Positions 1 through 64,000 of a DNA stretch of 64,000 nucleotides are shown here, piece after piece. Each line of letters starts with the position of its first letter. Positions within the stretch are counted from its first letter, which is position 1. The DNA is from Pseudovibrio brasiliensis (GTDB lineage: Bacteria; Pseudomonadota; Alphaproteobacteria; Rhizobiales; Stappiaceae): NCBI RefSeq assembly GCF_018282095.1, contig NZ_CP074126.1, positions 1,808,501 to 1,872,500 of the forward strand, read 5' to 3'. The position numbers and the translations under genes are program-made. The notes beneath the pieces were generated by a model. The model had not been told where the DNA came from. It worked only from the letters and a program-made list of their open reading frames with translations, and ran no database searches.

Positions 1-851
1 GCATGCCGATGCCAAAAGTCACCCGCCCACTCGTGGCTGTGTTCGCAGCCAACCATGGCGTTGCTGACAAAGGCGTCTCCGCATTTCCGAAAGAAGTGAC
101 CGCGCAGATGGTCTCCAACTTTGCAGCTGGCGGCGCCGCCGTAAACCAGCTTTGCATTGCCTATGACCTCGGCCTCAAAGTGTTTGAACTGGCTCTGGAA
201 ATGCCAACTCCGGACATCTCCGAGGAAGACGCTTTTGAAGAATCCGAATGCGCAGCAACCATGGCCTTTGGCATGGAAGCGATCTCCGGCGGCACAGATC
301 TGCTCTGCCTTGGCGAAATGGGCATCGCAAACACCACTGTCGCAGCTGCCATCTTCTACGCGCTGTTTGGCGGCACCGCTGAAGAGTGGGTCGGTCCGGG
401 CACAGGTGTTCAGGGTGACGCGCTGAAAAACAAGATTGCCGTTGTTGAGCAGGCCGTGCAGCGGATCGGAGGTCCGGGCAAAGTAGAGCCTCTTGAAGTT
501 CTGCGCCGGATCGGTGGCCGCGAAATCGCAGCAATGGCAGGTGTTATTCTGGCAGCACGCATGCAGCAGGTTCCTGTTGTTATTGATGGCTTCGTCACCT
601 CCGCAGCAGCAGCCATCCTCTACAAGATGGATAAGACCGCATTGGAGCACTGTGTGTTCTCTCATGCCTCCGCAGAACCAGCACACCGCCGTGCTCTGAC
701 AGAAATGGGCGGCAAGCCTCTTCTGGATCTGGGCATGCGCCTTGGTGAAGGTTCTGGCGCAGCAATCGCAGCAGGCATCATCAAAGCTGCAGCAGCAACC
801 CACGCTGGCATGGCGACCTTCGCTGATGCGGGCGTTGCAGCGCAGGACTAA
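1..851 (+). CDS. cobT: Nicotinate-nucleotide--dimethylbenzimidazole phosphoribosyltransferase, 5' end missing
   Basis: Transfers the phosphoribosyl group of nicotinate mononucleotide to 5,6-dimethylbenzimidazole, which activates the lower ligand of cobalamin in the cytoplasm. The visible part has about 282 codons, against about 340 for the family. The first in-frame ATG lies inside the conserved domain, so roughly the first 55-60 residues lie before the window. Family motifs seen are NHGVADKGVSAFP near the visible N-terminus, GEMGIANTT around residue 105, and MRLGEGSGA near the C-terminus, which carries the catalytic glutamate. A hairpin terminator follows directly, so this is the last gene of its unit. 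No cobalamin riboswitch or partner cob gene is visible on this side. Confidence 0.93.
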   Translation, partial: MPMPKVTRPLVAVFAANHGVADKGVSAFPKEVTAQMVSNFAAGGAAVNQLCIAYDLGLKVFELALEMPTPDISEEDAFEESECAATMAFGMEAISGGTDLLCLGEMGIANTTVAAAIFYALFGGTAEEWVGPGTGVQGDALKNKIAVVEQAVQRIGGPGKVEPLEVLRRIGGREIAAMAGVILAARMQQVPVVIDGFVTSAAAAILYKMDKTALEHCVFSHASAEPAHRRALTEMGGKPLLDLGMRLGEGSGAAIAAGIIKAAAATHAGMATFADAGVAAQD

Positions 852-861
852 ATTGAGAATA

Positions 862-930
862 CCCCCTCTGCTGAGGAGGGGGATAAATTGAAAAAGGCCG
901 CCTCACTCGCACGAGTGGAGGCGGCCTTTT
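862..930 (+). terminator. Double hairpin terminator after cobT
   Basis: Two successive inverted repeats. The first pairs CCCCCTC (862-868) with GAGGGGG (876-882). The second pairs GGCCGCCTCACTC with GAGTGGAGGCGGCC across a GCAC loop (one bulge) and is flanked by A and T runs. The A-run on its left could also stop leftward transcription from the GFA genes. Confidence 0.8.
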
Positions 931-1015
931 CTCATTTCAGCAAAAGAACGCAGAAAAAACGCATTCCTTTCAAACTAACGCACATTTCAACGCAAACGTG
1001 GTTTGATGAGCTGCG

Positions 1016-1372
1016 TTAATCGACAAAGCGCCAGGTATCAGCGCCATCAAAATGGCGAACACGGATGTCTTTGACGTCCTCAGCAGGCACCAGACGCGTG
1101 TTCACCGCCATTCTATCCCCCTCAGGATCAACCGGTGCCCAATGCGTGGTGTTCCCGCACGTCTTGCAGGTATGGAACTCCAGTTCCTTGTCGCCCCACA
1201 CATAAGCAAAAGTCGCGTCCGGCTCTTTCTCAATACTCACGTTCTTCGGTGAGCCATGCGCCCAGACGGTTCCAAAACGGCGACAGGCAGAGCAATTACA
1301 TTCCGTCAGCCAATTTGGGTTTTCACGAAATTCAAACTTAACAGCACCGCAATGGCATGAGCCACGTAGCAT
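1016..1372 (-). CDS. GFA/CENP-V family zinc-binding protein (copy 1)
   Basis: Small cytoplasmic protein (118 aa) of the glutathione-dependent formaldehyde-activating (GFA) fold, which binds zinc through cysteine pairs. Visible motifs are SCHCGAV at residues 5-11, CNCSACRR around residue 25, and HTCKTCGNTTHW around residue 67. The ATG was chosen over an upstream alternative because GGGGAG sits 6 nt before it and because the neighbouring paralogue begins with the same MLRGSCHCGAVKFEF. The true substrate of such short GFA proteins is usually unknown; a role with formaldehyde or another glutathione adduct is only a family-based guess. It lies 86 bp downstream of its near-identical copy. Confidence 0.85.
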   Translation of the reverse strand: MLRGSCHCGAVKFEFRENPNWLTECNCSACRRFGTVWAHGSPKNVSIEKEPDATFAYVWGDKELEFHTCKTCGNTTHWAPVDPEGDRMAVNTRLVPAEDVKDIRVRHFDGADTWRFVD

Positions 1373-1458
1373 GTGTTTCTCCCCGATAATGAATTGAAGC
1401 GTGATCCACAAAAGCAAAGCCTGAAAGCGCTAAGGATCACGCTGAAAATGAAAGTGAT

Positions 1459-1815
1459 TTAATCCAGAAACTGCCCACTATCGGCACCATCAAACTGTCG
1501 AATGGGAATGTCTTTCACATCCTCAAACGGTACAAGGCGCGTATTGACCGCCATGCGATCGTAGTCCTCGTCCAGATCTGACCAGTGCGTGGTGTTTCCG
1601 CAGGTTTTGCAGGTGTGAAACGCGATCATCTTATCACCCCAGATGTAGGTGAACGTTGCATCTGGTGCTTTCTCAATGGTCACGTTCTTGGGCGATCCGT
1701 GCGCCCAGATCGTGCCGTAACGACGGCACGCAGAGCAATTGCACTCTGTAAGCCATTCTGGTTCTTCGCGGAATTCAAACTTGACTGCGCCGCAGTGGCA
1801 TGACCCTCGAAGCAT
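1459..1815 (-). CDS. GFA/CENP-V family zinc-binding protein (copy 2)
   Basis: Paralogue of the preceding gene, the same length (118 aa) and roughly 80% identical by eye. All cysteine motifs (CHCG, CNCSAC, CKTCG) are kept, so both copies should bind zinc. A strong ribosome site (GGGGGG) precedes the ATG by 5 nt. The differences cluster in the stretch after the last cysteine pair (residues 79-86) and at the C-terminus, which may tune substrate choice. The two genes look like a local tandem duplication, and the histidine kinase gene ends 48 bp upstream on the same strand. Confidence 0.85.
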   Translation of the reverse strand: MLRGSCHCGAVKFEFREEPEWLTECNCSACRRYGTIWAHGSPKNVTIEKAPDATFTYIWGDKMIAFHTCKTCGNTTHWSDLDEDYDRMAVNTRLVPFEDVKDIPIRQFDGADSGQFLD

Positions 1816-1863
1816 ACAATCCCCCCAACAGATGCATCTGGAACAAATAAGGAACGTAACTCC

Positions 1864-3414
1864 TTATCCGGCCCGAAGCAAGGGCTCTCTGTCTTTGCCT
1901 GTGGTTGGGTCTGGTGTCGGGATCGGATCGATATGGCTCAGCACGCGCTTGGCGGGCAGGGAGATGGTCGCCTGCGTTCCCTCTCGCAGCTTGGAGGCCA
2001 GCTTAAACTCGCCTTCATGCATATGCGCCAGGGCCTGCACAATGGAAAGGCCAAGGCCAGTGCCTTGCTCCGCATCCTGAATAGCCTGCGTGCCCTGACC
2101 AAAGGCTTGCAACACCACAGGGATCTCTTCCTCAGGAATACCGGCACCCGTATCACTGACACTGATGTACTGTCCTCCAGCACCATCAATGCCCACGTGA
2201 ATAGAGATTTCCCCCTCAGGCGGCGTAAACTTCACGGCGTTGGTCAACAGGTTCAGCACCATCTGACGCAGTGCTTTTTCATCCGCCCAGACTTTGCTGA
2301 GGCCCTTCTCATAGACCTCGTGGATCTCGATGTTCTTCGCCGCCGCCCGCATATGCATCATGTGCTTGCAGGCCGCCGCCACAACGCGCAGACAAACAGG
2401 TTCTTCCTGCAGCTCATAGCGACCAGCCTCAATGCGGGACAGGTCGAGAATCTCATTGATCAGATTGAGCAGATGTTGGCCCGACTGATTGATATCCTTG
2501 GAGTAATCCAGATAGGTTTTATTATGCATCTGGCCAAGAACTTCGTCCTTCATCACCTCAGAGAACCCGAGAATCGCATTCAGAGGTGTGCGTAATTCGT
2601 GACTCATTGTCGCAAGAAAACGCGTCTTGGCCAGGTTTGCTTCCTCCGCACGGCGCCGCGCTTCCTGAGAAATTGCATTCACCTGTTCCATTTCTGAAAT
2701 CAGGTGATCCTTCTCAGCGCGATACTCAAGCAGGGTCAAAGCTGAAGTATGGAGCTGCTTGCTAAGGATGTAAAAGAACACTTGTGCCCCAATCGCCATC
2801 AGTCCCATTGCGTAGTGAGGCATGCTGTCATACTGCCAGAAACTGAAGATCAGCGCGCCCGTAATCGGGGCCGTGGCAGCCAGCAAAGCACCGGGCAGGG
2901 GAGAGGACAACATGGTCGCCATAGCAATGACAATCAGCATGGTCGCAAACTGGAAAACACCGAACCCATAGTCCGTGTTAAATTGCAGGTTGCTGATGAA
3001 AAAGATAGCCCAAACAATGCCATAGAGCATGTCACCGGCAAAAAGTTCTCTGCGGATTGAGCGCAGATTACCTTCCTGACGAAGGCTCTTTTCCATGCGT
3101 TTTGTAGAGAGAATAATGATGGAGTGCGCGAGCAGCATAGCCACAAGCCAGCCGCCAGCCACCTCCACAGGAAGCCAGACACTGGAGATGGTCGCGGCCA
3201 CAATGGCGATCATCGGCATGGCATAGGCCACCGACAATCTGTTCTTCACGAACATCAAAATAAGATCAGCTTCAAAGCTGGGGCGGACCCCCTCGACCGT
3301 GCCAAGACGTTCGCGAGCATCCTTTACGGTACGTGCAACTTCGCGCCGGCGATTTGCTCGGGCGCGATTAATAGTTGTTTTGTCCTTACTATTCTGCGAC
3401 GATCCGTTGTTCAT
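1864..3414 (-). CDS. Membrane-bound sensor histidine kinase (HisKA-HATPase)
   Basis: Transmits an unknown signal by autophosphorylating a histidine and passing the phosphate to a response regulator. The product is about 516 aa. A charged N-terminal tail is followed by five or six membrane segments (about residues 58-217), a coiled linker rich in Glu and Arg, then the H-box SHELRTPLNAILGFSEVM with the phospho-histidine near residue 272. The N-box NLLTNAVKFT (about 392), DTGAGI (about 421) and GTGLGLSI (about 451) complete an intact ATP-binding domain. The kinase core (GFSEVM, LDLSRIEAG) resembles the PleC/DivJ/PdhS group of alphaproteobacteria, but no PAS domain is evident. The ATG was preferred to an in-frame TTG 24 nt upstream because AGAGG precedes it. 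No response regulator gene is adjacent, so it is an orphan here. Confidence 0.88.
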   Translation of the reverse strand: MNNGSSQNSKDKTTINRARANRRREVARTVKDARERLGTVEGVRPSFEADLILMFVKNRLSVAYAMPMIAIVAATISSVWLPVEVAGGWLVAMLLAHSIIILSTKRMEKSLRQEGNLRSIRRELFAGDMLYGIVWAIFFISNLQFNTDYGFGVFQFATMLIVIAMATMLSSPLPGALLAATAPITGALIFSFWQYDSMPHYAMGLMAIGAQVFFYILSKQLHTSALTLLEYRAEKDHLISEMEQVNAISQEARRRAEEANLAKTRFLATMSHELRTPLNAILGFSEVMKDEVLGQMHNKTYLDYSKDINQSGQHLLNLINEILDLSRIEAGRYELQEEPVCLRVVAAACKHMMHMRAAAKNIEIHEVYEKGLSKVWADEKALRQMVLNLLTNAVKFTPPEGEISIHVGIDGAGGQYISVSDTGAGIPEEEIPVVLQAFGQGTQAIQDAEQGTGLGLSIVQALAHMHEGEFKLASKLREGTQATISLPAKRVLSHIDPIPTPDPTTGKDREPLLRAG

Positions 3415-3618
3415 GTATTCTCGGCCTCTGTGTGCCAATAGATTGACGGGATACTTGCCCTTTTGACCAGAATGAACATGATCTCTTAAGATTGCTCTGA
3501 TTCATAGGGTTAACGTCGAGTTTACGGGGACCACAAAATGGTAGATTATTGCCCCATTTTGGGACAGTTTCTCCTGTAGATTGTGAGGGCAACAGCTCGT
3601 GGTTGTTGGGAGGCACCA

Positions 3619-4263
3619 TTGAAACTTTATAGCCATAGGCAAGCACCTAACCCCTTTCGCGTCACCCTGTTCCTTGCGGAGAAGGGCGTTAAGGTTAACA
3701 CTGCCTACGTAGATTTCATGCATGGCGAATTGAAGGCAGAAGAGTTTAAAGCGATCAATCCTTGTCAGCGATTGCCCGTGCTCGTGCTGGATGATGGAAC
3801 AGCAATTTCCGAAAGCTGCGCCATCTGTCGTTACATTGAAGAAATGAACCCTCTCAAGCCTTTGTTGGGCCAAACGGCCAAGGAAAGAGCGCTGATCGAG
3901 ATGTGGAACCGGCGCGCTGATCTGGGCTTGTTAAATCAGGTTTCTCAGGTATTCCGCCACACCAACCCGGCCATGGCTCCGCTGGAGCAACCGCAGGTGA
4001 AAGAGTGGGGGGAGGCCAATCGCCCCAAAATTCTCGAAACACTCGCCATCTTCGACGCGCAGCTTGCCAACAATCGCTATGTAGCTGGAGACCGATACTC
4101 CATCGCTGACATCACATTGTTCGCAGCAATCAACTTTGCCCGCGTAATTAAGCTGCAAGTCCCTGAAAAACTTGGTAATCTGCGCCGATGGTATGCAAAG
4201 ATGATAGAGCGTCCGGGAGTGCAGGCAGCGCTTCAGGTGATGAAGGAAACCTCCAGCGCCTAA
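3619..4263 (+). CDS. Glutathione S-transferase family protein
   Basis: Cytosolic enzyme expected to join glutathione to electrophilic compounds, or to use it in a redox reaction. About 214 aa, the usual GST length. The N-terminal thioredoxin-like domain starts KLYSHRQAPNPFRVTLFLAEKG and includes the INPCQRLPVLVLDDG stretch with the cis-proline and the SES glutathione-binding motif (about residues 50-70). The all-helical C-terminal domain carries the typical YSIADITLFAAI segment. A TTG start is chosen because GGGAGG lies 5 nt before it and the protein then begins at the usual first strand; a GTG 36 nt upstream has no such signal. The 3' end overlaps the next gene. The substrate cannot be told from sequence. 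Confidence 0.85.
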   Translation: MKLYSHRQAPNPFRVTLFLAEKGVKVNTAYVDFMHGELKAEEFKAINPCQRLPVLVLDDGTAISESCAICRYIEEMNPLKPLLGQTAKERALIEMWNRRADLGLLNQVSQVFRHTNPAMAPLEQPQVKEWGEANRPKILETLAIFDAQLANNRYVAGDRYSIADITLFAAINFARVIKLQVPEKLGNLRRWYAKMIERPGVQAALQVMKETSSA

Positions 4264-4877
4264 AAGAGCGCATAGCCGCGTGTCGGGTCTGTGTTGAGCA
4301 GCCCATCCGTCAGCCATTGCCTCATGAGCCGAGGCCCGTTGTTGTGCTGTCGTCTACGGCGCGCATCGCCATATGCGGTCAGGCACCGGGAACCCGCGTC
4401 CACGCCTCTGGCAGACCGTTTACAGACCCTTCCGGAGATCGCCTGCGCGACTGGATGGGCATTGGCGAAGAGGTCTTCTACGACCCCGCCAAACTTGCAA
4501 TTATCCCCATGGGCTTCTGTTTTCCGGGATTGGACTCCAAAGGCGGCGATAAGCCCCCAAGGCCAGAATGCAAGAAAACGTGGCATCAAGAAATTTTCAG
4601 CAATATGCCGCAAATCGAAACGCTGCTTGCAATAGGTGGCTACGCGCAGGCCTATCACATGCCCGAACTCACCAAACCCCGCCTCTGGGAAACCATCGCT
4701 GAGTTCAGATCCGTCTGGGAAACCACCTGCGACCGCCACGCCAAAGGCCTCGGCCCAAAAGTTCTCCCCCTCCCACACCCGTCCTGGCGCAACAACGCTC
4801 ACATAAAAAAACATCCCTGGTTCGAAAAAGAGCTCCTTCCGCTCCTGAAAGAAGAAGTCAGCCGCTTGCTCATGTGA
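4188..4877 (+). CDS. Uracil-DNA glycosylase family protein
   Basis: Predicted base-excision repair enzyme of the uracil-DNA glycosylase superfamily, 229 aa from the only available ATG. The core runs from CRVC (about residue 35) through GQAPGTRVHASGRPFTDPSG (about 65-84), the active-site stretch of the superfamily, to PLPHPSWRN near residue 197, the conserved histidine motif. It is the small family seen in many proteobacteria, not the classic Ung. Its start lies inside the 3' end of the glutathione S-transferase gene (76-nt overlap in another frame), so the two are probably co-transcribed. No better start exists in frame before the conserved region, although the first 20 residues are unusual and the ribosome site is weak. 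Confidence 0.75.
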   Translation: MVCKDDRASGSAGSASGDEGNLQRLKERIAACRVCVEQPIRQPLPHEPRPVVVLSSTARIAICGQAPGTRVHASGRPFTDPSGDRLRDWMGIGEEVFYDPAKLAIIPMGFCFPGLDSKGGDKPPRPECKKTWHQEIFSNMPQIETLLAIGGYAQAYHMPELTKPRLWETIAEFRSVWETTCDRHAKGLGPKVLPLPHPSWRNNAHIKKHPWFEKELLPLLKEEVSRLLM

Positions 4878-5112
4878 TTTGAGAGATTCTTTTTTTAATC
4901 CACCCATGAATATGGCAACGCATTCCTTTAGCTCTTGCCAAATTCTATGTTGATGAAAATAAATTTCACCGATTTAAGGTGATGTAGAATGAAAACCTAT
5001 ATTCCTGCGAATATCTTGGCGTTTGAAGCTGGAATAACATTTCCCATGACCTTATGCTTCCTGCAATGATTTTGCGCCAAACAATAATTCCGGTGGGAGA
5101 TAGGGGTATAAT

Positions 5113-5604
5113 ATGATCGATAGGATCGACCGTCGCATTCTGTCCATTCTACAAGAAGACAGCACCGTTCCTGTAGCTGAAATCGGCCGCCGTGTTGGCC
5201 TGTCCACCACCCCTTGCTGGCGCCGCATCCAGAAGATGGAAGAGGACGGTGTCATCACCCGCCGCGTTGCCGTGCTTGATCCGAAGAAGGTCAACGCCAA
5301 GGTCACCGCATTCGTGGCTATCACCACCAATGAACACACCGACGACTGGCTCCGCAAGTTTGCCGACGTGATCCGCGAGTTCCCTGAAGTGGTGGAGTTC
5401 TACCGCATGGCCGGGCAGGTGGACTATCTGCTGCGCGTTGCCGTGCCGGATATCGATGCTTACGATGATTTCTACAAGCGTTTGATTGCAAAGGTAAACA
5501 TCGCAGACGTGTCCACGTCCTTCGCGATGGAGCAGATCAAATACACCACCGAGCTACCGCTCTCTTACATCGTCGCTGAAAAGCCAAAAGCGAACATGTC
5601 CTAA
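5113..5604 (+). CDS. Lrp/AsnC family transcriptional regulator
   Basis: DNA-binding regulator of the leucine-responsive family, which usually senses an amino acid and often controls amino acid transport or catabolism. 163 aa. The N-terminal helix-turn-helix covers about residues 5-50 (VAEIGRRVGLSTTPCWRRIQ is the recognition part), followed by the RAM ligand-binding domain (VTAFVAITT through VADVSTSFAMEQIK-like end). GGGAG and AGGGG sequences precede the ATG. It stands alone with its own terminator and is convergent with the dehydrogenase gene. Its target is unknown; the amino acid ABC operon 1 kb away is a possible but unproven one. Confidence 0.9.
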   Translation: MIDRIDRRILSILQEDSTVPVAEIGRRVGLSTTPCWRRIQKMEEDGVITRRVAVLDPKKVNAKVTAFVAITTNEHTDDWLRKFADVIREFPEVVEFYRMAGQVDYLLRVAVPDIDAYDDFYKRLIAKVNIADVSTSFAMEQIKYTTELPLSYIVAEKPKANMS

Positions 5605-5632
5605 GAGTTTGAAGCAGTACGCACTATGAAAA

Positions 5633-5658
5633 AGCCCCGGTCATCTGATCGGGGCTGT
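5633..5658. terminator. Hairpin terminator between convergent genes
   Basis: AGCCCCG pairs with CGGGGCT, with further pairing toward the loop. An A-rich side on the left and a T-rich side on the right make it usable from both directions, for the Lrp gene and the convergent dehydrogenase gene. Confidence 0.75.
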
Positions 5659-5666
5659 TTGCTTTA

Positions 5667-6548
5667 TTATTTCTTATCCGCGTTGTTCAGCCGGGCAATC
5701 AGGCTGGATGTATCCCAGCGATTGCCGCCCATGGCTTGAACTTCAGCATAGAACTGATCAACCAGCGCCGTCACCGGAAGGCGCGCACCAACCTCGTCAG
5801 CGGCTTCCAGACAGATCTTCAGATCCTTGCGCATCCAGTCCACTGCAAAGCCGTGCTCGAACTCGCCGTCACGCATGGTCTCCCAGCGATTTTCCATCTG
5901 CCAGGACTGAGCCGCACCGCCGCGCACTGCTGAAATAGCTTTCTCAACATCAAGGCCAGACTTCTGCGCAAAGTGGATCGCTTCAGAAAGACCCTGCACC
6001 AGGCCAGCAATACAAATCTGATTCACCATCTTGGTCTGCTGACCAGCACCTACAGGGCCCATCAGACCGGCGAACTTTGCGAAGCAATCGATGAACGGTT
6101 TTGCACGATCAAAGACCTCTTGCTCACCACCGATCATCACGGTCAGAACCCCATTTTCAGCACCAGCCTGCCCACCAGACACAGGCGCATCAAGGAAAGA
6201 AAATCCCCTTGCACGTGCTGCCTCATCCAGCTCACGCGCAACCTGCGCAGAGGCTGTTGTGTGGTCCACGAAAATCGCGCCAGCCTTCATGCCGTGGAAT
6301 GCGCCGTTCTCGCCGGTTGTGACAGAGCGCAGATCGTTGTCGTTGCCAACACAAGCAAATACAACGTCACAGCCCTCAGCGGCCTCCTGAGGCGTTAGAG
6401 CGAATGATCCGCCGTACTCTTTGGCCCATGCCTCTGCTTTAGCTGTTGTCCGGTTGTAAACGGTAACGTCATGCCCCCCGCGAGAGGCCAGAAAACCCGC
6501 CATTGGGTATCCCATTACGCCCAAACCAATAAACGCGACCTTTGCCAT
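5667..6548 (-). CDS. NAD(P)-dependent beta-hydroxyacid dehydrogenase (3-hydroxyisobutyrate dehydrogenase family)
   Basis: Cytosolic reductase of the family that includes 3-hydroxyisobutyrate dehydrogenase (valine breakdown), tartronate semialdehyde reductase and glyoxylate reductase. 293 aa, the usual length. The Rossmann motif is VAFIGLGVMGYPMA at residues 4-17. The substrate motif FLDAPVSGGQAGAENG lies near residue 120, and the catalytic lysine is in GAGQQTKMVNQ near residue 172. AAGGATA precedes the ATG. The C-terminal half is the helical domain completing the active site. Substrate choice among the family cannot be fixed from sequence alone, and there is no valine-catabolism neighbour to help. 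Confidence 0.85.
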   Translation of the reverse strand: MAKVAFIGLGVMGYPMAGFLASRGGHDVTVYNRTTAKAEAWAKEYGGSFALTPQEAAEGCDVVFACVGNDNDLRSVTTGENGAFHGMKAGAIFVDHTTASAQVARELDEAARARGFSFLDAPVSGGQAGAENGVLTVMIGGEQEVFDRAKPFIDCFAKFAGLMGPVGAGQQTKMVNQICIAGLVQGLSEAIHFAQKSGLDVEKAISAVRGGAAQSWQMENRWETMRDGEFEHGFAVDWMRKDLKICLEAADEVGARLPVTALVDQFYAEVQAMGGNRWDTSSLIARLNNADKK

Positions 6549-6640
6549 CGGACTATCCTTATAAACTTGAATCAGAGCGCAGCAACACTATCAGCTTCAT
6601 CAGCAGATACCACGTAAATTCACCGGCTCTACCAATGAAA

Positions 6641-6668
6641 AAAGCGCAGGCTTTTGGACCTGCGCTTT
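6641..6668 (-). terminator. Terminator of the amino acid ABC transporter operon
   Basis: A perfect 10-bp stem (AAAGCGCAGG with CCTGCGCTTT) followed by a T-run on the minus strand, directly after the last permease gene. Confidence 0.85.
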
Positions 6669-6693
6669 CAAGTATCCATCAATGCCAAACGGC

Positions 6694-7611
6694 TTATCTG
6701 TGCAAGTGACGCGTCAAACGAGCCTCAATGCGATCCCACGTCCGGCGCAGTGTTTCCACCATCACTAGATACGCAATCGCCGCCCAAACATACGCCTGGA
6801 AGTCATAGGTCCGTGAGAATGCACGGCGTGTCTCACCCATCAGATCGTAGATGGTGATGATCGCCACGATCGCAGAGCCTTTGATCATCAGGATGATCTC
6901 GTTACCATATGGACGCAGAGACACGATCAGAGCCTGCGGAAGAATAATTTTCCAGAAAGTCAGCCACTTCGGAAGGCCCAGAGCAGACGCTGCTTCCCAC
7001 TGACCCTTCGCAATGCTCTCAATAGAGCCACGCAGGATCTCAACCTGATAGGCTGCAGTGTTCAAAGTGAACGCCAGAACCGCACAGTTCCACGCATCAC
7101 GGAAAAACCACCACATATCAACGGACTGTAGTGGCTCGCGGAACGTGCCCGCTCCGTAGTAGATCAGGAATACCTGAGCCAGCAGTGGCGTACCGCGGAA
7201 GAAGTAGACGTAACCATATGCAATACCGCCCAGAATGCGGTTCTTGCTCATCCGCATAAAGGTCATCGGAATGGAGAGCAGAACGCCCAGCAGCATGGAG
7301 ACGGCAACAAGCTTCAACGTGATGATGAAGCCTGAAACGAACTTCTCACCATACTTGATGAGGAACTTCGCATTGTGCGTGATGGAAACAGGCAGAAGGC
7401 CATCACCACCAAACACCACTGCAACACTGTTGGAGTTCAGCAGGAACCAAAGAATGCCAAGACCACCAGCAATCCAAAGGGTTAGCCATGTGGTGCCCAC
7501 AACGCGGGCCGGCGTCCATGGACGATGTTTTGGTGCAGGAGGTGGTGCCTTCGCTGCAATAGTCTCGGACTGAACGTAGCTCGCCGAAGCGCCCATAGTA
7601 ACATCACTCAT
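6694..7611 (-). CDS. Polar amino acid ABC transporter permease (HisM type)
   Basis: Inner-membrane subunit of an importer for polar or basic amino acids. 305 aa, longer than the usual 230-240 because of a soluble N-terminal tail of about 60 residues (APPPAPKHRPWTPAR) and an extra membrane segment before the core. Family signatures are YVYFFRGTPLLAQVFLIYYGAG and the EAA loop EAASALGLPKWLTFWKIILPQA, the contact point for the ATPase. It overlaps the upstream permease by 4 bp (ATGA), with GGGGAGG ahead of its start, so the two are translationally coupled and probably form a heterodimer. Confidence 0.9.
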   Translation of the reverse strand: MSDVTMGASASYVQSETIAAKAPPPAPKHRPWTPARVVGTTWLTLWIAGGLGILWFLLNSNSVAVVFGGDGLLPVSITHNAKFLIKYGEKFVSGFIITLKLVAVSMLLGVLLSIPMTFMRMSKNRILGGIAYGYVYFFRGTPLLAQVFLIYYGAGTFREPLQSVDMWWFFRDAWNCAVLAFTLNTAAYQVEILRGSIESIAKGQWEAASALGLPKWLTFWKIILPQALIVSLRPYGNEIILMIKGSAIVAIITIYDLMGETRRAFSRTYDFQAYVWAAIAYLVMVETLRRTWDRIEARLTRHLHR

Positions 7612-8318
7612 CTGGAAGCCTCCCCGCGCTTAGCCCAGGCATCAAGGCGGGAAATACCACCGGAAGAAATCACTGCCAGAACGAGGTAGATCGCACAGGC
7701 GACGGCAAAGAACAGGAACGGCTCTTTGGTGGTGCGCGCTGCCATGTTGGAGTAACGGATGATGTCTGCCAGACCAATGATGGAAACCAGAGAGGTCTCC
7801 TTCAGCAGGATGAGCCACAGATTGCTCAGCGCTGGCAACGCCAGTCGAACAAGCTGCGGAAGAATGACGAGACGCATGGTATGCACGTAGCCCAGACCAA
7901 GCGCAGCAGCACCTTCATACTGGCCTTGCTTGATTGCGCGGAATGCAGAAAGAAACGCTTCAGAAGCGTAGGACGAGAACACCAGCGACAGGGCAATCAT
8001 ACCTGCGATAAAGGCGTTCACCTCAAAGTAGATATCCCCAAACAGCGAGAGTACTTGCTGAATGAGGATCTGGCCGCCGTAATAGACGAGAAAAAGCGTA
8101 AGGAGCTCAGGAAGCCCCCGGAAAATTGTTGTGTAAACGTTGGCCGCAGCGCGCAGAGAAGGTTCTTGAGACTTCTTCGCAAGCGCCAGCAGAAAACCTA
8201 AAAGCAAGCCAAAGGGAAGGCTTGCCAACGCAAGGGAGACGGTCATAACAATTCCAAGTGCTATCTCGTCGCCCCAGCCCATGTCCCCAAAGGACAAGAG
8301 TGTGAAAATTTCATTCAT
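7608..8318 (-). CDS. Polar amino acid ABC transporter permease (HisQ type)
   Basis: First permease of the pair, 236 aa with about five membrane segments. It has the family motif TTIFRGLPELLTLFLVYYGG and the EAA loop EGAAALGLGYVHTMRLVILPQ that docks the ATPase. It lies 77 bp after a binding-protein gene, separated from it by a hairpin, and overlaps the next permease by 4 bp. No ATPase gene follows the permeases, which is unusual because related operons normally include the P subunit; the complex must use an ATPase encoded elsewhere. Confidence 0.9.
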   Translation of the reverse strand: MNEIFTLLSFGDMGWGDEIALGIVMTVSLALASLPFGLLLGFLLALAKKSQEPSLRAAANVYTTIFRGLPELLTLFLVYYGGQILIQQVLSLFGDIYFEVNAFIAGMIALSLVFSSYASEAFLSAFRAIKQGQYEGAAALGLGYVHTMRLVILPQLVRLALPALSNLWLILLKETSLVSIIGLADIIRYSNMAARTTKEPFLFFAVACAIYLVLAVISSGGISRLDAWAKRGEASR

Positions 8319-8346
8319 TACGGGGATTGCCCCTATTCTTTTTAGA

Positions 8347-8370
8347 ACGGCGGGAAACCAGTCCCGCCGT
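8347..8370 (-). promoter_or_regulatory. Stem-loop between binding-protein gene and permease genes
   Basis: A perfect 9-bp inverted repeat, ACGGCGGGA and TCCCGCCGT with a 6-nt loop, lies in the 77-bp gap. It lacks a T-run on the minus strand, so it is more likely an mRNA-stabilising or attenuating element than a full terminator. Such elements typically keep binding protein in excess over permeases (inference). Confidence 0.6.
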
Positions 8371-8395
8371 CAGAGTGTTTTGCAGCTTGACGCCA

Positions 8396-9172
8396 TCACT
8401 CTCCGTAGGCGTCAAAGTCGAAATATTTGTCGTTGATCTCTTTGTACTTTCCATTCTTCCGTAAAGCAATAACCGCTTTGGAGAATAGGTCAGCCAAGTC
8501 TTGGTCGTTCTTACGAACGCCTACACCAACGCCTACACCGTGTATCTCTGGAATAGGTGACATGGTACCGAGCAGTTTACAGCAGTTGCCGTCCTCTGAC
8601 TTCAGCCAGTCAGAAAGAACAACTACGTCATCAACTACAGCATCAAGTCTACCACTTTCCAAATCGAGTTTATATTCATCAGCAGTAGGGTACAGAGACA
8701 CTTCTGATTTAGTCAAAATGTCTTCAGCAAATACTGCGTGCGTCGCGCCAACCTGCGCGCCGACAAGAGCACCATCCATTCCCTCAACGGAGGCCTCGGT
8801 GATCTTGCTGTCTTTAGGTACTGCCACACCTGGAGGGGTCTGGTAGTACTTTTCAGAGAACTGAATGCGCTGCTTCCGCTCTGGTGTGATGGACATGGAT
8901 GCCATGATGGTGTCGTACTTGCCAGCAACCAGACCAGGGATCAGACCGTCCCAGTCAACTGGCATCCATTCACATTCAACTTTCAGTTCGGCGCAAAGCG
9001 CGTTGCCCAGTTCAATTTCAAAACCAACCAGCTTGCCGTCTGCGGTGGTGTAAGCAAACGGAGGGTAGGAAGCTTCAGTGCCAATTCGGACTTTCGTCCA
9101 TTCCTTTGCCTGAACCTGAGTGGAAGCAAGAAGTGCGAGTGTTGCAACAGTGGCAAAGCGCATGAAGCCCAT
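8396..9172 (-). CDS. Periplasmic amino acid-binding protein (HisJ/LAO type), copy 1
   Basis: Captures a polar amino acid (or opine-like ligand) in the periplasm and delivers it to the two permeases encoded just downstream. 258 aa from an ATG with AAGGGGA 8 nt upstream; a longer frame exists but would bury the signal peptide. The Sec signal is MGFMRFATVATLALLASTQ ending at VQA. The mature protein begins KEWTKVRIGTEASYPPF, contains the family motif LVGFEIELGNALCAE with two cysteines seven residues apart, SMSITPERKQRIQFSEKYY, a CC pair near residue 190, and ends NDKYFDFDAYGE. It is one of three equal-length paralogues in a row. Confidence 0.9.
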   Translation of the reverse strand: MGFMRFATVATLALLASTQVQAKEWTKVRIGTEASYPPFAYTTADGKLVGFEIELGNALCAELKVECEWMPVDWDGLIPGLVAGKYDTIMASMSITPERKQRIQFSEKYYQTPPGVAVPKDSKITEASVEGMDGALVGAQVGATHAVFAEDILTKSEVSLYPTADEYKLDLESGRLDAVVDDVVVLSDWLKSEDGNCCKLLGTMSPIPEIHGVGVGVGVRKNDQDLADLFSKAVIALRKNGKYKEINDKYFDFDAYGE

Positions 9173-9427
9173 TTGTATTCCCCTTTGTAAATTCTTGGCA
9201 GGGGTCATCACGATGGCTCCCTGCACAGCCGGGGCGCATGTTTAAATGGAAGAAATTATATTTCAACCTATTTGATTAGGTGTGTCGGCAGAAAATAGCC
9301 AATTTAATCCATCTTGAGAGGACTAAGTTTCCATTTTGATCAGTTTTGCGCATTCATATTCTGCAAAACGGTGATGCATCACAGAAACTTTCCCCAGCTT
9401 CGAATCTTTCCCGCTTCTTTTCAGTCC

Positions 9428-10204
9428 TTATTCTCCAAAAGCGTCCTGAGAGAAGTACTTGTCGTTGATCTTCTTGTAGGTGCCGTTTTCACGAATGGCG
9501 AGAATGGCCTGAGAGAAACGATCTGCCAGCTCTTCCTGTCCTTTGCGAACACCAACACCAATGCCCTGACCATGAAGCTCAGGTTGGATTGGCAAAGAGC
9601 CGATGATCTTGCAGCAGGAACCAGCTTCAGAATCCACCCAACTCTGCAGAACGCCCAGATCATCAATCACCGCATCCAGACGACCGTTCTCAATGTCCAG
9701 CTTGTATTCTTCAGAGGTCGGGTACAGCGCCACGTCAGCATCAGCGTAAACTTCTTCCGCCACAACTGAGTGTGTCGTACCACCTTGTGCACCAATCAGT
9801 AGGTCTTCCAGAGCTTCCGGCGTAATCTCAGTCACCGGAGAGTCTTTAGGAACCGCAATGGTTGACGGGGTGTTGTAGTAGCTGCGGGAGAAGGAGATGC
9901 GCTCAAGGCGCTCTTCTGTGATGGACATGCTCGCGATGATCGCGTCGTATTTGCCAGCAACCAGACCCGGGATCATACCGTCCCATTCCTGTGTGCCCCA
10001 TTCACATTCAACCTTCATTTCTGCGCACAGCGCATTGCCGATCTCAACGTCAAAACCAGTCAGAACGCCATCTGAACCGGTGAAGTTGAATGGAGGGTAA
10101 GCGCCCTCAGTAGCAACACGCAGTTTGGTGATCTCATCCGCCTGAAGTGCTGAAGCAGCAGTGAAGCTCATAAGTGTGGCAAGCGCCATGCGGGCAAAAG
10201 ACAT
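9428..10204 (-). CDS. Periplasmic amino acid-binding protein (HisJ/LAO type), copy 2
   Basis: Second paralogue of the set, again 258 aa. The start is the ATG preceded by AAGGA at 7 nt; the signal peptide is MSFARMALATLMSFTAASA with cleavage near LQA. It keeps YPPFNFTGSDGVLTGFDVEIGNALCAE, the two cysteines of the HisJ-type loop, the CC pair (GSCCKIIG) and the C-terminal NDKYFSQDAFGE. Differences from copy 1 lie mostly in lobe surfaces and in the ligand-pocket loop (GTQEWDG instead of MPVDWDG), so ligand preference may differ. Gaps of 255 bp below and 418 bp above suggest it has its own promoter. Confidence 0.9.
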   Translation of the reverse strand: MSFARMALATLMSFTAASALQADEITKLRVATEGAYPPFNFTGSDGVLTGFDVEIGNALCAEMKVECEWGTQEWDGMIPGLVAGKYDAIIASMSITEERLERISFSRSYYNTPSTIAVPKDSPVTEITPEALEDLLIGAQGGTTHSVVAEEVYADADVALYPTSEEYKLDIENGRLDAVIDDLGVLQSWVDSEAGSCCKIIGSLPIQPELHGQGIGVGVRKGQEELADRFSQAILAIRENGTYKKINDKYFSQDAFGE

Positions 10205-10622
10205 CCGTGCATCCTTGTTCTTTTTGGCAGAGTGGTCGTTTTGGTTGTGCTCTGCATTTGTTGCCAAGGACACTATAAAAAATATGCCGGACTTCAACTG
10301 AAATAACGGAGATATCGGAAGAAAAATGCGCCAAGTGCCGTTATTGTGAAGTGATATCCGTTAAAGTGACGGGTTGTGTGGAGGGAATATTTCTCTCATC
10401 CGACTGGGTTAGTGAGAAAACCATGCCTGATCGTCCCGCAAAGCTCTGAGGAGGGACTATGCGGAATCAAACCGTATTTTCCAAAATGAAGGCCATCAGC
10501 TACCATTTTACCAAACTGGCAATATGGACTGATCAAAATGGCAAAACAAAACCCCCGGGCGAATAAACACCCGAGGGTTCTGAAACCGACAGCTGAAAGA
10601 TCAGCAGATCGACAAGTTGTTC
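10205..10622. other. Intergenic region between binding-protein copies 2 and 3
   Basis: No gene is supported here. It holds the terminator of copy 3, and an inverted repeat near the copy 2 start (TAACGGAGATATC at 10304-10316 with GATATCCGTTA at 10353-10363). A 14-bp motif ACTGATCAAAATGG at 10528 recurs in the opposite orientation upstream of copy 1. It presumably carries the copy 2 promoter and an operator. Confidence 0.5.
10550..10579 (-). terminator. Terminator after binding-protein copy 3
   Basis: On the minus strand AACCCTCGGG pairs with CCCGGGGGTT (one mismatch) and is followed by TTTGTTTTG. It would largely separate copy 3 from the downstream genes. Confidence 0.7.
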
Positions 10623-11399
10623 TTATTCGCCGTAAACGTCGAACTTGAAGTACTTGTCGTTGATTTCTTTGTATTTGCCGTTAGCGCGCAGAGCTGCGAT
10701 GCCTTTGGTGAACAGAGCTGCAAGGTCTTCGTCGCCCTTACGAACGCCGATGCCTGCGCCTTTACCGTGGATCTCTTCAACAGACTGCATGGTGCCGAGG
10801 ATCTTACAGCAAGAACCCTTGTCAGAGCTGATCCACTGTTCCAGAGCCATCACGTCGTCAACAACAGCGTCAACACGTCCGTTTTCCAGATCCAGCTTGT
10901 ACTCTTCAGAAGTTGGGTACAGAGCAACGTCAGAACCGTTCAGGATCTCTTCAGCGAACTGAGAGTGCGTGGTGCTGCCCTGAGCGCCAAGACGAACGCC
11001 TTTCAGGCCTTCAGGAGTTGCTTCAGTCAGCTCAGAGTCCTTACGAACAGCAATGCCTGGAGGAGTGTTGTAGTACTTCTCAGAGAAGGAGATCTTTTCC
11101 ATACGCTCTGGAGTGATGGACATTGAAGCAAGGATGGTGTCGTACTTGCCTGCAACCAGACCAGGGATGATACCGTCCCAGTCCTGAGTTACCCATGTAC
11201 ACTCAAGCTTCAGCTCTTCACAAAGAGCGTTACCAATTTCAATATCGAAGCCGGTCAGTGTTCCGTCAGCGGTGGTATAGTTGAATGGAGGGTAAGCACC
11301 CTCAGTGCCCATGCGAACCTTTGTCCATTCTTTTGCTTCCGCGCCAGAAACTGCTGCCAACGCAATTGCTGCTACTGCTGCCAAACGCATAATACGCAT
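10623..11399 (-). CDS. Periplasmic amino acid-binding protein (HisJ/LAO type), copy 3
   Basis: Third paralogue and the most upstream gene of the transport cluster, 258 aa. The signal peptide MRIMRLAAVAAIALAAVSG is cut near AEA, then the mature protein starts KEWTKVRMGTEGAYPPF. It closely follows the HisJ pattern: TGFDIEIGNALCEELKLEC (disulfide cysteines), SMSITPERMEKISFSEKYY, GSCCKILG and the C-terminal NDKYFKFDVYGE. A hairpin terminator sits directly downstream, so it is probably expressed mainly on its own, perhaps as the abundant binding protein or with a different ligand. Sharing of the single permease pair by all three is inferred from position. Confidence 0.9.
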   Translation of the reverse strand: MRIMRLAAVAAIALAAVSGAEAKEWTKVRMGTEGAYPPFNYTTADGTLTGFDIEIGNALCEELKLECTWVTQDWDGIIPGLVAGKYDTILASMSITPERMEKISFSEKYYNTPPGIAVRKDSELTEATPEGLKGVRLGAQGSTTHSQFAEEILNGSDVALYPTSEEYKLDLENGRVDAVVDDVMALEQWISSDKGSCCKILGTMQSVEEIHGKGAGIGVRKGDEDLAALFTKGIAALRANGKYKEINDKYFKFDVYGE

Positions 11400-11624
11400 A
11401 TTATGTCCCCGAATTAATTATCTTGGCAGGGCTTCTTTAGGTAGGCCCCTGCTTAACCGGGCCTTATGTTTCACTAAAAGCATCCGTAGATCAACCTATA
11501 TACTGGGCATATTAGGCTAATTAATAGCAAAATGACGATGCTTCGCGGTAATATCTTGCAATATTTCGCAGCTTTGAGGGCAAACTTGTTAAAATTGCAA
11601 CCATCGATCTAGGAGTGGAAAAAA

Positions 11625-11654
11625 GGCTCGCACGCGATTCTGAAAATGCGAGCC
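11625..11654 (-). terminator. Terminator of moeA
   Basis: GGCTCGCA and TGCGAGCC form a perfect 8-bp stem followed on the minus strand by a run of six T, 7 bp beyond the moeA stop. Confidence 0.85.
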
Positions 11655-11661
11655 AGCAGAG

Positions 11662-12900
11662 TTACCTGAGGCCAATTTCATCAAAACTGACAAATGGCAG
11701 CAGATCTCCTTTCTGAACAGAAGTCACATCTTCCTTCAGTTCAATGAACCCATCCGCAAACGTCAAAGAAGATAAAAGGGCGGAACCATCGCTGTGATAT
11801 TTGGTCAGTTTAACGCCTTCATTACTGACCACCCGGCACCCGCGCAGGAACTCACGGCGACCGGTCTTGCGATTGGAAATCTCAAAATCCGCTGCAATGT
11901 ATTGGCGTGGGGCTTCACCAAATCCGGACCCGGCCAGCGCCTCAATCAATGGGCGTGCAAGGAATGCAAATGCGACAGTCGCGGCCACCGGATTGCCCGG
12001 TAGACCGATGAAAACGCAATCAGGCAACTCACCGACCATGAAAGGACGGCCCGGCTTGACCGCCAGATGCCAGAAGGTGGTTTTGCCGAGTTTGGAAAGA
12101 GTGGCTGAAACAAAGTCTTTATCGCCACCACCAGCGCCGCCGGAAGTTAGGATGACATCACATTGCTTGGAGGCAGCTTCCAAAGCGCTCTCCACAATCT
12201 CACGCTGATCTGCCAAAATGCCAAGATCAACCAGTTCAACCGGCAAATTGGCAAGCATCCCACGCAGCAGGAAATGGTTTGCGTCAAAGATCTGTCCGTC
12301 TTGACGCTCAGCGCCCGGGCGGATCAACTCATTGCCAGTCGAGAACACCCCAACCTTAAGACGTCGATATGTCTTGAGCTGACCAAGGCCTATGGCGGCT
12401 GCCGCAGCAATCTCTTGAGGGCGGAGCAGGGTACCTGCCTTAACAATAGGCGCACCTATGGTCTGGTCTTCTCCCTTGCGGCGGATGTTGCAGCCAGCTG
12501 GATAACCGAGGGAGAGATCAACACGACGCTCACCATCAGTATCGCTCTCGGAGCAATCTTCCTGTGGCACCACAAAATCAGCACCTTCCGGCACTGGCGC
12601 GCCGGTGAAGATCCGCGCAGCTTCTCCCGGCTTCAGCGGTGTTTCTGGCATGGAACCAGCAAAGATCTCCATCACCACCGGAAAGGACGTCTGCTCTGCT
12701 CCACCTTGCGCAATCGCGTAGCCATCCATCGCTGAGTTATCAAGCGGAGGCAGATCACACGTGGCGATGATATCCTCTGCGAGTACACGCCCATATGCCT
12801 CATAAAGTGACGTTTCCTCTGCAATGACTTTACAGTGACCTAAGCCACGCAAGTGATTGAGGGCTTCGTCAAAGCTCAGAAAGGACGTTTTCGTACTCAT
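11662..12900 (-). CDS. moeA: Molybdopterin molybdenumtransferase
   Basis: Inserts molybdate into adenylylated molybdopterin, the last common step of molybdenum cofactor synthesis in the cytoplasm. 412 aa, the usual length. Visible family signatures are PLDNSAMDGYA (about residue 51), the FTGAPVPEGAD segment, VFSTGNELIRPG, the central catalytic loop with ILTSGGAGGGDKDFV (near 240), and KPGRPFMVGEL followed by GLPGNPVAATVAF. The C-terminal domain IV is present. It lies 106 bp after mobA on the same strand, which fits a mobA-moeA operon. It ends at its own terminator. Confidence 0.95.
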   Translation of the reverse strand: MSTKTSFLSFDEALNHLRGLGHCKVIAEETSLYEAYGRVLAEDIIATCDLPPLDNSAMDGYAIAQGGAEQTSFPVVMEIFAGSMPETPLKPGEAARIFTGAPVPEGADFVVPQEDCSESDTDGERRVDLSLGYPAGCNIRRKGEDQTIGAPIVKAGTLLRPQEIAAAAAIGLGQLKTYRRLKVGVFSTGNELIRPGAERQDGQIFDANHFLLRGMLANLPVELVDLGILADQREIVESALEAASKQCDVILTSGGAGGGDKDFVSATLSKLGKTTFWHLAVKPGRPFMVGELPDCVFIGLPGNPVAATVAFAFLARPLIEALAGSGFGEAPRQYIAADFEISNRKTGRREFLRGCRVVSNEGVKLTKYHSDGSALLSSLTFADGFIELKEDVTSVQKGDLLPFVSFDEIGLR

Positions 12901-13006
12901 GCTTATTCCAGAAGATTTGCTAGTGGTGTTCCCTTTATTTACCAGAGGAACGCCTTAGGATTTGGCAAAAATCAAAGTTCTCACAGTGATCTGGTCGATT
13001 TCACGA

Positions 13007-13648
13007 CTATTGCACGCGTAATTTGGCAAGATGCTCCAATGCGATCGGCACATCCTCCGGCGTATTGATGTTGAAGAATGGATCCACGCCGTTGTGGGCC
13101 TCGAACTTTACGATGATAGGAGGATGGTCTTTAAAGAACCCTTTGATGCTGCGCCCGCCACTTAAAAGATACTCTTTCAATGGATCCGCAAGTGCAATCG
13201 GCCACAGGCCAAACGCAAAGTGGTCTCGGTCGCCGCTGGAACAAATCACCGGACACTCAGCGTTTGCGTTGCGATGGGATACCAGCACCTCCACCATATC
13301 CATGGGAAAAAATGGTGTATCTACAGCAACGGTCACTACGTCTCGTGCATCAGGAGAGTGCTTCTCTGCCCAGCTCAACGCAGCATGCATACCCGCTAAC
13401 GGACCTAAATGCCCAGTCAGCTTATCTGCAAGTAAGGACAGCTCAAGACTCTCATGCAGCGCGCCGGGCTCATTCACGCTCAGAACAACCTGCTCAACCT
13501 GTTCCTGTAAACGAGATGTGACGTGTTTGAGGAGAGGAGTGCCATCTAAGTCCAGCAATGCCTTATCTACTCCGCCCATACGCCGGGATTTCCCACCGCA
13601 GAGCACGCAGCCTACTGTCAGGTTTTGATTGCTCTGAGCATCAGACAT
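13007..13648 (-). CDS. mobA: Molybdenum cofactor guanylyltransferase
   Basis: Adds GMP from GTP to molybdenum cofactor to give the guanine dinucleotide form used by DMSO-reductase-family enzymes. 213 aa from the chosen ATG. The nucleotide-binding motif VGCVLCGGKSRRMGGVDKALL lies at the N-terminus, DKLTGHLGPLAGMHAAL near residue 75, and VAVDTPFFP (metal-binding Asp) near 105. The frame is open for 32 codons further upstream, but that part looks non-coding and would push the motif away from the N-terminus. The C-terminus FFNINTPEDVPIAL is typical. Moco genes moeA (adjacent) and moaA (7 kb away) support the assignment. Confidence 0.9.
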   Translation of the reverse strand: MSDAQSNQNLTVGCVLCGGKSRRMGGVDKALLDLDGTPLLKHVTSRLQEQVEQVVLSVNEPGALHESLELSLLADKLTGHLGPLAGMHAALSWAEKHSPDARDVVTVAVDTPFFPMDMVEVLVSHRNANAECPVICSSGDRDHFAFGLWPIALADPLKEYLLSGGRSIKGFFKDHPPIIVKFEAHNGVDPFFNINTPEDVPIALEHLAKLRVQ

Positions 13649-13752
13649 TCTTGAGTTCCCACTTCCAACAAGCATGCAAATCACAAGACTTACTTGTGAA
13701 GCAGGCGAGCGCCGGGTGCAAAGCTTCATTCCGTCGCAAACCACAAAAAAAA

Positions 13753-13795
13753 ACGCTCCTAAAGGCAGTGGGAGGAGAGGTGCCTTTAAGAGCGT
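13753..13795 (-). terminator. Strong terminator of the BLUF gene
   Basis: ACGCTC plus TAAAGGCA pairs with TGCCTTTA plus GAGCGT (one internal mismatch), followed by nine or more T on the minus strand. Confidence 0.88.
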
Positions 13796-13838
13796 CGTGG
13801 AGCGGTGGTCATGCCACCGTGGGGAGCATGGGTATGAG

Positions 13839-14297
13839 CTACATCAGTGCAATTCTGCTGGTCAGCTGGCTTTCACTCATGTTCATGGAAAGCAGAAGCA
13901 ACAGTTCCATCACCTCTTCACTGCAGGTGCGGTCAGGATGGGCAAGGAGATTACCGAAAAACTTGGGATAATGGCTGTCTGCTTCTTCACGAAGATCGCA
14001 AAAGTGCATCCAGCAATTATGAAAGAGCCTGAAATCCTGCTCTTCATTAGAAAGTACGGTCAGGTCGGAATGTCGCCTGTCTTCAAGCACACACTCAAAT
14101 GTCCGCTTTACGGAGGGCCAGGGTCCTTCCAGCAATTGGAACACATGATTGTCCGTCAGGATCAGTGCGCCTGTGACACCTGCCATGGAGTTGATGCGCC
14201 GGATACGGGTCAGCGACCGTTCAACTTCCTCATCAAGACTATGGCGAAGCGCAGGCCAATGAATGCGACTTCTGTAACATAACTGCGTAACACTCAT
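13839..14297 (-). CDS. BLUF-domain blue-light sensor protein
   Basis: Short flavin-binding photoreceptor (152 aa) made of one BLUF domain and a helical C-terminal extension, with no fused enzyme domain. Key residues can be seen: the Tyr in QLCYRS (residue 8) and the FAD-contacting Asn in RINSMAGVTG. The Gln is in VFQLLEG, and Trp-Met is in NCWMHF, the switching position. So the photocycle should be intact. GGAGG precedes the ATG at a good distance; an upstream TTG in frame is less likely. The output partner is unknown; short BLUF proteins normally act by binding another protein. It is a single-gene unit with a strong terminator. Confidence 0.85.
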   Translation of the reverse strand: MSVTQLCYRSRIHWPALRHSLDEEVERSLTRIRRINSMAGVTGALILTDNHVFQLLEGPWPSVKRTFECVLEDRRHSDLTVLSNEEQDFRLFHNCWMHFCDLREEADSHYPKFFGNLLAHPDRTCSEEVMELLLLLSMNMSESQLTSRIALM

Positions 14298-14401
14298 TGT
14301 CAGATCCTCCAGTTCATGAAAGCCTGACAGCAAATTCTTCTAAAAATGTAAAATACAGTGTTTAAAACACTGAAATATCTCGCTTTTTGCGAAAAAGAAA
14401 A

Positions 14402-14422
14402 GGCGGAGCACATGGCCCCGCC
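14402..14422 (-). terminator. Terminator of the cpdB-type gene
   Basis: On the minus strand GGCGGGGC pairs with GCTCCGCC (one G-U pair) around a 5-nt loop, followed by TTTTCTTTTT. Confidence 0.8.
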
Positions 14423-14450
14423 TGTCCCAAATCATGTAAGTCATTCAGAC

Positions 14451-16430
14451 TTAGAGCGTAATGCGGTACATCGCAAAGCCGTCTTTGCCTTCACCTGCGG
14501 CCTCAATCTGCACGCCTTCCACATTTTTCATGTGTTTTTCAGCTGCAGGGCCGGTTTCAAACAGAACAGTCGTGTCTGCAACAGGCTTGAACTTCCAGTT
14601 GGCATCAGCAGATGGATTGATTGTACCCTGTTCCACAATGTAGCGAACGATCACGTCACGGTTTGTATCCGGACCAACAAATATGATCACATCGTCATTG
14701 ATGCCTGGGAAGTTGCCGCCACCACCAGCGCGGTAGTTGTTGGTTGCTACAACAAACTTCTGATCCATATCGATTGGCTTGCCTTCAAACTGAAGGTTCA
14801 CGATACGGTTCGCATCAGGATGTGCCACATTGCCCTTGCCATCATACTTAGAAGGCTGGGTTAGATCGATCTCGTAGGTAACGCCATCAATCACATCAAA
14901 GTTGTAAGAACGGAACTCAGCGTCCAGAAGAACCTGATCTTTCTTACCTGCTTCGATCTGGTTGAACATACCAGCAGAACGCTCAAGCCATTCCTTCACG
15001 TCTTTACCGGTGACCAGCACTGCACGAGTGGTGTTCGGGTAAAGGTAAAGGTCAGCAACGTTCTTGATTGCGATATCGCCCGCAGCAACGTCGGTATAGT
15101 AGTCAGCACCACCACGGCCACCAGCTTTGAACGGAGCAGCAGCAGAAAGAACAGGCAGACCAGCCCATTCAGTGTCTTTGAGCATTTCCTTGGTGTACCA
15201 GGTCTGTGCCTTAGACACGATCTGTACAGATGGATCATCTGCCACCAGAGCAAAGTAGGAATGCAGCGGAGCAGAGGTCTTACCAACAGCGCGGCGAACG
15301 TAAGACAAGGTCTTATTGTGATCGTCTTCAACCGCTGCCAGCACTTCTTCATCACTGGCGACAAGAGGAATGCGCTTACGGCCTTCTTTCTTGTAGATGG
15401 ATGGTACGTCAGTGGTGAAGTTAGCAATGCGCCAGCCGTTGTTGCCGTCGCGCTCAAGCATCAGGTCAATCACACCGAGGTGAGAACCCCAGAAACCGCC
15501 CATTGCAGCAGGTTTGCCCTGCAGCGTGCCTTTTTCTGCATCAACGCCTGGGATGCCTTCATAGTTAGGGCCTGGGAAGACATCGTGCTGGTGACCTGTA
15601 AACAGAGCATCGATGCCTTCAACGCCTGCGATGTGCAGCGCGGTGTTTGCAGCACCCTCTTCGTGCGCACCACCAGCAATACCGCCGTGAACCAGTGCGA
15701 TGATCAGGTCACAGCCCTGTTCCTTCATTTCCGGAACCCATGCGCGAGCTGCATCAACCATGTCACGGCTGTTTGCTTTGCCAACCAGATGACGGGAGTC
15801 CCAGTTCATGATCATTGGAGGAACAAAACCGATGAAGCCCACTTTAATGGTGTGCTCGATGCCTGCACCGTCTTTAATCTTCTTCTCAACGATTGTGTAT
15901 GGCTTCAGGAACAGATCGTCCTTACGGCCATTGGAGCCTAGGGACGTGCCTTTGGAAACGTTAGAAGAAACAACTGGGAAGTTTGCTCCGGAAAGAACCT
16001 TCATCATGAAGTCCAGACCGTAGTTGAACTCGTGGTTACCCAATGTGCCGGCATCATAACCCAGAACGTTCATGCCTTTGATGACTGGGTGCACATCACC
16101 TTCACGCATACCGCGCTCATAGGCAATGTAATCGCCCATTGGGTTGCCTTGCAGAAAGTCACCATTGTCTACTAGCATAGTGTTGGTTGCTTCAGAGCGC
16201 AGCTTTTTGATGATGGTAGCCGTGCGAGCAAGACCAGCTGTGTCCATTGGACGGTCTGCATAATAATCATATGGAGCGACGTGGACGTGGAGGTCGGTTG
16301 TTTCCATCAAACGCAGGTGCGCAGTGTTCTCTTTTGCAAGAACAGAATACGGATGCACCATTGCAATGGCACCGGTAGCGGCCATGCCTCCCAGCACGCT
16401 ACGACGATTCATCAAAATAGGATTAGACAC
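14451..16430 (-). CDS. cpdB: Bifunctional 2',3'-cyclic-nucleotide 2'-phosphodiesterase/3'-nucleotidase, Tat-exported
   Basis: Periplasmic nucleotidase that opens 2',3'-cyclic nucleotides and removes the 3'-phosphate, used to scavenge phosphate and nucleosides. 659 aa. A twin-arginine signal [17 protein letters not shown] lies near residues 8-24. The metallophosphatase domain follows with DLHVH (46-50), VDNGD (about 87-91), GNHEFNYG (131-138) and GHQHD. The C-terminal 5'-nucleotidase domain has [13 protein letters not shown]. The start is GTG with AGGAGG 5 nt before it. The E. coli enzyme uses the Sec route, so the clear Tat motif is a small difference. It is transcribed alone, divergent from the Mrp gene. 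Confidence 0.9.
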
Positions 16431-16952
16431 GATTGCCTCCTAGCCCGTGGAAAATGCAGAACAGAATTGTCAGCATGAATTTCGCCCGATCCTCCCGCTC
16501 CCGTGCGCAGCAGCAAGAGGGTTCTTAGCTTCCTAAATATCACGCATTACCCTCAGTTTGTTGAGTGATTGTATCAGGAGCATGAAACGAGCTCTCCAAA
16601 AGGTAAGGTAGATCCCCTAGCGAGTACTCTAATCCTCAGAAGACGCTAGGTTTTATCTTCAACGAAAGATTTTGCGGAGTGTGCAAATATCTGTGAATTT
16701 GTGTTGGTGACCTCAACTTTGCGTGAACTCCGCTCAACTGATAGTGGCGTGGTTTAGCAAAACAGATTGCGAATGCGCAAAGGACAAGGTGTATCTTTCA
16801 TGAATTCTGTATTGCTCAAATCTTCTTGAGAAGTATACCAAGATACTAAAGAACCAATGGCAAAAGCTTGCAGTTTCAGCTGACAGGCATATTTACCAGC
16901 AAGATCATATTTATCCCTCTCTGCTTGGCAGAGGCTTTAAAGGGTGTGCACG
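16431..16952. other. Divergent intergenic region, cpdB and mrp promoters
   Basis: 522 bp with no supported gene. It must hold two divergent promoters. The one notable structure is an imperfect inverted repeat, GCGGAGT-gt-GCAAA at 16674-16687 with TTTGC-gtga-ACTCCGC at 16718-16733, which could fold as an RNA on either strand. Nothing else stands out. Confidence 0.5.
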
Positions 16953-18173
16953 ATGGACAACGACAAACCAAAAGGATTGTGGGGGCGCCTGAAAGGCGGG
17001 TTCACATCAGGCAAAAACCATAAGGATACCGAAAAGGCTATGGCTGGATTGACGCAAGAGCGCGTTCTTGAGGTGCTCAAACAGGTGAAATCTCCTGATG
17101 GCAAGAGCAATATTGTTGATCAGGATCTGGTCGCAGACCTGTTTGTTGCAGATGGCCGTGTCGTCTTTTCAATCAAGGTGCCAGCAGAACGAGCTACAGA
17201 ACTTGAAGGTCTGCGACAGGCAGCTGAAAAGGTTGTCGGTGTTCTTCCTGGTGCAGAGACTGTTTTGGTTGCTCTGACGGCTGAAAAACAGCCGGGTTCT
17301 CCATCAACACCTCCTCCAGCTGCACGTAAAGCGCCACCCAAAGGTGCCCCGCTGCCAGCGAAACAGGATGTTCCGGGCGTAAAGCACATCATCGCAGTAG
17401 CTTCTGGTAAAGGCGGCGTTGGCAAATCCACGACCTCCGCGAACCTGGCACTAGCCTTGTCCGCAATGGGATTGAAGGTCGGTCTGTTAGACGCTGACAT
17501 CTACGGCCCATCCATCCCGAAACTCATGGGCGCAACAGGGCAACCTGAAGTCACTGAAAACAGAACTATGAAGCCGCTTGAGGCGCATGGAATCAAGCTG
17601 ATGTCTATCGGCTTTCTGGTGGAAGAAGACACCGCCATGATCTGGAGGGGGCCAATGGTTGTCTCCGCTCTCAATCAGATGCTCCGTGAAGTGGACTGGG
17701 GCGAGTTGGATGCACTCATCGTTGACCTGCCACCGGGAACCGGAGATGTGCAGCTCACCATGGCTCAGAAGGTACCTCTGACAGGTGCGCTTGTTGTTTC
17801 CACACCTCAGGATCTGGCGCTCTTGGATGCCCGCCGCGGTATCGCAATGTTTGAAAAAGTGGCAATCCCAGTGCTCGGTGTTGTCGAGAACATGAGTCAC
17901 TTCATCTGCCCGGATTGTGGCGGAACACATGAGATCTTCGGACATGGTGGAGCAAAAGCAGAAGCTGAGAAGATGAAGGTTCCATTCCTTGGTGAAGTGC
18001 CATTGACTATGGAGATCCGCCAGCAGTCTGATACTGGCGTGCCGATCACTGTGAGCAATCCTGATAGCCCGATCGCGAAAGCCTACGGCGTAATTGCAGC
18101 CGGCCTCTGGCAAGGTGTTATGCAGCCTACTGGAGACGCAGCAAGATCAGCTCCTAAAATCGTTGTAGGCTGA
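16953..18173 (+). CDS. Mrp/ApbC/NBP35-type iron-sulfur cluster carrier ATPase
   Basis: P-loop ATPase that binds and passes on [4Fe-4S] clusters to apo-enzymes in the cytoplasm. About 406 aa. An unusual basic N-terminal stretch (GLWGRLKGGFTSGKNHKD) precedes a DUF59/MIP18-like domain (about residues 33-110), a Pro/Ala-rich linker (115-140), then the ATPase with GKGGVGKST (152-160), LLDADIYGPSIP, and the cluster-binding CxxC in ICPDC (about 319-322). ATG with AAAGGG 8 nt ahead is chosen; a GTG 9 nt further up falls inside that ribosome site. It is a single-gene unit with a terminator. Confidence 0.92.
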   Translation: MDNDKPKGLWGRLKGGFTSGKNHKDTEKAMAGLTQERVLEVLKQVKSPDGKSNIVDQDLVADLFVADGRVVFSIKVPAERATELEGLRQAAEKVVGVLPGAETVLVALTAEKQPGSPSTPPPAARKAPPKGAPLPAKQDVPGVKHIIAVASGKGGVGKSTTSANLALALSAMGLKVGLLDADIYGPSIPKLMGATGQPEVTENRTMKPLEAHGIKLMSIGFLVEEDTAMIWRGPMVVSALNQMLREVDWGELDALIVDLPPGTGDVQLTMAQKVPLTGALVVSTPQDLALLDARRGIAMFEKVAIPVLGVVENMSHFICPDCGGTHEIFGHGGAKAEAEKMKVPFLGEVPLTMEIRQQSDTGVPITVSNPDSPIAKAYGVIAAGLWQGVMQPTGDAARSAPKIVVG

Positions 18174-18206
18174 TAAGCTGACTTCTGATTGATAAAGTCT
18201 AAGTGT

Positions 18207-18244
18207 AAAACGGCAGGGTCTTTAATGTGACCTCTGCCGTTTTT
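18207..18244 (+). terminator. Terminator of the Mrp gene
   Basis: AACGGCAGGGTC pairs with GACCTCTGCCGTT (one bulge) and runs into TTTTT. Confidence 0.85.
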
Positions 18245-18358
18245 GCTTGTCGTGAGGCTAAGGTGTTCTCTGCCAAGACGGCCAACCGATTTCAGCTCTA
18301 AATACATTTGGGTTGTGCCTCATTTGCGCTGGGCAGAGCAAGCGGCATATTTGCTTGG

Positions 18359-19267
18359 CTAAGCGGGACAAAGTTCTTCAAGCTCAGCATTGATCCAATC
18401 AACAAAGATCTTACATTTGTGCTTTTGGAAGGAGTTCTCCAAGCCAACCAACATATAATGAGCGGTTGCGGGGATCTTTTGATCAAACGGGTTTGTCAGC
18501 AAGCCAAGTCGCGCATCATAAGCACAAAGAACCTTTCGTCCCAGGATTACTCCGGCCCCTTCAATCGCTGCATCCTGAGCATGATCAATCTGCGAAAAGT
18601 GCATGCCTTTATCTGCCCAGACTGTGTGAGAAACACCAGCCGATCTTAGCCAATCTTTCCAGCCCGGCGCATTCAAAAAAGTCGCCATGCTGTCTTCGTG
18701 GAGCAGCGTAAAGTTCTTTAAATCATCCGGTTGCCGCATCTGCTCCGCCAATCGTGGCGCACACATTGGTGTCAGATAATCTTCCATAAGAAAATTGACC
18801 TGCAGTCCCGGGTAGGGGCCGCGCCCAAAGCGTAGTCCGAGATCAACATCATCCTTATAGAAGTCCACCAACTTCAGATTGGCAGATATGCGCAGTTCAA
18901 TCTTTGGATAGGCTTCCATGAAGCGATAAATTCGCGGCGCTATTACCTTTGAGGCTGTGCCGGGTCCTGTTGAGATGACCAGTACATTGTCCTCGTCCAT
19001 TCCTTTAACCCGGGCCACAGCTTCACTGAAATTTTCTAATCCAGCCTCCACCCCAGGTAATAAACGATGTCCTGCCGACGTAAGCTCGATAGCTCTGTTG
19101 AGTCGCACAAACAACTGCACCTGCAACTGCTCTTCCAGCATCTTGATCTGATAACTCAAAGCAGACGGCGTAAGCCGAAGCTCATGAGCGGCCTTCGCAA
19201 AACTCATATGTCTGGCAACGCATTCGAAAGCCCTGAAAGAGTTGAGTGGAGGAAGCGAATAACGCAT
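18359..19267 (-). CDS. LysR-family transcriptional regulator, GcvA-like
   Basis: DNA-binding regulator, 302 aa. The winged helix-turn-helix is at residues 7-65 (PLNSFRAFECVARHMSFAKA, then LTPSALSYQIKMLEEQL), followed by a periplasmic-binding-like effector domain from about residue 92. The pattern DVDLGLRFGRGPYPGLQ is characteristic of the GcvA subgroup, but with no glycine-cleavage genes nearby the target is unknown. GAGGTG lies very close to the ATG. The regulator is divergent from the pilin gene across 574 bp, and no obvious target operon adjoins it. Confidence 0.87.
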   Translation of the reverse strand: MRYSLPPLNSFRAFECVARHMSFAKAAHELRLTPSALSYQIKMLEEQLQVQLFVRLNRAIELTSAGHRLLPGVEAGLENFSEAVARVKGMDEDNVLVISTGPGTASKVIAPRIYRFMEAYPKIELRISANLKLVDFYKDDVDLGLRFGRGPYPGLQVNFLMEDYLTPMCAPRLAEQMRQPDDLKNFTLLHEDSMATFLNAPGWKDWLRSAGVSHTVWADKGMHFSQIDHAQDAAIEGAGVILGRKVLCAYDARLGLLTNPFDQKIPATAHYMLVGLENSFQKHKCKIFVDWINAELEELCPA

Positions 19268-19841
19268 ATCACCTCAAAAATTTTGATCTGATTGCTTGAA
19301 ATTACCCGTTTGCCGAGATCTCCACCACAAGACTATTGTCCCATCTGGATGATGAACGGAGAATGTTATGCCGAATTTTCTTGAGGCTGTAAGCTGCCCA
19401 GAGCAAAAACGACGATACACCACACCAATGCACATTCTAACGATGAAAGGTCGCTGGGAACGATCGCGAGCATTTCACGAGTTATGGCAGGGCATCTTAA
19501 GGCGCTTGGCTAGGTATTGAAATGGAGTTGCAGTAAGGTGCTCACTTTAAGAAGCTTTGCACTGTGAATTTTGGCGAAAAAGCAATAGAGTTAATAAGCG
19601 GTAAATTCGAAGCCACTAATTTTAATTATATAAAAATATATTAAAAACAATAGGTTACTTAGATTTTATGTATGTTGAATTTAAGGTAATGATGCCGTAC
19701 TGCTGCGATAACTGCGTACTTCTAACATTCCTAAATTACTCAGAGAATTTGATTCATAAATTGGCAAGAAATAAGGGCCTAGGGTGCCTCTAGTCCCGAT
19801 GAGGAGTGGGGCTTCTAGGGTTCAAAACGGAGTTTAAAATA
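19268..19841. other. Long AT-rich intergenic region before the pilin gene
   Basis: 574 bp without a supported gene. The middle (about 19560-19690) is very AT-rich. The last 100 bp before the pilin contain CTAG-bearing pieces (CCTAGGG, CTCTAG, CTAGGG) that can pair and may form a 5' leader structure. Presumably holds the promoters of the LysR and pilin genes. Confidence 0.45.
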
Positions 19842-20024
19842 ATGTTCGCTAAGTTTCTTAAGGACGAGTCAGGCGCAACTGCAATTGAATATGGTCTAAT
19901 CGCGGCGTTTATCGCCGTAGTAATTATTGGCGCAGTAACTACCATCGGGTCCGAAATTGCGGAAATCTTCACAGGTATTGGCGATAGTCTAGAAAATCGT
20001 GGTACACCAGCCACATCTAGCTAA
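19842..20024 (+). CDS. flp: Flp/Fap-type (type IVb) pilin
   Basis: Major-pilin precursor of tight-adherence (Tad) pili, 60 aa. A short basic leader (MFAKFLKDESG) is followed by the processed N-terminus ATAIEYGLIAAFIAVVIIGA, with the prepilin cleavage after Gly and the required Glu at +5. The hydrophobic helix forms the fibre core, and the C-terminus is short and polar. The ATG is preferred over a longer in-frame start because GGAG lies ahead of it and the leader then has normal length. No tad/cpa assembly genes are near, so this is an orphan pilin copy that would rely on a Tad machine encoded elsewhere. Confidence 0.9.
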   Translation: MFAKFLKDESGATAIEYGLIAAFIAVVIIGAVTTIGSEIAEIFTGIGDSLENRGTPATSS

Positions 20025-20032
20025 TTCAGCAC

Positions 20033-20056
20033 GCCCGCAGGCATTAGCCTGCGGGC
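20033..20056 (+). terminator. Hairpin after the pilin gene
   Basis: A perfect 10-bp GC-rich stem (GCCCGCAGGC with GCCTGCGGGC, ATTA loop) begins 8 bp after the stop. There is no T-run, so it may protect the mRNA 3' end as much as terminate. Confidence 0.65.
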
Positions 20057-20117
20057 CACTTAAAACGTCGTTAATGACGATTGGGCTAAAGATTTTGAAT
20101 AATACTTTGTGTTCACT

Positions 20118-21152
20118 TTATCCTCCCGTCATACTCATATGACGAGAAACAGATCCAGACTTGTTATCCCGATCGATAATAAAGTCATGACCTTTCGGCT
20201 TTCGTGCAATCGCTGATTCAATCGCTTCCGAAAGCACTTCATTTCCTTCAGATGCGCGTAGTGCAGCACGAAGATCTTTCTGGTCTTCCTGGCCCAGACA
20301 CATGAACAATTGGCCAGTACACGTCACACGCACACGGTTGCAGCTTTCGCAGAAGTTGTGTGTCATTGGGGTGATAAAGCCGAGACGACCACCAGTTTCC
20401 TCAATGCGCATGTAACGGGCAGGGCCGCCAGTTTTGTACGGAATATCCGTGAGAGTATACTTGGCTGAGAGAGCCTGGCGCACATCGCTCAAAGGCAGAT
20501 ACTGTTCGTTTCGGTCGCCATCGATTTCACCCAGAGGCATCGTTTCAATGAAGGTGAGGTCATGACCACGTTCGTGCGCCCACTCCAGCATTGGAATAAG
20601 CTCATCTTCGTTGAAGTTCTTCAGAGCAACGGCGTTAAGCTTGACTTTGAGCCCTGCCTTCTGAGCAGCCTCAATCCCGTTAAATACTTTCTGAATATCG
20701 CCCCAACGCGTAACGTCCTTGAACTTCTCAGCGTTCAATGTGTCGAGAGAAACGTTGATGCGGCGAACGCCTGCCTCAAACAGTTCTTCGGCATACCGCT
20801 CAAGCTGCGTGCCGTTCGTCGTAATTGTAAGCTCCTCAAGAGCTCCGCTATCCAGATGGCGCTTAAGGCCACGGATAAAGCTCATAATGTTTTTACGAAC
20901 GAGAGGCTCACCACCCGTCAGACGGATTTTCCGAACGCCTTTTTTGATGAACACGGTGCAAAGGCGATCGAGCTCTTCCAGCGAAAGCACGTCTTTTTTT
21001 GGCAGGAAGGTCATGTGCTCTGACATGCAATACACGCAGCGTAGGTCGCAGCGATCAGTCACAGAGACGCGAAGATACGTCACGGCGCGGCCGAACGGGT
21101 CAATCAATGCTGGGTGCGCACCCTGCTGTTTGTCCTCGGCATACTGCCCCAT
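20118..21152 (-). CDS. moaA: GTP 3',8-cyclase (molybdenum cofactor biosynthesis protein A)
   Basis: Radical SAM enzyme that converts GTP to 3',8-cyclo-GTP, the first step of molybdenum cofactor synthesis. 344 aa. The N-terminal cluster motif is CDLRCVYC (Cys 35, 39, 42). The C-terminal second [4Fe-4S] cluster uses [11 protein letters not shown]. The conserved double glycine at the very end (SMTGG) needed for catalysis is present. The ATG follows GGAGG by 5 nt; a GTG 12 nt upstream overlaps that site. With moeA and mobA in the same window the pathway is well represented, though the genes are not one operon. It is divergent from the DUF971 gene. Confidence 0.95.
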
Positions 21153-21341
21153 GGAAACCTCCACTTCCGTCTCTTTGAAACCGTCGAATTTAACAATTCT
21201 AATGTAGTACGCAATGAGTTAGCGTCAATCCATCAGTAAGGAGTTCCGGTGGATTTACCTAGGAAAATATCTTAGAACCACAGGTATAATTCCTAGATCA
21301 TCAATACTGAGTTCCGTGAACTTGGGCAAGGACAAAAAAAT

Positions 21342-21707
21342 ATGTCAGATACACGTTGGCCTACGCAAATTCACTTAAAAAACAATGGAAAAAATCTTGA
21401 AATTACTTTTGATGATGGCCTCGAAGTCTCGTTTACCTCGGAGTTTCTGCGAGTGATGTCACCCTCAGCAGAGGTTCAGGGCCATACGCCAGATCAAAGA
21501 AAAGTGATCGCAGGAAAGCAGGATGTCTCGATTATCGGTGTTGATCCGGTCGGAAATTACGCAGTTAAACTGACATTTGATGATCTGCACGATACCGGAA
21601 TTTTCACCTGGGCATACTTCCAGGAGATGGAAGAGCAACGAGATTTTTTGTGGGATCGTTATCTGAAAGAACTGGAAGAACGTGGGCTCTCAAGAGAGCT
21701 TGGCTAA
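21342..21707 (+). CDS. DUF971 (gamma-butyrobetaine hydroxylase-like N-terminal domain) protein
   Basis: Small cytoplasmic protein of 121 aa consisting of the DUF971 domain alone: WPTQIHLKNNGKNLEITFDDG at the start, then FLRVMSPSAEVQGH, and GNYAVKLTFDDLHDTGIFTW, the conserved core. In larger proteins this fold is attached to gamma-butyrobetaine hydroxylase, and stand-alone forms have been linked to iron-sulfur or Moco genes by neighbourhood. Here it sits divergent from moaA, consistent with that. AAGGA precedes the ATG. It is convergent with the L,D-transpeptidase gene. The exact function is unknown. Confidence 0.8.
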   Translation: MSDTRWPTQIHLKNNGKNLEITFDDGLEVSFTSEFLRVMSPSAEVQGHTPDQRKVIAGKQDVSIIGVDPVGNYAVKLTFDDLHDTGIFTWAYFQEMEEQRDFLWDRYLKELEERGLSRELG

Positions 21708-21738
21708 AAGGGCTGGCGAGCAACCAGCCCCAAGCATT

Positions 21739-22335
21739 CTAGCGTAGAACGACAACCTTCGTGCCAACGTTGACGTTGTCATAGAGGTGAATGACGTCTT
21801 CGTTTGCCATTCTGATGCAGCCTGAAGAGACAGCAGAGCCGATTGTCCATGGTTCATTGGAACCGTGAATACGATAGATCGTGCTGCCGATATACATGGC
21901 GCGTGCACCAAGTGGATTGTTCGGGCCGCCTTTCATAAAGGAAGGCAGGATGCGGCCTTTGCGGCGCTCACGCTCGATCATGACCTTTGGTGGTGTCCAG
22001 CTTGGCCATTCAGCCTTGCGGGTGATGCGGTGTGTGCCTGCCCACTGGAAGCCTTCGCGTCCGACGCCAACACCATAGACCATGGCGGTACCGTTGCCAC
22101 GGATATGATAAAGACGACGGTCTTTTGTGCTGATCACAATAGTGTTCGGGCCGTAGGAGCCATTGTAGCGGACTTGCTTGCGTTTAATGGGAGACTTGCC
22201 GTGTTGAGCGGAACCATAAGTCACCCATTTCTTGGATGCGTGATCAAAGAACTTTCCAGAAGCCGCAGCATCTGCCTGTGTTCCGGTAAATAGTGCTGCA
22301 AAGCAAAGTGCAACACTCGCGATAAGTATGCGCAT
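21739..22335 (-). CDS. Periplasmic L,D-transpeptidase (YkuD domain)
   Basis: Forms 3-3 peptidoglycan cross-links, or attaches proteins to peptidoglycan, in the periplasm. 198 aa. The Sec signal peptide is MRILIASVALCFAALFTGTQ with cleavage near ADAA. The YkuD domain runs from about residue 65 (NTIVISTKDRRLYHI) to the C-terminus. The active site is complete: H157 in YRIHGSNEPWTIG and the nucleophile C173 in SSGCIRM. A GGGGG ribosome site precedes the ATG. It has no extra peptidoglycan-binding domain, which is common for the alphaproteobacterial multi-copy versions. Confidence 0.9.
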   Translation of the reverse strand: MRILIASVALCFAALFTGTQADAAASGKFFDHASKKWVTYGSAQHGKSPIKRKQVRYNGSYGPNTIVISTKDRRLYHIRGNGTAMVYGVGVGREGFQWAGTHRITRKAEWPSWTPPKVMIERERRKGRILPSFMKGGPNNPLGARAMYIGSTIYRIHGSNEPWTIGSAVSSGCIRMANEDVIHLYDNVNVGTKVVVLR

Positions 22336-22646
22336 TGAATACCCCCTGGGATATTGTTGTTTGTTTTATCTCGTTTGCATGAGGGAATTTATGCAGCGAG
22401 TAGGGAGACGCTCGCAGCTTAGAATGTCAAATCTATTAATTGTTGAAGTAATACAGACTACAACTGCCGCTATATGCTTCTTATGGAAAAGGATTTTACT
22501 AGGGATCCATTCGAAGCTGATTTACATTCGTCTCGAGCTTAATTTGCATCTAGCTAAAACACTAATTAATCGACCAAAGTAAGAGTGAATAATGCTAATT
22601 TGATGTTTGATTGATTGAAATTATCACGAACTCTGGGCACAAAAAA
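22336..22646. other. Intergenic region upstream of the L,D-transpeptidase
   Basis: About 310 bp, no supported gene; an open frame of 84 codons here has no family resemblance and an unfavourable start. It presumably holds the transpeptidase promoter. The fumarase terminator follows. Confidence 0.4.
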
Positions 22647-22668
22647 AGGGCACTTTGAAAAGCGCCCT
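22647..22668 (-). terminator. Terminator of the fumarase gene
   Basis: On the minus strand AGGGCGCTTT pairs with AAAGTGCCCT (one G-U pair) and runs into seven T. Confidence 0.88.
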
Positions 22669-22695
22669 AATTCAGTAAATCCAGAGACCGAGCAG

Positions 22696-24330
22696 TTAGC
22701 TTAGGTTCAGCTCTTTAAAGAAGTCATTGCCTTTATCGTCAACCACGATGAAGGCAGGGAAGTCTTCCACGTCGATCTTCCAGACGGCTTCCATACCAAG
22801 CTCTTCGTACTCAACTACTTCAACACTCTTGATGCAGTCCTGAGCCAGTCGCGCAGCTGGGCCGCCGATGGAACCCAGATAAAAACCACCATGAGCCTGA
22901 CAGGCACGGCGTACGCCCGCAGAGCGGTTACCTTTTGCCAGCATGACCATGGAGCCACCAGCAGCTTGGAACTGATCAACATAGGCGTCCATGCGGCCCG
23001 CTGTTGTCGGGCCGAAGGAGCCGGATGGCATGCCTTCAGGTGTTTTTGCAGGGCCTGCGTAATAGACAGGGTGGTTCTTGATATAATCAGGAAGCGGTTC
23101 ACCTGCCTCCAGGCGATCACGCAGCTTCGAGTGCGCAAGGTCGCGAGCAACGATCAATGGGCCAGTCAGAGACAAACGGGTCTTGGTTGGATGCTTTGTA
23201 AGTTCGCCAAGAATTTCGCTCATCGGGCGTGTGAGATCGATCTTTACGACATCGTCAGAAAGATCATTGTCAGTAACTTCTGGCATGTAAACTTCTGGGT
23301 TCCGCTCCAGATCCTCAAGAAAAATACCTTCCTTGGTGATCTTACCGGTCGCCTGACGGTCCGCAGAACAGGAAACACCAATGCCGATTGGCAGAGATGC
23401 GCCGTGGCGTGGCAGGCGGATAACACGTACATCGTGACAGAAGTACTTGCCGCCAAACTGAGCACCAACGCCGCTGGACTGGGTCAGCTTGTGAATTTCA
23501 GCTTCCATCTCCAGATCACGGAAAGCGTGACCACCTTCTGAACCTTCAGTTGGCAGCTCGTCCAGATAACGGGCAGACGCAAGCTTCACAGATTTTAGGT
23601 TCAGCTCAGCAGAGGTACCACCAATAACAATTGCCAGATGGTAAGGAGGACAGGCAGCAGTTCCCAGAGTAAGGATCTTCTCTTTCAGGAACTCAATCAT
23701 GCGATCACGGGTCAGCAGGCTTGGTGTGCCCTGGAAGAGGAAAGTCTTGTTTGCAGACCCGCCGCCTTTTGCCATGAACAGGAACTTGTAGGCATCATCA
23801 CCCTCAGCATACAGCTCAATCTGAGCTGGCATGTTGTTCTTGGTGTTCTTCTCTTCAAACATGGAGAGCGGTGCCAGCTGGGAGTAGCGCAGGTTCTTCT
23901 TGAAGTAAGCATCACGAGCACCTTCGCCAAGAGCCGCTTCATCGTTGCCATTGGTCCAGACCTTGCGGCCTTTCTTACCCATCACGATCGCAGTACCGGT
24001 GTCCTGACACATAGGCAGAACGCCAGCTGCTGCAATATTCGCGTTTTTCATGAGATCAAAAGCAACAAACTTGTCGTTTGCAGTTGCTTCAGGATCATCC
24101 AGAATTTTCCGCAGTTGCTCAAGGTGAGAAGGGCGCAGGAAGTGGTTGATGTCTTTAAATGCTTCTTCAGCAAGCAGGCGCAGGCCCTCTTGCTCCACTT
24201 TCAGGACTTTTTCTCCGTCAAACTCAACTTCGCTAACAAACTCGGAAGTCAGCTTGCGATACGGGGTTTTGTCCTTACCCAATGGAAAAAGAGAGGTGTG
24301 AACGTACTCGGGAGCAAGTGTTTCAGACAT
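22696..24330 (-). CDS. Fumarate hydratase class I (iron-sulfur, single chain)
   Basis: Interconverts fumarate and malate in the TCA cycle using an oxygen-sensitive [4Fe-4S] cluster. 544 aa, the usual length of the fused FumA/FumB type. Likely cluster ligands are C108 (in [10 protein letters not shown]), C227 (GTAACPPYH) and C321 (GVSCSADRQ), spaced as in E. coli FumA. The C-terminal beta-domain with [22 protein letters not shown] is present. It is a single-gene unit. A perfect 16-bp palindrome lies 24 bp upstream of the ATG, overlapping the expected promoter, so expression is probably controlled there. Confidence 0.95.
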
Positions 24331-24353
24331 CTTGGCACTCTCTGGCTATTTTG

Positions 24354-24369
24354 GTGTACAGCTGTACAC
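24354..24369. promoter_or_regulatory. Perfect 16-bp palindrome upstream of fumarase, candidate operator
   Basis: GTGTACAGCTGTACAC is perfectly self-complementary and sits 24-39 bp before the fumarase ATG. It looks like the binding site of a dimeric regulator; which one is unknown. Confidence 0.6.
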
Positions 24370-24404
24370 TGTTGAATTTGCTGAGCGCCGTTTTATAGAG
24401 AAAA

Positions 24405-24430
24405 AGCCGAGGGGCAAAGCCCCTCAGCCT
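24405..24430 (-). terminator. Terminator of the yceI-cybB-yceI operon
   Basis: On the minus strand GGCTGAGGGGC pairs with GCCCCTCGGC(T), with one G-U pair, then TTTTT. Confidence 0.85.
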
Positions 24431-24513
24431 TCAAAATTCGTCAAATTTACTAGATTACGCCGAATTGACGAGAGACATGGTGGAAAATGCAAGCCTCTCT
24501 TACGGGCAGCTCA

Positions 24514-25083
24514 TCAACGTGTCGCGTAAAGATCCAGCTTCACAGTGACTTTGTTGCTGACCGTGCTGTCTGGCACGCCATCACCAATCTTAAAGTCATC
24601 ACGCAACAGTGTTGCCTCTCCAACTGCATGAGCAGTGTCACCTTCAATGGTCAAAGTGAACGGTAGGAACACAGCAATTTTGGCGCCTTTAAGCTCCAAA
24701 GTGCCAGCTGCTTCATAAAGATCACCACCAGCAGGCACCACATTGTCAACGCGGAAGATTGCATCCGGGTAGCTGGAAATATCCAACCACTGTGCAGTGG
24801 TGATTGCACCCGCAGCCTGAGCGTCTTCCGTCTTCACGCTTCCGGTGATGATGGTTGCCTGAATCTGAGCGTTCTCAAGATCAGCTTTATCGAAGATGAT
24901 CTTTGCATTCCAGGTTGCAAATGTACCGGTAACGGTGTTCCCGTTATTGATGACTTCAAAGCCAAGCGTACTTTTATTGCGATCTACGTACCACTCTTCA
25001 GCAAAGGCTGTAGAAGCGGCTGCTACCAGAATGAATGCCAAAATTGCGCTGGCTTTAAAGAACAAGTCGGTCAATCGTTTCAT
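24514..25083 (-). CDS. YceI-family periplasmic lipid-binding protein (second of operon)
   Basis: Secreted beta-barrel protein of the YceI family, which binds long isoprenoid-type lipids such as quinone precursors. 189 aa. The signal peptide runs to about residue 28 (AAASTAFAEE). The mature part starts WYVDRNKSTLGFEVINNG and carries the usual TGTFATWNAKIIFDK and LRDDFKIGDG patterns. GGAG precedes the ATG. It begins 21 bp after the cytochrome b561 gene, so the two are co-transcribed. It is clearly diverged from the other YceI copy in the operon, so the two probably bind different lipids or act at different steps. Confidence 0.88.
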   Translation of the reverse strand: MKRLTDLFFKASAILAFILVAAASTAFAEEWYVDRNKSTLGFEVINNGNTVTGTFATWNAKIIFDKADLENAQIQATIITGSVKTEDAQAAGAITTAQWLDISSYPDAIFRVDNVVPAGGDLYEAAGTLELKGAKIAVFLPFTLTIEGDTAHAVGEATLLRDDFKIGDGVPDSTVSNKVTVKLDLYATR

Positions 25084-25104
25084 AGTTTTCTCCGGATCCT
25101 CAAA

Positions 25105-25674
25105 TTAAGCCTTTGAGGACAACATACGCTGTAAGACTTTATCCTTGGATATGAAGTAGTGCTTTAGGGCAGCTCCAACATGAGCGAGGATCACTGCGAT
25201 AAACGCATACGCAGCCCAGCCATGCACTGCGGTGAAGAACGCAGACACATCCGCTTTTTGCCCCAAAAACTCAGGTGTTGGTAGGTGCGGAATCTCAAAG
25301 AGGTTAAAGAACACTGACGGAAGACCCAGTGGGCTGGATGAAACCAGAAGCCATCCTGTCAGTGGCATAATCAGCATTAAAGCATAAAGGCTGATGTGTC
25401 CCAGATGCGCAGCCAGCTTCTCCCAGCTAGGCATCTCAGCAGGCAGGTCTGGGGTGATGCTTGTAATCTTCCAGAGAATGCGCAGCGCAACAAGTGCCAG
25501 AACGACAAAGCCAATGGATTTGTGAAGCTGATAAAGAGAGTAGGTTGCTGGCTCAAAAATTGGCAGGGTCACCATGTAGAGACCAAACCCAAGCATACCA
25601 ATAATGAGCGTGGCTATGGTCCAGTGCAACGTGATCGCAACAATGCCATAGGCTGATCGTGTATTTCTGATCAT
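25105..25674 (-). CDS. Cytochrome b561 family di-heme membrane protein
   Basis: Inner-membrane electron carrier expected to move electrons between quinol and a periplasmic partner. 189 aa with four membrane segments: ITLHWTIATLIIGMLGFG (about 12-33), the KSIGFVVLALVALRILW helix, SLYALMLIMPLTGWLLV, and YAFIAVILAHVGAALKHY. Histidines placed in all four (LHW, LHK, GHI, LAHVGAALKH) fit bis-His coordination of two b hemes. AAGGA precedes the ATG. It lies between two yceI genes, the same association as E. coli yceI-yceJ. Confidence 0.9.
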   Translation of the reverse strand: MIRNTRSAYGIVAITLHWTIATLIIGMLGFGLYMVTLPIFEPATYSLYQLHKSIGFVVLALVALRILWKITSITPDLPAEMPSWEKLAAHLGHISLYALMLIMPLTGWLLVSSSPLGLPSVFFNLFEIPHLPTPEFLGQKADVSAFFTAVHGWAAYAFIAVILAHVGAALKHYFISKDKVLQRMLSSKA

Positions 25675-25771
25675 GGAGAAATCCTTTGATCAAGGGAAGG
25701 GACATTACAGCCCCTTCGCCAAGGTCATATGGCCTGCTGGGGCATTTGCTTCCGCATGCAGGCCAGAACCA

Positions 25772-26350
25772 TTACTTAACGGTCGCTTCGAAGCTGATTT
25801 TGATGTTCACTTCGTCAGAAACGTAAGGAACAGCCATTGCCATGCCGAAGTCGGAGCGCTTGATGGTTGTTGTTGCATCAAGGCCAACAGCCTTCTTCTT
25901 AGCCATTGGGTGCTCAGCGATCTGGTTCACAACCACTTCAAGAACGGTTGGCTTGGTAACGCCGCGGATCGTCAGGTCACCGGTTACTTCCAGGTTCTTT
26001 TCACCAACCTGCTCAACCTTGGTGGACTTGAATGTTGCGGATGGGAACTTTGCAACGTCGAAGAAATCAGGGCTCTTCAGGTGTTCGTCGCGTTTTGCCC
26101 AAAAGGTGTCGAGGGAGTTAACGTCAATCTCAACATCAACTTTGGAGTTTGCTGGGTTTTCTTCATCGATGATCAGGGTAGGGGTCCAGGTGCCAAAGCG
26201 GCCATCAGTGGTGGAGTAACCCAGGTGGTTGTAGTCGAACGCCAAATTTGCGTGGGACATATCAACGTCGTATGCAACTGGTTCAGCAACTGCTGCTGTT
26301 GCGAGGAAAGAAGCTGCAACTGCGAGCATTCCGAAGCGAACTGATTTCAT
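25772..26350 (-). CDS. YceI-family periplasmic lipid-binding protein (first of operon)
   Basis: First gene of the three-gene operon, 192 aa. The signal peptide is MKSVRFGMLAVAASFLATAA with cleavage after VAEP or just before it. The mature domain begins VAYDVDMSHANLAFDYNHLGYSTTDGRFG and includes the family signature SPDFFDVAKFPSATFKS and LTIRGVTKP. GGAG lies 6 nt before the ATG; a longer frame upstream has no signal peptide and is rejected as start. A 97-bp gap to the cytochrome b561 gene has no clear terminator. Confidence 0.9.
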   Translation of the reverse strand: MKSVRFGMLAVAASFLATAAVAEPVAYDVDMSHANLAFDYNHLGYSTTDGRFGTWTPTLIIDEENPANSKVDVEIDVNSLDTFWAKRDEHLKSPDFFDVAKFPSATFKSTKVEQVGEKNLEVTGDLTIRGVTKPTVLEVVVNQIAEHPMAKKKAVGLDATTTIKRSDFGMAMAVPYVSDEVNIKISFEATVK

Positions 26351-26631
26351 TGTAATCTCCAATATCTGTTGAACTGTGAACGTCAAGCTTGGGCATACAA
26401 TTGGCACATGTTTCGGGAATTGCAATTAAACGCATTGTTCAGCCTGAGTGCACAATCACGGAAAAGTCAGCAATAACGCCGATTTTTGCAAACATTGTTA
26501 CGGAAATGAGTTGTCACTGTGGCAACATAATGGAGATTGTAAAACCAGCTGATACAACTACAAAAATATAAGGGTTTTACATCACATTTTCGTGTGTGAT
26601 CTATCAGTTGCTGGCTGTTTGGTAACAGCAG
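26351..26631. other. Intergenic region upstream of the yceI operon
   Basis: About 280 bp, AT-rich toward the right, no supported gene. Presumably the yceI promoter; no convincing operator was recognised. Confidence 0.35.
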
Positions 26632-26657
26632 AAAAGGAGGCACGCCAAGGCGCCTCC
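26632..26657 (-). terminator. Terminator of the methyltransferase gene
   Basis: GGAGGC pairs with GCCTCC and inner bases extend the stem. TTTTC follows on the minus strand. Confidence 0.78.
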
Positions 26658-26668
26658 TGAAATAGCGC

Positions 26669-27172
26669 CTAAGGCTTGTAGGTAAAGAGAATTCCGTTCT
26701 TGTCACGCAGAACTTCAAATTTCTCTTTCTTCAGCGCATCACGAAGATTGGGCAGAACGCTCTTGTCATCTGCGATAAGCATGTAACCCCCAACACGAAG
26801 GTACCCAAGCATACGCTGCAGAAGTTTGACGCGCGCATTGTTTGGCAGCTCGTGGAAAAAGCGGTCAGCCACGATCGCATCAAGGTCTTGAGGTGGAGTA
26901 TAACCAAGCACATCAGCATGCACGATCTCAATTGGCAGATTCTCAGCTTCAGCGCGTTCCTGCAGCTGATTTAGACCAACTTTGGAGCTGTCGACCGCAA
27001 TGACGTTGTAACCACGCTTGGCGAGGAAAATTGCATCACGTCCTTGTCCGGCACCCAGATCAAGAATAGTTCCGCTATCGAAATCCAGGTTGGAAAACAA
27101 TGTCGTAAATTGCTTGGAGGTATGGCCGAAGTAACTTTCGTCCTTGGCGTAAATCTTATCGTATTTCTGCAT
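26669..27172 (-). CDS. Class I SAM-dependent methyltransferase (TehB-like)
   Basis: Small cytosolic methyltransferase, 167 aa. SAM-binding motif I is GTILDLGAGQGRDAIFLAKRG (about residues 34-54), the acidic end of strand 2 is VIAVDSS (about 58), and motif II/III is IEIVHADVLGY. The RDA pattern after the glycine loop is shared with TehB (tellurite/thiopurine-type enzymes), so methylation of a small thiol- or metalloid-like compound is one possibility; the substrate cannot be read from sequence. No neighbours suggest a pathway. A weak AGG ribosome site precedes the ATG. Confidence 0.8.
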   Translation of the reverse strand: MQKYDKIYAKDESYFGHTSKQFTTLFSNLDFDSGTILDLGAGQGRDAIFLAKRGYNVIAVDSSKVGLNQLQERAEAENLPIEIVHADVLGYTPPQDLDAIVADRFFHELPNNARVKLLQRMLGYLRVGGYMLIADDKSVLPNLRDALKKEKFEVLRDKNGILFTYKP

Positions 27173-27265
27173 AACTCAGCCTGCATGGATCTTTAAAGGA
27201 AGCATATACAGGATCGCAGAAAATGAACAAGCCCAACCAGTGAGTTGCCAGCTGAGCTTATCGTT

Positions 27266-27814
27266 TTAAGTAAAGCTTTGCTTCATGAAAACTGTCGGAC
27301 TACCCATATACGTTCCATCCGTGTACTTCTCAAAGCCAACTCGCTCAGCAAGGGTGACACTAGCTTTGTTTTCTGGCGCAATAATACAATGCGCTTCAGA
27401 AAATAAACGGGAGTCCTTCAACCACGAAAGACCAAGCTCGACCGCTTCACGTGCATAACCTTTGCCGTGGAACTTGGGAGAAATCACCCAACCGGCTTCA
27501 GCCAAGCCATCAAGGCTTGGTGTGATATCGCGTTTGAAGTCAGAAAAACCTACATCGCCAATCAACTCGCCTGTATCTTTCTCAACGACAGCCCAGTACC
27601 CAAAGCCAGATAGGCTCCAATGCCCCGCGTACTTAAGAATACGCCCCCATGTGTCTGTAGGGCTCGAAGGCTTGCCAGAAATATAACGCACCACATCAGG
27701 ATCAGCCCACAAAGCACAGCAGGCGTCAAAATCAGAGGCTTGGTGCGCACGCATAATGATGCGCTCGCCTTTCAGTGTTGGTGCAGCCGTACAACGTTCT
27801 TGTTCTATAATCAC
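27266..27814 (-). CDS. GNAT-family N-acetyltransferase (RimJ/RimL-like)
   Basis: Acetyl-CoA-dependent acetyltransferase, about 182 aa. It shows the RimJ/RimL-like layout: TLKGERIIMRAHQASDFDACCALW at the start, VVRYISGKP, GYWAVVEKDTGELIGDVGF in the middle, the acetyl-CoA loop in SPKFHGKGYAREAVELGLSW (Q/R-x-x-G-x-G/A type), and CIIAPENKASVTLAERVGFEKY near the end. GTG is proposed as start because GGGGA lies about 9 nt before it; a TTG 15 nt upstream is the alternative. The T-run of the upstream gabD terminator abuts this ribosome site, so read-through may feed this gene. Substrate unknown. Confidence 0.8.
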   Translation of the reverse strand: MIIEQERCTAAPTLKGERIIMRAHQASDFDACCALWADPDVVRYISGKPSSPTDTWGRILKYAGHWSLSGFGYWAVVEKDTGELIGDVGFSDFKRDITPSLDGLAEAGWVISPKFHGKGYAREAVELGLSWLKDSRLFSEAHCIIAPENKASVTLAERVGFEKYTDGTYMGSPTVFMKQSFT

Positions 27815-27836
27815 GAAAGCAGTCCCCAAAAGAAAA

Positions 27837-27861
27837 AGCCGGAGTGATGAACACTCCGGCT
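27837..27861 (-). terminator. Terminator of gabD
   Basis: AGCCGGAGTG and CACTCCGGCT form a perfect 10-bp stem, followed by TTTTTCTTTT on the minus strand. Confidence 0.88.
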
Positions 27862-27884
27862 CCCCACAAAATTAACAATGAGCT

Positions 27885-29360
27885 TTAAAGACCAAGCCCA
27901 CCAATGCAAGAGTATTTGATGTTGATGTAGTCATCGATTCCGTATTTGGAACCCTCATTGCCCATGCCGCTGTCTTTGTAACCACCAAACGGAGCATATT
28001 CCGTGGTGATCACGCCTTCGTTCACACCCACAAGACCGTACTCAAGAGCCTCCATCACGCGGAAAGTCTGTCCCAGATCCTGAGTGTAGAAGTAACAGGC
28101 AAGGCCGTACTCAGTGTCATTGGCCATCGCGATGACATCTTCTTCGCTCTCGAACTTAAAGACTGGTGCAAACGGACCGAATGTCTCTTCTTTTGCAACC
28201 TTCATGTCAGGTGTCGCGTTGAGCAGCAAAGTCGGTTCAAAGAAAGTCCCGCCCTGTGCATCCAGCTTACCACCAGTCACAACGGTTCCACCTTTCTCAA
28301 CTGCATCTGCAATGAGTTCTTCAACTTTGGCAACTGCACCACCATCAATCAGTGGACCCTGGTTCACGCCCGGTTTCAGGCCATCACCAACACGCAGCTG
28401 ATCTTCAATCGCTGACTTCAGCTTGGCAGAGAACTCTTCATAAATCCCCGCCTGAGCATAGATACGGTTGGCACATACGCAAGTCTGGCCAGAGTTTCTG
28501 AACTTGGAGGCAATTGCACCCTCAACAGCTTTATCCAGATCAGCGGAGTCAAACACGATAAACGGCGCATTGCCGCCAAGTTCCATGGAAACTTTCTTCA
28601 TGTTTGCCAGGGCTTTGGAAGCCAGTTGCTTTCCAACTGGTGTGGAGCCGGTGAAAGTGATCTTGCGAACCTTCTCGTTCTCGCAAAGCTCCTCAGCAAT
28701 CTGAGCTGCAGAGCCTGTGATGATGTTGATGACACCTGCAGGAATACCTGCATTTTCAGCCAGCTCACCGAGGATCAAAGCGGAATAAGGGGTCTGGCTT
28801 GCAGGTTTGGCAACAACCGTACAGCCGGAACCAAGAGCGGCCGCCAACTTGCGGCCCAGCATGGAGCTCGGGAAGTTCCAAGGTGTAATGGCGCCAACAA
28901 CACCCACAGGCTCTTTAGTCACCATGATGCGGCGGTCCTTCCACGGGGAAGGGATCACATCACCATAAACGCGCTTGCCTTCCTCAGCGAAGAAACGAAT
29001 GTAATTGGCCGTGATGGCAACTTCACCTGTCGCTTCAGCAAGAGGCTTACCCATTTCAATAGTCAGCAGTTCGGCAAGTTCCTTCTGGTTCTCAGTAATC
29101 ACATCAGCCCAACGCAGCATAAGATTACAACGCTCAACCGCAGTCATCTTAGACCAGATCGCAAATGCTGCCTGTGCTGCATCGATGGCTTCAGCCGTTT
29201 CTGGGCGACCAAACCGAGGCACACGGCCAATGATTTCGCCGGTTGCTGGGTTGTTCACTGAGATGGAGTTGTTCTCATCTCCGCTAACCCATTTGCCTCC
29301 TATGAGACAGGCTTCACGAAGGAGTGGAATTTCTTTGGTGAGTGAGAGTGTTGAACTCAT
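27885..29360 (-). CDS. gabD: NAD(P)-dependent succinate-semialdehyde dehydrogenase
   Basis: Oxidises succinate semialdehyde to succinate, the end of the GABA degradation route. 491 aa. It has the aldehyde dehydrogenase core: TPWNFPSSMLGRKLAAAL (about 159-176), FTGSTPVGKQL, MELGGNAP with the general base E260, and the nucleophile C294 in FRNSGQTCVCANRIYAQ. The second cysteine two residues later and this exact motif are typical of GabD, where the pair can form a redox switch. AGGAG precedes the ATG. No GABA transaminase gene adjoins. CTAGG repeats about 100 bp upstream may be an operator. Confidence 0.9.
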   Translation of the reverse strand: MSSTLSLTKEIPLLREACLIGGKWVSGDENNSISVNNPATGEIIGRVPRFGRPETAEAIDAAQAAFAIWSKMTAVERCNLMLRWADVITENQKELAELLTIEMGKPLAEATGEVAITANYIRFFAEEGKRVYGDVIPSPWKDRRIMVTKEPVGVVGAITPWNFPSSMLGRKLAAALGSGCTVVAKPASQTPYSALILGELAENAGIPAGVINIITGSAAQIAEELCENEKVRKITFTGSTPVGKQLASKALANMKKVSMELGGNAPFIVFDSADLDKAVEGAIASKFRNSGQTCVCANRIYAQAGIYEEFSAKLKSAIEDQLRVGDGLKPGVNQGPLIDGGAVAKVEELIADAVEKGGTVVTGGKLDAQGGTFFEPTLLLNATPDMKVAKEETFGPFAPVFKFESEEDVIAMANDTEYGLACYFYTQDLGQTFRVMEALEYGLVGVNEGVITTEYAPFGGYKDSGMGNEGSKYGIDDYINIKYSCIGGLGL

Positions 29361-29818
29361 GAGTATCTCCTGAATGAAGTCATATCCCGGCAGAAATGGG
29401 GAAGAGACAGAGAAGCAAGATCGGCTATTGGCGTAACCCGACTACACATATAAGTGGTAGATCTAGGAAAAACACCTAGTTCCCCTAGGATTTGCAAAGA
29501 TTGATCCATTCTGCAATGCAAAACAGTGGTTCAAACCACTGTCTCTTTCTCAATGGATCGTGGATAGATCCAAAATTCACGCAATTATAAGCCGTTACAG
29601 TACAGTCCTTCGGACAGAGCCCGCCGGAAAAATCTGGAATGATGTCATTCCCGAAATCCCGTGGTCCAATATGTTTCTGCTGTTTTGCCATCCTCGTTTC
29701 TTGCATGCCTCAATGCATCGAGGTTCACACACCATTCGAGAGCAGGCTTCAATTGTGCTCGGGCGCAAAATATGTCACGAGCAATTTGTTAAGAACGCAA
29801 ATTGTTTAAAGGCGCCTC
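29361..29818. other. Divergent intergenic region between gabD and the Ldh2-type gene
   Basis: 458 bp with no gene I can defend. It contains CTAGG repeats near gabD and a perfect hairpin ACAGTGGT-tcaa-ACCACTGT at 29523-29542, followed on the minus strand by TTTTGC. That hairpin could end a small leftward transcript starting between it and 29800. A 68-codon minus-strand frame (MAKQQKHIGPRDF...) crosses the hairpin, resembles nothing known and is not called. Confidence 0.4.
29463..29489. repeat. CTAGG repeat cluster upstream of gabD
   Basis: CTAGG at 29463, CCTAG at 29475 and CCTAGG at 29484. Read toward gabD this gives two direct CTAGG copies 9 bp apart plus an inverted one. CTAG is normally scarce in such genomes, so three in 27 bp suggest a protein-binding site. 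Confidence 0.45.
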
Positions 29819-30835
29819 ATGTCAGATATGGTCAATCTCACATTACAAGAAGCACGCAAACTCACCATCGATGCTCTGTCCGCTAACAAAACGGATCCAG
29901 CAGTAGCTGAGATTGTTGGGCAAGCGCTGGTGAATGCTGAGGTTGATGGGCAGGGAGGTCATGGTCTTTCCAGAATACCGTCCTACACAGCGCAAACCCG
30001 CACCGGAAAGGTAGATGGGTATGCCAAACCGGAAACCGAACTGATCACGCCTGTCGTGCAACGCATCGATGCCAAGTTTGGTTTTGCCTATCCAGCCATT
30101 GAAGTCGCATTGCCATTCCTGAAAGATGCCTCAGCAATAAATGGTCTGGCATTGAGTGCCATCCGCCATTCTCATCACTTCGGACAGGCCGGTGCTCATT
30201 GTGAGCGGCTGGCTCGGGATGGAATGGTTGCTTTCATCTTTGGCAATGGACCAAAGGCAATCGCAGCCTATGGCGGTAAGAACCCCATGTTTGGCACCAA
30301 TCCAATCGCATTTGCTGCGCCAAACCCAGACGGTGAACCGCTTGTCATCGATCTGGCGCTGTCTCGAGTCGCCCGCGGAAAGATTATGGCTGCACAGCGC
30401 ACCGGCAACACCATCCCGGAAGGCTGGGCACTGGATGCAGAGGGTCAGCCAACCACGGATCCAGACGCAGCACTTGCCGGAACCATGATCCCGATTGGAG
30501 AGGCCAAAGGGGCCGCACTGGCAATGATGATTGAAATCCTTGCAGCAGGACTATGCGGAACAGCATTTGGGTTTGAAGCCTCCAGCCTGTTTTCAGGAGA
30601 AGGCGATGCGCCAAACCTTGGGCAAGTTATCCTCACAATCAATGCAGATCTTGTCTCTGGCGGGGCATTCGCAGAACGCATGCAAACACTGGTAGCGGTT
30701 ATCGAGGCCGAGCAGGGGACTCGGTTGCCGGGAACCTCCCGCCTTGCAGCTCGTGAGAAGGCGCGTCTGAACGGCATCAATCTGCCAAAGCCAATTTATG
30801 AGGAAGCTGTCCGGCTCGCTGGGCGCTCAGCCTAG
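29819..30835 (+). CDS. Ldh2-family malate/L-lactate/sulfolactate-type dehydrogenase
   Basis: NAD(P)-dependent 2-hydroxyacid dehydrogenase of the Ldh2/MDH2 family (Pfam type distinct from classical MDH). 338 aa. Signatures are NAEVDGQGGHGLSRIP (about 39-54), the catalytic histidine in IRHSHHFGQAG (about 115-125), MFGTNPIAFAAPNPDG and the conserved IPIGEAKGAALAMMIEIL. Family members act on malate, lactate, ureidoglycolate, delta-1-pyrroline-2-carboxylate or (R)-sulfolactate; sequence alone does not decide which. The gene is divergent from gabD. Its 3' end overlaps the end of tamB by 4 bp, the two stop codons sharing a CTAG. Confidence 0.85.
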   Translation: MSDMVNLTLQEARKLTIDALSANKTDPAVAEIVGQALVNAEVDGQGGHGLSRIPSYTAQTRTGKVDGYAKPETELITPVVQRIDAKFGFAYPAIEVALPFLKDASAINGLALSAIRHSHHFGQAGAHCERLARDGMVAFIFGNGPKAIAAYGGKNPMFGTNPIAFAAPNPDGEPLVIDLALSRVARGKIMAAQRTGNTIPEGWALDAEGQPTTDPDAALAGTMIPIGEAKGAALAMMIEILAAGLCGTAFGFEASSLFSGEGDAPNLGQVILTINADLVSGGAFAERMQTLVAVIEAEQGTRLPGTSRLAAREKARLNGINLPKPIYEEAVRLAGRSA

Positions 30836-33800
30836 TCGTACTCCCGTTCATAATAGAAGCCAGCTTTTGCATCTCCATCTGAGCTGGCTTCCCCGCGCAG
30901 TTTTAGGAACTTGGTCACATCAATATCGACCGTCGCTGCATTATCACCCGTGGTTGGTTCCTGTGTGACGCCCAGATAAATGCGCTCGTTGATATAACCA
31001 CCCACGGCCAGTTCTGGATTACCTTCAGCATCAAAGTTGATGTCGATATCACTGACGCCCAGTAGATTGCGTAATGTACCCAGTGGTCCTTCTGCCCCGC
31101 TACCCCCTGTAAGCGTAGCAATGGCGCTTGCAAGACGAGCCAACTCAACCGGCGACAAATCATTGACAGATTCACCAAAGAGCAACTGAGAGACGATCTC
31201 ATCTTTCGGCAGGCTTGGAACAGACGTGAAGTCAATCACAGGAACGTTCGCAGGACCACTAACCAAAACAGTCACCTCAGTTGAGCCAGAGGTTGTTATA
31301 GCGGCAAAATCAAGAAACGGCACCAGAGACCCGCTGAAGTTCACATTTCCGCGGCTGAGGGTGAGTCTCTTGGAGAGGATGTCGATCCGTCCGCGAACCA
31401 GCGAGAAGGCTCCCACGGTCTGAATGTTGCTCACCGTACCGCCAATGTTGAGGGAGCCACCTGCTTCAGCATTCACACCGCGCCCGCGAATAAAGATCTT
31501 ACCCGGAGCTTCTACATCCACATTCAATGTGGCTTTCTCTATCGGGCTGCTCTCATTGCCTTTCTTCGGGTTCTCACGACCTTCATCCTGAGCAAGCGCC
31601 TTTGATTGAGCTAGAACAGGCTTCGGTGCATTTAAATGCCGAACGATGACTGGATTGATGCTTGAACTAAAGGAGCTTGGGATTTCAATGTCAGCTTGCT
31701 CAATAACCACTTTGCCGCCAATTGCAGGTGGCGATCCCGTGTCACCAAGAGAACCTCGAAGCGACAGGTTTGCGTTGATCAAGGCACTGACAAACGTGCC
31801 ATCAACATACCGCCCACCATCAATGATCAGGTCAATCTGTGCAGGAAGTGCTTCACCCAAACCCAGCTTTCCATCCAGCTTTAGCGTTCCGCCATTGATG
31901 AACTTGGCGCCGAGAGCATTGATGATAACTTCTTGCCGAGTGATCTGAATGGCGCCGTTATAGTCATTCAGCGTCATGCCAGTTGAAAGCTGCGTTGTCT
32001 CCAGCTTGTTTGGCCATATCTCCATCGCAATCTGCGGATCGCGTAGACTTCCGGTAACCGTGCCGTTCAACTGGAAGCCGCCGCTACCGCCAAAGCCCAG
32101 TTCAATCAGTTTTGCTCTAACAACATCTAGCGGGATGTTACCGTTCGCAGTCAGTGAAACATTCTGAGCGCCAGCAATGCCGACTTTCCCGTTCGCTTGA
32201 AGGTTCAGCCCAGCACTGTTTGTAACCGCTGTTTTTTGATTGACCTCGTTTCCAGCAAAAGAGCCTGTGCTCGTGATTTGCAGCGGCAAAATTCTGTTAT
32301 CTTTGAGAGGTTTTGCAGTAAAGTCGTTCAGTGTAAGGTTCCAGCTGGCTTCTGGCGTATCCACTTTGCCAAAGGCTCGGGCTTCTCCGTTGAGCGTACC
32401 GCCCAGTTCCAGAGACGAAACAAATGCATTGGTCAGCGAAAGCGGCAGTTGGTTCATCCTCGCGGTAATGTTCAGCTCTGTGCTGTCGGTACCCGAAACT
32501 TGAAGTGATCCGCTACCGAGTTCTAGCTCAAAGGACGTGACAGTACGCCGATCTTCCAACAATGAGATCGTGGTGGGCTGCTTGAGATTGGCTTGAATGC
32601 CTTTGTAAAGCCCTTGCAGTGTGTTGATTGTAACCTGAAGTCCGTCAGGTACGACCTGCAACACTCCGCTACTTTTCAGAGTGTCATTGTTTTCCGCAAA
32701 AGCCGCATCAATTGTGAAACCGGTAGCAATGGCTGAGCTGGTTGAACCTTCAACTGGCGTTGCATCAACAGTGAGAGCATTCAGAGCCACGCCTTCAACC
32801 TCTACCCCTTCCAGCTTGATACTGGCATTGGCAGAAGGGCGTGTGAAAGCTTTGTCGATCCATCCTTTGGCCATGAAAGAGCCAACGGAGCTTTCCGCAA
32901 AACGAAGGCCTTCGCTGCTAAGATTAAACTCAACCTGAGTGTGCCCATCTTTCTGCTGGATATCTATCTCTCCCTGTGCTCGGCCTTCCATTTCAGTCAA
33001 AGCCAGAGGGGAAAGTGTGCTCAGATCATTCGCTGCAATTGAGAAGTGCCCCACCAAACCCAATGGAAGCTGGGCAAGATCATCCGCATGCGCATTACCG
33101 GAAATCTTGTTGCCACCCAGATCGAACTCAAGTGTTGGAATTGAGAGTTTGCTATCTTCACTCACCAGCTTGAATTGACCGGCTAGTTCTTCTCCCTTGA
33201 AGCGCCCGCTCAGATTGATGTCTGCATTGGGTGAGGTCTCAGAGATTTTAGCGTCTGCAGATAGCTTCAACTGCTCGAGGGGCACGCCATCCATTTCGAT
33301 CCGCTCTGATTGAACCTCCAATGTCACATCAGGCGCATTGGCACTGCCTGAAATCGTGCCGTTTGCCGAGAGCATACCTCGGACACGTGGCTCCAGAAGC
33401 TCAAGCTCGCGGATTAGAGCAGAGAAGGCACCTTCTGTTTGTCTATCTTGTAAGCTGCCATGGGCTTCAATCTGGCCAAAGGCATTCTCAAAGCGGAGTG
33501 TCTCCAACTGTCCATAAGAGGCCAGCAAATCATTGCTGTTGAGTGTGGCTGAAAGCTTAGCTGCAAACCGGTTTGGAGAAACAAGAATACGGTCCAAACT
33601 CTCATTCTGCAGGCTCACCCGGCTGCTGGTGCCTTCCAGGTTGATATCGCCTGATTGCCTGGTGAAGTCTGCCAGAACTGAGAGTTGAGCTTCTACTGAA
33701 CCAGCAAACTCTTGTTGCACAAAGCTCGAGATAAATCCGAGGTCTGAGATTGATATACTTCCCTGTGCTTGTCCGTTGCTCGGAGTTACTTCCACCAAGT

Positions 33801-35235
33801 TAAACCGTGCAGTCGCTCCAGCCGTCTCCGCACGAAGCTCGCTCAGCTCCAGTTTTTGCTGGTTGGGAAGAGCGGTTCCCTTCATGGAAACCGTTAGGCT
33901 CTCAAGTACTTTATCTTGTGCTGCTGCAAAGTGGGTACCGTTGACCTGAAGGTCGGCTTCCAAAGGAATGGAGAACAGCTGTTCAGATATCTTCGCGCCA
34001 TTGCCTTTTGCACTAAGAGTAATCTGGTCTACATCGACATCTTGCGTTGCCAACTGACTTGCGTTTGCAGACAAATCCCAGTTCAGGTTCTCCAGAGGTC
34101 CAGAAGCGGAAGCATTGAGAGCGAATGAGCCAAGTCCGATAACTTGACCATCAGTGACGAATTGTAGAGGACGGTTGCTGCCTTCAATAGTCTGAGCTTG
34201 AACCTTTGCGATTAAGGCGCCGCCATCAGCCGAGTATTCATTCTGCATCTGCAACACAATGGTACCGGTCGAAAGCTTAACTTGAGCCGACAAAGGCAGG
34301 TAACTCCCATTGAGCTTAGCTGTTGCAAACCACGATGTTTGCCCGGCAAAGAGGCTAGAGGCCGTTGCCGGGAGAAACTGAGCCAGTTCACCAGACAGGT
34401 TTGTGGTCAGCGTTTTTTGCGTCCCGCTTTGTGTAAGCGAAACATCGCCTTCAATCGCACGGACATTGTTCAGATCGACCTGAAGGGAGGAGGTCCAATC
34501 CGTCAGCGGTCCGCCACCTTCCATACGAAGAGCAAAGCTAGGTGCCCCTTGGAGATCCAGCAGATGTGCAGCCAAGCCATTTGCTGCCTCTGAAACAATC
34601 GCCCTGAAGTTAAAGATGCTATCAGCGGGAGCAAAGTCTACATCCAAGCTCGCTGAGCCCTGTATCTCTCCAAATCGAGTGATGCTGATCTGGCCGGTAA
34701 CTTTTTCTGGTGTGCTAGAATAAGTGGCTGAACCATCGATCGTAAATTGTGCAGGCATCCCGGCAATCTCTGCTGGGAGTGTAACCTCTGAGATCTTAAG
34801 TTGCTTAAGCTCAATAGAGCTGAATGGAAGGGAGATACCCGTCTCTTCTGGAGTAGGGGGCTCTTCAGTGGTTGTTTCTGTAGCTTCAGGAAGACGAGCA
34901 AGCATCACCTGCTGTGCTGCAATCTCTTGTACATCGAGTGATCCGACCAAAAGAGCAAGAGGGGACCAGCGTATGGCAGCCTGCTGCACTTCCAGCCATT
35001 CCCCCTTCGTATCTTCAATCATCACGCGTTCAGCATAGATGTTACCTGCCGCTGTAAGCTGGGGTTGATCGATTGCAATGTCAGGCAAAAACGAACTGAG
35101 TGTTGACCCGAGAAACTGTCGTCCGGCACTAAAACTAGTCGTCACCACAAGTCCGGCATAAATCACCAGCACCAGCACAAGAAGAAGGGCCAGCAGTTTG
35201 CCAAACAGGACAGTGATGCGTCGAACCGGTTGCAT
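30832..35235 (-). CDS. tamB: Translocation and assembly module inner-membrane protein TamB (DUF490)
   Basis: AsmA-like bridge protein that spans the periplasm, working with TamA in outer-membrane protein assembly and phospholipid transport. 1467 aa. One N-terminal signal anchor (LLALLLVLVLVIYAGLVVT, about residues 13-31) is followed by a very long beta-rich repeat region. The conserved C-terminal DUF490 domain covers about the last 350 residues, with GRIDILSKRLTLSRGNVNFSG, VTVLVSGPANVPVIDFTS and DEIVSQLLFGESV. It lies 49 bp downstream of tamA on the same strand, the standard tamA-tamB order. A low-complexity stretch (about residues 1090-1130, rich in K/E/N) interrupts the barrel-like region before the conserved end. 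Confidence 0.93.
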   Translation of the reverse strand: MQPVRRITVLFGKLLALLLVLVLVIYAGLVVTTSFSAGRQFLGSTLSSFLPDIAIDQPQLTAAGNIYAERVMIEDTKGEWLEVQQAAIRWSPLALLVGSLDVQEIAAQQVMLARLPEATETTTEEPPTPEETGISLPFSSIELKQLKISEVTLPAEIAGMPAQFTIDGSATYSSTPEKVTGQISITRFGEIQGSASLDVDFAPADSIFNFRAIVSEAANGLAAHLLDLQGAPSFALRMEGGGPLTDWTSSLQVDLNNVRAIEGDVSLTQSGTQKTLTTNLSGELAQFLPATASSLFAGQTSWFATAKLNGSYLPLSAQVKLSTGTIVLQMQNEYSADGGALIAKVQAQTIEGSNRPLQFVTDGQVIGLGSFALNASASGPLENLNWDLSANASQLATQDVDVDQITLSAKGNGAKISEQLFSIPLEADLQVNGTHFAAAQDKVLESLTVSMKGTALPNQQKLELSELRAETAGATARFNLVEVTPSNGQAQGSISISDLGFISSFVQQEFAGSVEAQLSVLADFTRQSGDINLEGTSSRVSLQNESLDRILVSPNRFAAKLSATLNSNDLLASYGQLETLRFENAFGQIEAHGSLQDRQTEGAFSALIRELELLEPRVRGMLSANGTISGSANAPDVTLEVQSERIEMDGVPLEQLKLSADAKISETSPNADINLSGRFKGEELAGQFKLVSEDSKLSIPTLEFDLGGNKISGNAHADDLAQLPLGLVGHFSIAANDLSTLSPLALTEMEGRAQGEIDIQQKDGHTQVEFNLSSEGLRFAESSVGSFMAKGWIDKAFTRPSANASIKLEGVEVEGVALNALTVDATPVEGSTSSAIATGFTIDAAFAENNDTLKSSGVLQVVPDGLQVTINTLQGLYKGIQANLKQPTTISLLEDRRTVTSFELELGSGSLQVSGTDSTELNITARMNQLPLSLTNAFVSSLELGGTLNGEARAFGKVDTPEASWNLTLNDFTAKPLKDNRILPLQITSTGSFAGNEVNQKTAVTNSAGLNLQANGKVGIAGAQNVSLTANGNIPLDVVRAKLIELGFGGSGGFQLNGTVTGSLRDPQIAMEIWPNKLETTQLSTGMTLNDYNGAIQITRQEVIINALGAKFINGGTLKLDGKLGLGEALPAQIDLIIDGGRYVDGTFVSALINANLSLRGSLGDTGSPPAIGGKVVIEQADIEIPSSFSSSINPVIVRHLNAPKPVLAQSKALAQDEGRENPKKGNESSPIEKATLNVDVEAPGKIFIRGRGVNAEAGGSLNIGGTVSNIQTVGAFSLVRGRIDILSKRLTLSRGNVNFSGSLVPFLDFAAITTSGSTEVTVLVSGPANVPVIDFTSVPSLPKDEIVSQLLFGESVNDLSPVELARLASAIATLTGGSGAEGPLGTLRNLLGVSDIDINFDAEGNPELAVGGYINERIYLGVTQEPTTGDNAATVDIDVTKFLKLRGEASSDGDAKAGFYYEREYD

Positions 35236-35284
35236 TCGCTCTTTGATCTTTCTTTATTGTTCGCGCCAGACACGGGCGCACCTA

Positions 35285-37267
35285 TTAAAAGGCCTGACTT
35301 AAACCAATATAGACTGCGAAAGGTGGGTCATTGCGTTGAGGCTCCAAAGGAACGCCCACATCCAGCCGCAACGGACCTACAGGTGTGAAGTAACGCACAC
35401 CGCCACCTACGCCGACACTCAGCGGCTCATCAAAGTTTGGGAACTGGGTTGAGTAAGCCGCACCTGCATCAACAAACCCAACCAGCCCAACTGTTTCAGT
35501 AATGCGTGTTCTGACTTCACCATTGAACAACATAAAGCTACGGCCCCCGGTGACTTCATCATTGATGCGAGGGCCAACGTTTTTATAAGCATAACCACGA
35601 ATGGTACCACCACCGCCAAGGAAGAAGCGTCGTGCAGCAGGCACATCCTGAACGGCTGGCGCAATGATTGCACCGGCTGAAACCCGTCCAGCTAAAACAA
35701 CGCGATCTGTGCCAACAATCGGCAGATAGCTTGCAATAGAGCCTTGAGAGTACAGGTTCTCAGTATCGCCAAGTACGTCATAGGCCGGTTCAAAGAACAG
35801 CTTAGCTTCAATGCCGTGGGTCGGGTTCAGCGTATCATTACGCGTATCATAGGTCAGATCCGCAGGGATACCGAGTAGGAAGTAATCATTGTTGCCAAAC
35901 ACATCTCGTTCATTGGCAAAGTAAACCTCTGCTCCAATCCGTCCGCTCAAGGCCGGAGTAAAGTCACGTGAGAGATAAGTGTCATAAGCAAATGATGTGC
36001 TGCGATAGTTGTCCGGATTTTCCTGAACTGCTGCGACGCTCGTTGAAAATGCTGTTAAAGGTCCAATTGCGCCTGGCTTTTCAAAGGTGATGCGAGCGGC
36101 ATATTCAATCTGCTCGTTGTTGACTGCAAGCAACTGCCCGACAGCACCGGTAACTGAAAGCCTCTCCGCTTTGCCAAACAAGTTTCGGTGACGCCAATAG
36201 CCTTCAACGCCAACACCTTCGTTGCTGGAGTAGTTTGCACCAAGCCCGAAGACCTTTCGAGGTCGTTCAGCCACAACAATTGTAACTGGTAACTCCCCGT
36301 TTGGATCAAGCTGGTCAGCGGGCTCAAAACGAATGCTGGAGAAGACTTCCAGATCACGCAAACGGCGTTGCGCTTTAGATATGACATTAGCGTCCCACTG
36401 TGCCCCGCGAGGAAGGTTTGCATACGTACGTACGAACTCCGGATCCATGTTGACTGTGCCTGAGACTGAAACCGGACCAAACTTGGCATAGGGGCCGCTG
36501 TTAACACGCAGTTTGACCTTGAGTGCACGATTGGCATGATTGGCCAACAGCTGCCGGTCAGCAACCTTCGCAAACGGATAGCCCTCGTCCTTCAGGAAAC
36601 TGACGGCCTGACTTTCTGCAGTAAGCACCTTGGCAGAAAGCGCTGGTGTGCTTTCTACCAAGCCAAGTGTCTCAGCCTCTGGTAAATCGAGGCCGTTTTT
36701 CGTGGCGGGTCCTTCGTAAGAGACTTCAGCAGAGCCAAAGTGGAACTGCGGTCCGCGATTAATAACCACGAGAACAGGTATAGGGCGTTCTGTTATCTTT
36801 TCAGGATGCAAGATCGCCTGATTAAGGGGCATACCTGCAACATCGATCTCAACAAGCGCGCCATAATAGCCGTCTTCATAGAGCTTACCGATTAGGCGTT
36901 CAAAGTCCTTTGTCGCACGAGCAAGAACACCACTTGCACCAGAAGGCAGTTTTTTGACATCCTGAACCAGAAGGCTGACGGATTGCAGCTCTTCTTCCAC
37001 GTCACTTGGTGCTTCTTCGTTTTCGCCGGTAACGCGAAATTCCACAGTGTAGGGAGTTGGGTCTGGAACGCCCACATTCTGATCTTCTTCACTCTCGGCT
37101 TTTTCACCCCATAAATGATATCCAAAAAGCTCAAAGGCATGAGTTGGAGAGGCAGGACTCAGAGCAAAGAACAGGCACGCAAACAGCACAGAAAGCCGCG
37201 GCACCGTAAAAGGCCACGTCAAACCAGAGGTAAAACTGCCTCGCTTACTTGTTTGCTTGTAAAGCAA
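35285..37267 (-). CDS. tamA: Outer-membrane assembly factor TamA (BamA family)
   Basis: Outer-membrane barrel of the Omp85 superfamily that forms the TAM complex with TamB. 660 aa. An N-terminal signal sequence (VPRLSVLFACLFFALSPASP, then THAF) is followed by three POTRA-like domains (about residues 70-340) and a 16-strand barrel ending in aromatic F (YIGLSQAF). The barrel contains RRFFLGGGGTIRGYAYKNVGP, the lid-lock motif region of Omp85 proteins. A TTG start is used because GGGAG precedes it at about 9 nt and no ATG exists before the signal sequence. The leader is rather long for a signal peptide. It is followed directly by tamB. Confidence 0.92.
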   Translation of the reverse strand: MLYKQTSKRGSFTSGLTWPFTVPRLSVLFACLFFALSPASPTHAFELFGYHLWGEKAESEEDQNVGVPDPTPYTVEFRVTGENEEAPSDVEEELQSVSLLVQDVKKLPSGASGVLARATKDFERLIGKLYEDGYYGALVEIDVAGMPLNQAILHPEKITERPIPVLVVINRGPQFHFGSAEVSYEGPATKNGLDLPEAETLGLVESTPALSAKVLTAESQAVSFLKDEGYPFAKVADRQLLANHANRALKVKLRVNSGPYAKFGPVSVSGTVNMDPEFVRTYANLPRGAQWDANVISKAQRRLRDLEVFSSIRFEPADQLDPNGELPVTIVVAERPRKVFGLGANYSSNEGVGVEGYWRHRNLFGKAERLSVTGAVGQLLAVNNEQIEYAARITFEKPGAIGPLTAFSTSVAAVQENPDNYRSTSFAYDTYLSRDFTPALSGRIGAEVYFANERDVFGNNDYFLLGIPADLTYDTRNDTLNPTHGIEAKLFFEPAYDVLGDTENLYSQGSIASYLPIVGTDRVVLAGRVSAGAIIAPAVQDVPAARRFFLGGGGTIRGYAYKNVGPRINDEVTGGRSFMLFNGEVRTRITETVGLVGFVDAGAAYSTQFPNFDEPLSVGVGGGVRYFTPVGPLRLDVGVPLEPQRNDPPFAVYIGLSQAF

Positions 37268-37297
37268 CTAGGAAAAGCTCCCACAACCTTCAAATAT

Positions 37298-37349
37298 GCA
37301 GATTATTCTCAGCTCAAAAGCTCTTGGGATTAGCTCTGAGAGAATCTGC
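37298..37349 (-). repeat. Inverted repeat in the tamA leader
   Basis: GCAGATTATTCTCAG (37298-37312) pairs with CTGAGAGAATCTGC (37336-37349), one bulge, and the loop has further AGCTC complementarity. It lies 30 bp upstream of the tamA start, so it could fold in the tamA mRNA leader. Confidence 0.5.
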
Positions 37350-37459
37350 CCACGCGATAATTAAAATTCGCATGACTTGCCCATTGAAAGCAAACCGCAA
37401 TTGTCACCTCTGTGGTAACAGCACTGAAAAATGGGGCAAGGTTTTGGAGAGCTGGAAAA

Positions 37460-37488
37460 GTCCCGGTGAAAAAGTACTTCACCGGGAC
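37460..37488 (-). terminator. Terminator of ugd
   Basis: A perfect 11-bp stem (GTCCCGGTGAA with TTCACCGGGAC), followed by TTTT on the minus strand, begins 8 bp beyond the stop. Confidence 0.88.
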
Positions 37489-37495
37489 AAAACGA

Positions 37496-38812
37496 TCAGA
37501 TTTCTTCGTCAGGACGACCAATACAGGTGTAGGAGAAGCCGTGTTTTTCAACTTCGTCCTTACCATAGATGTTCCGAAGGTCGACAAGGACCGGTGAAGC
37601 CATTTCTTCTTTCAGGCGACCAAAGTCGAGAACGCGGAATGCATCCCATTCAGTTACAATCACGAGAGCATGCGCATCCTTGGCAATCTCATAGGCGTTG
37701 CTGCCGAAAGTCACATCATCCATGAGCTCAACGGCAGCTTCCATGCCTTCTGGGTCGTAAGCGTGAATGTCAGCGCCTTTGTCTTGAAGAGCCTGCACAA
37801 TAGAAAGAGCAGGACTGTCGCGCATGTCATCTGTGTTTGGCTTAAAAGTCAGGCCAAGAACAGCGATCTTCTTGCCACGCACATCACCGCCAACAGCAGC
37901 AGCGACTTTCTTGGACATGGAGCGTTTGCGCTGATCATTGATCGAACAAGTGGTCTCAATCAGACGAACAGGGCTGGAATTGTCCTGCGCTGTTTTAACG
38001 AGAGCGAGTGTATCTTTCGGGAAACAGGAACCACCATAGCCAGGACCAGCATTCAGGAATTTGGAACCAATTCGGTTATCAAGGCCAATACCACGTGCCA
38101 CATCTTGAACGTTAGCACCAACTGCTTCACTCAGGTCCGCAATCTCATTGATGAAGGTGATCTTCATCGCCAGGAAGGCATTCCCAGCGTACTTGATCAA
38201 CTCAGAAGTACGGCGGCTGGTAAACAACAGCGGAGAATGATTGAGATAAAGCGGGCGATAGACTTCAGTCATAACCGCTTTTGCGCGCTCACTGGAAAGG
38301 CCAACCACGATACGGTCAGGGCGTTTAAAGTCACTGATCGCAGCTCCTTCTCGCAAAAACTCTGGGTTGGAGACCACTTCGAAGTCAGCGTTTGGATTTG
38401 TCTGGCGAATAATACGCTCAACTTCATCACCAGTTCCAACAGGAACAGTGGACTTTGTCACAACAACGGTGAAGCCATCCAGTGAAGACGCTATCTCTTC
38501 TGCTGCTGCATAAACATAGCTGAGATCAGCGTGTCCATCACCACGGCGTGAAGGGGTGCCAACGGCAATGAAAACAACGTCTGCTTTACGGACGGGCTCT
38601 GCAAGCTCAGTGGTGAAGCTCAGGCGTCCAGCCTTTACATTGCTTGCAACAAGTTCTTCCAGTCCCGGCTCGTAAATTGGGATCTCACCGTTCTTCAGTT
38701 TTTCAATCTTGTCTTCTGCTTTATCTACGCAAATGACTTCGTGACCAAAATCAGCGAAACAGGTGCCTGACACCAACCCCACGTATCCGCTGCCTATTAC
38801 TGTAATTATCAT
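37496..38812 (-). CDS. ugd: UDP-glucose 6-dehydrogenase
   Basis: Oxidises UDP-glucose twice with NAD to UDP-glucuronate, a precursor of capsule, exopolysaccharide and LPS sugars. 438 aa. N-terminal Rossmann motif ITVIGSGYVGLVSGTCFADFG (residues 3-23), VGTPSRRGDGHADLSYV near 85-100, KSTVPVGTGD near 120, and the catalytic C263 in GPGYGGSCFPKDT. The second Rossmann domain follows with AVLGLTFKPNTDDMRDSP. AGGAG precedes the chosen ATG by 5 nt; a longer frame with 13 extra residues is disregarded. It stands alone, with no polysaccharide cluster in view. Confidence 0.94.
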   Translation of the reverse strand: MIITVIGSGYVGLVSGTCFADFGHEVICVDKAEDKIEKLKNGEIPIYEPGLEELVASNVKAGRLSFTTELAEPVRKADVVFIAVGTPSRRGDGHADLSYVYAAAEEIASSLDGFTVVVTKSTVPVGTGDEVERIIRQTNPNADFEVVSNPEFLREGAAISDFKRPDRIVVGLSSERAKAVMTEVYRPLYLNHSPLLFTSRRTSELIKYAGNAFLAMKITFINEIADLSEAVGANVQDVARGIGLDNRIGSKFLNAGPGYGGSCFPKDTLALVKTAQDNSSPVRLIETTCSINDQRKRSMSKKVAAAVGGDVRGKKIAVLGLTFKPNTDDMRDSPALSIVQALQDKGADIHAYDPEGMEAAVELMDDVTFGSNAYEIAKDAHALVIVTEWDAFRVLDFGRLKEEMASPVLVDLRNIYGKDEVEKHGFSYTCIGRPDEEI

Positions 38813-39568
38813 TGTGTCTCCTGCACGAGCCGACCGCTTTTGGGTGTGCAAATAGGTTTGTTAGAGTTGAAACGCAATAGTACATAACCTGAGATGAAAC
38901 ACATCCCACAGTTAGGTATAGCCCCCTGATAAAGAGGTATCCTTGCCTGAAAAAAGAATGACATTGTGGTAAAATTGTAGTCGAATTGTGACGAGTATAA
39001 GAGAGTAATACGCCCTGATTTATCTAAACTTCTAGGAGAATACATTTCTTTTATAAGTAGGAAAATAATGCCTACTAAGAATTGAATGGTTAATATGTCA
39101 ATTTAGATAAAATTACATTAGTCAACTCAATTACTGTAATAAGTATAAGTACGCCCGTTTTTCTCATATTTCGAAGCTTATTTTGATTCTACTCCTTGCA
39201 TATGCAGATGCTAACTTAAAATTGCTAATAGTTTATCCCAAGGATTTTTCGCGTTAAACGGGAACTCAAATATGGAGAGGATGTGGCAAAAATATGCCTC
39301 TCTGCTTTTTGTCCTACAAAATTTAAAGGTATAAAAATTTGAGGGTAAAATGCATCATTTTCCGAGAAATGGCAGAAAACAGCACCTGTAAATTGAATTA
39401 AGATAAAATTGTAAATAAAGTTTATTCTTATTTTCTATTATAATTACTATAGTTTTCTGTAGGGTTTTACTTGGTTTTGAAGGTAAAAAATCTTCAAGAG
39501 AAATTGACAGAATGTGTTTCTCTGATTTACCAGCGATATATTCATTTGGGAATGAATGGGTTGGGGTT
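38813..39568. other. Long AT-rich intergenic region between ugd and the flagellar regulator
   Basis: 756 bp, strongly AT-rich between about 38980 and 39480, with no supported gene. It must contain the ugd promoter and the promoter of the response regulator. No copy of the flagellar box was recognised here. The low GC could reflect a regulatory region bound by nucleoid proteins; nothing else was identified. Confidence 0.45.
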
Positions 39569-40243
39569 ATGTATTTAATTGTTGATGAACAACAGCTTGT
39601 AACCGATGGGTATGCATCTGGATTTGAGCGCGAAGGCATCTCGACAAGCGGCTTTAGTCCGGACGACTTTCGGGATTGGCTAAATACTGCGCCTGATACA
39701 GAGTTTGAGGCCGTCGAGGCCATTTTGATCGGTGAGATTGGCGAACGAGATAAGTTTTCTCAGATCATTCGCCGCAGATGCTCACAGAAGCCGGTTTTGG
39801 TTCTAAATAGCAGTCCAGTACTAGAGCAGACCTTGAAACTGTTTGCTGCTGGTGTTGATGATGTTGTCCGCAAGCCGGTCCATCCGCAGGAAATCCTTGC
39901 GCGTGTAAATGCGATCAAGCGTCGAACAACAAACCAGAGCATCAACGTTGAGCTGGGTGATCTGACGGTCTACTTCGATGGAAGAGATCCTGAGATCAAA
40001 GGCAATACGCTCGCACTGCCACGCAGAGAGCGCCGTATACTTGAGTACCTCGCACAAAACAACGGTCGCCGTCTGACAAAAACTCAGATCTACAACTTCG
40101 TCTATGGCATCTTTGAAAGTGAAGTAGACGAGAACGTGATCGAAAGTCATATCAGTAAGCTTCGTAAAAAACTGCGCAGTCAGATGGGATACGATCCCAT
40201 CGATTCAAAGCGCTATCTTGGCTACATTATCAATTCGCTGTAA
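39569..40243 (+). CDS. ftcR: FtcR/Rem-type flagellar response regulator, atypical receiver
   Basis: OmpR-like transcriptional activator at the edge of the flagellar cluster, matching in size (224 aa) and place the Brucella FtcR and Sinorhizobium Rem regulators of flagellar genes. The receiver domain (1-120) starts MYLIVDEQQLVTDGYASGFE and keeps D6/E7 and K102 (RKPVHP). The usual phospho-acceptor position after strand 3 reads AILIGEIG, with no Asp. The winged-helix domain (about 130-224) has LPRRERRILEYLAQNNGRRL and the recognition helix in ENVIESHISKLRKKL. The ATG is chosen because the receiver begins there, though the frame is open 19 codons upstream; the ribosome site is weak. No partner kinase is near. 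Confidence 0.8.
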   Translation: MYLIVDEQQLVTDGYASGFEREGISTSGFSPDDFRDWLNTAPDTEFEAVEAILIGEIGERDKFSQIIRRRCSQKPVLVLNSSPVLEQTLKLFAAGVDDVVRKPVHPQEILARVNAIKRRTTNQSINVELGDLTVYFDGRDPEIKGNTLALPRRERRILEYLAQNNGRRLTKTQIYNFVYGIFESEVDENVIESHISKLRKKLRSQMGYDPIDSKRYLGYIINSL

Positions 40244-40280
40244 CAACAAAAAAGGCTGCATTTGCAGCCTTTTTTGTTGT
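40243..40280. terminator. Bidirectional terminator between ftcR and fliI
   Basis: An 18-bp perfect inverted repeat around a 2-nt centre (ACAACAAAAAAGGCTGCA and its complement), with A and T tracts on both sides. It serves the convergent ftcR and fliI units. Confidence 0.92.
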
Positions 40281-40301
40281 TCAGAATAATCTCAGCAATT
40301 C

Positions 40302-41618
40302 TTATAGTAATTGTGCTAGTTCGTTGAAGGCATCCTGACTTGAAGGTGCGTCTAAGCCCTGTACAAGCGCGCTATAGATTTTAGGGGCAATCTCAATAGC
40401 CTGATCTAAAAGTGGGTCTACGCCCTCTTTATAGCCGCCCATCATGCGTAAATCTTTAGTATCCTCAAACTTGGCGATCATAGCCTTGAGCTTGGTGATA
40501 AGTTCGCGCTCCTGAGGAGACCAGCAGCTCTGTGCGAGGCGTGAAATGGAACCCAATACGTTTACGGCTGGATAGCGACCTTCTTCAGCAATATGCCGGT
40601 CCAGAACCACGTGACCATCCAGCAGACCACGAATGTTGTCGGCAACCGGATCGTTATGATCATCGCCATCAACGAGAACGGAGAAGATCGCAGTCATCAT
40701 GCCACTCCCTTCTATTCCGGGCCCTGCGCGCTCGAGTAGGAGAGGAAGCTCGGAGAAGACGCTTGGAGGGTATCCTCGCGAAAGAGCTGGTTCACCTGCC
40801 GCAAGCGCCACATCGCGCAGTGCATGCGCATAACGTGTCACGCTATCGACGATAAGAAGAACGGATTGTCCCTGACCTCTGAAGTGTTCTGCAACTGTCA
40901 TCGCAGTCTTTGGAGCAAGGCGCCTCATCATCGGGCTCTCATCGCCCGTGGCAACAACTACGACAGACTTTGAGAGTTGATCCCCAAGGGTCTCTTCGAC
41001 AAACTCACGTACTTCACGACCACGTTCGCCAATCAAGCCGATCACAACGGTATCGAAGGAGTTGCTTCGGGCAATCATGGAAAGCAGCGTAGATTTACCA
41101 ACACCTGAGCCTGCAAATATACCAAGGCGCTGTCCGTGGCAAATCGGTGTGAAGAGATCGAGGACCCGCACGCCAGTCAGTGCAGCGTCTTTTACGCGCG
41201 CTCTATGAACCGGGGGAGGGGGGAGGGTGTTGAAAGACGCAAGCGTAGGTCCTTCAGTCATTGATCCCAGGCCGTCAATAGGATGCCCGAACGCATTGAT
41301 GATGCGTCCTCTCCAGCTGTTGTCTGGGTAGAAACTGAGCTCTCCGCAGCGTTTGACCTTGATGCCCAGTCCGAGATCTGATCTGGAGGCATAAGGCTTT
41401 ACGAGCACGCTATCCGGTTCAATTCGGATGACTTCGCCAAATTCTTCACCGTTGTTGCTCATATAGGAGACTTGATCTCCTAAGTTGACACCGCCGGAAA
41501 GGCCTTTAACTCTGAGGTGATTAGGGGTGACCTCACAGAGGGTCCCACTTATCTCAATATTCCATGAACTTGATGGAATCTGAGCGGTAAGTTCCTGAAT
41601 GCGCGCAAGGGCGGTCAT
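40302..41618 (-). CDS. fliI: Flagellum-specific export ATPase
   Basis: Cytoplasmic hexameric ATPase of the flagellar type III export apparatus, related to the F1 beta subunit. About 438 aa. Walker A is GSGVGKST (170-177), Walker B LLIVDS (about 254-259), with GERGREVREFVEE and PSVFSELPLLLERAG, typical of FliI/YscN. The N-terminal barrel (residues 10-100) is present. ATG with AGG upstream is chosen over a TTG 6 nt earlier. It is the last gene of the leftward flgF-orf-fliI unit and ends at a bidirectional terminator. Its usual regulator FliH is probably the divergent 210-aa protein 19 kb away. Confidence 0.95.
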   Translation of the reverse strand: MTALARIQELTAQIPSSSWNIEISGTLCEVTPNHLRVKGLSGGVNLGDQVSYMSNNGEEFGEVIRIEPDSVLVKPYASRSDLGLGIKVKRCGELSFYPDNSWRGRIINAFGHPIDGLGSMTEGPTLASFNTLPPPPVHRARVKDAALTGVRVLDLFTPICHGQRLGIFAGSGVGKSTLLSMIARSNSFDTVVIGLIGERGREVREFVEETLGDQLSKSVVVVATGDESPMMRRLAPKTAMTVAEHFRGQGQSVLLIVDSVTRYAHALRDVALAAGEPALSRGYPPSVFSELPLLLERAGPGIEGSGMMTAIFSVLVDGDDHNDPVADNIRGLLDGHVVLDRHIAEEGRYPAVNVLGSISRLAQSCWSPQERELITKLKAMIAKFEDTKDLRMMGGYKEGVDPLLDQAIEIAPKIYSALVQGLDAPSSQDAFNELAQLL

Positions 41619-41636
41619 AAACAACCTATTGAAGTG

Positions 41637-42323
41637 TTAGCTGTGTGTAATCGTATTGCGATGTCGTTCTTGCAACTGCTTGAGCAGATCTTCAGGGAGC
41701 AAATTTCGAGCGTCCTGAGAGAGCTTCTCTACAGTCGGAAGCGTTGAGGAGCCAATTGGATCTTCATGGGCTTCATCCATCTCTGATTTACCAGCAAGCG
41801 CTTCAATCAGTTTATCTTTACTTCCCAGGGAGATTGCTTCAGCCGATGCTATATCGCCGAACAATGGCGGGATTTCTTTAGATTGAACCGGAAGAATAGG
41901 TGTTCCCCGCTGCAATGAAGAGGTCATGTCTGGTGCAGGTTGCGGCATAGGTGGAGGAGTACTGATCTTCTGCTCAATGACATTCAAAGCTGTCGCTTTG
42001 TCTGTCTTGGCGTTTTCGGCATCCAGTACACCGGTGATCTTCATTTCAGCGATATTGCCTGCAACAAGACCAGCCATACCCAGCGGGCCCGCAATCATTC
42101 CATAAAGAGAGCTGCCCGCGACGCGTGAGCGAACAGACGCTTCGTCACCAGTAATCTCCCGATAGAGCGTGTTGACACCCGGAATATGCTGCAGAGGATT
42201 GATAATATCCAGTAGCTCTCCAAGGCTAAAGGGCTCAGAAGAGGGGTTCTGAGTGACTTTAGGCGTGTTGGTTCGATCTTCGCCGGCCGTGGCATTGATT
42301 GACTGTACTGGATTAACCGCCAT
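41637..42323 (-). CDS. Uncharacterised flagellar-operon protein (INPLQHIPGV motif)
   Basis: 228 aa, function unknown. The first half has the conserved-looking stretch FSLGELLDIINPLQHIPGV followed by NTLYREITGDE (about 32-62). Then comes a glycine/alanine-rich hydrophobic segment YGMIAGPLGMAGLVAGNIA (about 74-92) that could be one membrane helix or a buried helix. The second half is low-complexity, Pro/Ser/Glu-rich with a final basic coil QLQERHRNTITHS. Proteins with the NPLQHIP pattern occur in alphaproteobacteria, but no role is established to my knowledge. The stop of flgF overlaps its start by one base and fliI follows within 20 bp, so it is made with them. Confidence 0.75.
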   Translation of the reverse strand: MAVNPVQSINATAGEDRTNTPKVTQNPSSEPFSLGELLDIINPLQHIPGVNTLYREITGDEASVRSRVAGSSLYGMIAGPLGMAGLVAGNIAEMKITGVLDAENAKTDKATALNVIEQKISTPPPMPQPAPDMTSSLQRGTPILPVQSKEIPPLFGDIASAEAISLGSKDKLIEALAGKSEMDEAHEDPIGSSTLPTVEKLSQDARNLLPEDLLKQLQERHRNTITHS

Positions 42324-43048
42324 TAGCCTTCTCCAAGCTTGCGAATAGTCTGTTGCCGGATGCTTTCAACGCTCTGCATCATCGAGTTTGTGCTTTCAAA
42401 TGCACGGGTGATGGTGATGAGTTTTGTGATCTCGGAGATAGGATTGATGTTAGCGCCTTCCACAAAGCCCTGAGCAAATCCATTCTCAGCAAAGTCCAGA
42501 ACAGGTTCTGCAATCGCATCTGGAATGACGCCAGAGTTCCCGGTTCGACTCAGTTTTGCATCTTCGGGTATAGAGAAGAGGCCAAGTACACCAACCTGAC
42601 GACCTTCCTGATAGATCGTTCCATCCTTGGAGATCTCTGGTGGGCCACCTAGTGGATCAAGAATAATAGGTGCATTGCCGCTATCAAGAACTGGATTGCC
42701 TTCGATGCTACGAAGGATGCCGTCTACGCCGATCTGGAAACGGCCATCGCGGGTGTACGCCACGCCATTGCCGGTCTGAATGCCGAGCCAGCCAGATCCT
42801 TCGATGGCAACATCCAGAGAGTTCCCTGTTTGCTTAATGGCACCAGCCTGTCTGGAGATGTAATTCTCACCAGTAGAAGCGAAGGTAACAGGATCTTTGC
42901 CAGGACGTTTAACAAGGCTGTCGAACTTAACTTCGTCCGCCCGATATCCGGCAGTTTCCATGTTGGCCACATTACGGGCAACAGTTTCCAGCCTCCGCTC
43001 AAGAGCCATCTGGCCGGAAAGGGAAACATAAAGAGAGGGGACGACCAT
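42323..43048 (-). CDS. flgF: Flagellar basal-body rod protein FlgF
   Basis: Proximal rod component exported through the flagellar apparatus. 241 aa. It has the rod-protein N-terminal heptad signature (ALERRLETVARNVANMETAGYRADEVKFDSL, with NxANxxTxGY). The middle has GNSLDVAIEGSGWLGIQTGNG, and the C-terminal pairing coil is SEITKLITITRAFESTNSMMQSVESIRQQ. GGAG lies 8 nt before the ATG. It is first in the leftward operon, and a copy of the flagellar box points toward it from about 140 bp upstream, divergent from motA. Confidence 0.92.
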   Translation of the reverse strand: MVVPSLYVSLSGQMALERRLETVARNVANMETAGYRADEVKFDSLVKRPGKDPVTFASTGENYISRQAGAIKQTGNSLDVAIEGSGWLGIQTGNGVAYTRDGRFQIGVDGILRSIEGNPVLDSGNAPIILDPLGGPPEISKDGTIYQEGRQVGVLGLFSIPEDAKLSRTGNSGVIPDAIAEPVLDFAENGFAQGFVEGANINPISEITKLITITRAFESTNSMMQSVESIRQQTIRKLGEG

Positions 43049-43186
43049 AGTTTAGTCTCCAAATCCAAACGATAAAATTCGCAGAATTCTGCAAGCTTGG
43101 ATCGCTGCTGCTATGCATAAAGCATGTACAGAGGCGATCAAAGCAAACCTATCTGCACTCAAATACGCGTGAAGAATGCGTCAGAT

Positions 43187-43202
43187 GGCTTGTCTGAAGC
43201 TG
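43187..43202 (-). promoter_or_regulatory. Putative flagellar box facing flgF
   Basis: On the minus strand this reads CAGCTTCAGACAAGCC, matching 13 of 14 bases of the copy facing motA. The two copies form an inverted pair, each oriented toward its own operon. Confidence 0.6.
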
Positions 43203-43236
43203 TATGATGGTTTGCTCTGGTTTGTTTTTCTGCACG

Positions 43237-43257
43237 CCAGCTTCGGACAAGTAAGCC
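43237..43257 (+). promoter_or_regulatory. Putative flagellar box facing motA
   Basis: CAGCTTCGGACAAGTAAGCC, about 55 bp before the motA start and oriented like the copies before flgB, the flagellins and fliF. A further partial match, CTTGTCCGG, follows at 43283. See the finding on the shared box. Confidence 0.6.
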
Positions 43258-43310
43258 TCGCTACCACAAACTAAGAAAAGTGCTTGTCCGGTAAGTGTGT
43301 GGAGCGCAAA

Positions 43311-44195
43311 TTGAATATTCTAGTTGGCCTCGTGATCGTTATTGGATCAATAATTGGTGGTTATGTTGCTATGGGTGGCTATATGAAGGTGCTTTGGCAA
43401 CCTTTTGAGCTGCTGATTGTTGGTGGAGCTGCCTTTGGTACCTTTGTGGTGGCTAATACCTTTAAGACGATTAAGGATACCGGTCGCGGTATTCATGAGG
43501 CTTTGCTGAATGCGAAGCCTAAAAAGCGTGATCATCTAGATACGCTGAGTGTGCTTTACGGGCTTATGCGAACCCTTCGTGCAAAGGGTCGTAATGATGT
43601 CGAGCAAATTATTGATAATCCAGCAGAATCTGAGCTCTTTCAGCGTTTTCCGCGGGTTCTTGCTAACGTCTCTCTGACAAGTTTTATCTGCGATTATTTC
43701 CGTCTCATTATCATTGGTAACGTGCGTCCGCATGAGATCGAGGCTCTGATGGATGAGGAGTTGCATACTCTTGGTCGTGAAGAGATGAAGCCTTACCAGG
43801 CTCTCAGTATTGTTGCTGAAACACTTCCCGCTCTTGGTATTGTTGCGGCAGTGCTTGGTATTGTGAAGGCGATGGGGGCGATTGATCAGGAGCCGGAGAT
43901 TCTTGGTAGTCTGATTGGTGCCGCTCTGGTTGGTACCTTCCTAGGTATCTTTCTTTCCTACGGCATCGTTAGTCCAGTCGCGGTGAAGATCAAGTCAATC
44001 CGTGAGCAGCGCTATCGTCTGTACATTGAAGTGAAGCAGACGCTTCTTGCGTTCATGAACGGTGCTGCGCCTCAGATCGCGCTTGAGCACGGTCGTAAGA
44101 CAATCGGCGCTGATGATCGTCCGACAATTGATGAAGTTGAAGCCGAAACTATGAATGCTGGTCCTGTGACGTCCGCAGCTGGGAGTGAAGGTTGA
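43311..44195 (+). CDS. motA: Flagellar motor stator protein MotA
   Basis: Inner-membrane proton channel subunit of the stator that turns the flagellum with MotB. About 294 aa with four membrane segments ([20 protein letters not shown] at the start, [18 protein letters not shown], and [20 protein letters not shown]). The charged cytoplasmic loop has [21 protein letters not shown] is taken as start because GGAG lies 6 nt before it and it gives the standard NILVGL beginning; a TTG 27 nt upstream lacks a ribosome site. It heads a long rightward operon, and its stop overlaps the fliM start (TGATG). Confidence 0.93.
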
Positions 44196-45160
44196 TGGAG
44201 CCGCAAGATCTGGAAGTAGGTGATGAGGTTATTAGTCCTCAAAACGCCAAAGTTGATTTGCCTTCTCGCCTGCTGGATGCGGCGGGCTTGGGTGTCGATC
44301 GTCTTCCAATGCTTCATGTGGTCTTCGACCGTATGGCGCGACAGTACATCGATACACTTCGCCAAATGGCGGCAACCGCTCCTTATCTGGCAGTTCAGTC
44401 TGTTTCGAATGAGCGTATTGGTGATGCGCTTGAGCAGTACGAAGATCGGGCGGTTGTTGCCGTTCTTCATGCTCAGGAGTGGGATGCACGCATTCTGCTT
44501 GGTTTTGATCGCACCTTTATCTTCTCCATGGTTGAAGTTCTACTTGGTGGTGATGGTGAGGAAGAGGCGTTCCTCGAAGATCGCTCTCTGACCAATGTGG
44601 AGCAGCGTCTCGCCTATCGCATGTTCGAAGAGGCCGCGACTGCACTCGAAACAGCTTTCGAGGCAATTGCGGATACGTCTTTGAAAGTCGAGCGTCTCGA
44701 AAACCGTATGGAATTTGCGCAGACTGGTCGTAAGAGCAATCCTTGCGTACTGGCGAAAATGACGGCAGAGATTATTGGTCGCGAAGGTGAAATCTTTATC
44801 ATTATTCCACAGTCAGTCCTTAATCCGCTTCGTGAAAATCTGACGCAGGTTCTTTCAGGTGAAGTTGCGGGTCGTGATACACGTTGGACCAAGCAATTCC
44901 AACAGGAAGTACAGCGGACTGAAGTCAAGCTTACTGCGATCCTTGAAGAGCAGCGTATGACGCTGGAAGAGGTTGCGCAGTTCGAGGTCGGACTTGTTCT
45001 TGAGCTTAATGCTACGCCGAAAACTGCCGTTCAGCTCGAATGTAATAGCCAGCCATTGTTTAACTGCCGCCTTGGGCAGGTTGCAGGATCTTACACTGTG
45101 CGCGTTGAAGAGTTGATCGAGCAGGAAGGGGAACTTCTCGATGATATCTTATCTAATTGA
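44195..45160 (+). CDS. fliM: Flagellar motor switch protein FliM
   Basis: C-ring component that binds FliG and FliN and senses phosphorylated CheY. About 321 aa. N-terminal region DLEVGDEVISPQ replaces the standard CheY-binding EIDALL-type motif. The middle domain carries LLLGGDGEEE-like stretch (VEVLLGGDGEEEAFLEDR near residue 125) and ends in the SpoA-like C-terminal domain (about 245-320, TLEEVAQFEVGLVLEL, VGxxxG replaced by GQVAGSYTVRV). ATG overlapping the motA stop is chosen; GGAG and AAGG lie before it. The next gene begins inside its 3' end. Confidence 0.92.
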   Translation: MEPQDLEVGDEVISPQNAKVDLPSRLLDAAGLGVDRLPMLHVVFDRMARQYIDTLRQMAATAPYLAVQSVSNERIGDALEQYEDRAVVAVLHAQEWDARILLGFDRTFIFSMVEVLLGGDGEEEAFLEDRSLTNVEQRLAYRMFEEAATALETAFEAIADTSLKVERLENRMEFAQTGRKSNPCVLAKMTAEIIGREGEIFIIIPQSVLNPLRENLTQVLSGEVAGRDTRWTKQFQQEVQRTEVKLTAILEEQRMTLEEVAQFEVGLVLELNATPKTAVQLECNSQPLFNCRLGQVAGSYTVRVEELIEQEGELLDDILSN

Positions 45161-45791
45161 TGGATTTTTACTTTTTGCTCTTTTGATCACCACTTGGCGC
45201 GTCGTTGTGATGTACCGTCAGCTTAAAAGGCTTTCGAGTTATCACGAAGAGTATCAGCGGATTTTTGATCAGACCTCAGAGGCGATGGATAACATCGGCC
45301 TGTCTTTGCAGGAAATCCGCGTTCGTGGCGAAGAGATTCTGAGTAATCTCGGTCAGCGTATCGATGAGGCACGTGAGGCGACCGTTGACATCTCTGGTGT
45401 GATCCTTCAGGCGCAGACTGAAATGAAGGCTCTTCAGGAGCACATTGAGTGGCTGAGTAAGAAGAGTGATGAAGTCGGTATCAGTATGGATGATGCGCCC
45501 CCACGACCAGGTGGAGACAGGGGGCGTAGGTCTGGTCGCTCTGCAAAGCCCGCTGCCACGCGCGCTAAGCAGAAGCCGGTTTCAAGCGCTTCCTCAAATG
45601 CAGCAGCTCTGCTTCTTGCTGGTGGGTTAGGTAAGCCTGCAGCAGAAGAGAAAGCTGAAAACACTGCAGTGTCTGCAATTGATAATCAAAACGTCAGAGT
45701 AAGAAAAGTTTCTTTCGGCCAGAGCGCCACATTCCGATCTGTAAATGTAAAGGACGACGAAAGTCCTGAGAAGGAGAATGATCCGCAATGA
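45141..45791 (+). CDS. Single-pass membrane protein of flagellar operon (DUF6468-like)
   Basis: 216 aa. One membrane helix (LIDGFLLFALLITTWRVVVMY, about residues 5-25) is followed by a long cytoplasmic coiled coil (about 28-115, with QIFDQTSEAMDNIGLSLQ and ILQAQTEMKALQEHIEWL). A basic, Pro/Ala/Ser-rich disordered tail ends the protein. This matches the DUF6468 pattern found between fliM and fliN in alphaproteobacteria (family name from memory, moderately sure). The start lies inside fliM, with AAGGGG before it, and the gene overlaps fliN by 4 bp, so translation is coupled. The role is unknown; a link between C-ring and membrane is one idea. Confidence 0.8.
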   Translation: MISYLIDGFLLFALLITTWRVVVMYRQLKRLSSYHEEYQRIFDQTSEAMDNIGLSLQEIRVRGEEILSNLGQRIDEAREATVDISGVILQAQTEMKALQEHIEWLSKKSDEVGISMDDAPPRPGGDRGRRSGRSAKPAATRAKQKPVSSASSNAAALLLAGGLGKPAAEEKAENTAVSAIDNQNVRVRKVSFGQSATFRSVNVKDDESPEKENDPQ

Positions 45792-46204
45792 GCAGCTCAA
45801 ATGAAATGAGTGATGAAGCCCTCGCACTGCAGTGGGAAGCAGCTGCTTCTGAGGCCGAGATGGACATGGATATGGCAGCTCCTGCTGCATCAGCCCAGCC
45901 TGCGGCATCTGCACCAGAGAAGGGCGTCAGCGATGAAAACGTTGACCGTAACCTGGATGCAGTTCTCGGTATTCCTGTCGATATGCAGGTGGTCCTTGGC
46001 TCTGCGACCATGCCAGTTGCAAGTTTGCTTAAATTGGGTCGTGGTGCGGTGATTCCGCTTGATCACCGTGTTGGTGAGCCGGTCGATATCGTCGTGAATG
46101 GTCGTACCGTGGCGCGTGGCGAGATTGTGGTTGTTGAAGATGATAACTCCCGATTTGGTGTGTCGCTGACCGAGATCGTAGGTGCAAAAGGCAACTACGC
46201 CTAA
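45788..46204 (+). CDS. fliN: Flagellar motor switch protein FliN
   Basis: C-ring subunit that also helps the export apparatus. 138 aa. An acidic, Ala/Pro-rich N-terminal tail (about residues 1-50) precedes the compact SpoA domain. That domain contains LDAVLGIPVDMQVVLGSATMP, LLKLGRGAVIPLDHRVGEPVDI and VNGRTVARGEIVVVEDDNSRFGVSLTEI, a near-perfect FliN signature. It overlaps the upstream gene by 4 bp (ATGA) and is followed 50 bp later by fliG. Confidence 0.95.
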   Translation: MSSSNEMSDEALALQWEAAASEAEMDMDMAAPAASAQPAASAPEKGVSDENVDRNLDAVLGIPVDMQVVLGSATMPVASLLKLGRGAVIPLDHRVGEPVDIVVNGRTVARGEIVVVEDDNSRFGVSLTEIVGAKGNYA

Positions 46205-46254
46205 TCTCACCTGAGCTGTGCTTGATTTATATGTGTATCCGAGGCGCGTAGAGA

Positions 46255-47286
46255 ATGAACAGTGTTGTTCCAGCTGAAATGGGAAGCGTCATTTCCAAGA
46301 AGAATGGTCATCAAAAAGCAGCAGCTTTGCTGTTGGCTATGGGAAGTGACAAGGCAACTCGTGTTCTGAAGCATTTCGATAATGATGAAATGCGGATGAT
46401 CATCCGGGCTGCAGCTGATCTGGGCACAGTTCCTGCCAGTGAACTCGATGAGTTGATTGAAGAATTCATCGAGTTGTTCTCAGGCGGGGTCAACCTGTTC
46501 GGCACAGCAGAAGGTGCGGAAAGTCTCCTCAAAGGCATTCTGCCAGAAGACCAGGTTGCAGAAATTATGTCGGACGTTATGGGTTATTCCAAACGTTCGA
46601 TTTGGGACAAGGTCTCGCAAATCTCGGAGCACGTTCTTTCTACTTACTTGCAGAAAGAGCACCCGCAAACGGCGGCGGTTATTCTTTCCAAAATTTCTGC
46701 CAGCGGCGCAGCTCGTGTGATTTCCCAGATCCCACGTAGAAAGCGTAATCAGATCGTCCGTCGTATGTTGACGCTGAAGCCTATCGTGGAAGATGTCATG
46801 GAGGAGGTGCAGAAGACGCTGCACGAAGACTTCATGGTCAACTTCGCGAGAACTGTGGGTACAGATGCTCACGTACGTATGGCTGACATCCTCAACAAGA
46901 TGGAACGTGACGATCTTGAAGATACATTGGGCAATCTGCGAGAGGCTCTGCCAAAATCTGCAGAGCAGCTTGATGCATTGCTCTTCACCTTCGATGATAT
47001 CCAAAATCTGGATCTGCGTACCAGAACTGCCATCTTCGATGATGTTACCAGTGAAGTTATCACGGCAGCTCTTAAAGGCACCAACCCAGAGTTCCGTCAG
47101 GCTATCCTTGCAAGTATGGCTTCGCGAGCACGCCGTATCGTTGAGAACGATCTGGCTTCCGGCGAGCCTATGACTCAGCGCGAAGTTATGGATGCGCGTA
47201 GAGCGATCACTGACCTTGCACTGGAAAAAGCCAACGCAGGTGAGATCGATCTTGAGATCGGGCGTGGAGAAGAAGTCTACGTCTAA
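46255..47286 (+). CDS. fliG: Flagellar motor switch protein FliG
   Basis: C-ring protein that contacts FliF at its N-terminus and the MotA stator at its C-terminus. 343 aa, the usual length. All three armadillo-like domains are visible: KAAALLLAMGSDKATRVLKHF (about 20-40), the EHPQTAAVILSKI segment with the EHPQ motif (near 135), and the C-terminal charged helix in LDLRTRTAIFDDVTSEVI with the torque residues. It is in the middle of the motA-flhB operon. No oddities. Confidence 0.96.
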   Translation: MNSVVPAEMGSVISKKNGHQKAAALLLAMGSDKATRVLKHFDNDEMRMIIRAAADLGTVPASELDELIEEFIELFSGGVNLFGTAEGAESLLKGILPEDQVAEIMSDVMGYSKRSIWDKVSQISEHVLSTYLQKEHPQTAAVILSKISASGAARVISQIPRRKRNQIVRRMLTLKPIVEDVMEEVQKTLHEDFMVNFARTVGTDAHVRMADILNKMERDDLEDTLGNLREALPKSAEQLDALLFTFDDIQNLDLRTRTAIFDDVTSEVITAALKGTNPEFRQAILASMASRARRIVENDLASGEPMTQREVMDARRAITDLALEKANAGEIDLEIGRGEEVYV

Positions 47287-47341
47287 AGCTTCGGCATGAC
47301 TTTTTAAGTTTGTCAGACCACCTTGAGAAGCGGCAGGTTTC

Positions 47342-48403
47342 ATGTCTGAAGATCAGGATCCCGATAGCAAGACCCAGGAACCCACGGAGAAAAAGGTCCG
47401 TGATGCCTTGGAGAAGGGTAACATCCCGGTCTCCAAGGAAGCTTCTGTGCTTGCCTCAATGTTGGGTCTTCTATTGATCCTGTCCTTCATTGCTGTCGAT
47501 AAAGCACAGGGGTTGGTCCAGTTTCTGAAATGGTTTCTCGATAACCCGGGCGAGATCAGTTTTGTCAGCGCAGCGGAGCCGCTTCAGTTGATGTCTGCAG
47601 TGGCGTTCGAGTTGGTCTGGTTTCTTGGTCCAATTGTAGCCCTTCTGATTTTCTTTGGCTTGGCTTCATCTTTTATGCAGAATACGCCGCGACTTGTGCT
47701 TGATCGTATTGAGCCGAAGCTCAGCAAGATCTCTTTGAAGAAGGGATTTGGCAGGCTCTTCAGTGTCAATGGTGCTATGGAGTTCGTGAAGTCTCTCTTT
47801 AAGCTGGTGACAGTCATTGTTGTTGCTGCGTTGGTTTTGAAATCGCAGCAAGCAGTCGCGTTAACATCCATGTACAGCGATCCAACTCAGCTGCCGCAGC
47901 TTATTTTGTCTGTGGCGATGACGTTGCTCTCCGGTATCTGTGTAGCCACCATTTTCCTGGTTGGCTTCGATTTGGTTCTCGCACGTTTCCAGTGGCGTAA
48001 GAACCTGCGTATGTCGCATCAGGAGCTCAAGGATGAGTTTAAGCAGGCAGAAGGTGATCCGCTGATCAAGGCTCGCTTGCGTTCTCTTGCACGTGACAGA
48101 GCGCGTAAGCGTATGATGTCATCCGTACAGGATGCGACAGTCGTTGTTGCAAACCCGACCCACTTCGCCGTTGCGCTGTATTACGAGCGTGATGGTGACC
48201 AGGCTCCGCGGGTCGTTGCAAAAGGGCAGGATATTATCGCCCTGAAAATCAAGGAGCTTGCCTATATTCATGATGTTCCGGTTGTTGAGGATCGACAATT
48301 GGCGCGTTCACTGTATGCCGCCGTAGAGATAGACCAGAGTATTCCAGAAGAATATTATCGCGCGGTAGCAGAAATTATTTCATATGTTTATTTAAAGCGC
48401 TAA
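47342..48403 (+). CDS. flhB: Flagellar export switch protein FlhB
   Basis: Inner-membrane export gate component that switches substrate class after hook completion by self-cleavage. 353 aa. N-terminal cytoplasmic EPTEKKVRDALEKGNIPVSKE, four membrane segments (about 35-205), then the C-terminal cytoplasmic domain with the autocleavage motif NPTH at 271-274 (VVVANPTHFAVALYYE). Follows fliG by 55 bp. It is separated from the next small gene by 40 bp. Confidence 0.96.
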   Translation: MSEDQDPDSKTQEPTEKKVRDALEKGNIPVSKEASVLASMLGLLLILSFIAVDKAQGLVQFLKWFLDNPGEISFVSAAEPLQLMSAVAFELVWFLGPIVALLIFFGLASSFMQNTPRLVLDRIEPKLSKISLKKGFGRLFSVNGAMEFVKSLFKLVTVIVVAALVLKSQQAVALTSMYSDPTQLPQLILSVAMTLLSGICVATIFLVGFDLVLARFQWRKNLRMSHQELKDEFKQAEGDPLIKARLRSLARDRARKRMMSSVQDATVVVANPTHFAVALYYERDGDQAPRVVAKGQDIIALKIKELAYIHDVPVVEDRQLARSLYAAVEIDQSIPEEYYRAVAEIISYVYLKR

Positions 48404-48443
48404 ACACTTAGGTGAAGCGCATTTTCGCCTTGCGAGGGTAATT

Positions 48444-48893
48444 TTGTCGATTAAGACCACTTTGAAGAATAATGACTTGCCAGCAAAGTCTGAAGATGTC
48501 CTGCGGGAAGCTTTGATTGCAAATGCGATGAAGCCGATCGCCGCCGAGCTGCGGCTTTGTGATTTGTCGTCGCTTGCTCGTCATATCCTTTCTAATGAAT
48601 CTGCAAATCTCACTGATTTGCTGGAGTCCTCAACGGAGCTTTATTTCAAGCCAGAAACACTGATGTATGCGGGGACGTCCTCCATTGACTTGAACTGGAA
48701 CGGGGACGTGACGGTTTGCCTGCACATGAAGTTCACCAATGATGGCGTGAGCGTCATGTTCCACCTGTTCTTGCTGGCATTGAACTCAGCTGTCGATGTG
48801 AAATTTATCGCCTTTGATCAGCCTTCCGATGATCCGCAGGAGAACACAAAACGGCTGGAAGCTGCGCTTTCAGATGCGCGCCTAAACTCCTAA
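48444..48893 (+). CDS. Uncharacterised protein at end of the motA-flhB operon
   Basis: 149 aa, no family recognised. The N-terminal third is helical and charged (LREALIANAMKPIAAELRLCDLSSLARHI). The C-terminal half looks like a small alpha/beta domain (LYFKPETLMYAGTSSIDLNW, VTVCLHMKFTNDGVSVMFHLF, VKFIAFDQPSDDPQ). No signal peptide or membrane segment is evident, so it is cytoplasmic. It starts with TTG preceded by GAGGG at 5 nt. It is the last gene before a strong AT-rich hairpin, so it belongs to the motA unit. A structural or regulatory flagellar role is plausible from place only. Confidence 0.7.
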   Translation: MSIKTTLKNNDLPAKSEDVLREALIANAMKPIAAELRLCDLSSLARHILSNESANLTDLLESSTELYFKPETLMYAGTSSIDLNWNGDVTVCLHMKFTNDGVSVMFHLFLLALNSAVDVKFIAFDQPSDDPQENTKRLEAALSDARLNS

Positions 48894-48932
48894 ATATAAT
48901 TTTTACGTTTTATTAAGTTAAAATTTTAAGAT

Positions 48933-48968
48933 AAAAAGATATACTTGACTAACTAAGTATATCTTTTT
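48933..48968. terminator. AT-rich bidirectional hairpin ending the motA-flhB unit
   Basis: AAAAAGATATACTT and AAGTATATCTTTTT form a perfect 14-bp stem around an 8-nt loop, ending in TTTTT. Although low in GC, it is a plausible terminator separating two flagellar operons. Confidence 0.75.
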
Positions 48969-48994
48969 CGCTTTTCACGGAAATATTGATTCCA

Positions 48995-49015
48995 CCAGCT
49001 ACGGACAAGATTGCG
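48995..49015 (+). promoter_or_regulatory. Putative flagellar box upstream of flgB
   Basis: CAGCTACGGACAAGATTGCG, nearly the same as the copy before motA (CAGCTTCGGACAAG in 13 of 14). It ends 42 bp before the flgB start and directly follows the preceding operon's terminator. Confidence 0.6.
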
Positions 49016-49057
49016 CTGCTATCCACTTTGAGCAGTTTTTGTAGTGGAGTGGAATTT

Positions 49058-49438
49058 TTGGAGCCCGTATATCTTTTTAGTTTGGTTTCGCGGCAAAATT
49101 CTTGGCTGTCAGTTCGTCAGTCAACAATTTCCGAAAATATCGCGAACGTTGATACTCCTGGTTTTGCGAGTAGGGATGTCGAGCCTTTTAAGGATGTCCT
49201 GGATAAAACCAGTATGCAGATGGCTGCAACGCAAGCCGGTCACATTAGCGAAGATGGAACGAACTCTCGTCGTGTTCGCGTGAATGATGGTGAAGCGTGG
49301 CAGGTCACCGTTTCCGATAACTCCGTTTCCCTTGAACAAGAGCTGATTAAATCAGGTGAGGTCGCTAGGCAGCACTCGCTTAACACCCAATTGGTTGGGT
49401 CCTTCTACGGTTTGATGAAGTCCAGCTTAGGGAGATAA
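49058..49438 (+). CDS. flgB: Flagellar basal-body rod protein FlgB
   Basis: Most proximal rod protein. About 126 aa from the chosen TTG, which gives the normal alphaproteobacterial beginning ([20 protein letters not shown]) and has GGAG about 9 nt upstream. The frame is open 24 codons further up, but that stretch covers the regulatory box and looks non-coding. The rod signature is [23 protein letters not shown]. The C-terminus [19 protein letters not shown] forms the pairing helix. It is followed by flgC 5 bp later. Confidence 0.9.
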
Positions 49439-49443
49439 GTTTT

Positions 49444-49863
49444 ATGATTGATCCACTTGTAGCTTCTCTGAAAATTTCCTCTTCTGGTTTGAGGGTGCAA
49501 TCGCAGCGCATGCGCATTGTTTCTGAAAACTTGGCGAATGTTCAGTCGACTGGTGATACCCCTGGTGCCAACCCATACCAGCGCAAGACCATTACTTTTA
49601 AAAGTGAAGTAGATCGTGCGCTTGGAGCTAATCTTGTTGCTGTAAAAAATATCGGCTCAGACAAAGGTGATTACCGTGTTGAGTTTGATCCATCGCATCC
49701 AGCTGCTGATGAAAACGGCAACGTAAAATATCCAAACGTTAATACTCTGATTGAGCTTGCGGATATGCGTGAAGCCTCCCGTTCTTATGAGGCTGGTCTG
49801 CAGATGATGGTGAAATCCAGAGAAATGATTACCCGTACAATTGATTTGCTGAGGAGTAGGTAA
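49444..49863 (+). CDS. flgC: Flagellar basal-body rod protein FlgC
   Basis: Proximal rod protein, 139 aa. N-terminal [33 protein letters not shown], central [24 protein letters not shown], and the C-terminal pairing helix [22 protein letters not shown] are all standard. It has one-base overlap with fliE (TAATG). Confidence 0.95.
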
Positions 49864-50219
49864 TGGCGGATCTTTCGGCGTTGAGCACAGTATCTCGCGT
49901 ATCGACGTTTACCAGTGGTGTAAATGACGTTTCTTCTACTGCTCGCACCCGTCAGTACCTGGTTGGTGGTCCTCAGGACGCTCAGGCGACACAAGGTGTT
50001 CAGGGCAGCTTTGCCGACACAATGGCAGACGTGGTTCGTGAGACCGCAGGCGATCTGAAAACCGCTGAAGCAACATCTGTTGCTGCTGTGCGTGGCGAAG
50101 TATCCGCTCAAAAAGTGGTTGAGGCCGTAATGAAGGCAGAGCTTTCCTTGAAGAGCGCAGTTGCTGTGCGTGACAAGGTTGTTGAGGCCTATCAAGAATT
50201 CTCTCGTATGAGCATCTGA
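49863..50219 (+). CDS. fliE: Flagellar hook-basal body complex protein FliE
   Basis: Junction protein between the MS ring and the rod, 118 aa. The N-terminal 35 residues are not conserved. The core FADTMADVVRETAGDLKTAEATSVAAVRGEVSAQKVVEAVMKAELSLKSAVAVRDKVVEAYQEFSRMSI-type helix region (from about residue 45) is typical. Its start overlaps the flgC stop by one base. It sits between flgC and flgG, as in rhizobia. Confidence 0.93.
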   Translation: MADLSALSTVSRVSTFTSGVNDVSSTARTRQYLVGGPQDAQATQGVQGSFADTMADVVRETAGDLKTAEATSVAAVRGEVSAQKVVEAVMKAELSLKSAVAVRDKVVEAYQEFSRMSI

Positions 50220-50242
50220 TTGTTTGAGAAAAGGTTTTACTC

Positions 50243-51031
50243 ATGAAAGCTCTTGCTATTGCTGCGACGGGTATGTCTGCTCAGCAGAAAAACCTCGAAG
50301 TTATTTCCAATAACATCGCAAATATGAATACTACTGCCTTTAAGGCGTCTCGTGCGGAATTTTCTGATCTTCTTTATCAAATGGATCGTGCAGCTGGTGT
50401 TTCCAACCGCGGTGGCACTGCTCCAGTTCCGGAAGGCATTCAGCAGGGTCTGGGCGTGAAAACTGCAGCAGTTCGTAAGTTGCATGCTCAGGGTGCTCTT
50501 CAGCAGACCAATAACGCCTTCGATCTGGCAATTGATGGTCAGGGTTGGTTTGAGATTACAGGCCCTGATGGTGAGGCGCTTTTCACTCGTGCAGGTGCTT
50601 TTAACGTCAATGGCGAGGGTGCTCTTGTTACGCTCGATGGTTACGAAGTTCAGCCTGGTATTACGGTTCCGATTGAAGCTGTTAAGGTGACTGTCAATGA
50701 AAGTGGTGAAGTTTTCGCAACTTACGCTGATGGTAATCCAGCGACAAATATTGGCCAGCTGAGCCTGACAAGTTTTGTGAATGACGCTGGTTTGAAAGCA
50801 ATCGGCGGCAATCTATTCCGTGAAACTGAAGCCTCTGGTGCGCCAAATACCGGCATCGCAGGTGAGGGGCCTCTTGGTGTGATCCGTCAAGGTTACCTTG
50901 AGGGTGCAAACGTTGATCCGGTGAAGGAAATCACCAGCCTGATCAGCGCACAGCGCGGTTATGAGATGAACTCAAAAGTCATTCAGGCTGCCGACGATAT
51001 GGCTGGAACCGTATCCAAGGGCATTCGCTAG
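50243..51031 (+). CDS. flgG: Flagellar basal-body distal rod protein FlgG
   Basis: Distal rod protein, 262 aa, the usual length. The N-terminal signature is ALAIAATGMSAQQKNLEVIS then NNIANMNTTAFKASRAEFSDL. The central FDLAIDGQGWFEITGPDGE and C-terminal VDPVKEITSLISAQRGYEMNSKVIQAADDM are standard. AAAAGG precedes the ATG. It is directly followed by flgA at 9 bp. Confidence 0.96.
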   Translation: MKALAIAATGMSAQQKNLEVISNNIANMNTTAFKASRAEFSDLLYQMDRAAGVSNRGGTAPVPEGIQQGLGVKTAAVRKLHAQGALQQTNNAFDLAIDGQGWFEITGPDGEALFTRAGAFNVNGEGALVTLDGYEVQPGITVPIEAVKVTVNESGEVFATYADGNPATNIGQLSLTSFVNDAGLKAIGGNLFRETEASGAPNTGIAGEGPLGVIRQGYLEGANVDPVKEITSLISAQRGYEMNSKVIQAADDMAGTVSKGIR

Positions 51032-51040
51032 GGCCTGAGC

Positions 51041-51523
51041 ATGATTGCCTCGAAGCGCCTCTCTAAACTGGCATTGCTGCTATGTTGCGTGCCGCTGGTA
51101 ATTTCAGCGGCATCAGCAGCAAGCCGGCGCGAAGTTGTAAAGCTTCCTGTGCCGGCCATGATGATCTACCCGGGCGATAAGATCGAAGAAGGAATGCTTC
51201 GTGAGCACGGGTTCTTCAAAAAGTCTGTTGCGCAGCTTTCGATTGTCAGTCGGATGCAAGACGTAGTTGGTCTGGAGGCGCGACGTACTCTTTTTCCTGG
51301 AAAGCCTATTCCGAAAAACGCAGTTCAGGATCCCGTAGTTGTGAAGCGTGGCTCCTCAGTTCTGCTTGTGTTTAAGGAAGAGGGGCTGGAAATCCGCGCC
51401 ATTGTTGAGGCGCAGGAATCCGGGGCAATTGGTGCAAACATCAGGGCGCGTAACCCTGATACTGGTTTAAGTGTTTTGGGCAAAGTGCAGGAAGACGGAT
51501 CTTTGCTGGCTGAAGGAGAATAA
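51041..51523 (+). CDS. flgA: Flagella basal-body P-ring formation protein FlgA
   Basis: Periplasmic chaperone for assembly of the FlgI P-ring. 160 aa, short as in rhizobia. The Sec signal is about residues 1-26 (LALLLCCVPLVISAASA). A SAF-like domain follows (VVKLPVPAMMIYPGDKIEEGML, then ARRTLFPGKPIPKNAVQDPVVV). The C-terminal domain has VEAQESGAIGANIRARNPDTG, characteristic of FlgA. It is just ahead of flgI, its partner. Confidence 0.9.
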   Translation: MIASKRLSKLALLLCCVPLVISAASAASRREVVKLPVPAMMIYPGDKIEEGMLREHGFFKKSVAQLSIVSRMQDVVGLEARRTLFPGKPIPKNAVQDPVVVKRGSSVLLVFKEEGLEIRAIVEAQESGAIGANIRARNPDTGLSVLGKVQEDGSLLAEGE

Positions 51524-51527
51524 AATC

Positions 51528-52652
51528 GTGCGTTCTGTAAGCCGTTCTCTGGGGGCAATGTACCTTGCTTTTCTTGCATTGTTTTTGTCATTTGACAGCG
51601 CATCCGCGCTCGTTCGCATTAAGGATATAGCTGACCTGCGCGGCATGCGTTCAAACCAGCTTGTTGGCTACGGTATTGTGATTGGCCTGAATGGCTCTGG
51701 CGATACTATGCGTAACTCTCCTTTCACTGAACAGTCCCTGCAATCTATGTTGGAGCGTATGGGTGTGAATGTTCGTGAAGCGAACTTGAGTTCACGAAAT
51801 GTAGCCGCAGTTGTCGTAACTGCTGAGCTGCCACCATTCATCGGCAATGGTGCTCGTATTGACGTTTCTGTTGGCTCTTTGGGAGATGCAAAGTCGCTTC
51901 AGGGCGGCACATTGCTCGTGACGCCTTTGATGGGCGCTGATGGTAATGTGTATGCCGTGGCGCAAGGCTCTGTTTCAGTTTCTGGTTTCTCTGCAGAGGG
52001 TGATGCAGGTAGTTTGACGCAGGGCGTGCCAACTGCCGGTAATGTTCCAAACGGTGCTCTCATCGAGAAAACGCTGCCGGACTACTTCTCCTCTATGCCG
52101 CAGTTGGTTCTGGAACTTAAAAATCCAGATTTCAAGACCGCTGTACGTGTCACTGATGCAATCAATGCATTTTCTCTGAACCGCTATGGTCTGAAACTCG
52201 CCAGTGAGCTTGATTACAGATCTGTCCAGGTGCAGCGCCCGGCTGGCATTAGTTCAGTGCGATTTATATCTCAGATCGAAGGTCTGATGGTTCAGCCTGA
52301 TACGCCCGCTCGTGTTGTTGTCGATGAACGTACAGGTACCGTTGTTATCGGTCAGAATGTTCGGATTTCAACAGTAGCGGTTACGCACGGCAATCTGACA
52401 GTTCGTGTCTCTGAGCGTCCAGAAGTCTCTCAGCCTAATCCGTTTGCTCAGCAGGGTGAGACCACTGTTGTACCACGTACAGATATCGACATTCAGCAGG
52501 AAGATGGTCAGTTGCAGCTGATTGGTGGTACCGATTTGCAGACATTGGTGCGTGGTTTGAACCGCATCGGTCTGAAACCAAGCGGCATCATCGCAATCCT
52601 TCAGGCGATCAAGCAGGCAGGGGCCCTGCAGGCAACTCTCGTGGTCAAGTAA
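51528..52652 (+). CDS. flgI: Flagellar P-ring protein FlgI
   Basis: Forms the P-ring bushing around the rod in the peptidoglycan layer. About 374 aa from a GTG start with GGAG 9 nt before it. The open frame extends 19 codons upstream but overlaps flgA, and the GTG gives a clean signal peptide (MRSVSRSLGAMYLAFLALFL, cut near SASA). The mature protein starts LVRIKDIADLRGMRSNQLVG, then GYGIVIGLNGSGD. The C-terminal ATLVVK ending is standard. Confidence 0.95.
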   Translation: MRSVSRSLGAMYLAFLALFLSFDSASALVRIKDIADLRGMRSNQLVGYGIVIGLNGSGDTMRNSPFTEQSLQSMLERMGVNVREANLSSRNVAAVVVTAELPPFIGNGARIDVSVGSLGDAKSLQGGTLLVTPLMGADGNVYAVAQGSVSVSGFSAEGDAGSLTQGVPTAGNVPNGALIEKTLPDYFSSMPQLVLELKNPDFKTAVRVTDAINAFSLNRYGLKLASELDYRSVQVQRPAGISSVRFISQIEGLMVQPDTPARVVVDERTGTVVIGQNVRISTVAVTHGNLTVRVSERPEVSQPNPFAQQGETTVVPRTDIDIQQEDGQLQLIGGTDLQTLVRGLNRIGLKPSGIIAILQAIKQAGALQATLVVK

Positions 52653-52730
52653 GACCGCACGGCAGTTGGATAAGCCACGGGCAAGCTTGTGGCTTCAATG
52701 TACCGCTAAACCTATTGGAACTGAGTTGTA

Positions 52731-53282
52731 ATGCCTCTCTTAAAGCTCTCTAAGAAGACGTTCTTTCCCCTTAAGTGTGCAGTGGTGTCTCTTGGTTTGT
52801 GCATGTCGCTTGCCTCTGCAAGCGCGCAAACAGCTGAAACTGAAGCAGAAGATCTGAGTGCTGCGATTGAGCAAGCAAAGAACTACTGTGAAGCAATTGC
52901 TGATCAGGCAAAGGATGCTCGGATTGCATGGCAGATGCGGGCGCTCTTTGATGTTGAACATCAGATGAAAGCCAAAATCACTGAGCTCGATGCCAAAATC
53001 GCCGAGCTCCGCAGCTGGGTGCAGCGCCGCGATGAAATCCTGCAAAGAGCTGAAGGGCATGTTGTCGATATTTATGCAAACATGCGCCCAGATGCAGCTG
53101 CTTTACAGCTGACGTCTCTGGATGATGAGACTGCTGTTTCTATTCTTCTCCAGATGAAAGCGCGAAAAGCAAGTTCAGTGCTCGCTGAACTCTCTTCTGA
53201 GCGTGCAGCTTACCTGACTGACATGATGGCAGAACTTACAGCTCGTAAAGCCAGCAAACTGAATATGGGAGTTTCACAGTGA
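52731..53282 (+). CDS. motE: Flagellar motor periplasmic chaperone MotE
   Basis: In Sinorhizobium MotE is a periplasmic chaperone that helps fold MotC. Here 183 aa with an N-terminal signal (LKCAVVSLGLCMSLASASAQ). A long coiled coil follows (about residues 40-105, with QMKAKITELDAKIAELRSWV), then a MgtE-N-like C-terminal domain (YANMRPDAAALQLTSLDDETAVSILLQM). It lies between flgI and flgH, as in rhizobia, and motC is present downstream in this window, which supports the function. It overlaps flgH by 4 bp. Confidence 0.87.
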   Translation: MPLLKLSKKTFFPLKCAVVSLGLCMSLASASAQTAETEAEDLSAAIEQAKNYCEAIADQAKDARIAWQMRALFDVEHQMKAKITELDAKIAELRSWVQRRDEILQRAEGHVVDIYANMRPDAAALQLTSLDDETAVSILLQMKARKASSVLAELSSERAAYLTDMMAELTARKASKLNMGVSQ

Positions 53283-53989
53283 AGCGCACCTTGGTATGCA
53301 TTCTCGCTGCAATTACGCTCACTGGCTGTAATGCCATGAAGAACGTTGGCAAAGAGCCGCATTTGACACCATTGGGGCAGGGGCTCCAGCCGAGTGTTGC
53401 GAGTCTTCCTGCGACACCGGCGAAAAATGGCGGGCGTTCCAATCGTGCTTATCACGGTCTTTGGGCTGACGGAGAACAAGATTTCTTCCGTGATCCGCGT
53501 GCGAAACAGGTTGGTGACGTGCTGACTGTCGCTATTAAGATCAAAGACAAGGCGAAGCTGGATAACTCAAGCGAGCGTAAACGAGATTCCTCTCGCTCTA
53601 CCGGCTTGAAAGGTGCATTTTCCTGGGCTGGTGTTGACTCTGGTGAAGCAGATGCCACCATTTCCGGAACTGGCGCCACCGCCAGTAAAGGTGAGGGTGC
53701 GATTGACCGTAGTGAAGAGATCGAACTATCAATCGCAGCGGTTGTGACCAATGTGCTTCGAAACGGAAACCTTATCATTTCTGGCCAGCAGGAAGTGCGG
53801 GTCAACTACGAAGTTCGCGTTCTCTCTGTTGCAGGCATTGTTCGTCCCGAAGATATTACAGGTCGCAATACCATTCAGTACGATAAGATCGCTGAGGCGC
53901 GTGTTTCTTATGGTGGCCGAGGCCGCATGACAGAAGTTCAGCAGCCGAGCGTTGGTCAACAAGTTATTGATATCATTAGCCCGTTCTAA
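53279..53989 (+). CDS. flgH: Flagellar L-ring lipoprotein FlgH
   Basis: Outer-membrane L-ring subunit. 236 aa with a lipoprotein signal: MKRTLVCILAAITLTGC, lipobox LTGC with Cys17 as the lipid site. The mature protein includes YHGLWADGEQDFFRDPRAKQ (the L-ring signature SLW-type segment), VGDVLTVAIKIKDKAKLDNS, and the C-terminal RPEDITGRNTIQYDKIAEARVSYGGRG. Starts with GTG overlapping the motE stop (GTGA). Confidence 0.95.
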   Translation: MKRTLVCILAAITLTGCNAMKNVGKEPHLTPLGQGLQPSVASLPATPAKNGGRSNRAYHGLWADGEQDFFRDPRAKQVGDVLTVAIKIKDKAKLDNSSERKRDSSRSTGLKGAFSWAGVDSGEADATISGTGATASKGEGAIDRSEEIELSIAAVVTNVLRNGNLIISGQQEVRVNYEVRVLSVAGIVRPEDITGRNTIQYDKIAEARVSYGGRGRMTEVQQPSVGQQVIDIISPF

Positions 53990-54000
53990 GGGAGGCTCCA

Positions 54001-54510
54001 ATGGCTATTAAAGCTCAATTGCCAAAGCCGCAGTTGCCAACCTCCGAGAATTCTTGGGTGAGTGTCGCGATAGCTGCAGCTGTTGTTACTGTTGTTGCAG
54101 GTGCTGGTGGTATGGGAATCGGTTCAACGCTGGTTGATCAGGTTCACAGTAAGTATCTGGAAGAGCAGAAAGCCAACAGTGGTGCGCTGATCAATCCGGA
54201 ATACACCGAAAGCAGTCAGATCGTTTCTCTGAAACCGATCGTGACCAACTTACTCTCTTCCTCCAAAAACTGGATCCGCATCGAAGCATCTGTTGTTCTT
54301 ATGCAGCGTGGTATCGAAGAGCAGGGCCATTCGCTTCTGGTGAAACAGGTAGAGCAGGATCTGCTTCTCTACGCGCGTACGCTTGGCCCTCGTCAGTTGG
54401 AAGGCACGCGCGGCTTGTTGCGTCTGAGAGACGATCTTAACGAACGCGCAAAGATGCGTGGTGGAAAATTTGTAAAAGAACTCGTGCTTGAATCCGTGGT
54501 GATTCAGTGA
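54001..54510 (+). CDS. fliL: Flagellar basal body-associated protein FliL
   Basis: Single-pass inner-membrane protein next to the stators that supports torque and surface sensing. 169 aa. The membrane helix VAIAAAVVTVVAGAGGMGIG lies at about residues 22-41. The periplasmic domain has LKPIVTNLLSSSKNWIRIEASVVL and ends LVLESVVIQ, the usual FliL C-terminus. It overlaps fliP at its stop. Confidence 0.92.
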   Translation: MAIKAQLPKPQLPTSENSWVSVAIAAAVVTVVAGAGGMGIGSTLVDQVHSKYLEEQKANSGALINPEYTESSQIVSLKPIVTNLLSSSKNWIRIEASVVLMQRGIEEQGHSLLVKQVEQDLLLYARTLGPRQLEGTRGLLRLRDDLNERAKMRGGKFVKELVLESVVIQ

Positions 54511-55265
54511 TGCGTTATCTTGCGTTTTTTACGGGTTTTCTGAGTTTATTTGCGTTGTTTTGGGTAGCTCCGGCCTCTGCGCAGGAAATCAACCTGAGCG
54601 ACCTGCTCCCAGCAGGGCAGGCATCCGCAAGCGGTCGCATTATCCAATACGTCATGATCCTGACGGTGCTGTCTTTGGCGCCGGGTATTCTGATCATGGT
54701 AACGAGTTTCACTCGCTTTGTGGTGGCGCTGTCTTTCTTGCGTTCCGGTATCGGTCTTCAAACAACACCTGCAAACATCATCCTCATCTCGCTGGCCTTG
54801 TTCATGACCTTCTATGTCATGGCACCGACGTTCGATGCTGCTTGGAAGAACGGTCTCCAGCCGCTCATCAAAGAAGAGATCTCCGAGGAAGTTGCATACG
54901 AGGAAATGACGAAGCCCTTTCGGCGCTTCATGTTGGATAACGTGCGCGAGAAAGATCTGGTTCTTTTCGATGATCTGGCTGTTAGTGCATTCAACTATGA
55001 AAAAGATGCGCCAGTTGAAGAGTTAGACCTGCGTGTCCTTATCCCGGCCTTCATGATCTCCGAACTCCGCCGCGGTTTCGAAATAGGCTTCTTAATAGCC
55101 TTGCCCTTCGTCGTGATAGACATGATCGTAGCAACAATAACCATGTCCATGGGCATGATGATGCTCCCACCAACCGTGATCTCGCTCCCCTTCAAGGTGC
55201 TGTTCTTCGTCTTGATCGATGGATGGTACTTGCTAACAGGCGGGTTAATAAGATCGTTTACATAG
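54510..55265 (+). CDS. fliP: Flagellar export apparatus protein FliP
   Basis: Core of the export gate (FliP5 ring with FliQ and FliR). About 251 aa. A cleavable signal is at the start (LAFFTGFLSLFALFWVAPAS, then AQE). Conserved helices follow: LTVLSLAPGILIMVTSFTRF, LRSGIGLQTTPANIILISLA and ELRRGFEIGFLIALPFVVID, with MGMMMLPPTVISLPFKVLFFVLIDGWYLLTGGLI-like end. A GTG 3 nt upstream is an equal start candidate. Last gene of the flgB operon, before a terminator. Confidence 0.95.
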   Translation: MRYLAFFTGFLSLFALFWVAPASAQEINLSDLLPAGQASASGRIIQYVMILTVLSLAPGILIMVTSFTRFVVALSFLRSGIGLQTTPANIILISLALFMTFYVMAPTFDAAWKNGLQPLIKEEISEEVAYEEMTKPFRRFMLDNVREKDLVLFDDLAVSAFNYEKDAPVEELDLRVLIPAFMISELRRGFEIGFLIALPFVVIDMIVATITMSMGMMMLPPTVISLPFKVLFFVLIDGWYLLTGGLIRSFT

Positions 55266-55278
55266 TGTTAAGCATAAG

Positions 55279-55302
55279 AAGCCCCGCTGAGGGGCTTTTT
55301 TC
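55279..55302 (+). terminator. Terminator of the flgB-fliP operon
   Basis: AAGCCCC pairs with GGGGCTT (GCTGA-type loop) and runs into TTTTTTC, just before the flagellin promoter. Confidence 0.88.
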
Positions 55303-55319
55303 TTGCTTACGTAAAAGAG

Positions 55320-55339
55320 TCAGCTTCGCGTAAGTTACG
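55320..55339 (+). promoter_or_regulatory. Putative flagellar box upstream of flagellin 1
   Basis: TCAGCTTCGCGTAAGTTACG, start of a 110-bp leader that is duplicated before flagellin 2. It ends 116 bp before the ATG. The leader also holds the perfect inverted repeat CTTTGATAATTCAAAG (55367-55382). Confidence 0.6.
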
Positions 55340-55455
55340 TGAGTCATCGTTGGCTTCTGTTACAGGCTTTGATAATTCAAAGTGCATGATGCAATTCTGT
55401 AACCCCGGCAATTTGATCCGGAATGTCCCATTTCTTCTATTAAGGGACAATTATT

Positions 55456-56598
55456 ATGTCTTCTCTTTTGACTAACTCCTCCGCAATGGTCGCATTGACT
55501 ACCCTTCGTGGTATCAATGACAGCATGGCAACCACTCAGAACCGTATTTCTACTGGTATGCGTGTTGCTGATGCTTCTGACAACGCGGCTTACTGGTCTA
55601 TCGCAACAACCATGAAGTCTGATAACTCAGCTCTTTCTGCTGTTAAAGACTCCTTGGGTCTGGGTGCTGCTACCGTTGATGTGGCTTTCACCGCAATGGA
55701 TCAGTCCGTTGATATCGTTAGCCAGATTAAAGATAAGCTGACTGCTGCTACCAACGGTACTGTTGACCGCGGTAAGATCCAGGCTGATATCAAACAGCTT
55801 CAGGAACAGCTGGAAACCATTGCTTCTTCTGCTACATTCTCCGGTGAGAACTGGCTGCAGCAGAACATGGCAACCGACGCTCTTAACAAAGAGATTGCTG
55901 GTTCCTTTACACGTGATGCAGCTGGTAACACTCAGATTGAGTCTATCGTTGTTGATACTCGTACCACTGTTCTGGTTGATACGCGCGGCGTAACTGACAA
56001 TACTGGTATTCTTACCTCCAACCTTCGTGGTGATAACGCTGCTGGTGTGACATTTACCGCAGGTGATGACATCAGTACCCTTGTTCTGGCTTCTGGTGGT
56101 GAAGATGGTATCGCATACAAGGCGGCACTTGCAGCAATTCACAATACCTATAATGGTCTGAGTGACGCTGATAAGCTGTTGTTCGATGCAACTGCTGCTG
56201 AAGCTGTGAGAGATGCCGTCAATACTCGTCTTGATACATTAGTTCCTGCTGCTGGTGATCCGATTTCCTTCTTGGATCTTGATATCTCCTCCTTTGGCAA
56301 TAATGCAGTAGATAACGGTATCCTTGAATCTTACATCGACGTTGTTGATGGTCAGCTTTCTGCTATCACCGATGCGGCTACTGAACTTGGTTCTGCTAAG
56401 GCTCGTGTAGACATGCAGAAAGAGTTTGCAAGCAACCTGTCTGACGCAATCGATCGTGGTATCGGTCAGCTCGTTGATGCGGACATGAACGCTGAATCCA
56501 CTCGTCTGCAGGCGCTTCAGACTCAGCAGCAGCTTGGTATTCAGGCTCTGTCTATCGCAAACTCTGGTTCCCAGAACATCCTCAGCCTGTTCCGTTAA
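55456..56598 (+). CDS. Flagellin 1
   Basis: Filament subunit exported by the flagellar apparatus, 380 aa. The conserved D0/D1 N-terminus (SSLLTNSSAMVALTTLRGIN, DSMATTQNRISTGMRVADAS and on) and C-terminus (SAKARVDMQKEFASNLSDA and the final GSQNILSLFR) enclose a variable middle (about residues 180-290) that forms the exposed surface. The first 179 and last 88 residues are the same as in flagellin 2, with silent base differences. It has its own box, leader and terminator, so it is a single-gene unit. Rhizobia also carry several flagellins in tandem. Confidence 0.95.
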   Translation: MSSLLTNSSAMVALTTLRGINDSMATTQNRISTGMRVADASDNAAYWSIATTMKSDNSALSAVKDSLGLGAATVDVAFTAMDQSVDIVSQIKDKLTAATNGTVDRGKIQADIKQLQEQLETIASSATFSGENWLQQNMATDALNKEIAGSFTRDAAGNTQIESIVVDTRTTVLVDTRGVTDNTGILTSNLRGDNAAGVTFTAGDDISTLVLASGGEDGIAYKAALAAIHNTYNGLSDADKLLFDATAAEAVRDAVNTRLDTLVPAAGDPISFLDLDISSFGNNAVDNGILESYIDVVDGQLSAITDAATELGSAKARVDMQKEFASNLSDAIDRGIGQLVDADMNAESTRLQALQTQQQLGIQALSIANSGSQNILSLFR

Positions 56599-56631
56599 TT
56601 CGGAAAGCTCTGAGAACCTTAGAAGCTTTAA

Positions 56632-56659
56632 GGCCCCGGTTTGTCGCCGGGGCTTTTTT
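56632..56659 (+). terminator. Terminator of flagellin 1
   Basis: GCCCCGG pairs with CCGGGGC around a 7-nt loop and runs into six T. Confidence 0.88.
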
Positions 56660-56773
56660 ATATGTCTAGGCTAAATGTTCCGATTTATACTTACGGCTTA
56701 GCTTCGGTCTCTTAATGCCTTCTTTGATAATCGATATAATTCTGCGGTGATTTTATAAAATCTTACAGTTAAG

Positions 56774-56793
56774 TCAGCTTCGCGTAAGTTGCG
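56774..56793 (+). promoter_or_regulatory. Putative flagellar box upstream of flagellin 2
   Basis: TCAGCTTCGCGTAAGTTGCG, identical to the flagellin 1 copy except for one base, at the same distance (about 117 bp) from its ATG. The whole stretch to 56884 repeats 55320-55430 with only a few differences. Confidence 0.6.
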
Positions 56794-56910
56794 TGAGTCA
56801 TCGTTGGCATCTGTTACAGGCTTTGATAATTCAAAGTGCATGATGCAATTCTGTAACTCCGGCAATTTGATCCGGAATGTCCCAGTTTTTTCTTTTTAGG
56901 GGCAAGTATT

Positions 56911-58074
56911 ATGTCTTCACTTTTGACCAACTCCTCCGCAATGGTCGCATTGACTACCCTTCGTGGTATCAATGACAGCATGGCAACCACTCAGAACCGT
57001 ATTTCTACTGGCATGCGTGTTGCTGATGCTTCTGACAATGCGGCTTACTGGTCTATCGCAACAACCATGAAGTCTGATAACTCAGCTCTTTCTGCTGTTA
57101 AAGACTCCTTGGGTCTGGGTGCTGCTACCGTTGATGTGGCTTTCACCGCAATGGACCAATCCGTTGATATCGTTAGCCAGATTAAAGATAAGCTGACAGC
57201 AGCAACCAACGGTACTGTTGACCGCGGTAAGATCCAGGCTGATATCAAGCAGCTTCAGGAACAGCTGGAAACCATTGCTTCTTCTGCTACATTCTCTGGT
57301 GAGAACTGGCTGCAGCAGAACATGGCAACCGACGCTCTTAACAAAGAGATTGCTGGTTCCTTTACACGTGATGCGGCTGGTAACACTCAGATCGAGTCTA
57401 TCGTTGTTGATACGCGAACCACTGTTCTGGTAGATACCCGCGGTGTTGCTGGCAATACTGGTATTCTAACTTCGGATCTTAGTGGTGGTGATACTAATGA
57501 CCCAACAATTACCACTGGTGATATTGACACTCTCGCTGTTGCTCTTACGACGCCTGCAACCACTAGTGAGGGGATTATCCAGAAGGCAATTGTTGCTGCA
57601 GTAACTAACACATTTAATGGCCTTGAGGACGGGACTACAGCAGGTACCAAAGGTACGTTTGATGCGGCTGCAGCCAAGGTTGTAGCAGATGCGACTAAAG
57701 CAAGGATTGGTGTTCTAGCTGGCGCAGTTGGTGATCCGATGTCCTTCTTGGATCTTGACATCTCTACACTTGGAAATAATGCGATCGACAACGGTATCTT
57801 GGAAGCCTACATCGATGTTGTTGATGGTCAGCTTTCTGCAATCACCGATGCAGCTACAGAGCTTGGTTCTGCTAAGGCGCGCGTAGACATGCAGAAGGAA
57901 TTTGCAAGCAACCTGTCTGACGCGATTGATCGTGGTATCGGCCAGCTTGTTGATGCGGACATGAACGCTGAATCCACTCGTCTGCAGGCTCTTCAGACCC
58001 AGCAGCAGCTCGGTATTCAGGCTCTGTCTATCGCAAACTCTGGTTCCCAGAACATCCTCAGCCTGTTCCGTTAA
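56911..58074 (+). CDS. Flagellin 2
   Basis: Second filament subunit, 387 aa. Ends identical in protein to flagellin 1, while the middle (about residues 180-299) has changed strongly and differs in length, with Thr/Ala/Gly-rich stretches such as GGDTNDPTITTGD and TTPATTSEG. Diversification is thus confined to the exposed part. It has its own upstream box and terminator. It may be used in the same filament or at another stage of growth; sequence does not say. Confidence 0.95.
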   Translation: MSSLLTNSSAMVALTTLRGINDSMATTQNRISTGMRVADASDNAAYWSIATTMKSDNSALSAVKDSLGLGAATVDVAFTAMDQSVDIVSQIKDKLTAATNGTVDRGKIQADIKQLQEQLETIASSATFSGENWLQQNMATDALNKEIAGSFTRDAAGNTQIESIVVDTRTTVLVDTRGVAGNTGILTSDLSGGDTNDPTITTGDIDTLAVALTTPATTSEGIIQKAIVAAVTNTFNGLEDGTTAGTKGTFDAAAAKVVADATKARIGVLAGAVGDPMSFLDLDISTLGNNAIDNGILEAYIDVVDGQLSAITDAATELGSAKARVDMQKEFASNLSDAIDRGIGQLVDADMNAESTRLQALQTQQQLGIQALSIANSGSQNILSLFR

Positions 58075-58107
58075 ATCGGAAAGCTCTGAGACCCTTAGAA
58101 GCTTTGA

Positions 58108-58130
58108 GGCCCCGGTTAATCGCCGGGGCC
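58108..58130 (+). terminator. Terminator of flagellin 2
   Basis: A perfect 8-bp stem, GGCCCCGG with CCGGGGCC around TTAATCG, then TTTATTTATATTT. Confidence 0.85.
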
Positions 58131-58174
58131 TTTATTTATATTTATGATAAAAATTTAGATAAAATTATAATAAG

Positions 58175-58193
58175 TCAGGTTAGCGCAAGTTCG
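58175..58193 (+). promoter_or_regulatory. Putative flagellar box upstream of the 111-aa orf and fliF
   Basis: TCAGGTTAGCGCAAGTTCG, about 79 bp before the 111-aa orf. It matches the flagellin copy in 14 of its 19 bases. A TATACC stretch about 8 bp further on could serve as a -10 region. Confidence 0.5.
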
Positions 58194-58271
58194 ACAAAAT
58201 ATACCAGTATTTGAGATAAGCTTTCTTAAGCTTTATCTCGTGTTGGGTAGATTTGAGTTAAACGGTGCCAG

Positions 58272-58607
58272 ATGTTGAGTAATCAGTTGAATATCCCCGG
58301 AGTAGGGGAGCGGGAAATCGAGCATCTGGATCTCTCTGAGCTTGCATCAGAAAAGAAGCTCGAAGGTTTGACATTTGCTCTTCGTGGCAATGAGCGCTTC
58401 TGGAGTTCTGTTGTTGCTCTTGCGCGCGATGTTCTCTTTGAGCAAGAAGGGCAGTTGCGCCAGATTGACTGCGGCGCCAACACCATTGTTGCGATCAATG
58501 CAACTGCGGATCGTGTGAGTAGGCGTCTTAAACAGCAGAGTTGTGGTCTGTCGGTAAAAGGTCTGCCGAGCATCCAGCGCATTTCGAATGCTGGTGTTTA
58601 TCTCTAA
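58272..58607 (+). CDS. Uncharacterised protein before fliF
   Basis: 111 aa, no family recognised. Predicted soluble and cytoplasmic. The first 30 residues are polar and acidic (PGVGEREIEHLDLSELASEK), followed by an alpha/beta-like segment (GLTFALRGNERFWSSVVALARDVLFEQEGQL, IDCGANTIVAINATADRVSRRL). It lies between flagellin 2 and fliF, with its own upstream box and a poor ribosome site. It may be a small flagellar regulator or an export chaperone; neither is shown by sequence. Confidence 0.6.
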   Translation: MLSNQLNIPGVGEREIEHLDLSELASEKKLEGLTFALRGNERFWSSVVALARDVLFEQEGQLRQIDCGANTIVAINATADRVSRRLKQQSCGLSVKGLPSIQRISNAGVYL

Positions 58608-58681
58608 GCTGCTTTGATTTCTCAGTGAAAGCGCCTTAGGTCGCTGAGAAACCGTGGATTTTCAATCAATGTAAATCCTGA

Positions 58682-58700
58682 TCACGTTCGCGCAAGGTTG
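58682..58700 (+). promoter_or_regulatory. Possible second flagellar box directly before fliF
   Basis: TCACGTTCGCGCAAGGTTG is a weaker match (core TTCGCGCAAG). Its AAG lies 49 bp before the fliF start (58694 to 58743), close to the 51 bp in flgB (49007 to 49058). Counted as tentative. Confidence 0.4.
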
Positions 58701-58742
58701 AAAAGCGAAGGTAGCGCCATTGATACACCTGCAGAGGTCGCA

Positions 58743-60431
58743 ATGGCAGCTCGTGAAAACGCCGAAAAAATCTATAGTAATCTGGCAGAGTTAGGTGCAA
58801 AGCGCCTGATGGTGCTCGCATTTATTGGGTTATTTACGTTTGTTGCGATTGGCGCAGCAGCATATCTCTTGTCCCGCCCAGAGCAGGAAGTGCTCTACGC
58901 AAACCTTGAGCGGGATGATGTTACTCAAATCGGTATGGCGCTTCAGGCCAGTGGTATCCCATTTGATGTAAGTGCAGATGGCTCAGCTATTTCTGTTGGT
59001 GTTGGCGCGACGGCGCGCGCGCGTATGTTGCTGGCAGAGAAAGGTCTGCCACGTGGTTCGGGTGCGGGGTATGAGCTCTTTGATGAGATGGGTTCCCTAG
59101 GGTTGACGTCTTTCATGCAGAGTGTAACCAAGATCCGCGCCCTCGAAGGTGAAGTGGCTCGCTCCGTTCAAAGTATGCAGGGCGTAAAGGCTGCGCGTGT
59201 GCATCTGGTGCTTCCTGAGAAGGCGACGTTCCGCCGTGAAAATCAGAAGCCGACCGCTTCAGTTCTTATTCGCACCGAAGGTATTCAAACTAACTCCATC
59301 GCGCAGTCCATTCGCTATCTGGTTGCAGCAGCCGTTCCAGGTCTGACGGCAGAGGCTGTAACGGTTCTTGATACTGAAGGTCAGTTGCTAGCGGCAGGTG
59401 AAGATGCGCAGAGCGCATCAACGGGCCGGAAGGCGATGCTGGAATCTGATCTGGCGTCGCGTAAAGAAAATGCGATCCGTCAGGCTTTGGCGCCTTATCT
59501 TGGTGTTAATAATTTTGAAGTCAGTGTCTCTGCGTCTGTAAATACTGACAATCAGCGTGTTTCTGAGACCTCTTATGATCCGGAGACTCGTGTTGAGCGG
59601 TCGTTCCGCGTTGTGCGTGAAAACGCAACCTCGCAAAATGCGAGCCTTGAAAATCCAACAACTGTTGAGCAGAACTTGCCTGAAGAGGCTGTGTCTTCTC
59701 AGTCTGGTGAGCGATCTTCTGAAGAGAATGAGCGCCGCGAAGAGTTGACTAACTATGAGATTTCATCTCGTACCGTCGAAACCATTTTCGATGACTACCG
59801 CATAGAGCGCATGAGTATTGCGGTTCTTGTTAATCGCGATCGCCTTGTTGAGGAGATGTCTCGTCGCGTTGAAGGTCAGAAGGGTGATGCGGTTGTTGAA
59901 GGTGAAGCTGCTGACCTGACTGCCAAGGTTGAAGAGATTGAAGAAATCATCGCGACTGCCGCTGGTGTTGATACAGCGCGCGGCGATAAGGTCTCTGTTT
60001 CTGCGGTAAACTTCGTTCTTGCCGGTCAGCAGTTGGCGGCTATTCCAGAACGCACCTGGCAGGATGTGCTGATGCGCAACATGGGCTCCGTCGTAAATGC
60101 TGGTGCCATCCTCATTGTGACGCTCATGATTATCTGGTTCGGTCTGCGTCCAGCCGTTGCTTTCCTTATTCCGAAAACAGAGGTTGTCGAAGAAGGGTTG
60201 CCAGTTGGTGCGAACTCCAACAGTGCGGCAGTTCGTGATGGCGAAATCGAAGGTGAAGATGGTCAGCTGCCAGACTACTCAAATGGAGATGGTCTGGGTG
60301 GTGAAAGTGTGGATGCCACTGTCGTGAACCGCGACAATCTCCGCAAGCTGGAGCGCGCTGTGGAAATGGATGACATGCAGGCAGCAATCATTCTGAAACA
60401 GTGGATGTATGATCAGGAGCGTGCCGTATGA
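58743..60431 (+). CDS. fliF: Flagellar MS-ring protein FliF
   Basis: Inner-membrane MS ring, the base on which the rod and C-ring are built. About 562 aa from an ATG preceded by AGAGG at 5 nt; a TTG 45 nt upstream has no proper ribosome site. Membrane segments at each end (RLMVLAFIGLFTFVAIGAAA near residue 21, and AGAILIVTLMIIWFGLRPAV near 455). Ring-building motifs include RALEGEVARSVQSMQGVKAARVHLVLPE and KENAIRQALAPYLGVNNFEV. The C-terminal tail (ERAVEMDDMQAAIILKQWM) binds FliG. Its end overlaps the next gene by 4 bp. Confidence 0.95.
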   Translation: MAARENAEKIYSNLAELGAKRLMVLAFIGLFTFVAIGAAAYLLSRPEQEVLYANLERDDVTQIGMALQASGIPFDVSADGSAISVGVGATARARMLLAEKGLPRGSGAGYELFDEMGSLGLTSFMQSVTKIRALEGEVARSVQSMQGVKAARVHLVLPEKATFRRENQKPTASVLIRTEGIQTNSIAQSIRYLVAAAVPGLTAEAVTVLDTEGQLLAAGEDAQSASTGRKAMLESDLASRKENAIRQALAPYLGVNNFEVSVSASVNTDNQRVSETSYDPETRVERSFRVVRENATSQNASLENPTTVEQNLPEEAVSSQSGERSSEENERREELTNYEISSRTVETIFDDYRIERMSIAVLVNRDRLVEEMSRRVEGQKGDAVVEGEAADLTAKVEEIEEIIATAAGVDTARGDKVSVSAVNFVLAGQQLAAIPERTWQDVLMRNMGSVVNAGAILIVTLMIIWFGLRPAVAFLIPKTEVVEEGLPVGANSNSAAVRDGEIEGEDGQLPDYSNGDGLGGESVDATVVNRDNLRKLERAVEMDDMQAAIILKQWMYDQERAV

Positions 60432-61060
60432 CACGCGGCATCAATGATTTCCTAGCTGATTTTACCACGGATACGGGTGTTACCACTAAAGACCTGCAGG
60501 ATATGCAGGAAGTTATCTCCATGTTGCCTAAGGGCTACGGAGAAGGTGGTGACTGGGTCAATCGCGTATTTGAAGCTTATGAAAACGGCTTTTCCGAAGG
60601 TGAAGAGGCTGCAAAATCTGGTGCCGAAGAGCGCATCAAGAAGATGAAGGAAGACCTGGAAGTCGAGCTTGCTGCACGCGAAACGGCCTTTAAAGAGGGA
60701 GAGGGTGAAAAGCTTAAACTGGCTTTTCAGGAGTCCCTCGTAGAAATCGAAGATCGTCTTTCGAAAACTGTCTCCGAAATTCTTGTTCCTTTTATCGAAG
60801 AGAGTGCGCGTAATCGTGCGGTAGCGTCTCTGGTGCAAGTGCTGCGTCGTCAGCTCTCTGAGACCCCGGAGATTCTGATCAATGTGTCAGGGCCGGAACA
60901 CCTTTTTGATTTGTTCAATAAGAAGACTGGTGAACTTTCAAACACCATTAAATTTTCTGAAAACTCCAGCACTGATCTCGAGGTGAAGGTGTCAGATATG
61001 ACCCTTTCAACCGGTTTGACGGAATGGTGCGAGGAGCTTCGTAATACGCTGGGAGAGTAG
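60428..61060 (+). CDS. FliH-like flagellar export/assembly protein (putative)
   Basis: 210 aa. An N-terminal region (GINDFLADFTTDTGVTTKDL) is followed by a charged, helical middle (about residues 50-110, YENGFSEGEEAAKSGAEERIKKMKEDLEVE) with FliH/YscL-like glycine-spaced pattern. The C-terminal domain (about 115-205, SLVEIEDRLSKTVSEILVPF, RRQLSETPEILINVSGPE) resembles the part of FliH that binds FliI. Placement between fliF and motB fits FliH of alphaproteobacteria, where sequence conservation is low. So the call is based on pattern and place. Overlaps fliF by 4 bp. Confidence 0.65.
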   Translation: MTRGINDFLADFTTDTGVTTKDLQDMQEVISMLPKGYGEGGDWVNRVFEAYENGFSEGEEAAKSGAEERIKKMKEDLEVELAARETAFKEGEGEKLKLAFQESLVEIEDRLSKTVSEILVPFIEESARNRAVASLVQVLRRQLSETPEILINVSGPEHLFDLFNKKTGELSNTIKFSENSSTDLEVKVSDMTLSTGLTEWCEELRNTLGE

Positions 61061-61065
61061 TAGCC

Positions 61066-62787
61066 ATGGCGTTGGAACCACAAGAACTGATTATCGTTCG
61101 CAGGCGTAACAGCGACATGATCACCACACCTAAATCAGGTGTTTGGAAGATTGCATACGCTGACTTTGCAACAGCAATGATGGCCTTCTTTCTTCTCATG
61201 TGGTTGGTCAATGCATCCGATGAGGCTTCTCAGCGCGGTATTGCAAGCTATTTCAATCCGATCAAACTGGTTGATTCAACCGCGAGCCCTAAAGGTATTC
61301 GTGATCCGGAAGAAACGCCATCTCCCACTGATAGTGACGAGGGTGTCGACAACGGCAAGCCAATTGGTGCTGGTGGCACTGAGAAGCAAGGTCCGACTTC
61401 CGGCGGAGGAGCTGATAAAGCAGAGCCAATCTCAGACCGTGACACAGGTGAGAATTCCACGTTCGCTGGCGCCAACGCGGAAGATGGTGGTGTGAAAGCA
61501 ACCAGTGTATCCAATCGGGATTATGAACGCGAAGCACGCTACACCGAAGCGCAGCTCTTCGATAATCCATATGCAATTCTCGCTGCGCTTGCCGCTGAAG
61601 CGGAAGCAACTGTAGAGACTGATGGGTCCCCTGGCACTGGTGGTATAGGTGCTTTGAAAATGGCGAAGACGCCAGTTCTCTTCGCACTTCCTAATCGCGA
61701 CCCTGACGGTCAGGGGCTTGCAGATGGCACCAGCTTCAGAGACCCGTTCGATCCTTCTGGTTGGCAGGAAGATGAGCTGCCAGGTAACGCTCCGCTCCTC
61801 GCGCAAATTCCTATCCTTCATGAGAAGGAAGAGGGTATCGCTTCAAATGAGCTGACAGCTGAGCAGATTAAAGTCCTTGAGGAAGCTTCTGAGCTGGCGC
61901 GTGGCGGAAAAGTTCTGCCGGCAGTCGCAGGTGAAGCATCAGCTGAGAGCTCTGTTATTGTGATTGGTGATGCACCTGACGGTGAAGGTGAAAAGTTGGC
62001 TGAAGGAGAAATCCTAAAGCAGCTGGCTCAAACCCATGCTGATGAAGCGGGTGAAGATGCCGTGATGACACGCCTTGTTTTCGCTGAGGTGAAAAAAGGT
62101 GAAGCTGCGGCGAAGGTCGAAGAAAAAGGCGTTTCAGAGCAGGTTGAAGAAACCGAAAAAACGCTGAAGATTGAGATTGTCGAGGCAGAACCGACTCCGA
62201 CAGAGCCTGTATCCGAACCAATCGAAGTTGCTCAGACGGAACCTGAAACTCTCGCAATGGTCCCTGCAGCTAAGCCAACTGAAGCAACTCAGGGTGCGGA
62301 GTCCGGTGATGATGAAGACGACGAAGGTGATAAACAGCTCGTCTCTATCGCAAACTCTGTTGGGGCTGCACTGGATGGCCTAAAGACGGGTGCGAGTATT
62401 GAGTTTACGCATTCCCGTGATGGTGTATTGATCCGTATTATGGACAATGACGACTTTGGTATGTTCGCAGTTGGATCTTCAGAGCCGCATCCAGATGTTG
62501 TGAAGGCAATGGAAAAGATCGCCAAGGTTCTTGAAGACGAAAACGGTGAGATCGTCATTCGCGGACACACGGATGCACGTCCATTCAAGTCCAAACGCAA
62601 TGACAACTGGCGCTTGTCGACAGCTCGTGCACACATGGCCTACTTCATGCTTGTCCGGGGCGGACTTGATGAAAATCGTATCGTTGGTATTGAAGGATAC
62701 GCTGATCGCCGTTTGAAGGATGTTGAAGAGCCATACGCACCGCAAAACCGTCGCATTGAAATTATGCTGATGAAAGGGCAGGCCTGA
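61066..62787 (+). CDS. motB: Flagellar motor stator protein MotB with long acidic linker
   Basis: Stator subunit that anchors MotA to peptidoglycan and carries the proton site. 573 aa, clearly longer than the 300-430 usual in the family. One membrane helix with the essential Asp33 (YADFATAMMAFFLLMWLVNA, about 31-50). A periplasmic linker of about 380 residues, strongly acidic and rich in Glu, Ala, Thr and Gly, follows. The C-terminal OmpA-like domain (about 440-570) has GHTDARPFKSKRNDNWRLSTARA and YADRRLKDVEEPYAPQNRRIEI. GGGAG precedes the ATG. Stop overlaps the motC start. Confidence 0.93.
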   Translation: MALEPQELIIVRRRNSDMITTPKSGVWKIAYADFATAMMAFFLLMWLVNASDEASQRGIASYFNPIKLVDSTASPKGIRDPEETPSPTDSDEGVDNGKPIGAGGTEKQGPTSGGGADKAEPISDRDTGENSTFAGANAEDGGVKATSVSNRDYEREARYTEAQLFDNPYAILAALAAEAEATVETDGSPGTGGIGALKMAKTPVLFALPNRDPDGQGLADGTSFRDPFDPSGWQEDELPGNAPLLAQIPILHEKEEGIASNELTAEQIKVLEEASELARGGKVLPAVAGEASAESSVIVIGDAPDGEGEKLAEGEILKQLAQTHADEAGEDAVMTRLVFAEVKKGEAAAKVEEKGVSEQVEETEKTLKIEIVEAEPTPTEPVSEPIEVAQTEPETLAMVPAAKPTEATQGAESGDDEDDEGDKQLVSIANSVGAALDGLKTGASIEFTHSRDGVLIRIMDNDDFGMFAVGSSEPHPDVVKAMEKIAKVLEDENGEIVIRGHTDARPFKSKRNDNWRLSTARAHMAYFMLVRGGLDENRIVGIEGYADRRLKDVEEPYAPQNRRIEIMLMKGQA

Positions 62788-64000
62788 TGCCAGTGAGAAC
62801 TGCAAGACGTACTGGTACTTCTCTCCTGAAATCAGCTTTGCTCTCTGCTGGCCTGCTTGTGGCTGCCGCTCCTCTCGCAATGGCACCGCGGCCTGTATCT
62901 GCACAGATGGTTTCAACGGCTGACCCAGATCTGATGGTTCTGGAGCTGCAGATCCTCCAGGATGAGATCATTAAGGGTAACCTTGAAGCGTACAACCTCC
63001 TGCAGCCATCGCTTATCGTCATCGGCCGCCGTTTCCTTCGGCTGGATCGCGAGTTGTGGAAGCAGGAGAAGAATTCCCGAGCTGCAATCTCATTCATGCT
63101 CAGTGGTGGTTCCGGATCTGTCTTTCAGGAACTTGCGGTGCAGGGCGTTGTGTTTAATGCAGATCCGAACCTGTTTGCAGGCGCGATGGCCTACTCGCAG
63201 GGCAATCGCCAGATGGCGCTGAACCTGCTGCTGAAGGTCGACCCGCTCACGCTTCCGGTTGCGGTTGCTGGACAGGTAGCACTGGCGCAAGCAATTCTGA
63301 TCTCTAACAACGATCCTGCTGGAGCGCAGCGCTATTTTGATCTCGCGCGCCTCATGATGCCAGGAACGCTGGTTGAAGAAAGTGCGCTTCGCAGGCAAGC
63401 GCCAATGGTCGCTGAGCTAGGAGATACTCAAAAGTTCGAGCGCCTGTCTCGCCGTTATCTCTTTCAGTACAGCACCTCCGTATTCGCATCTGAGTTTCGC
63501 GATACTGTTGCCGATGTGATCAGCGGATCGGAGTACCTGAAGAAAGAAGATGAATGGGATCGCGTTTTCCAGTTGGTCTCAGAGTTTGATTCTGAATCTC
63601 AGAACATTCTCCTGCTTCGTTTGGCAAAAGCGGCCTTGATCAGCGGAAACACTGCATTTGCGGTCAAGGGCAGCGAAGCTTTTCTGGAGCACGGCTCGGA
63701 TAACGCTGAACAGATTAATGAAGCGAAGCTCTATCTGTCTGCTGCAAAAGCTTCTGGTGAAGATTGGGAAGAGGCGATCACAGGTTTGGTTGATGTGAAA
63801 ACGACGGATCTAAGCCCCGAAAATCAACTGCTTCAGATCAGCGCTATTGCAATGGCAAATACCATTCGAGAATGGCCACAGCCAGAAACACCGGATGCTT
63901 CCGAGTATGTTCCTTATGTCCCCAAGGTTGGGCTGAAGAGCAAACTTCACAATGAAGACGTTCTGAATCCTTTCGAAGATGCACTGAATGATGCCGATGA
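62787..64000 (+). CDS. motC: Periplasmic motility protein MotC, 3' end missing
   Basis: Rhizobial-type motor protein that binds the periplasmic part of MotB and is needed for rotation. The first 404 codons are visible and the frame stays open to the window edge, so the gene continues. The signal peptide is about 38 residues (LLKSALLSAGLLVAAAPLAM, then APRPVSAQ). The mature part is helical with repeated short helices, compatible with a TPR-like stack (LMVLELQILQDEIIKGNLEAYNLL-like start). ATG overlaps the MotB stop (TGATG). MotE upstream is its folding partner, supporting the call. Pro-rich, acidic end (PQPETPDASEYVPYV) near the cut. Confidence 0.85.
   Translation, partial: MPVRTARRTGTSLLKSALLSAGLLVAAAPLAMAPRPVSAQMVSTADPDLMVLELQILQDEIIKGNLEAYNLLQPSLIVIGRRFLRLDRELWKQEKNSRAAISFMLSGGSGSVFQELAVQGVVFNADPNLFAGAMAYSQGNRQMALNLLLKVDPLTLPVAVAGQVALAQAILISNNDPAGAQRYFDLARLMMPGTLVEESALRRQAPMVAELGDTQKFERLSRRYLFQYSTSVFASEFRDTVADVISGSEYLKKEDEWDRVFQLVSEFDSESQNILLLRLAKAALISGNTAFAVKGSEAFLEHGSDNAEQINEAKLYLSAAKASGEDWEEAITGLVDVKTTDLSPENQLLQISAIAMANTIREWPQPETPDASEYVPYVPKVGLKSKLHNEDVLNPFEDALNDAD

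Follow-up and report, generated by a model that had tools for sequence, protein, structure and literature searches.

Flagellar transcription units of Pseudovibrio brasiliensis are preceded by a conserved box of about 18 bp, which from its sequence and placement is most likely the docking place of one master regulator that switches on the flagellum genes. FtcR, Rem and LafR are the flagellar master activators of the Hyphomicrobiales (the rhizobia, brucellae and their kin), and we consider it highly probable, on the sequence comparisons given here, that the flagellar promoter is bipartite, the box being its activator half, at which a regulator of this type acts together with the housekeeping sigma factor.

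The box and its sites

The window is the whole stretch of DNA analysed, 64,000 nucleotides from P. brasiliensis, which is a marine bacterium. The gene for the proposed reader of the box and the sites of the box are as follows.

39566 to 40243, plus strand: ftcR-like gene for an OmpR-type regulator with a seemingly degenerate receiver, the proposed reader of the box
43185 to 43204, minus strand: box before flgF, a 228-aa orf and fliI (probably one gene run, from gene order); -10 CATTCT at 43173-43178
43236 to 43255, plus strand: box before motA-fliM-fliN-fliG-flhB; -10-like TACCAC at 43262-43267; motA start TTG 43311
48994 to 49013, plus strand: box before flgB-flgC-fliE-flgG-flgA-flgI; -10-like TATCCA at 49020-49025; flgB start probably GTG 49049
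52670 to 52689, plus strand: box before a motE-like gene (183 aa), flgH, fliL and fliP; -10 CAATGT at 52696-52701
55319 to 55338, plus strand: box before the first flagellin gene; -10 CATCGT at 55345-55350; leader about 100 nt
56773 to 56792, plus strand: box before the second flagellin gene; -10 CATCGT at 56799-56804
58174 to 58193, plus strand: box before a 111-aa orf (58272-58607); -10-like TATACC at 58200-58205
58681 to 58700, plus strand: box before fliF; -10 GAAGGT at 58707-58712; fliF start probably ATG 58743

The seven sequences of the original prediction are all present where it put them and each is oriented to its operon, and the motA and flgF boxes are indeed inverted between divergent operons, 31 bases apart. 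The seven had been presented as the full set, lying before every flagellar unit; this holds for those seven units, but the further box at 52670 before motE had been missed, and a scan of the window and its flank with the other-genera model described below gives no box upstream of ftcR. The boxes at fliF and flgB overlap or abut the longest ORFs, and it is for this reason that the starts of these two genes have been re-placed in the list. The second flagellin gene is a recent duplicate, and its box is not independent of that of the first.

De novo motif discovery in flagellar upstream regions of relatives outside Pseudovibrio (126 regions from 44 loci; 140 before near-duplicates were removed) gave the motif gCCAgcTTCGCGCAAGcTTc, which is the same box. 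The EM score was 724 for the 126 upstreams with 60 starts, as against 74-86 in three shuffled sets with 25 starts each. The shared box is thus real, but its conserved part is longer than the CAG-N-T, G and AAG first taken as invariant, and includes a -10 hexamer.

The box reads as a weak 11-bp direct repeat, AGYTTCGCRCA-AGNTTSR. When repeat lags of 5-13 were scored only lag 11 was positive, with a score equalled in 4 of 5000 column permutations; the repeat is imperfect, with 3.8 of 8 positions matching at lag 11 compared with 3.2 at lag 10. Two other symmetries were rejected, a 10-bp repeat scoring below the 11-bp repeat and an inverted repeat being negative at all 17 shifts. The sites of OmpR/PhoB-type activators have head-to-tail half-sites 10-11 bp apart, and the geometry of the box, with its weak repeat, is of the OmpR type.

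The -10 hexamer and the sigma factor

There is a sigma-70-like -10 hexamer, TAnnnT, 6 bp downstream of the box, and this distance puts the box in the place expected for the -35 element. At 162 sites, picked by the box alone, A27 is present in 90% and T31 in 79%. The two occur together in 81% of the 106 sites from other genera and 52% of the 56 Pseudovibrio sites, compared with at most 11% and at most 20% respectively at control offsets; exceptions in Pseudovibrio are the motA and flgB sites, without the T, and the flgE site, without the A. Box, fixed -10 and spacing to the genes can be read directly from the DNA, and the arrangement, a site over the -35 position followed at a constant distance by a -10 of the sigma-70 type, is that of OmpR/PhoB-type activators.

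The fixed spacing would also fit box and -10 forming a promoter that an alternative sigma factor (RpoH-, RpoE- or FliA-like) reads with no activator involved. We regard this as very improbable, as the box at about 18 bp exceeds a -35 hexamer and is repeat-like, the -10 is of the sigma-70 type, and the ordinary -35/-10 spacing of about 17 would involve just the first half of the box. Nor does the genome have a FliA match above the cut-off, which also argues against a sigma-28 promoter; the three weaker matches to the FliA profile are open frames of 713, 314 and 311 aa, probably RpoD and two RpoH proteins. Sigma-54 is encoded in the genome, and the de novo motif is of another type than the -24/-12 GG...GC element of sigma-54 promoters. 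The original prediction was right that the promoters are not of the sigma-28 type, but the sigma-70-like -10 had been overlooked.

Distinction from chance

We scanned the window and 32.5 kb of flank with a model built from 106 training sites in other genera, none from Pseudovibrio, a few of the training loci being MAGs titled only Alphaproteobacteria or Proteobacteria. The seven noted sites are all within the top 11 of 192,938 positions, in a scan for which training and test sets may share species, and the remaining four are also all flagellar, belonging to motE (52670), flgE, flhA and flgJ. The same 11 are on top with the box alone and with box plus -10, the motE site ranking 4th and 5th respectively. 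The scores drop beneath the top 11 with box plus -10 (12.4 then 10.3 bits) and show no gap with the box alone (12.0 then 11.9 bits).

The possibility that these are chance resemblances selected by eye draws some support from the scores, since single matches in shuffled sequence can equal several of the sites in strength: over 20 shuffles the top chance match had a mean of 14.2 and once reached 23.6 with box plus -10, and had a mean of 16.1 and a top of 20.4 with the box alone. Because of this it is the joint placement that is decisive, and not single scores. A weight matrix from six sites (fla2, a duplicate, being left out) puts the seven sites on top of the 96.5 kb on both strands, and on leave-one-out five rank 5th-9th and the flgF site 45th, the last being another point for chance. 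Loose patterns are likewise at or near background. A loosely defined 14-mer, 3 mismatches being allowed, has 19 matches compared with a mean of 14.1, and is not above chance, 12 of 100 shuffles reaching 19; a loose pattern applied genome-wide has 144 matches to 71 for the reversed control. We dropped loose patterns as evidence for being too close to background. Chance is nevertheless refuted by the recovery of the box de novo in other genera, its placement in a genus not used for training and the fixed -10, and we give it practically no weight.

Two candidates from the six-site matrix were also dropped, a weak site before flaF (L001:5685) that the other-genera model does not recover, and the match ranked 10th (L002:12153).

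The composite pattern of box and -10 has 11 matches in the P. brasiliensis genome whereas its reversed control has 21, and the count therefore proves nothing. The placement is informative: six are in the cluster, one is before a DUF1217 gene and four are elsewhere, all four under ORFs of at least 80 aa. The pattern CASSYWMRSRYAAG has 36 matches in the genome against 19 for the reversed control, and nine are flagellar promoters. Thirty of the 36 were placed in loci, and from the other six just the DUF1217 one was inspected. Non-flagellar matches fall within mechanical ORFs of at least 80 aa in 19 of 21 cases (the exceptions being L101 and L123), a soft criterion, as the flgB site also falls inside an ORF. 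In these pattern searches the matches outside the cluster are thus mostly inside ORFs, and the random spread of equally good hits that would have counted against the box did not appear.

Conservation among relatives

In Pseudovibrio, the untrained genus, the box is found at 12 bits or more in 87 of 95 target upstreams and before 3 of 225 other flagellar genes, the genomes counted being close relatives of one another. The site is conserved in related genomes, as the original prediction required. In the Rhodobacterales and similar loci it is found in 0 of 42 target upstreams and before 0 of 117 other flagellar genes.

The fliF site, first described as weaker, proves to be among the best conserved, with the box in all 33 fliF upstreams from L015-L066 and all 15 from Pseudovibrio, and it ranks 2nd in the scan with the other-genera model. 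All 11 Pseudovibrio upstreams have the box for both motA and flgB. The flgF box is present in all 11 named Pseudovibrio loci spanning the region (L004-L014), or 4 of 11 if only 250 bp are counted; a DUF1217 gene intervenes in several genomes. Flagellin upstreams carry it in 16 of 17 cases in Pseudovibrio but only 6 of 36 outside (the misplaced row L196 being left out of the family count), and of 15 other Pseudovibrio loci 9 have it before the 111-aa orf, these being the ones with the orf assigned to the match. For motE the box is 54-77 bp before the gene in four further loci, two from Pseudovibrio and two from Bosea, with six other loci without; outside Pseudovibrio 2 of 8 scored have it, rows L085 and L086 (partial matches) and L047 (too short) being left out. 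In ftcR upstreams of relatives the box was found in 0 of 52 and 0 of 11. In each of the 15 genomes with a DUF1217 gene (16 genes in all) the box is present before it, and the DUF1217 gene of P. brasiliensis with its box is outside the flagellar cluster on a different contig.

The FtcR-like protein and its association with the box

The FtcR-like protein has an OmpR/PhoB-type winged-helix output domain (PF00486, 58.9 bits, cut-off 26.2), and its match to the receiver domain PF00072 is 25.5 bits, below the cut-off of 30.2. At residues 49-58 or thereabouts no column is Asp in all 13 aligned homologues, the register against regX3 being ambiguous. Distant FtcR-like proteins of the Rhodobacterales were tried as a phospho-Asp reference and rejected, as by eye they too look degenerate. 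Rem has been reported to be active without phosphorylation (PMC9812332).

The gene lies in the lateral-type flagellar cluster, and many FtcR homologues are within flagellar clusters. FtcR is present in all 26 sampled genomes of the order with an FtcR-type fliF (38% identity or more), own genome aside, and in 49 of 49 such genomes of one family, two of them also among the 26. The box is at fliF in 19 of the 26 FtcR-positive genomes (all the FtcR-type genomes, own genome aside), as against 1 of 34 fliF genes that either lack an FtcR or belong to a second system, these being 34 of 62 listed low-identity fliF places, and training and test sets may share species. Of the 7 of 26 upstreams below 12 bits, 4 score 9.5-11.5. 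In the one family it is at fliF in 28 of 30 loci (two also in the 26, and again with possible sharing of species), and where a genome has two fliF genes, as four do, it is only before the FtcR-type fliF.

As FtcR travels with the cluster, co-occurrence cannot by itself tell it apart from other factors of that cluster. A different regulator, either of the FtcR-type cluster or a general alphaproteobacterial one (VisNR, CtrA or MucR), might then read the box with FtcR upstream of it, and linkage alone would account for the co-occurrence. The published motif is a second point in favour of such a reader. Brucella FtcR has been reported to bind upstream of fliF (cited in PMC9456535), and the motif given from ChIP-seq, TGTGGGCA (118 of 363; PMC9456535), differs from the box. 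It shows no enrichment in the 126 flagellar upstreams of relatives (0, with 0.9 expected), and its one occurrence in the 96.5 kb of window and flank is at position 7501, far from flagellar genes.

We think another reader unlikely, however. FtcR is the sole OmpR-type regulator identified among the cluster ORFs searched, a direct repeat overlapping the -35 is typical of sites for OmpR-type activators, and the CtrA consensus TTAA-N7-TTAA differs from the motif found. VisNR is described as missing from some rhizobia that retain a Rem homologue (PMC8429497). The predicted FtcR/Rem-like site is thus supported in part, by a box that follows FtcR and has OmpR-type geometry in place of the -35 and by the reported binding of Brucella FtcR upstream of fliF, with the mismatch to TGTGGGCA standing against it.

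Proposed promoter and its significance

We suggest that two molecules of an FtcR/Rem/LafR-type regulator would bind head to tail on the 11-bp direct repeat, which with the bound regulator would take the place of the -35 element, and would recruit RNA polymerase with the housekeeping sigma factor to the TAnnnT 6 bp downstream. One regulator would in this way activate the whole FtcR-type (lateral-type) regulon, comprising flgF, motA, flgB, motE, flgE, flhA, flgJ, fliF, the 111-aa orf and DUF1217, and in Pseudovibrio would additionally take in the flagellins. We incline, with less assurance, to the broader view that this bipartite code defines the lateral-type regulon across the order, that it is ancient before fliF, flgE, flhA, flgB and motA, that it spread to the Pseudovibrio flagellins, merging classes II and III, and that it governs DUF1217.

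If the box is the FtcR/Rem/LafR site, the regulon becomes readable from sequence in those members of the order that keep the box, including genes beyond the cluster (DUF1217) or without a known function (orf111), and the ChIP-seq motif that conflicts with it is open to re-examination. For a regulator described as active without phosphorylation, it would also supply a defined promoter geometry. In the literature searched, the founding descriptions aside, there is no cis element like the box for Rem, FtcR or LafR, and its novelty is provisional.

Comparison with known systems

In the pho box an 11-bp head-to-tail repeat stands where the -35 would be and is followed by a sigma-70 -10, and the flagellar box is like it in this respect. 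It differs in the sequence of its repeat and in its regulon, with 6 bp between box and -10 here, and the FtcR-like receiver, unlike the PhoB type, seems to be without the conserved phosphorylation site. In CtrA systems the motif differs, and the Rhodobacterales and similar loci are those without the box. CtrA is likewise a response regulator acting on alphaproteobacterial flagellar promoters, in Caulobacter and in Rhodobacter fla2 (PMC6180460).

The closest systems are those of Rem (Sinorhizobium meliloti), FtcR (Brucella) and LafR (Bradyrhizobium), OmpR-like of class IB, with the same regulator family in the same cluster. LafR is reported to govern lateral and not polar flagella (PMC8429497), and fliF, flgE and other class II genes are reported to depend on a regulator of this type (PMC8781033, PMC8429497). 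The flagellins of S. meliloti are described as class III (PMC8429497, PMC6180460), whereas those of Pseudovibrio carry the box.

Identification of the box

The 6.03 Mb genome encodes an FtcR-like protein whose identity to its counterpart in Pseudovibrio denitrificans JCM 12308 is 100% over 225 residues. Most of the lateral-type flagellar cluster lies inside the window, with the remainder running about 12 kb past its end. The original prediction was of a shared 20-bp box ahead of seven flagellar genes or operons (flgF, motA, flgB, the two flagellins, fliF and orf111, which encodes 111 aa), and in the sequence all seven are there and oriented as claimed. With loose patterns these sites are not distinguishable from background, and with a six-site matrix (the duplicate second-flagellin site removed) all seven rank highest in 96.5 kb. 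Three of the next four matches sit 73-75 bp upstream of flhA, flgJ and flgE, beyond the window, and the other (L002:12153) is without a known gene.

As a test free of choice by eye, EM motif discovery was applied to 126 upstream regions (140 prior to removal of near-duplicates) of eight flagellar genes, drawn from 44 FtcR-homologue loci with Pseudovibrio excluded. The motif obtained, gCCAgcTTCGCGCAAGcTTc, has 18.8 bits, and scored 724 as against 74-86 in three shuffled sets, which had 25 starts rather than 60. When the window plus 32.5 kb was scanned with a model built from 106 sites of other genera, the top 11 matches were the seven predicted sites, those of flhA, flgE and flgJ, and one further site, at 52670, absent from the original list and 61 bp upstream of a motE-like gene. 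This motE site has counterparts in four other loci, two of Pseudovibrio and two of Bosea, and is missing from six more scorable loci. A box-only model gives an identical top 11, but with the 12th match near (12.0 then 11.9). With box plus -10, best matches in shuffled sequence have a mean of 14.2 and reach 23.6, and it is thus the joint placement of the sites that counts.

A putative -10 hexamer

The original prediction overlooked the -10 half. In an alignment of 162 non-redundant sites (from 233), anchored on the box alone, there is a TAnnnT hexamer at positions 26-31, with the A in 90%, the final T in 79% and the first T in 47%. The A-T pair is present in 81% of the 106 other-genus sites and 52% of the 56 Pseudovibrio sites, as against at most 11% and 20% respectively at control offsets. 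The Pseudovibrio exceptions are motA and flgB, which lack the final T, and flgE, which lacks the A. By its sequence the hexamer is a predicted sigma-70-type -10, and as it lies 6 bp downstream of the box, the box sits in the -35 region.

Compared with itself at lags 5-13, the box matrix gives a positive value at 11 bp alone, and this value is above all inverted arrangements. It was equalled by 4 of 5000 column permutations. An 11-bp direct repeat across the -35 region is the arrangement of OmpR/PhoB-type activators. We rate the box with its -10 as a putative activator promoter of OmpR type, with the -35 replaced, for a regulator family already known.

Distribution of the box

Taking a score of at least 12 bits within 250 bp upstream as the criterion, the box is at 87 of 95 target genes and 3 of 225 other flagellar genes in Pseudovibrio, which was outside the training set. 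For the non-Pseudovibrio loci L015-L066, inside the training set, the figures are 102 of 147 and 7 of 329. The predicted conservation in related genomes is borne out, most clearly for fliF.

Genes with the box upstream in L015-L066
fliF, 33/33
flhA, 23/25
flgE, 23/30
flgB, 6/6
motA, 7/7
flgJ (less frequent), 3/5
flgF (less frequent), 1/5
flagellin (less frequent), 6/36

By the same criterion, Rhodobacterales and similar loci have no box at 42 targets or 117 other genes. One further family was searched in 61 genomes, two of them shared with the fliF comparison below. Among the 30 loci listed per query, the box is at fliF in 28/30, the remaining two scoring 9.2 bits, at flgE in 27/28 scorable, and at flagellin in 4/13, a 14th being left out as misplaced.

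For fliF, flgE, flhA, flgB and motA the gene start is mostly 50-80 bp from the box; the spacing is 88-98 bp for orf111 and 125-168 bp for flagellins. In the window, about 137 bp separate each flagellin box from the ATG (55319-55456 and 56773-56911), so that the leader would be about 100 nt long, possibly a target for post-transcriptional control by FlbT. The gene orf111 (58272-58607) is boxed separately in this genome, as it is in 9 of 15 other Pseudovibrio loci, and has no match in NCBIfam or Pfam.

A boxed DUF1217 gene outside the cluster

A scan of the genome with box plus -10 gave five matches beyond the cluster, of which one is under no ORF and directly ahead of a gene. It is on contig C2, 67 bp upstream of a gene for a 365-aa DUF1217 protein, which was an output of the scan and never an input.

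G000:C2:146128-147222 (L259/L260), DUF1217 gene with flagellar box upstream

Relatives are in 15 of 16 Pseudovibrio genomes, and all 16 copies have a box 63-72 bp upstream. These boxes score 15.2-22.4 bits with the six-site matrix, not fully independently as it includes the flgF site, and 11.1-18.1 bits with the other-genus model (13/16 at 12 or more). Eight copies, 56-100% identical, are distant from fliF or on another contig; the other eight, 34-42% identical, are mostly within about 22 kb of fliF, and a DUF1217 gene lies between flgF and its box in 5 of 11 named Pseudovibrio ftcR loci searched. As copies at both kinds of location are boxed, the box accompanies the gene both within the cluster and outside it.

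Separately, a box-like site (L123, G000:C1:4160209) is in a gap 144 bp upstream of a gene whose product, judged by eye, resembles a solute-binding protein.

FtcR as candidate regulator

The genome encodes sigma-54, and no FliA above cut-off. The candidate for reading the box is the product of the ftcR-like gene at 39566, in which the output domain is of OmpR type and the receiver falls below the Pfam cut-off, apparently with no conserved Asp near residue 51 across 13 homologues. There is no box upstream of ftcR itself, and so no sign of autoregulation through it.

FtcR was found at 1e-30 in 32 of 150 genomes of the order. Leaving aside the genome studied here, an FtcR-type fliF (at least 38% identity) occurs in 26, and every one of these also has FtcR; in five FtcR genomes a fliF of this type was not seen. 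Within the further family FtcR is in 49/49 genomes with FtcR-type fliF, and in two without fliF. The box is upstream of fliF in 19 of the 26 as against 1 of 34 comparison fliF genes, 30 from FtcR-less genomes and 4 second-system copies (Fisher p = 5e-9), with no antisense matches. Four genomes with both types (G050, G134, G158, G164) have the box only ahead of the FtcR-type fliF. FtcR moves together with its cluster, so this co-occurrence does not prove that FtcR reads the box.

Three fliF upstream regions without FtcR at 1e-30 score 13.8 (L173, G125), 10.9 (L162, G056) and 10.9 (L166, G096), either by chance or through a more distant regulator.

Second flagellar sets

L098 (G000:C1:3756000-3775900) is a second flagellar gene set, with fliF (32%), flhA (46%), fliG, fliN and flgD, and when scored by the six-site matrix it has no box reaching 12. 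Of 16 Pseudovibrio genomes, 15 have a second fliF of this kind. There is also a third match to FliF, a shorter one (G000:C1:2943204-2943695, frame of 267 aa), found likewise in seven other of the 16, which could be an injectisome ring protein.

Comparison with known systems

In the text available, full-text literature search found no earlier account of the box, and prior description is possible in Rotter 2006, Leonard 2007 or Mongiardini 2017. The Brucella FtcR ChIP-seq motif, given as TGTGGGCA in the available text of PMC9456535, has no match in 126 non-Pseudovibrio flagellar upstream regions, which counts against FtcR as the reader of the box. That text, however, also cites Leonard et al. 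for direct binding of FtcR upstream of fliF, the gene with the best-conserved box here. The apparent lack of a conserved Asp in the receiver agrees with the aspartate-less state reported for Rem in the available part of PMC9812332. The rarity of the flagellin box outside Pseudovibrio agrees with one Bradyrhizobium lateral flagellin gene being reported outside LafR control (PMC10888616, as available). Confinement of the box to the FtcR-type set matches the control by LafR of lateral but not polar flagella, as reported in the accessible text of PMC8429497, and agrees with the two-system distribution in that of PMC6406911.
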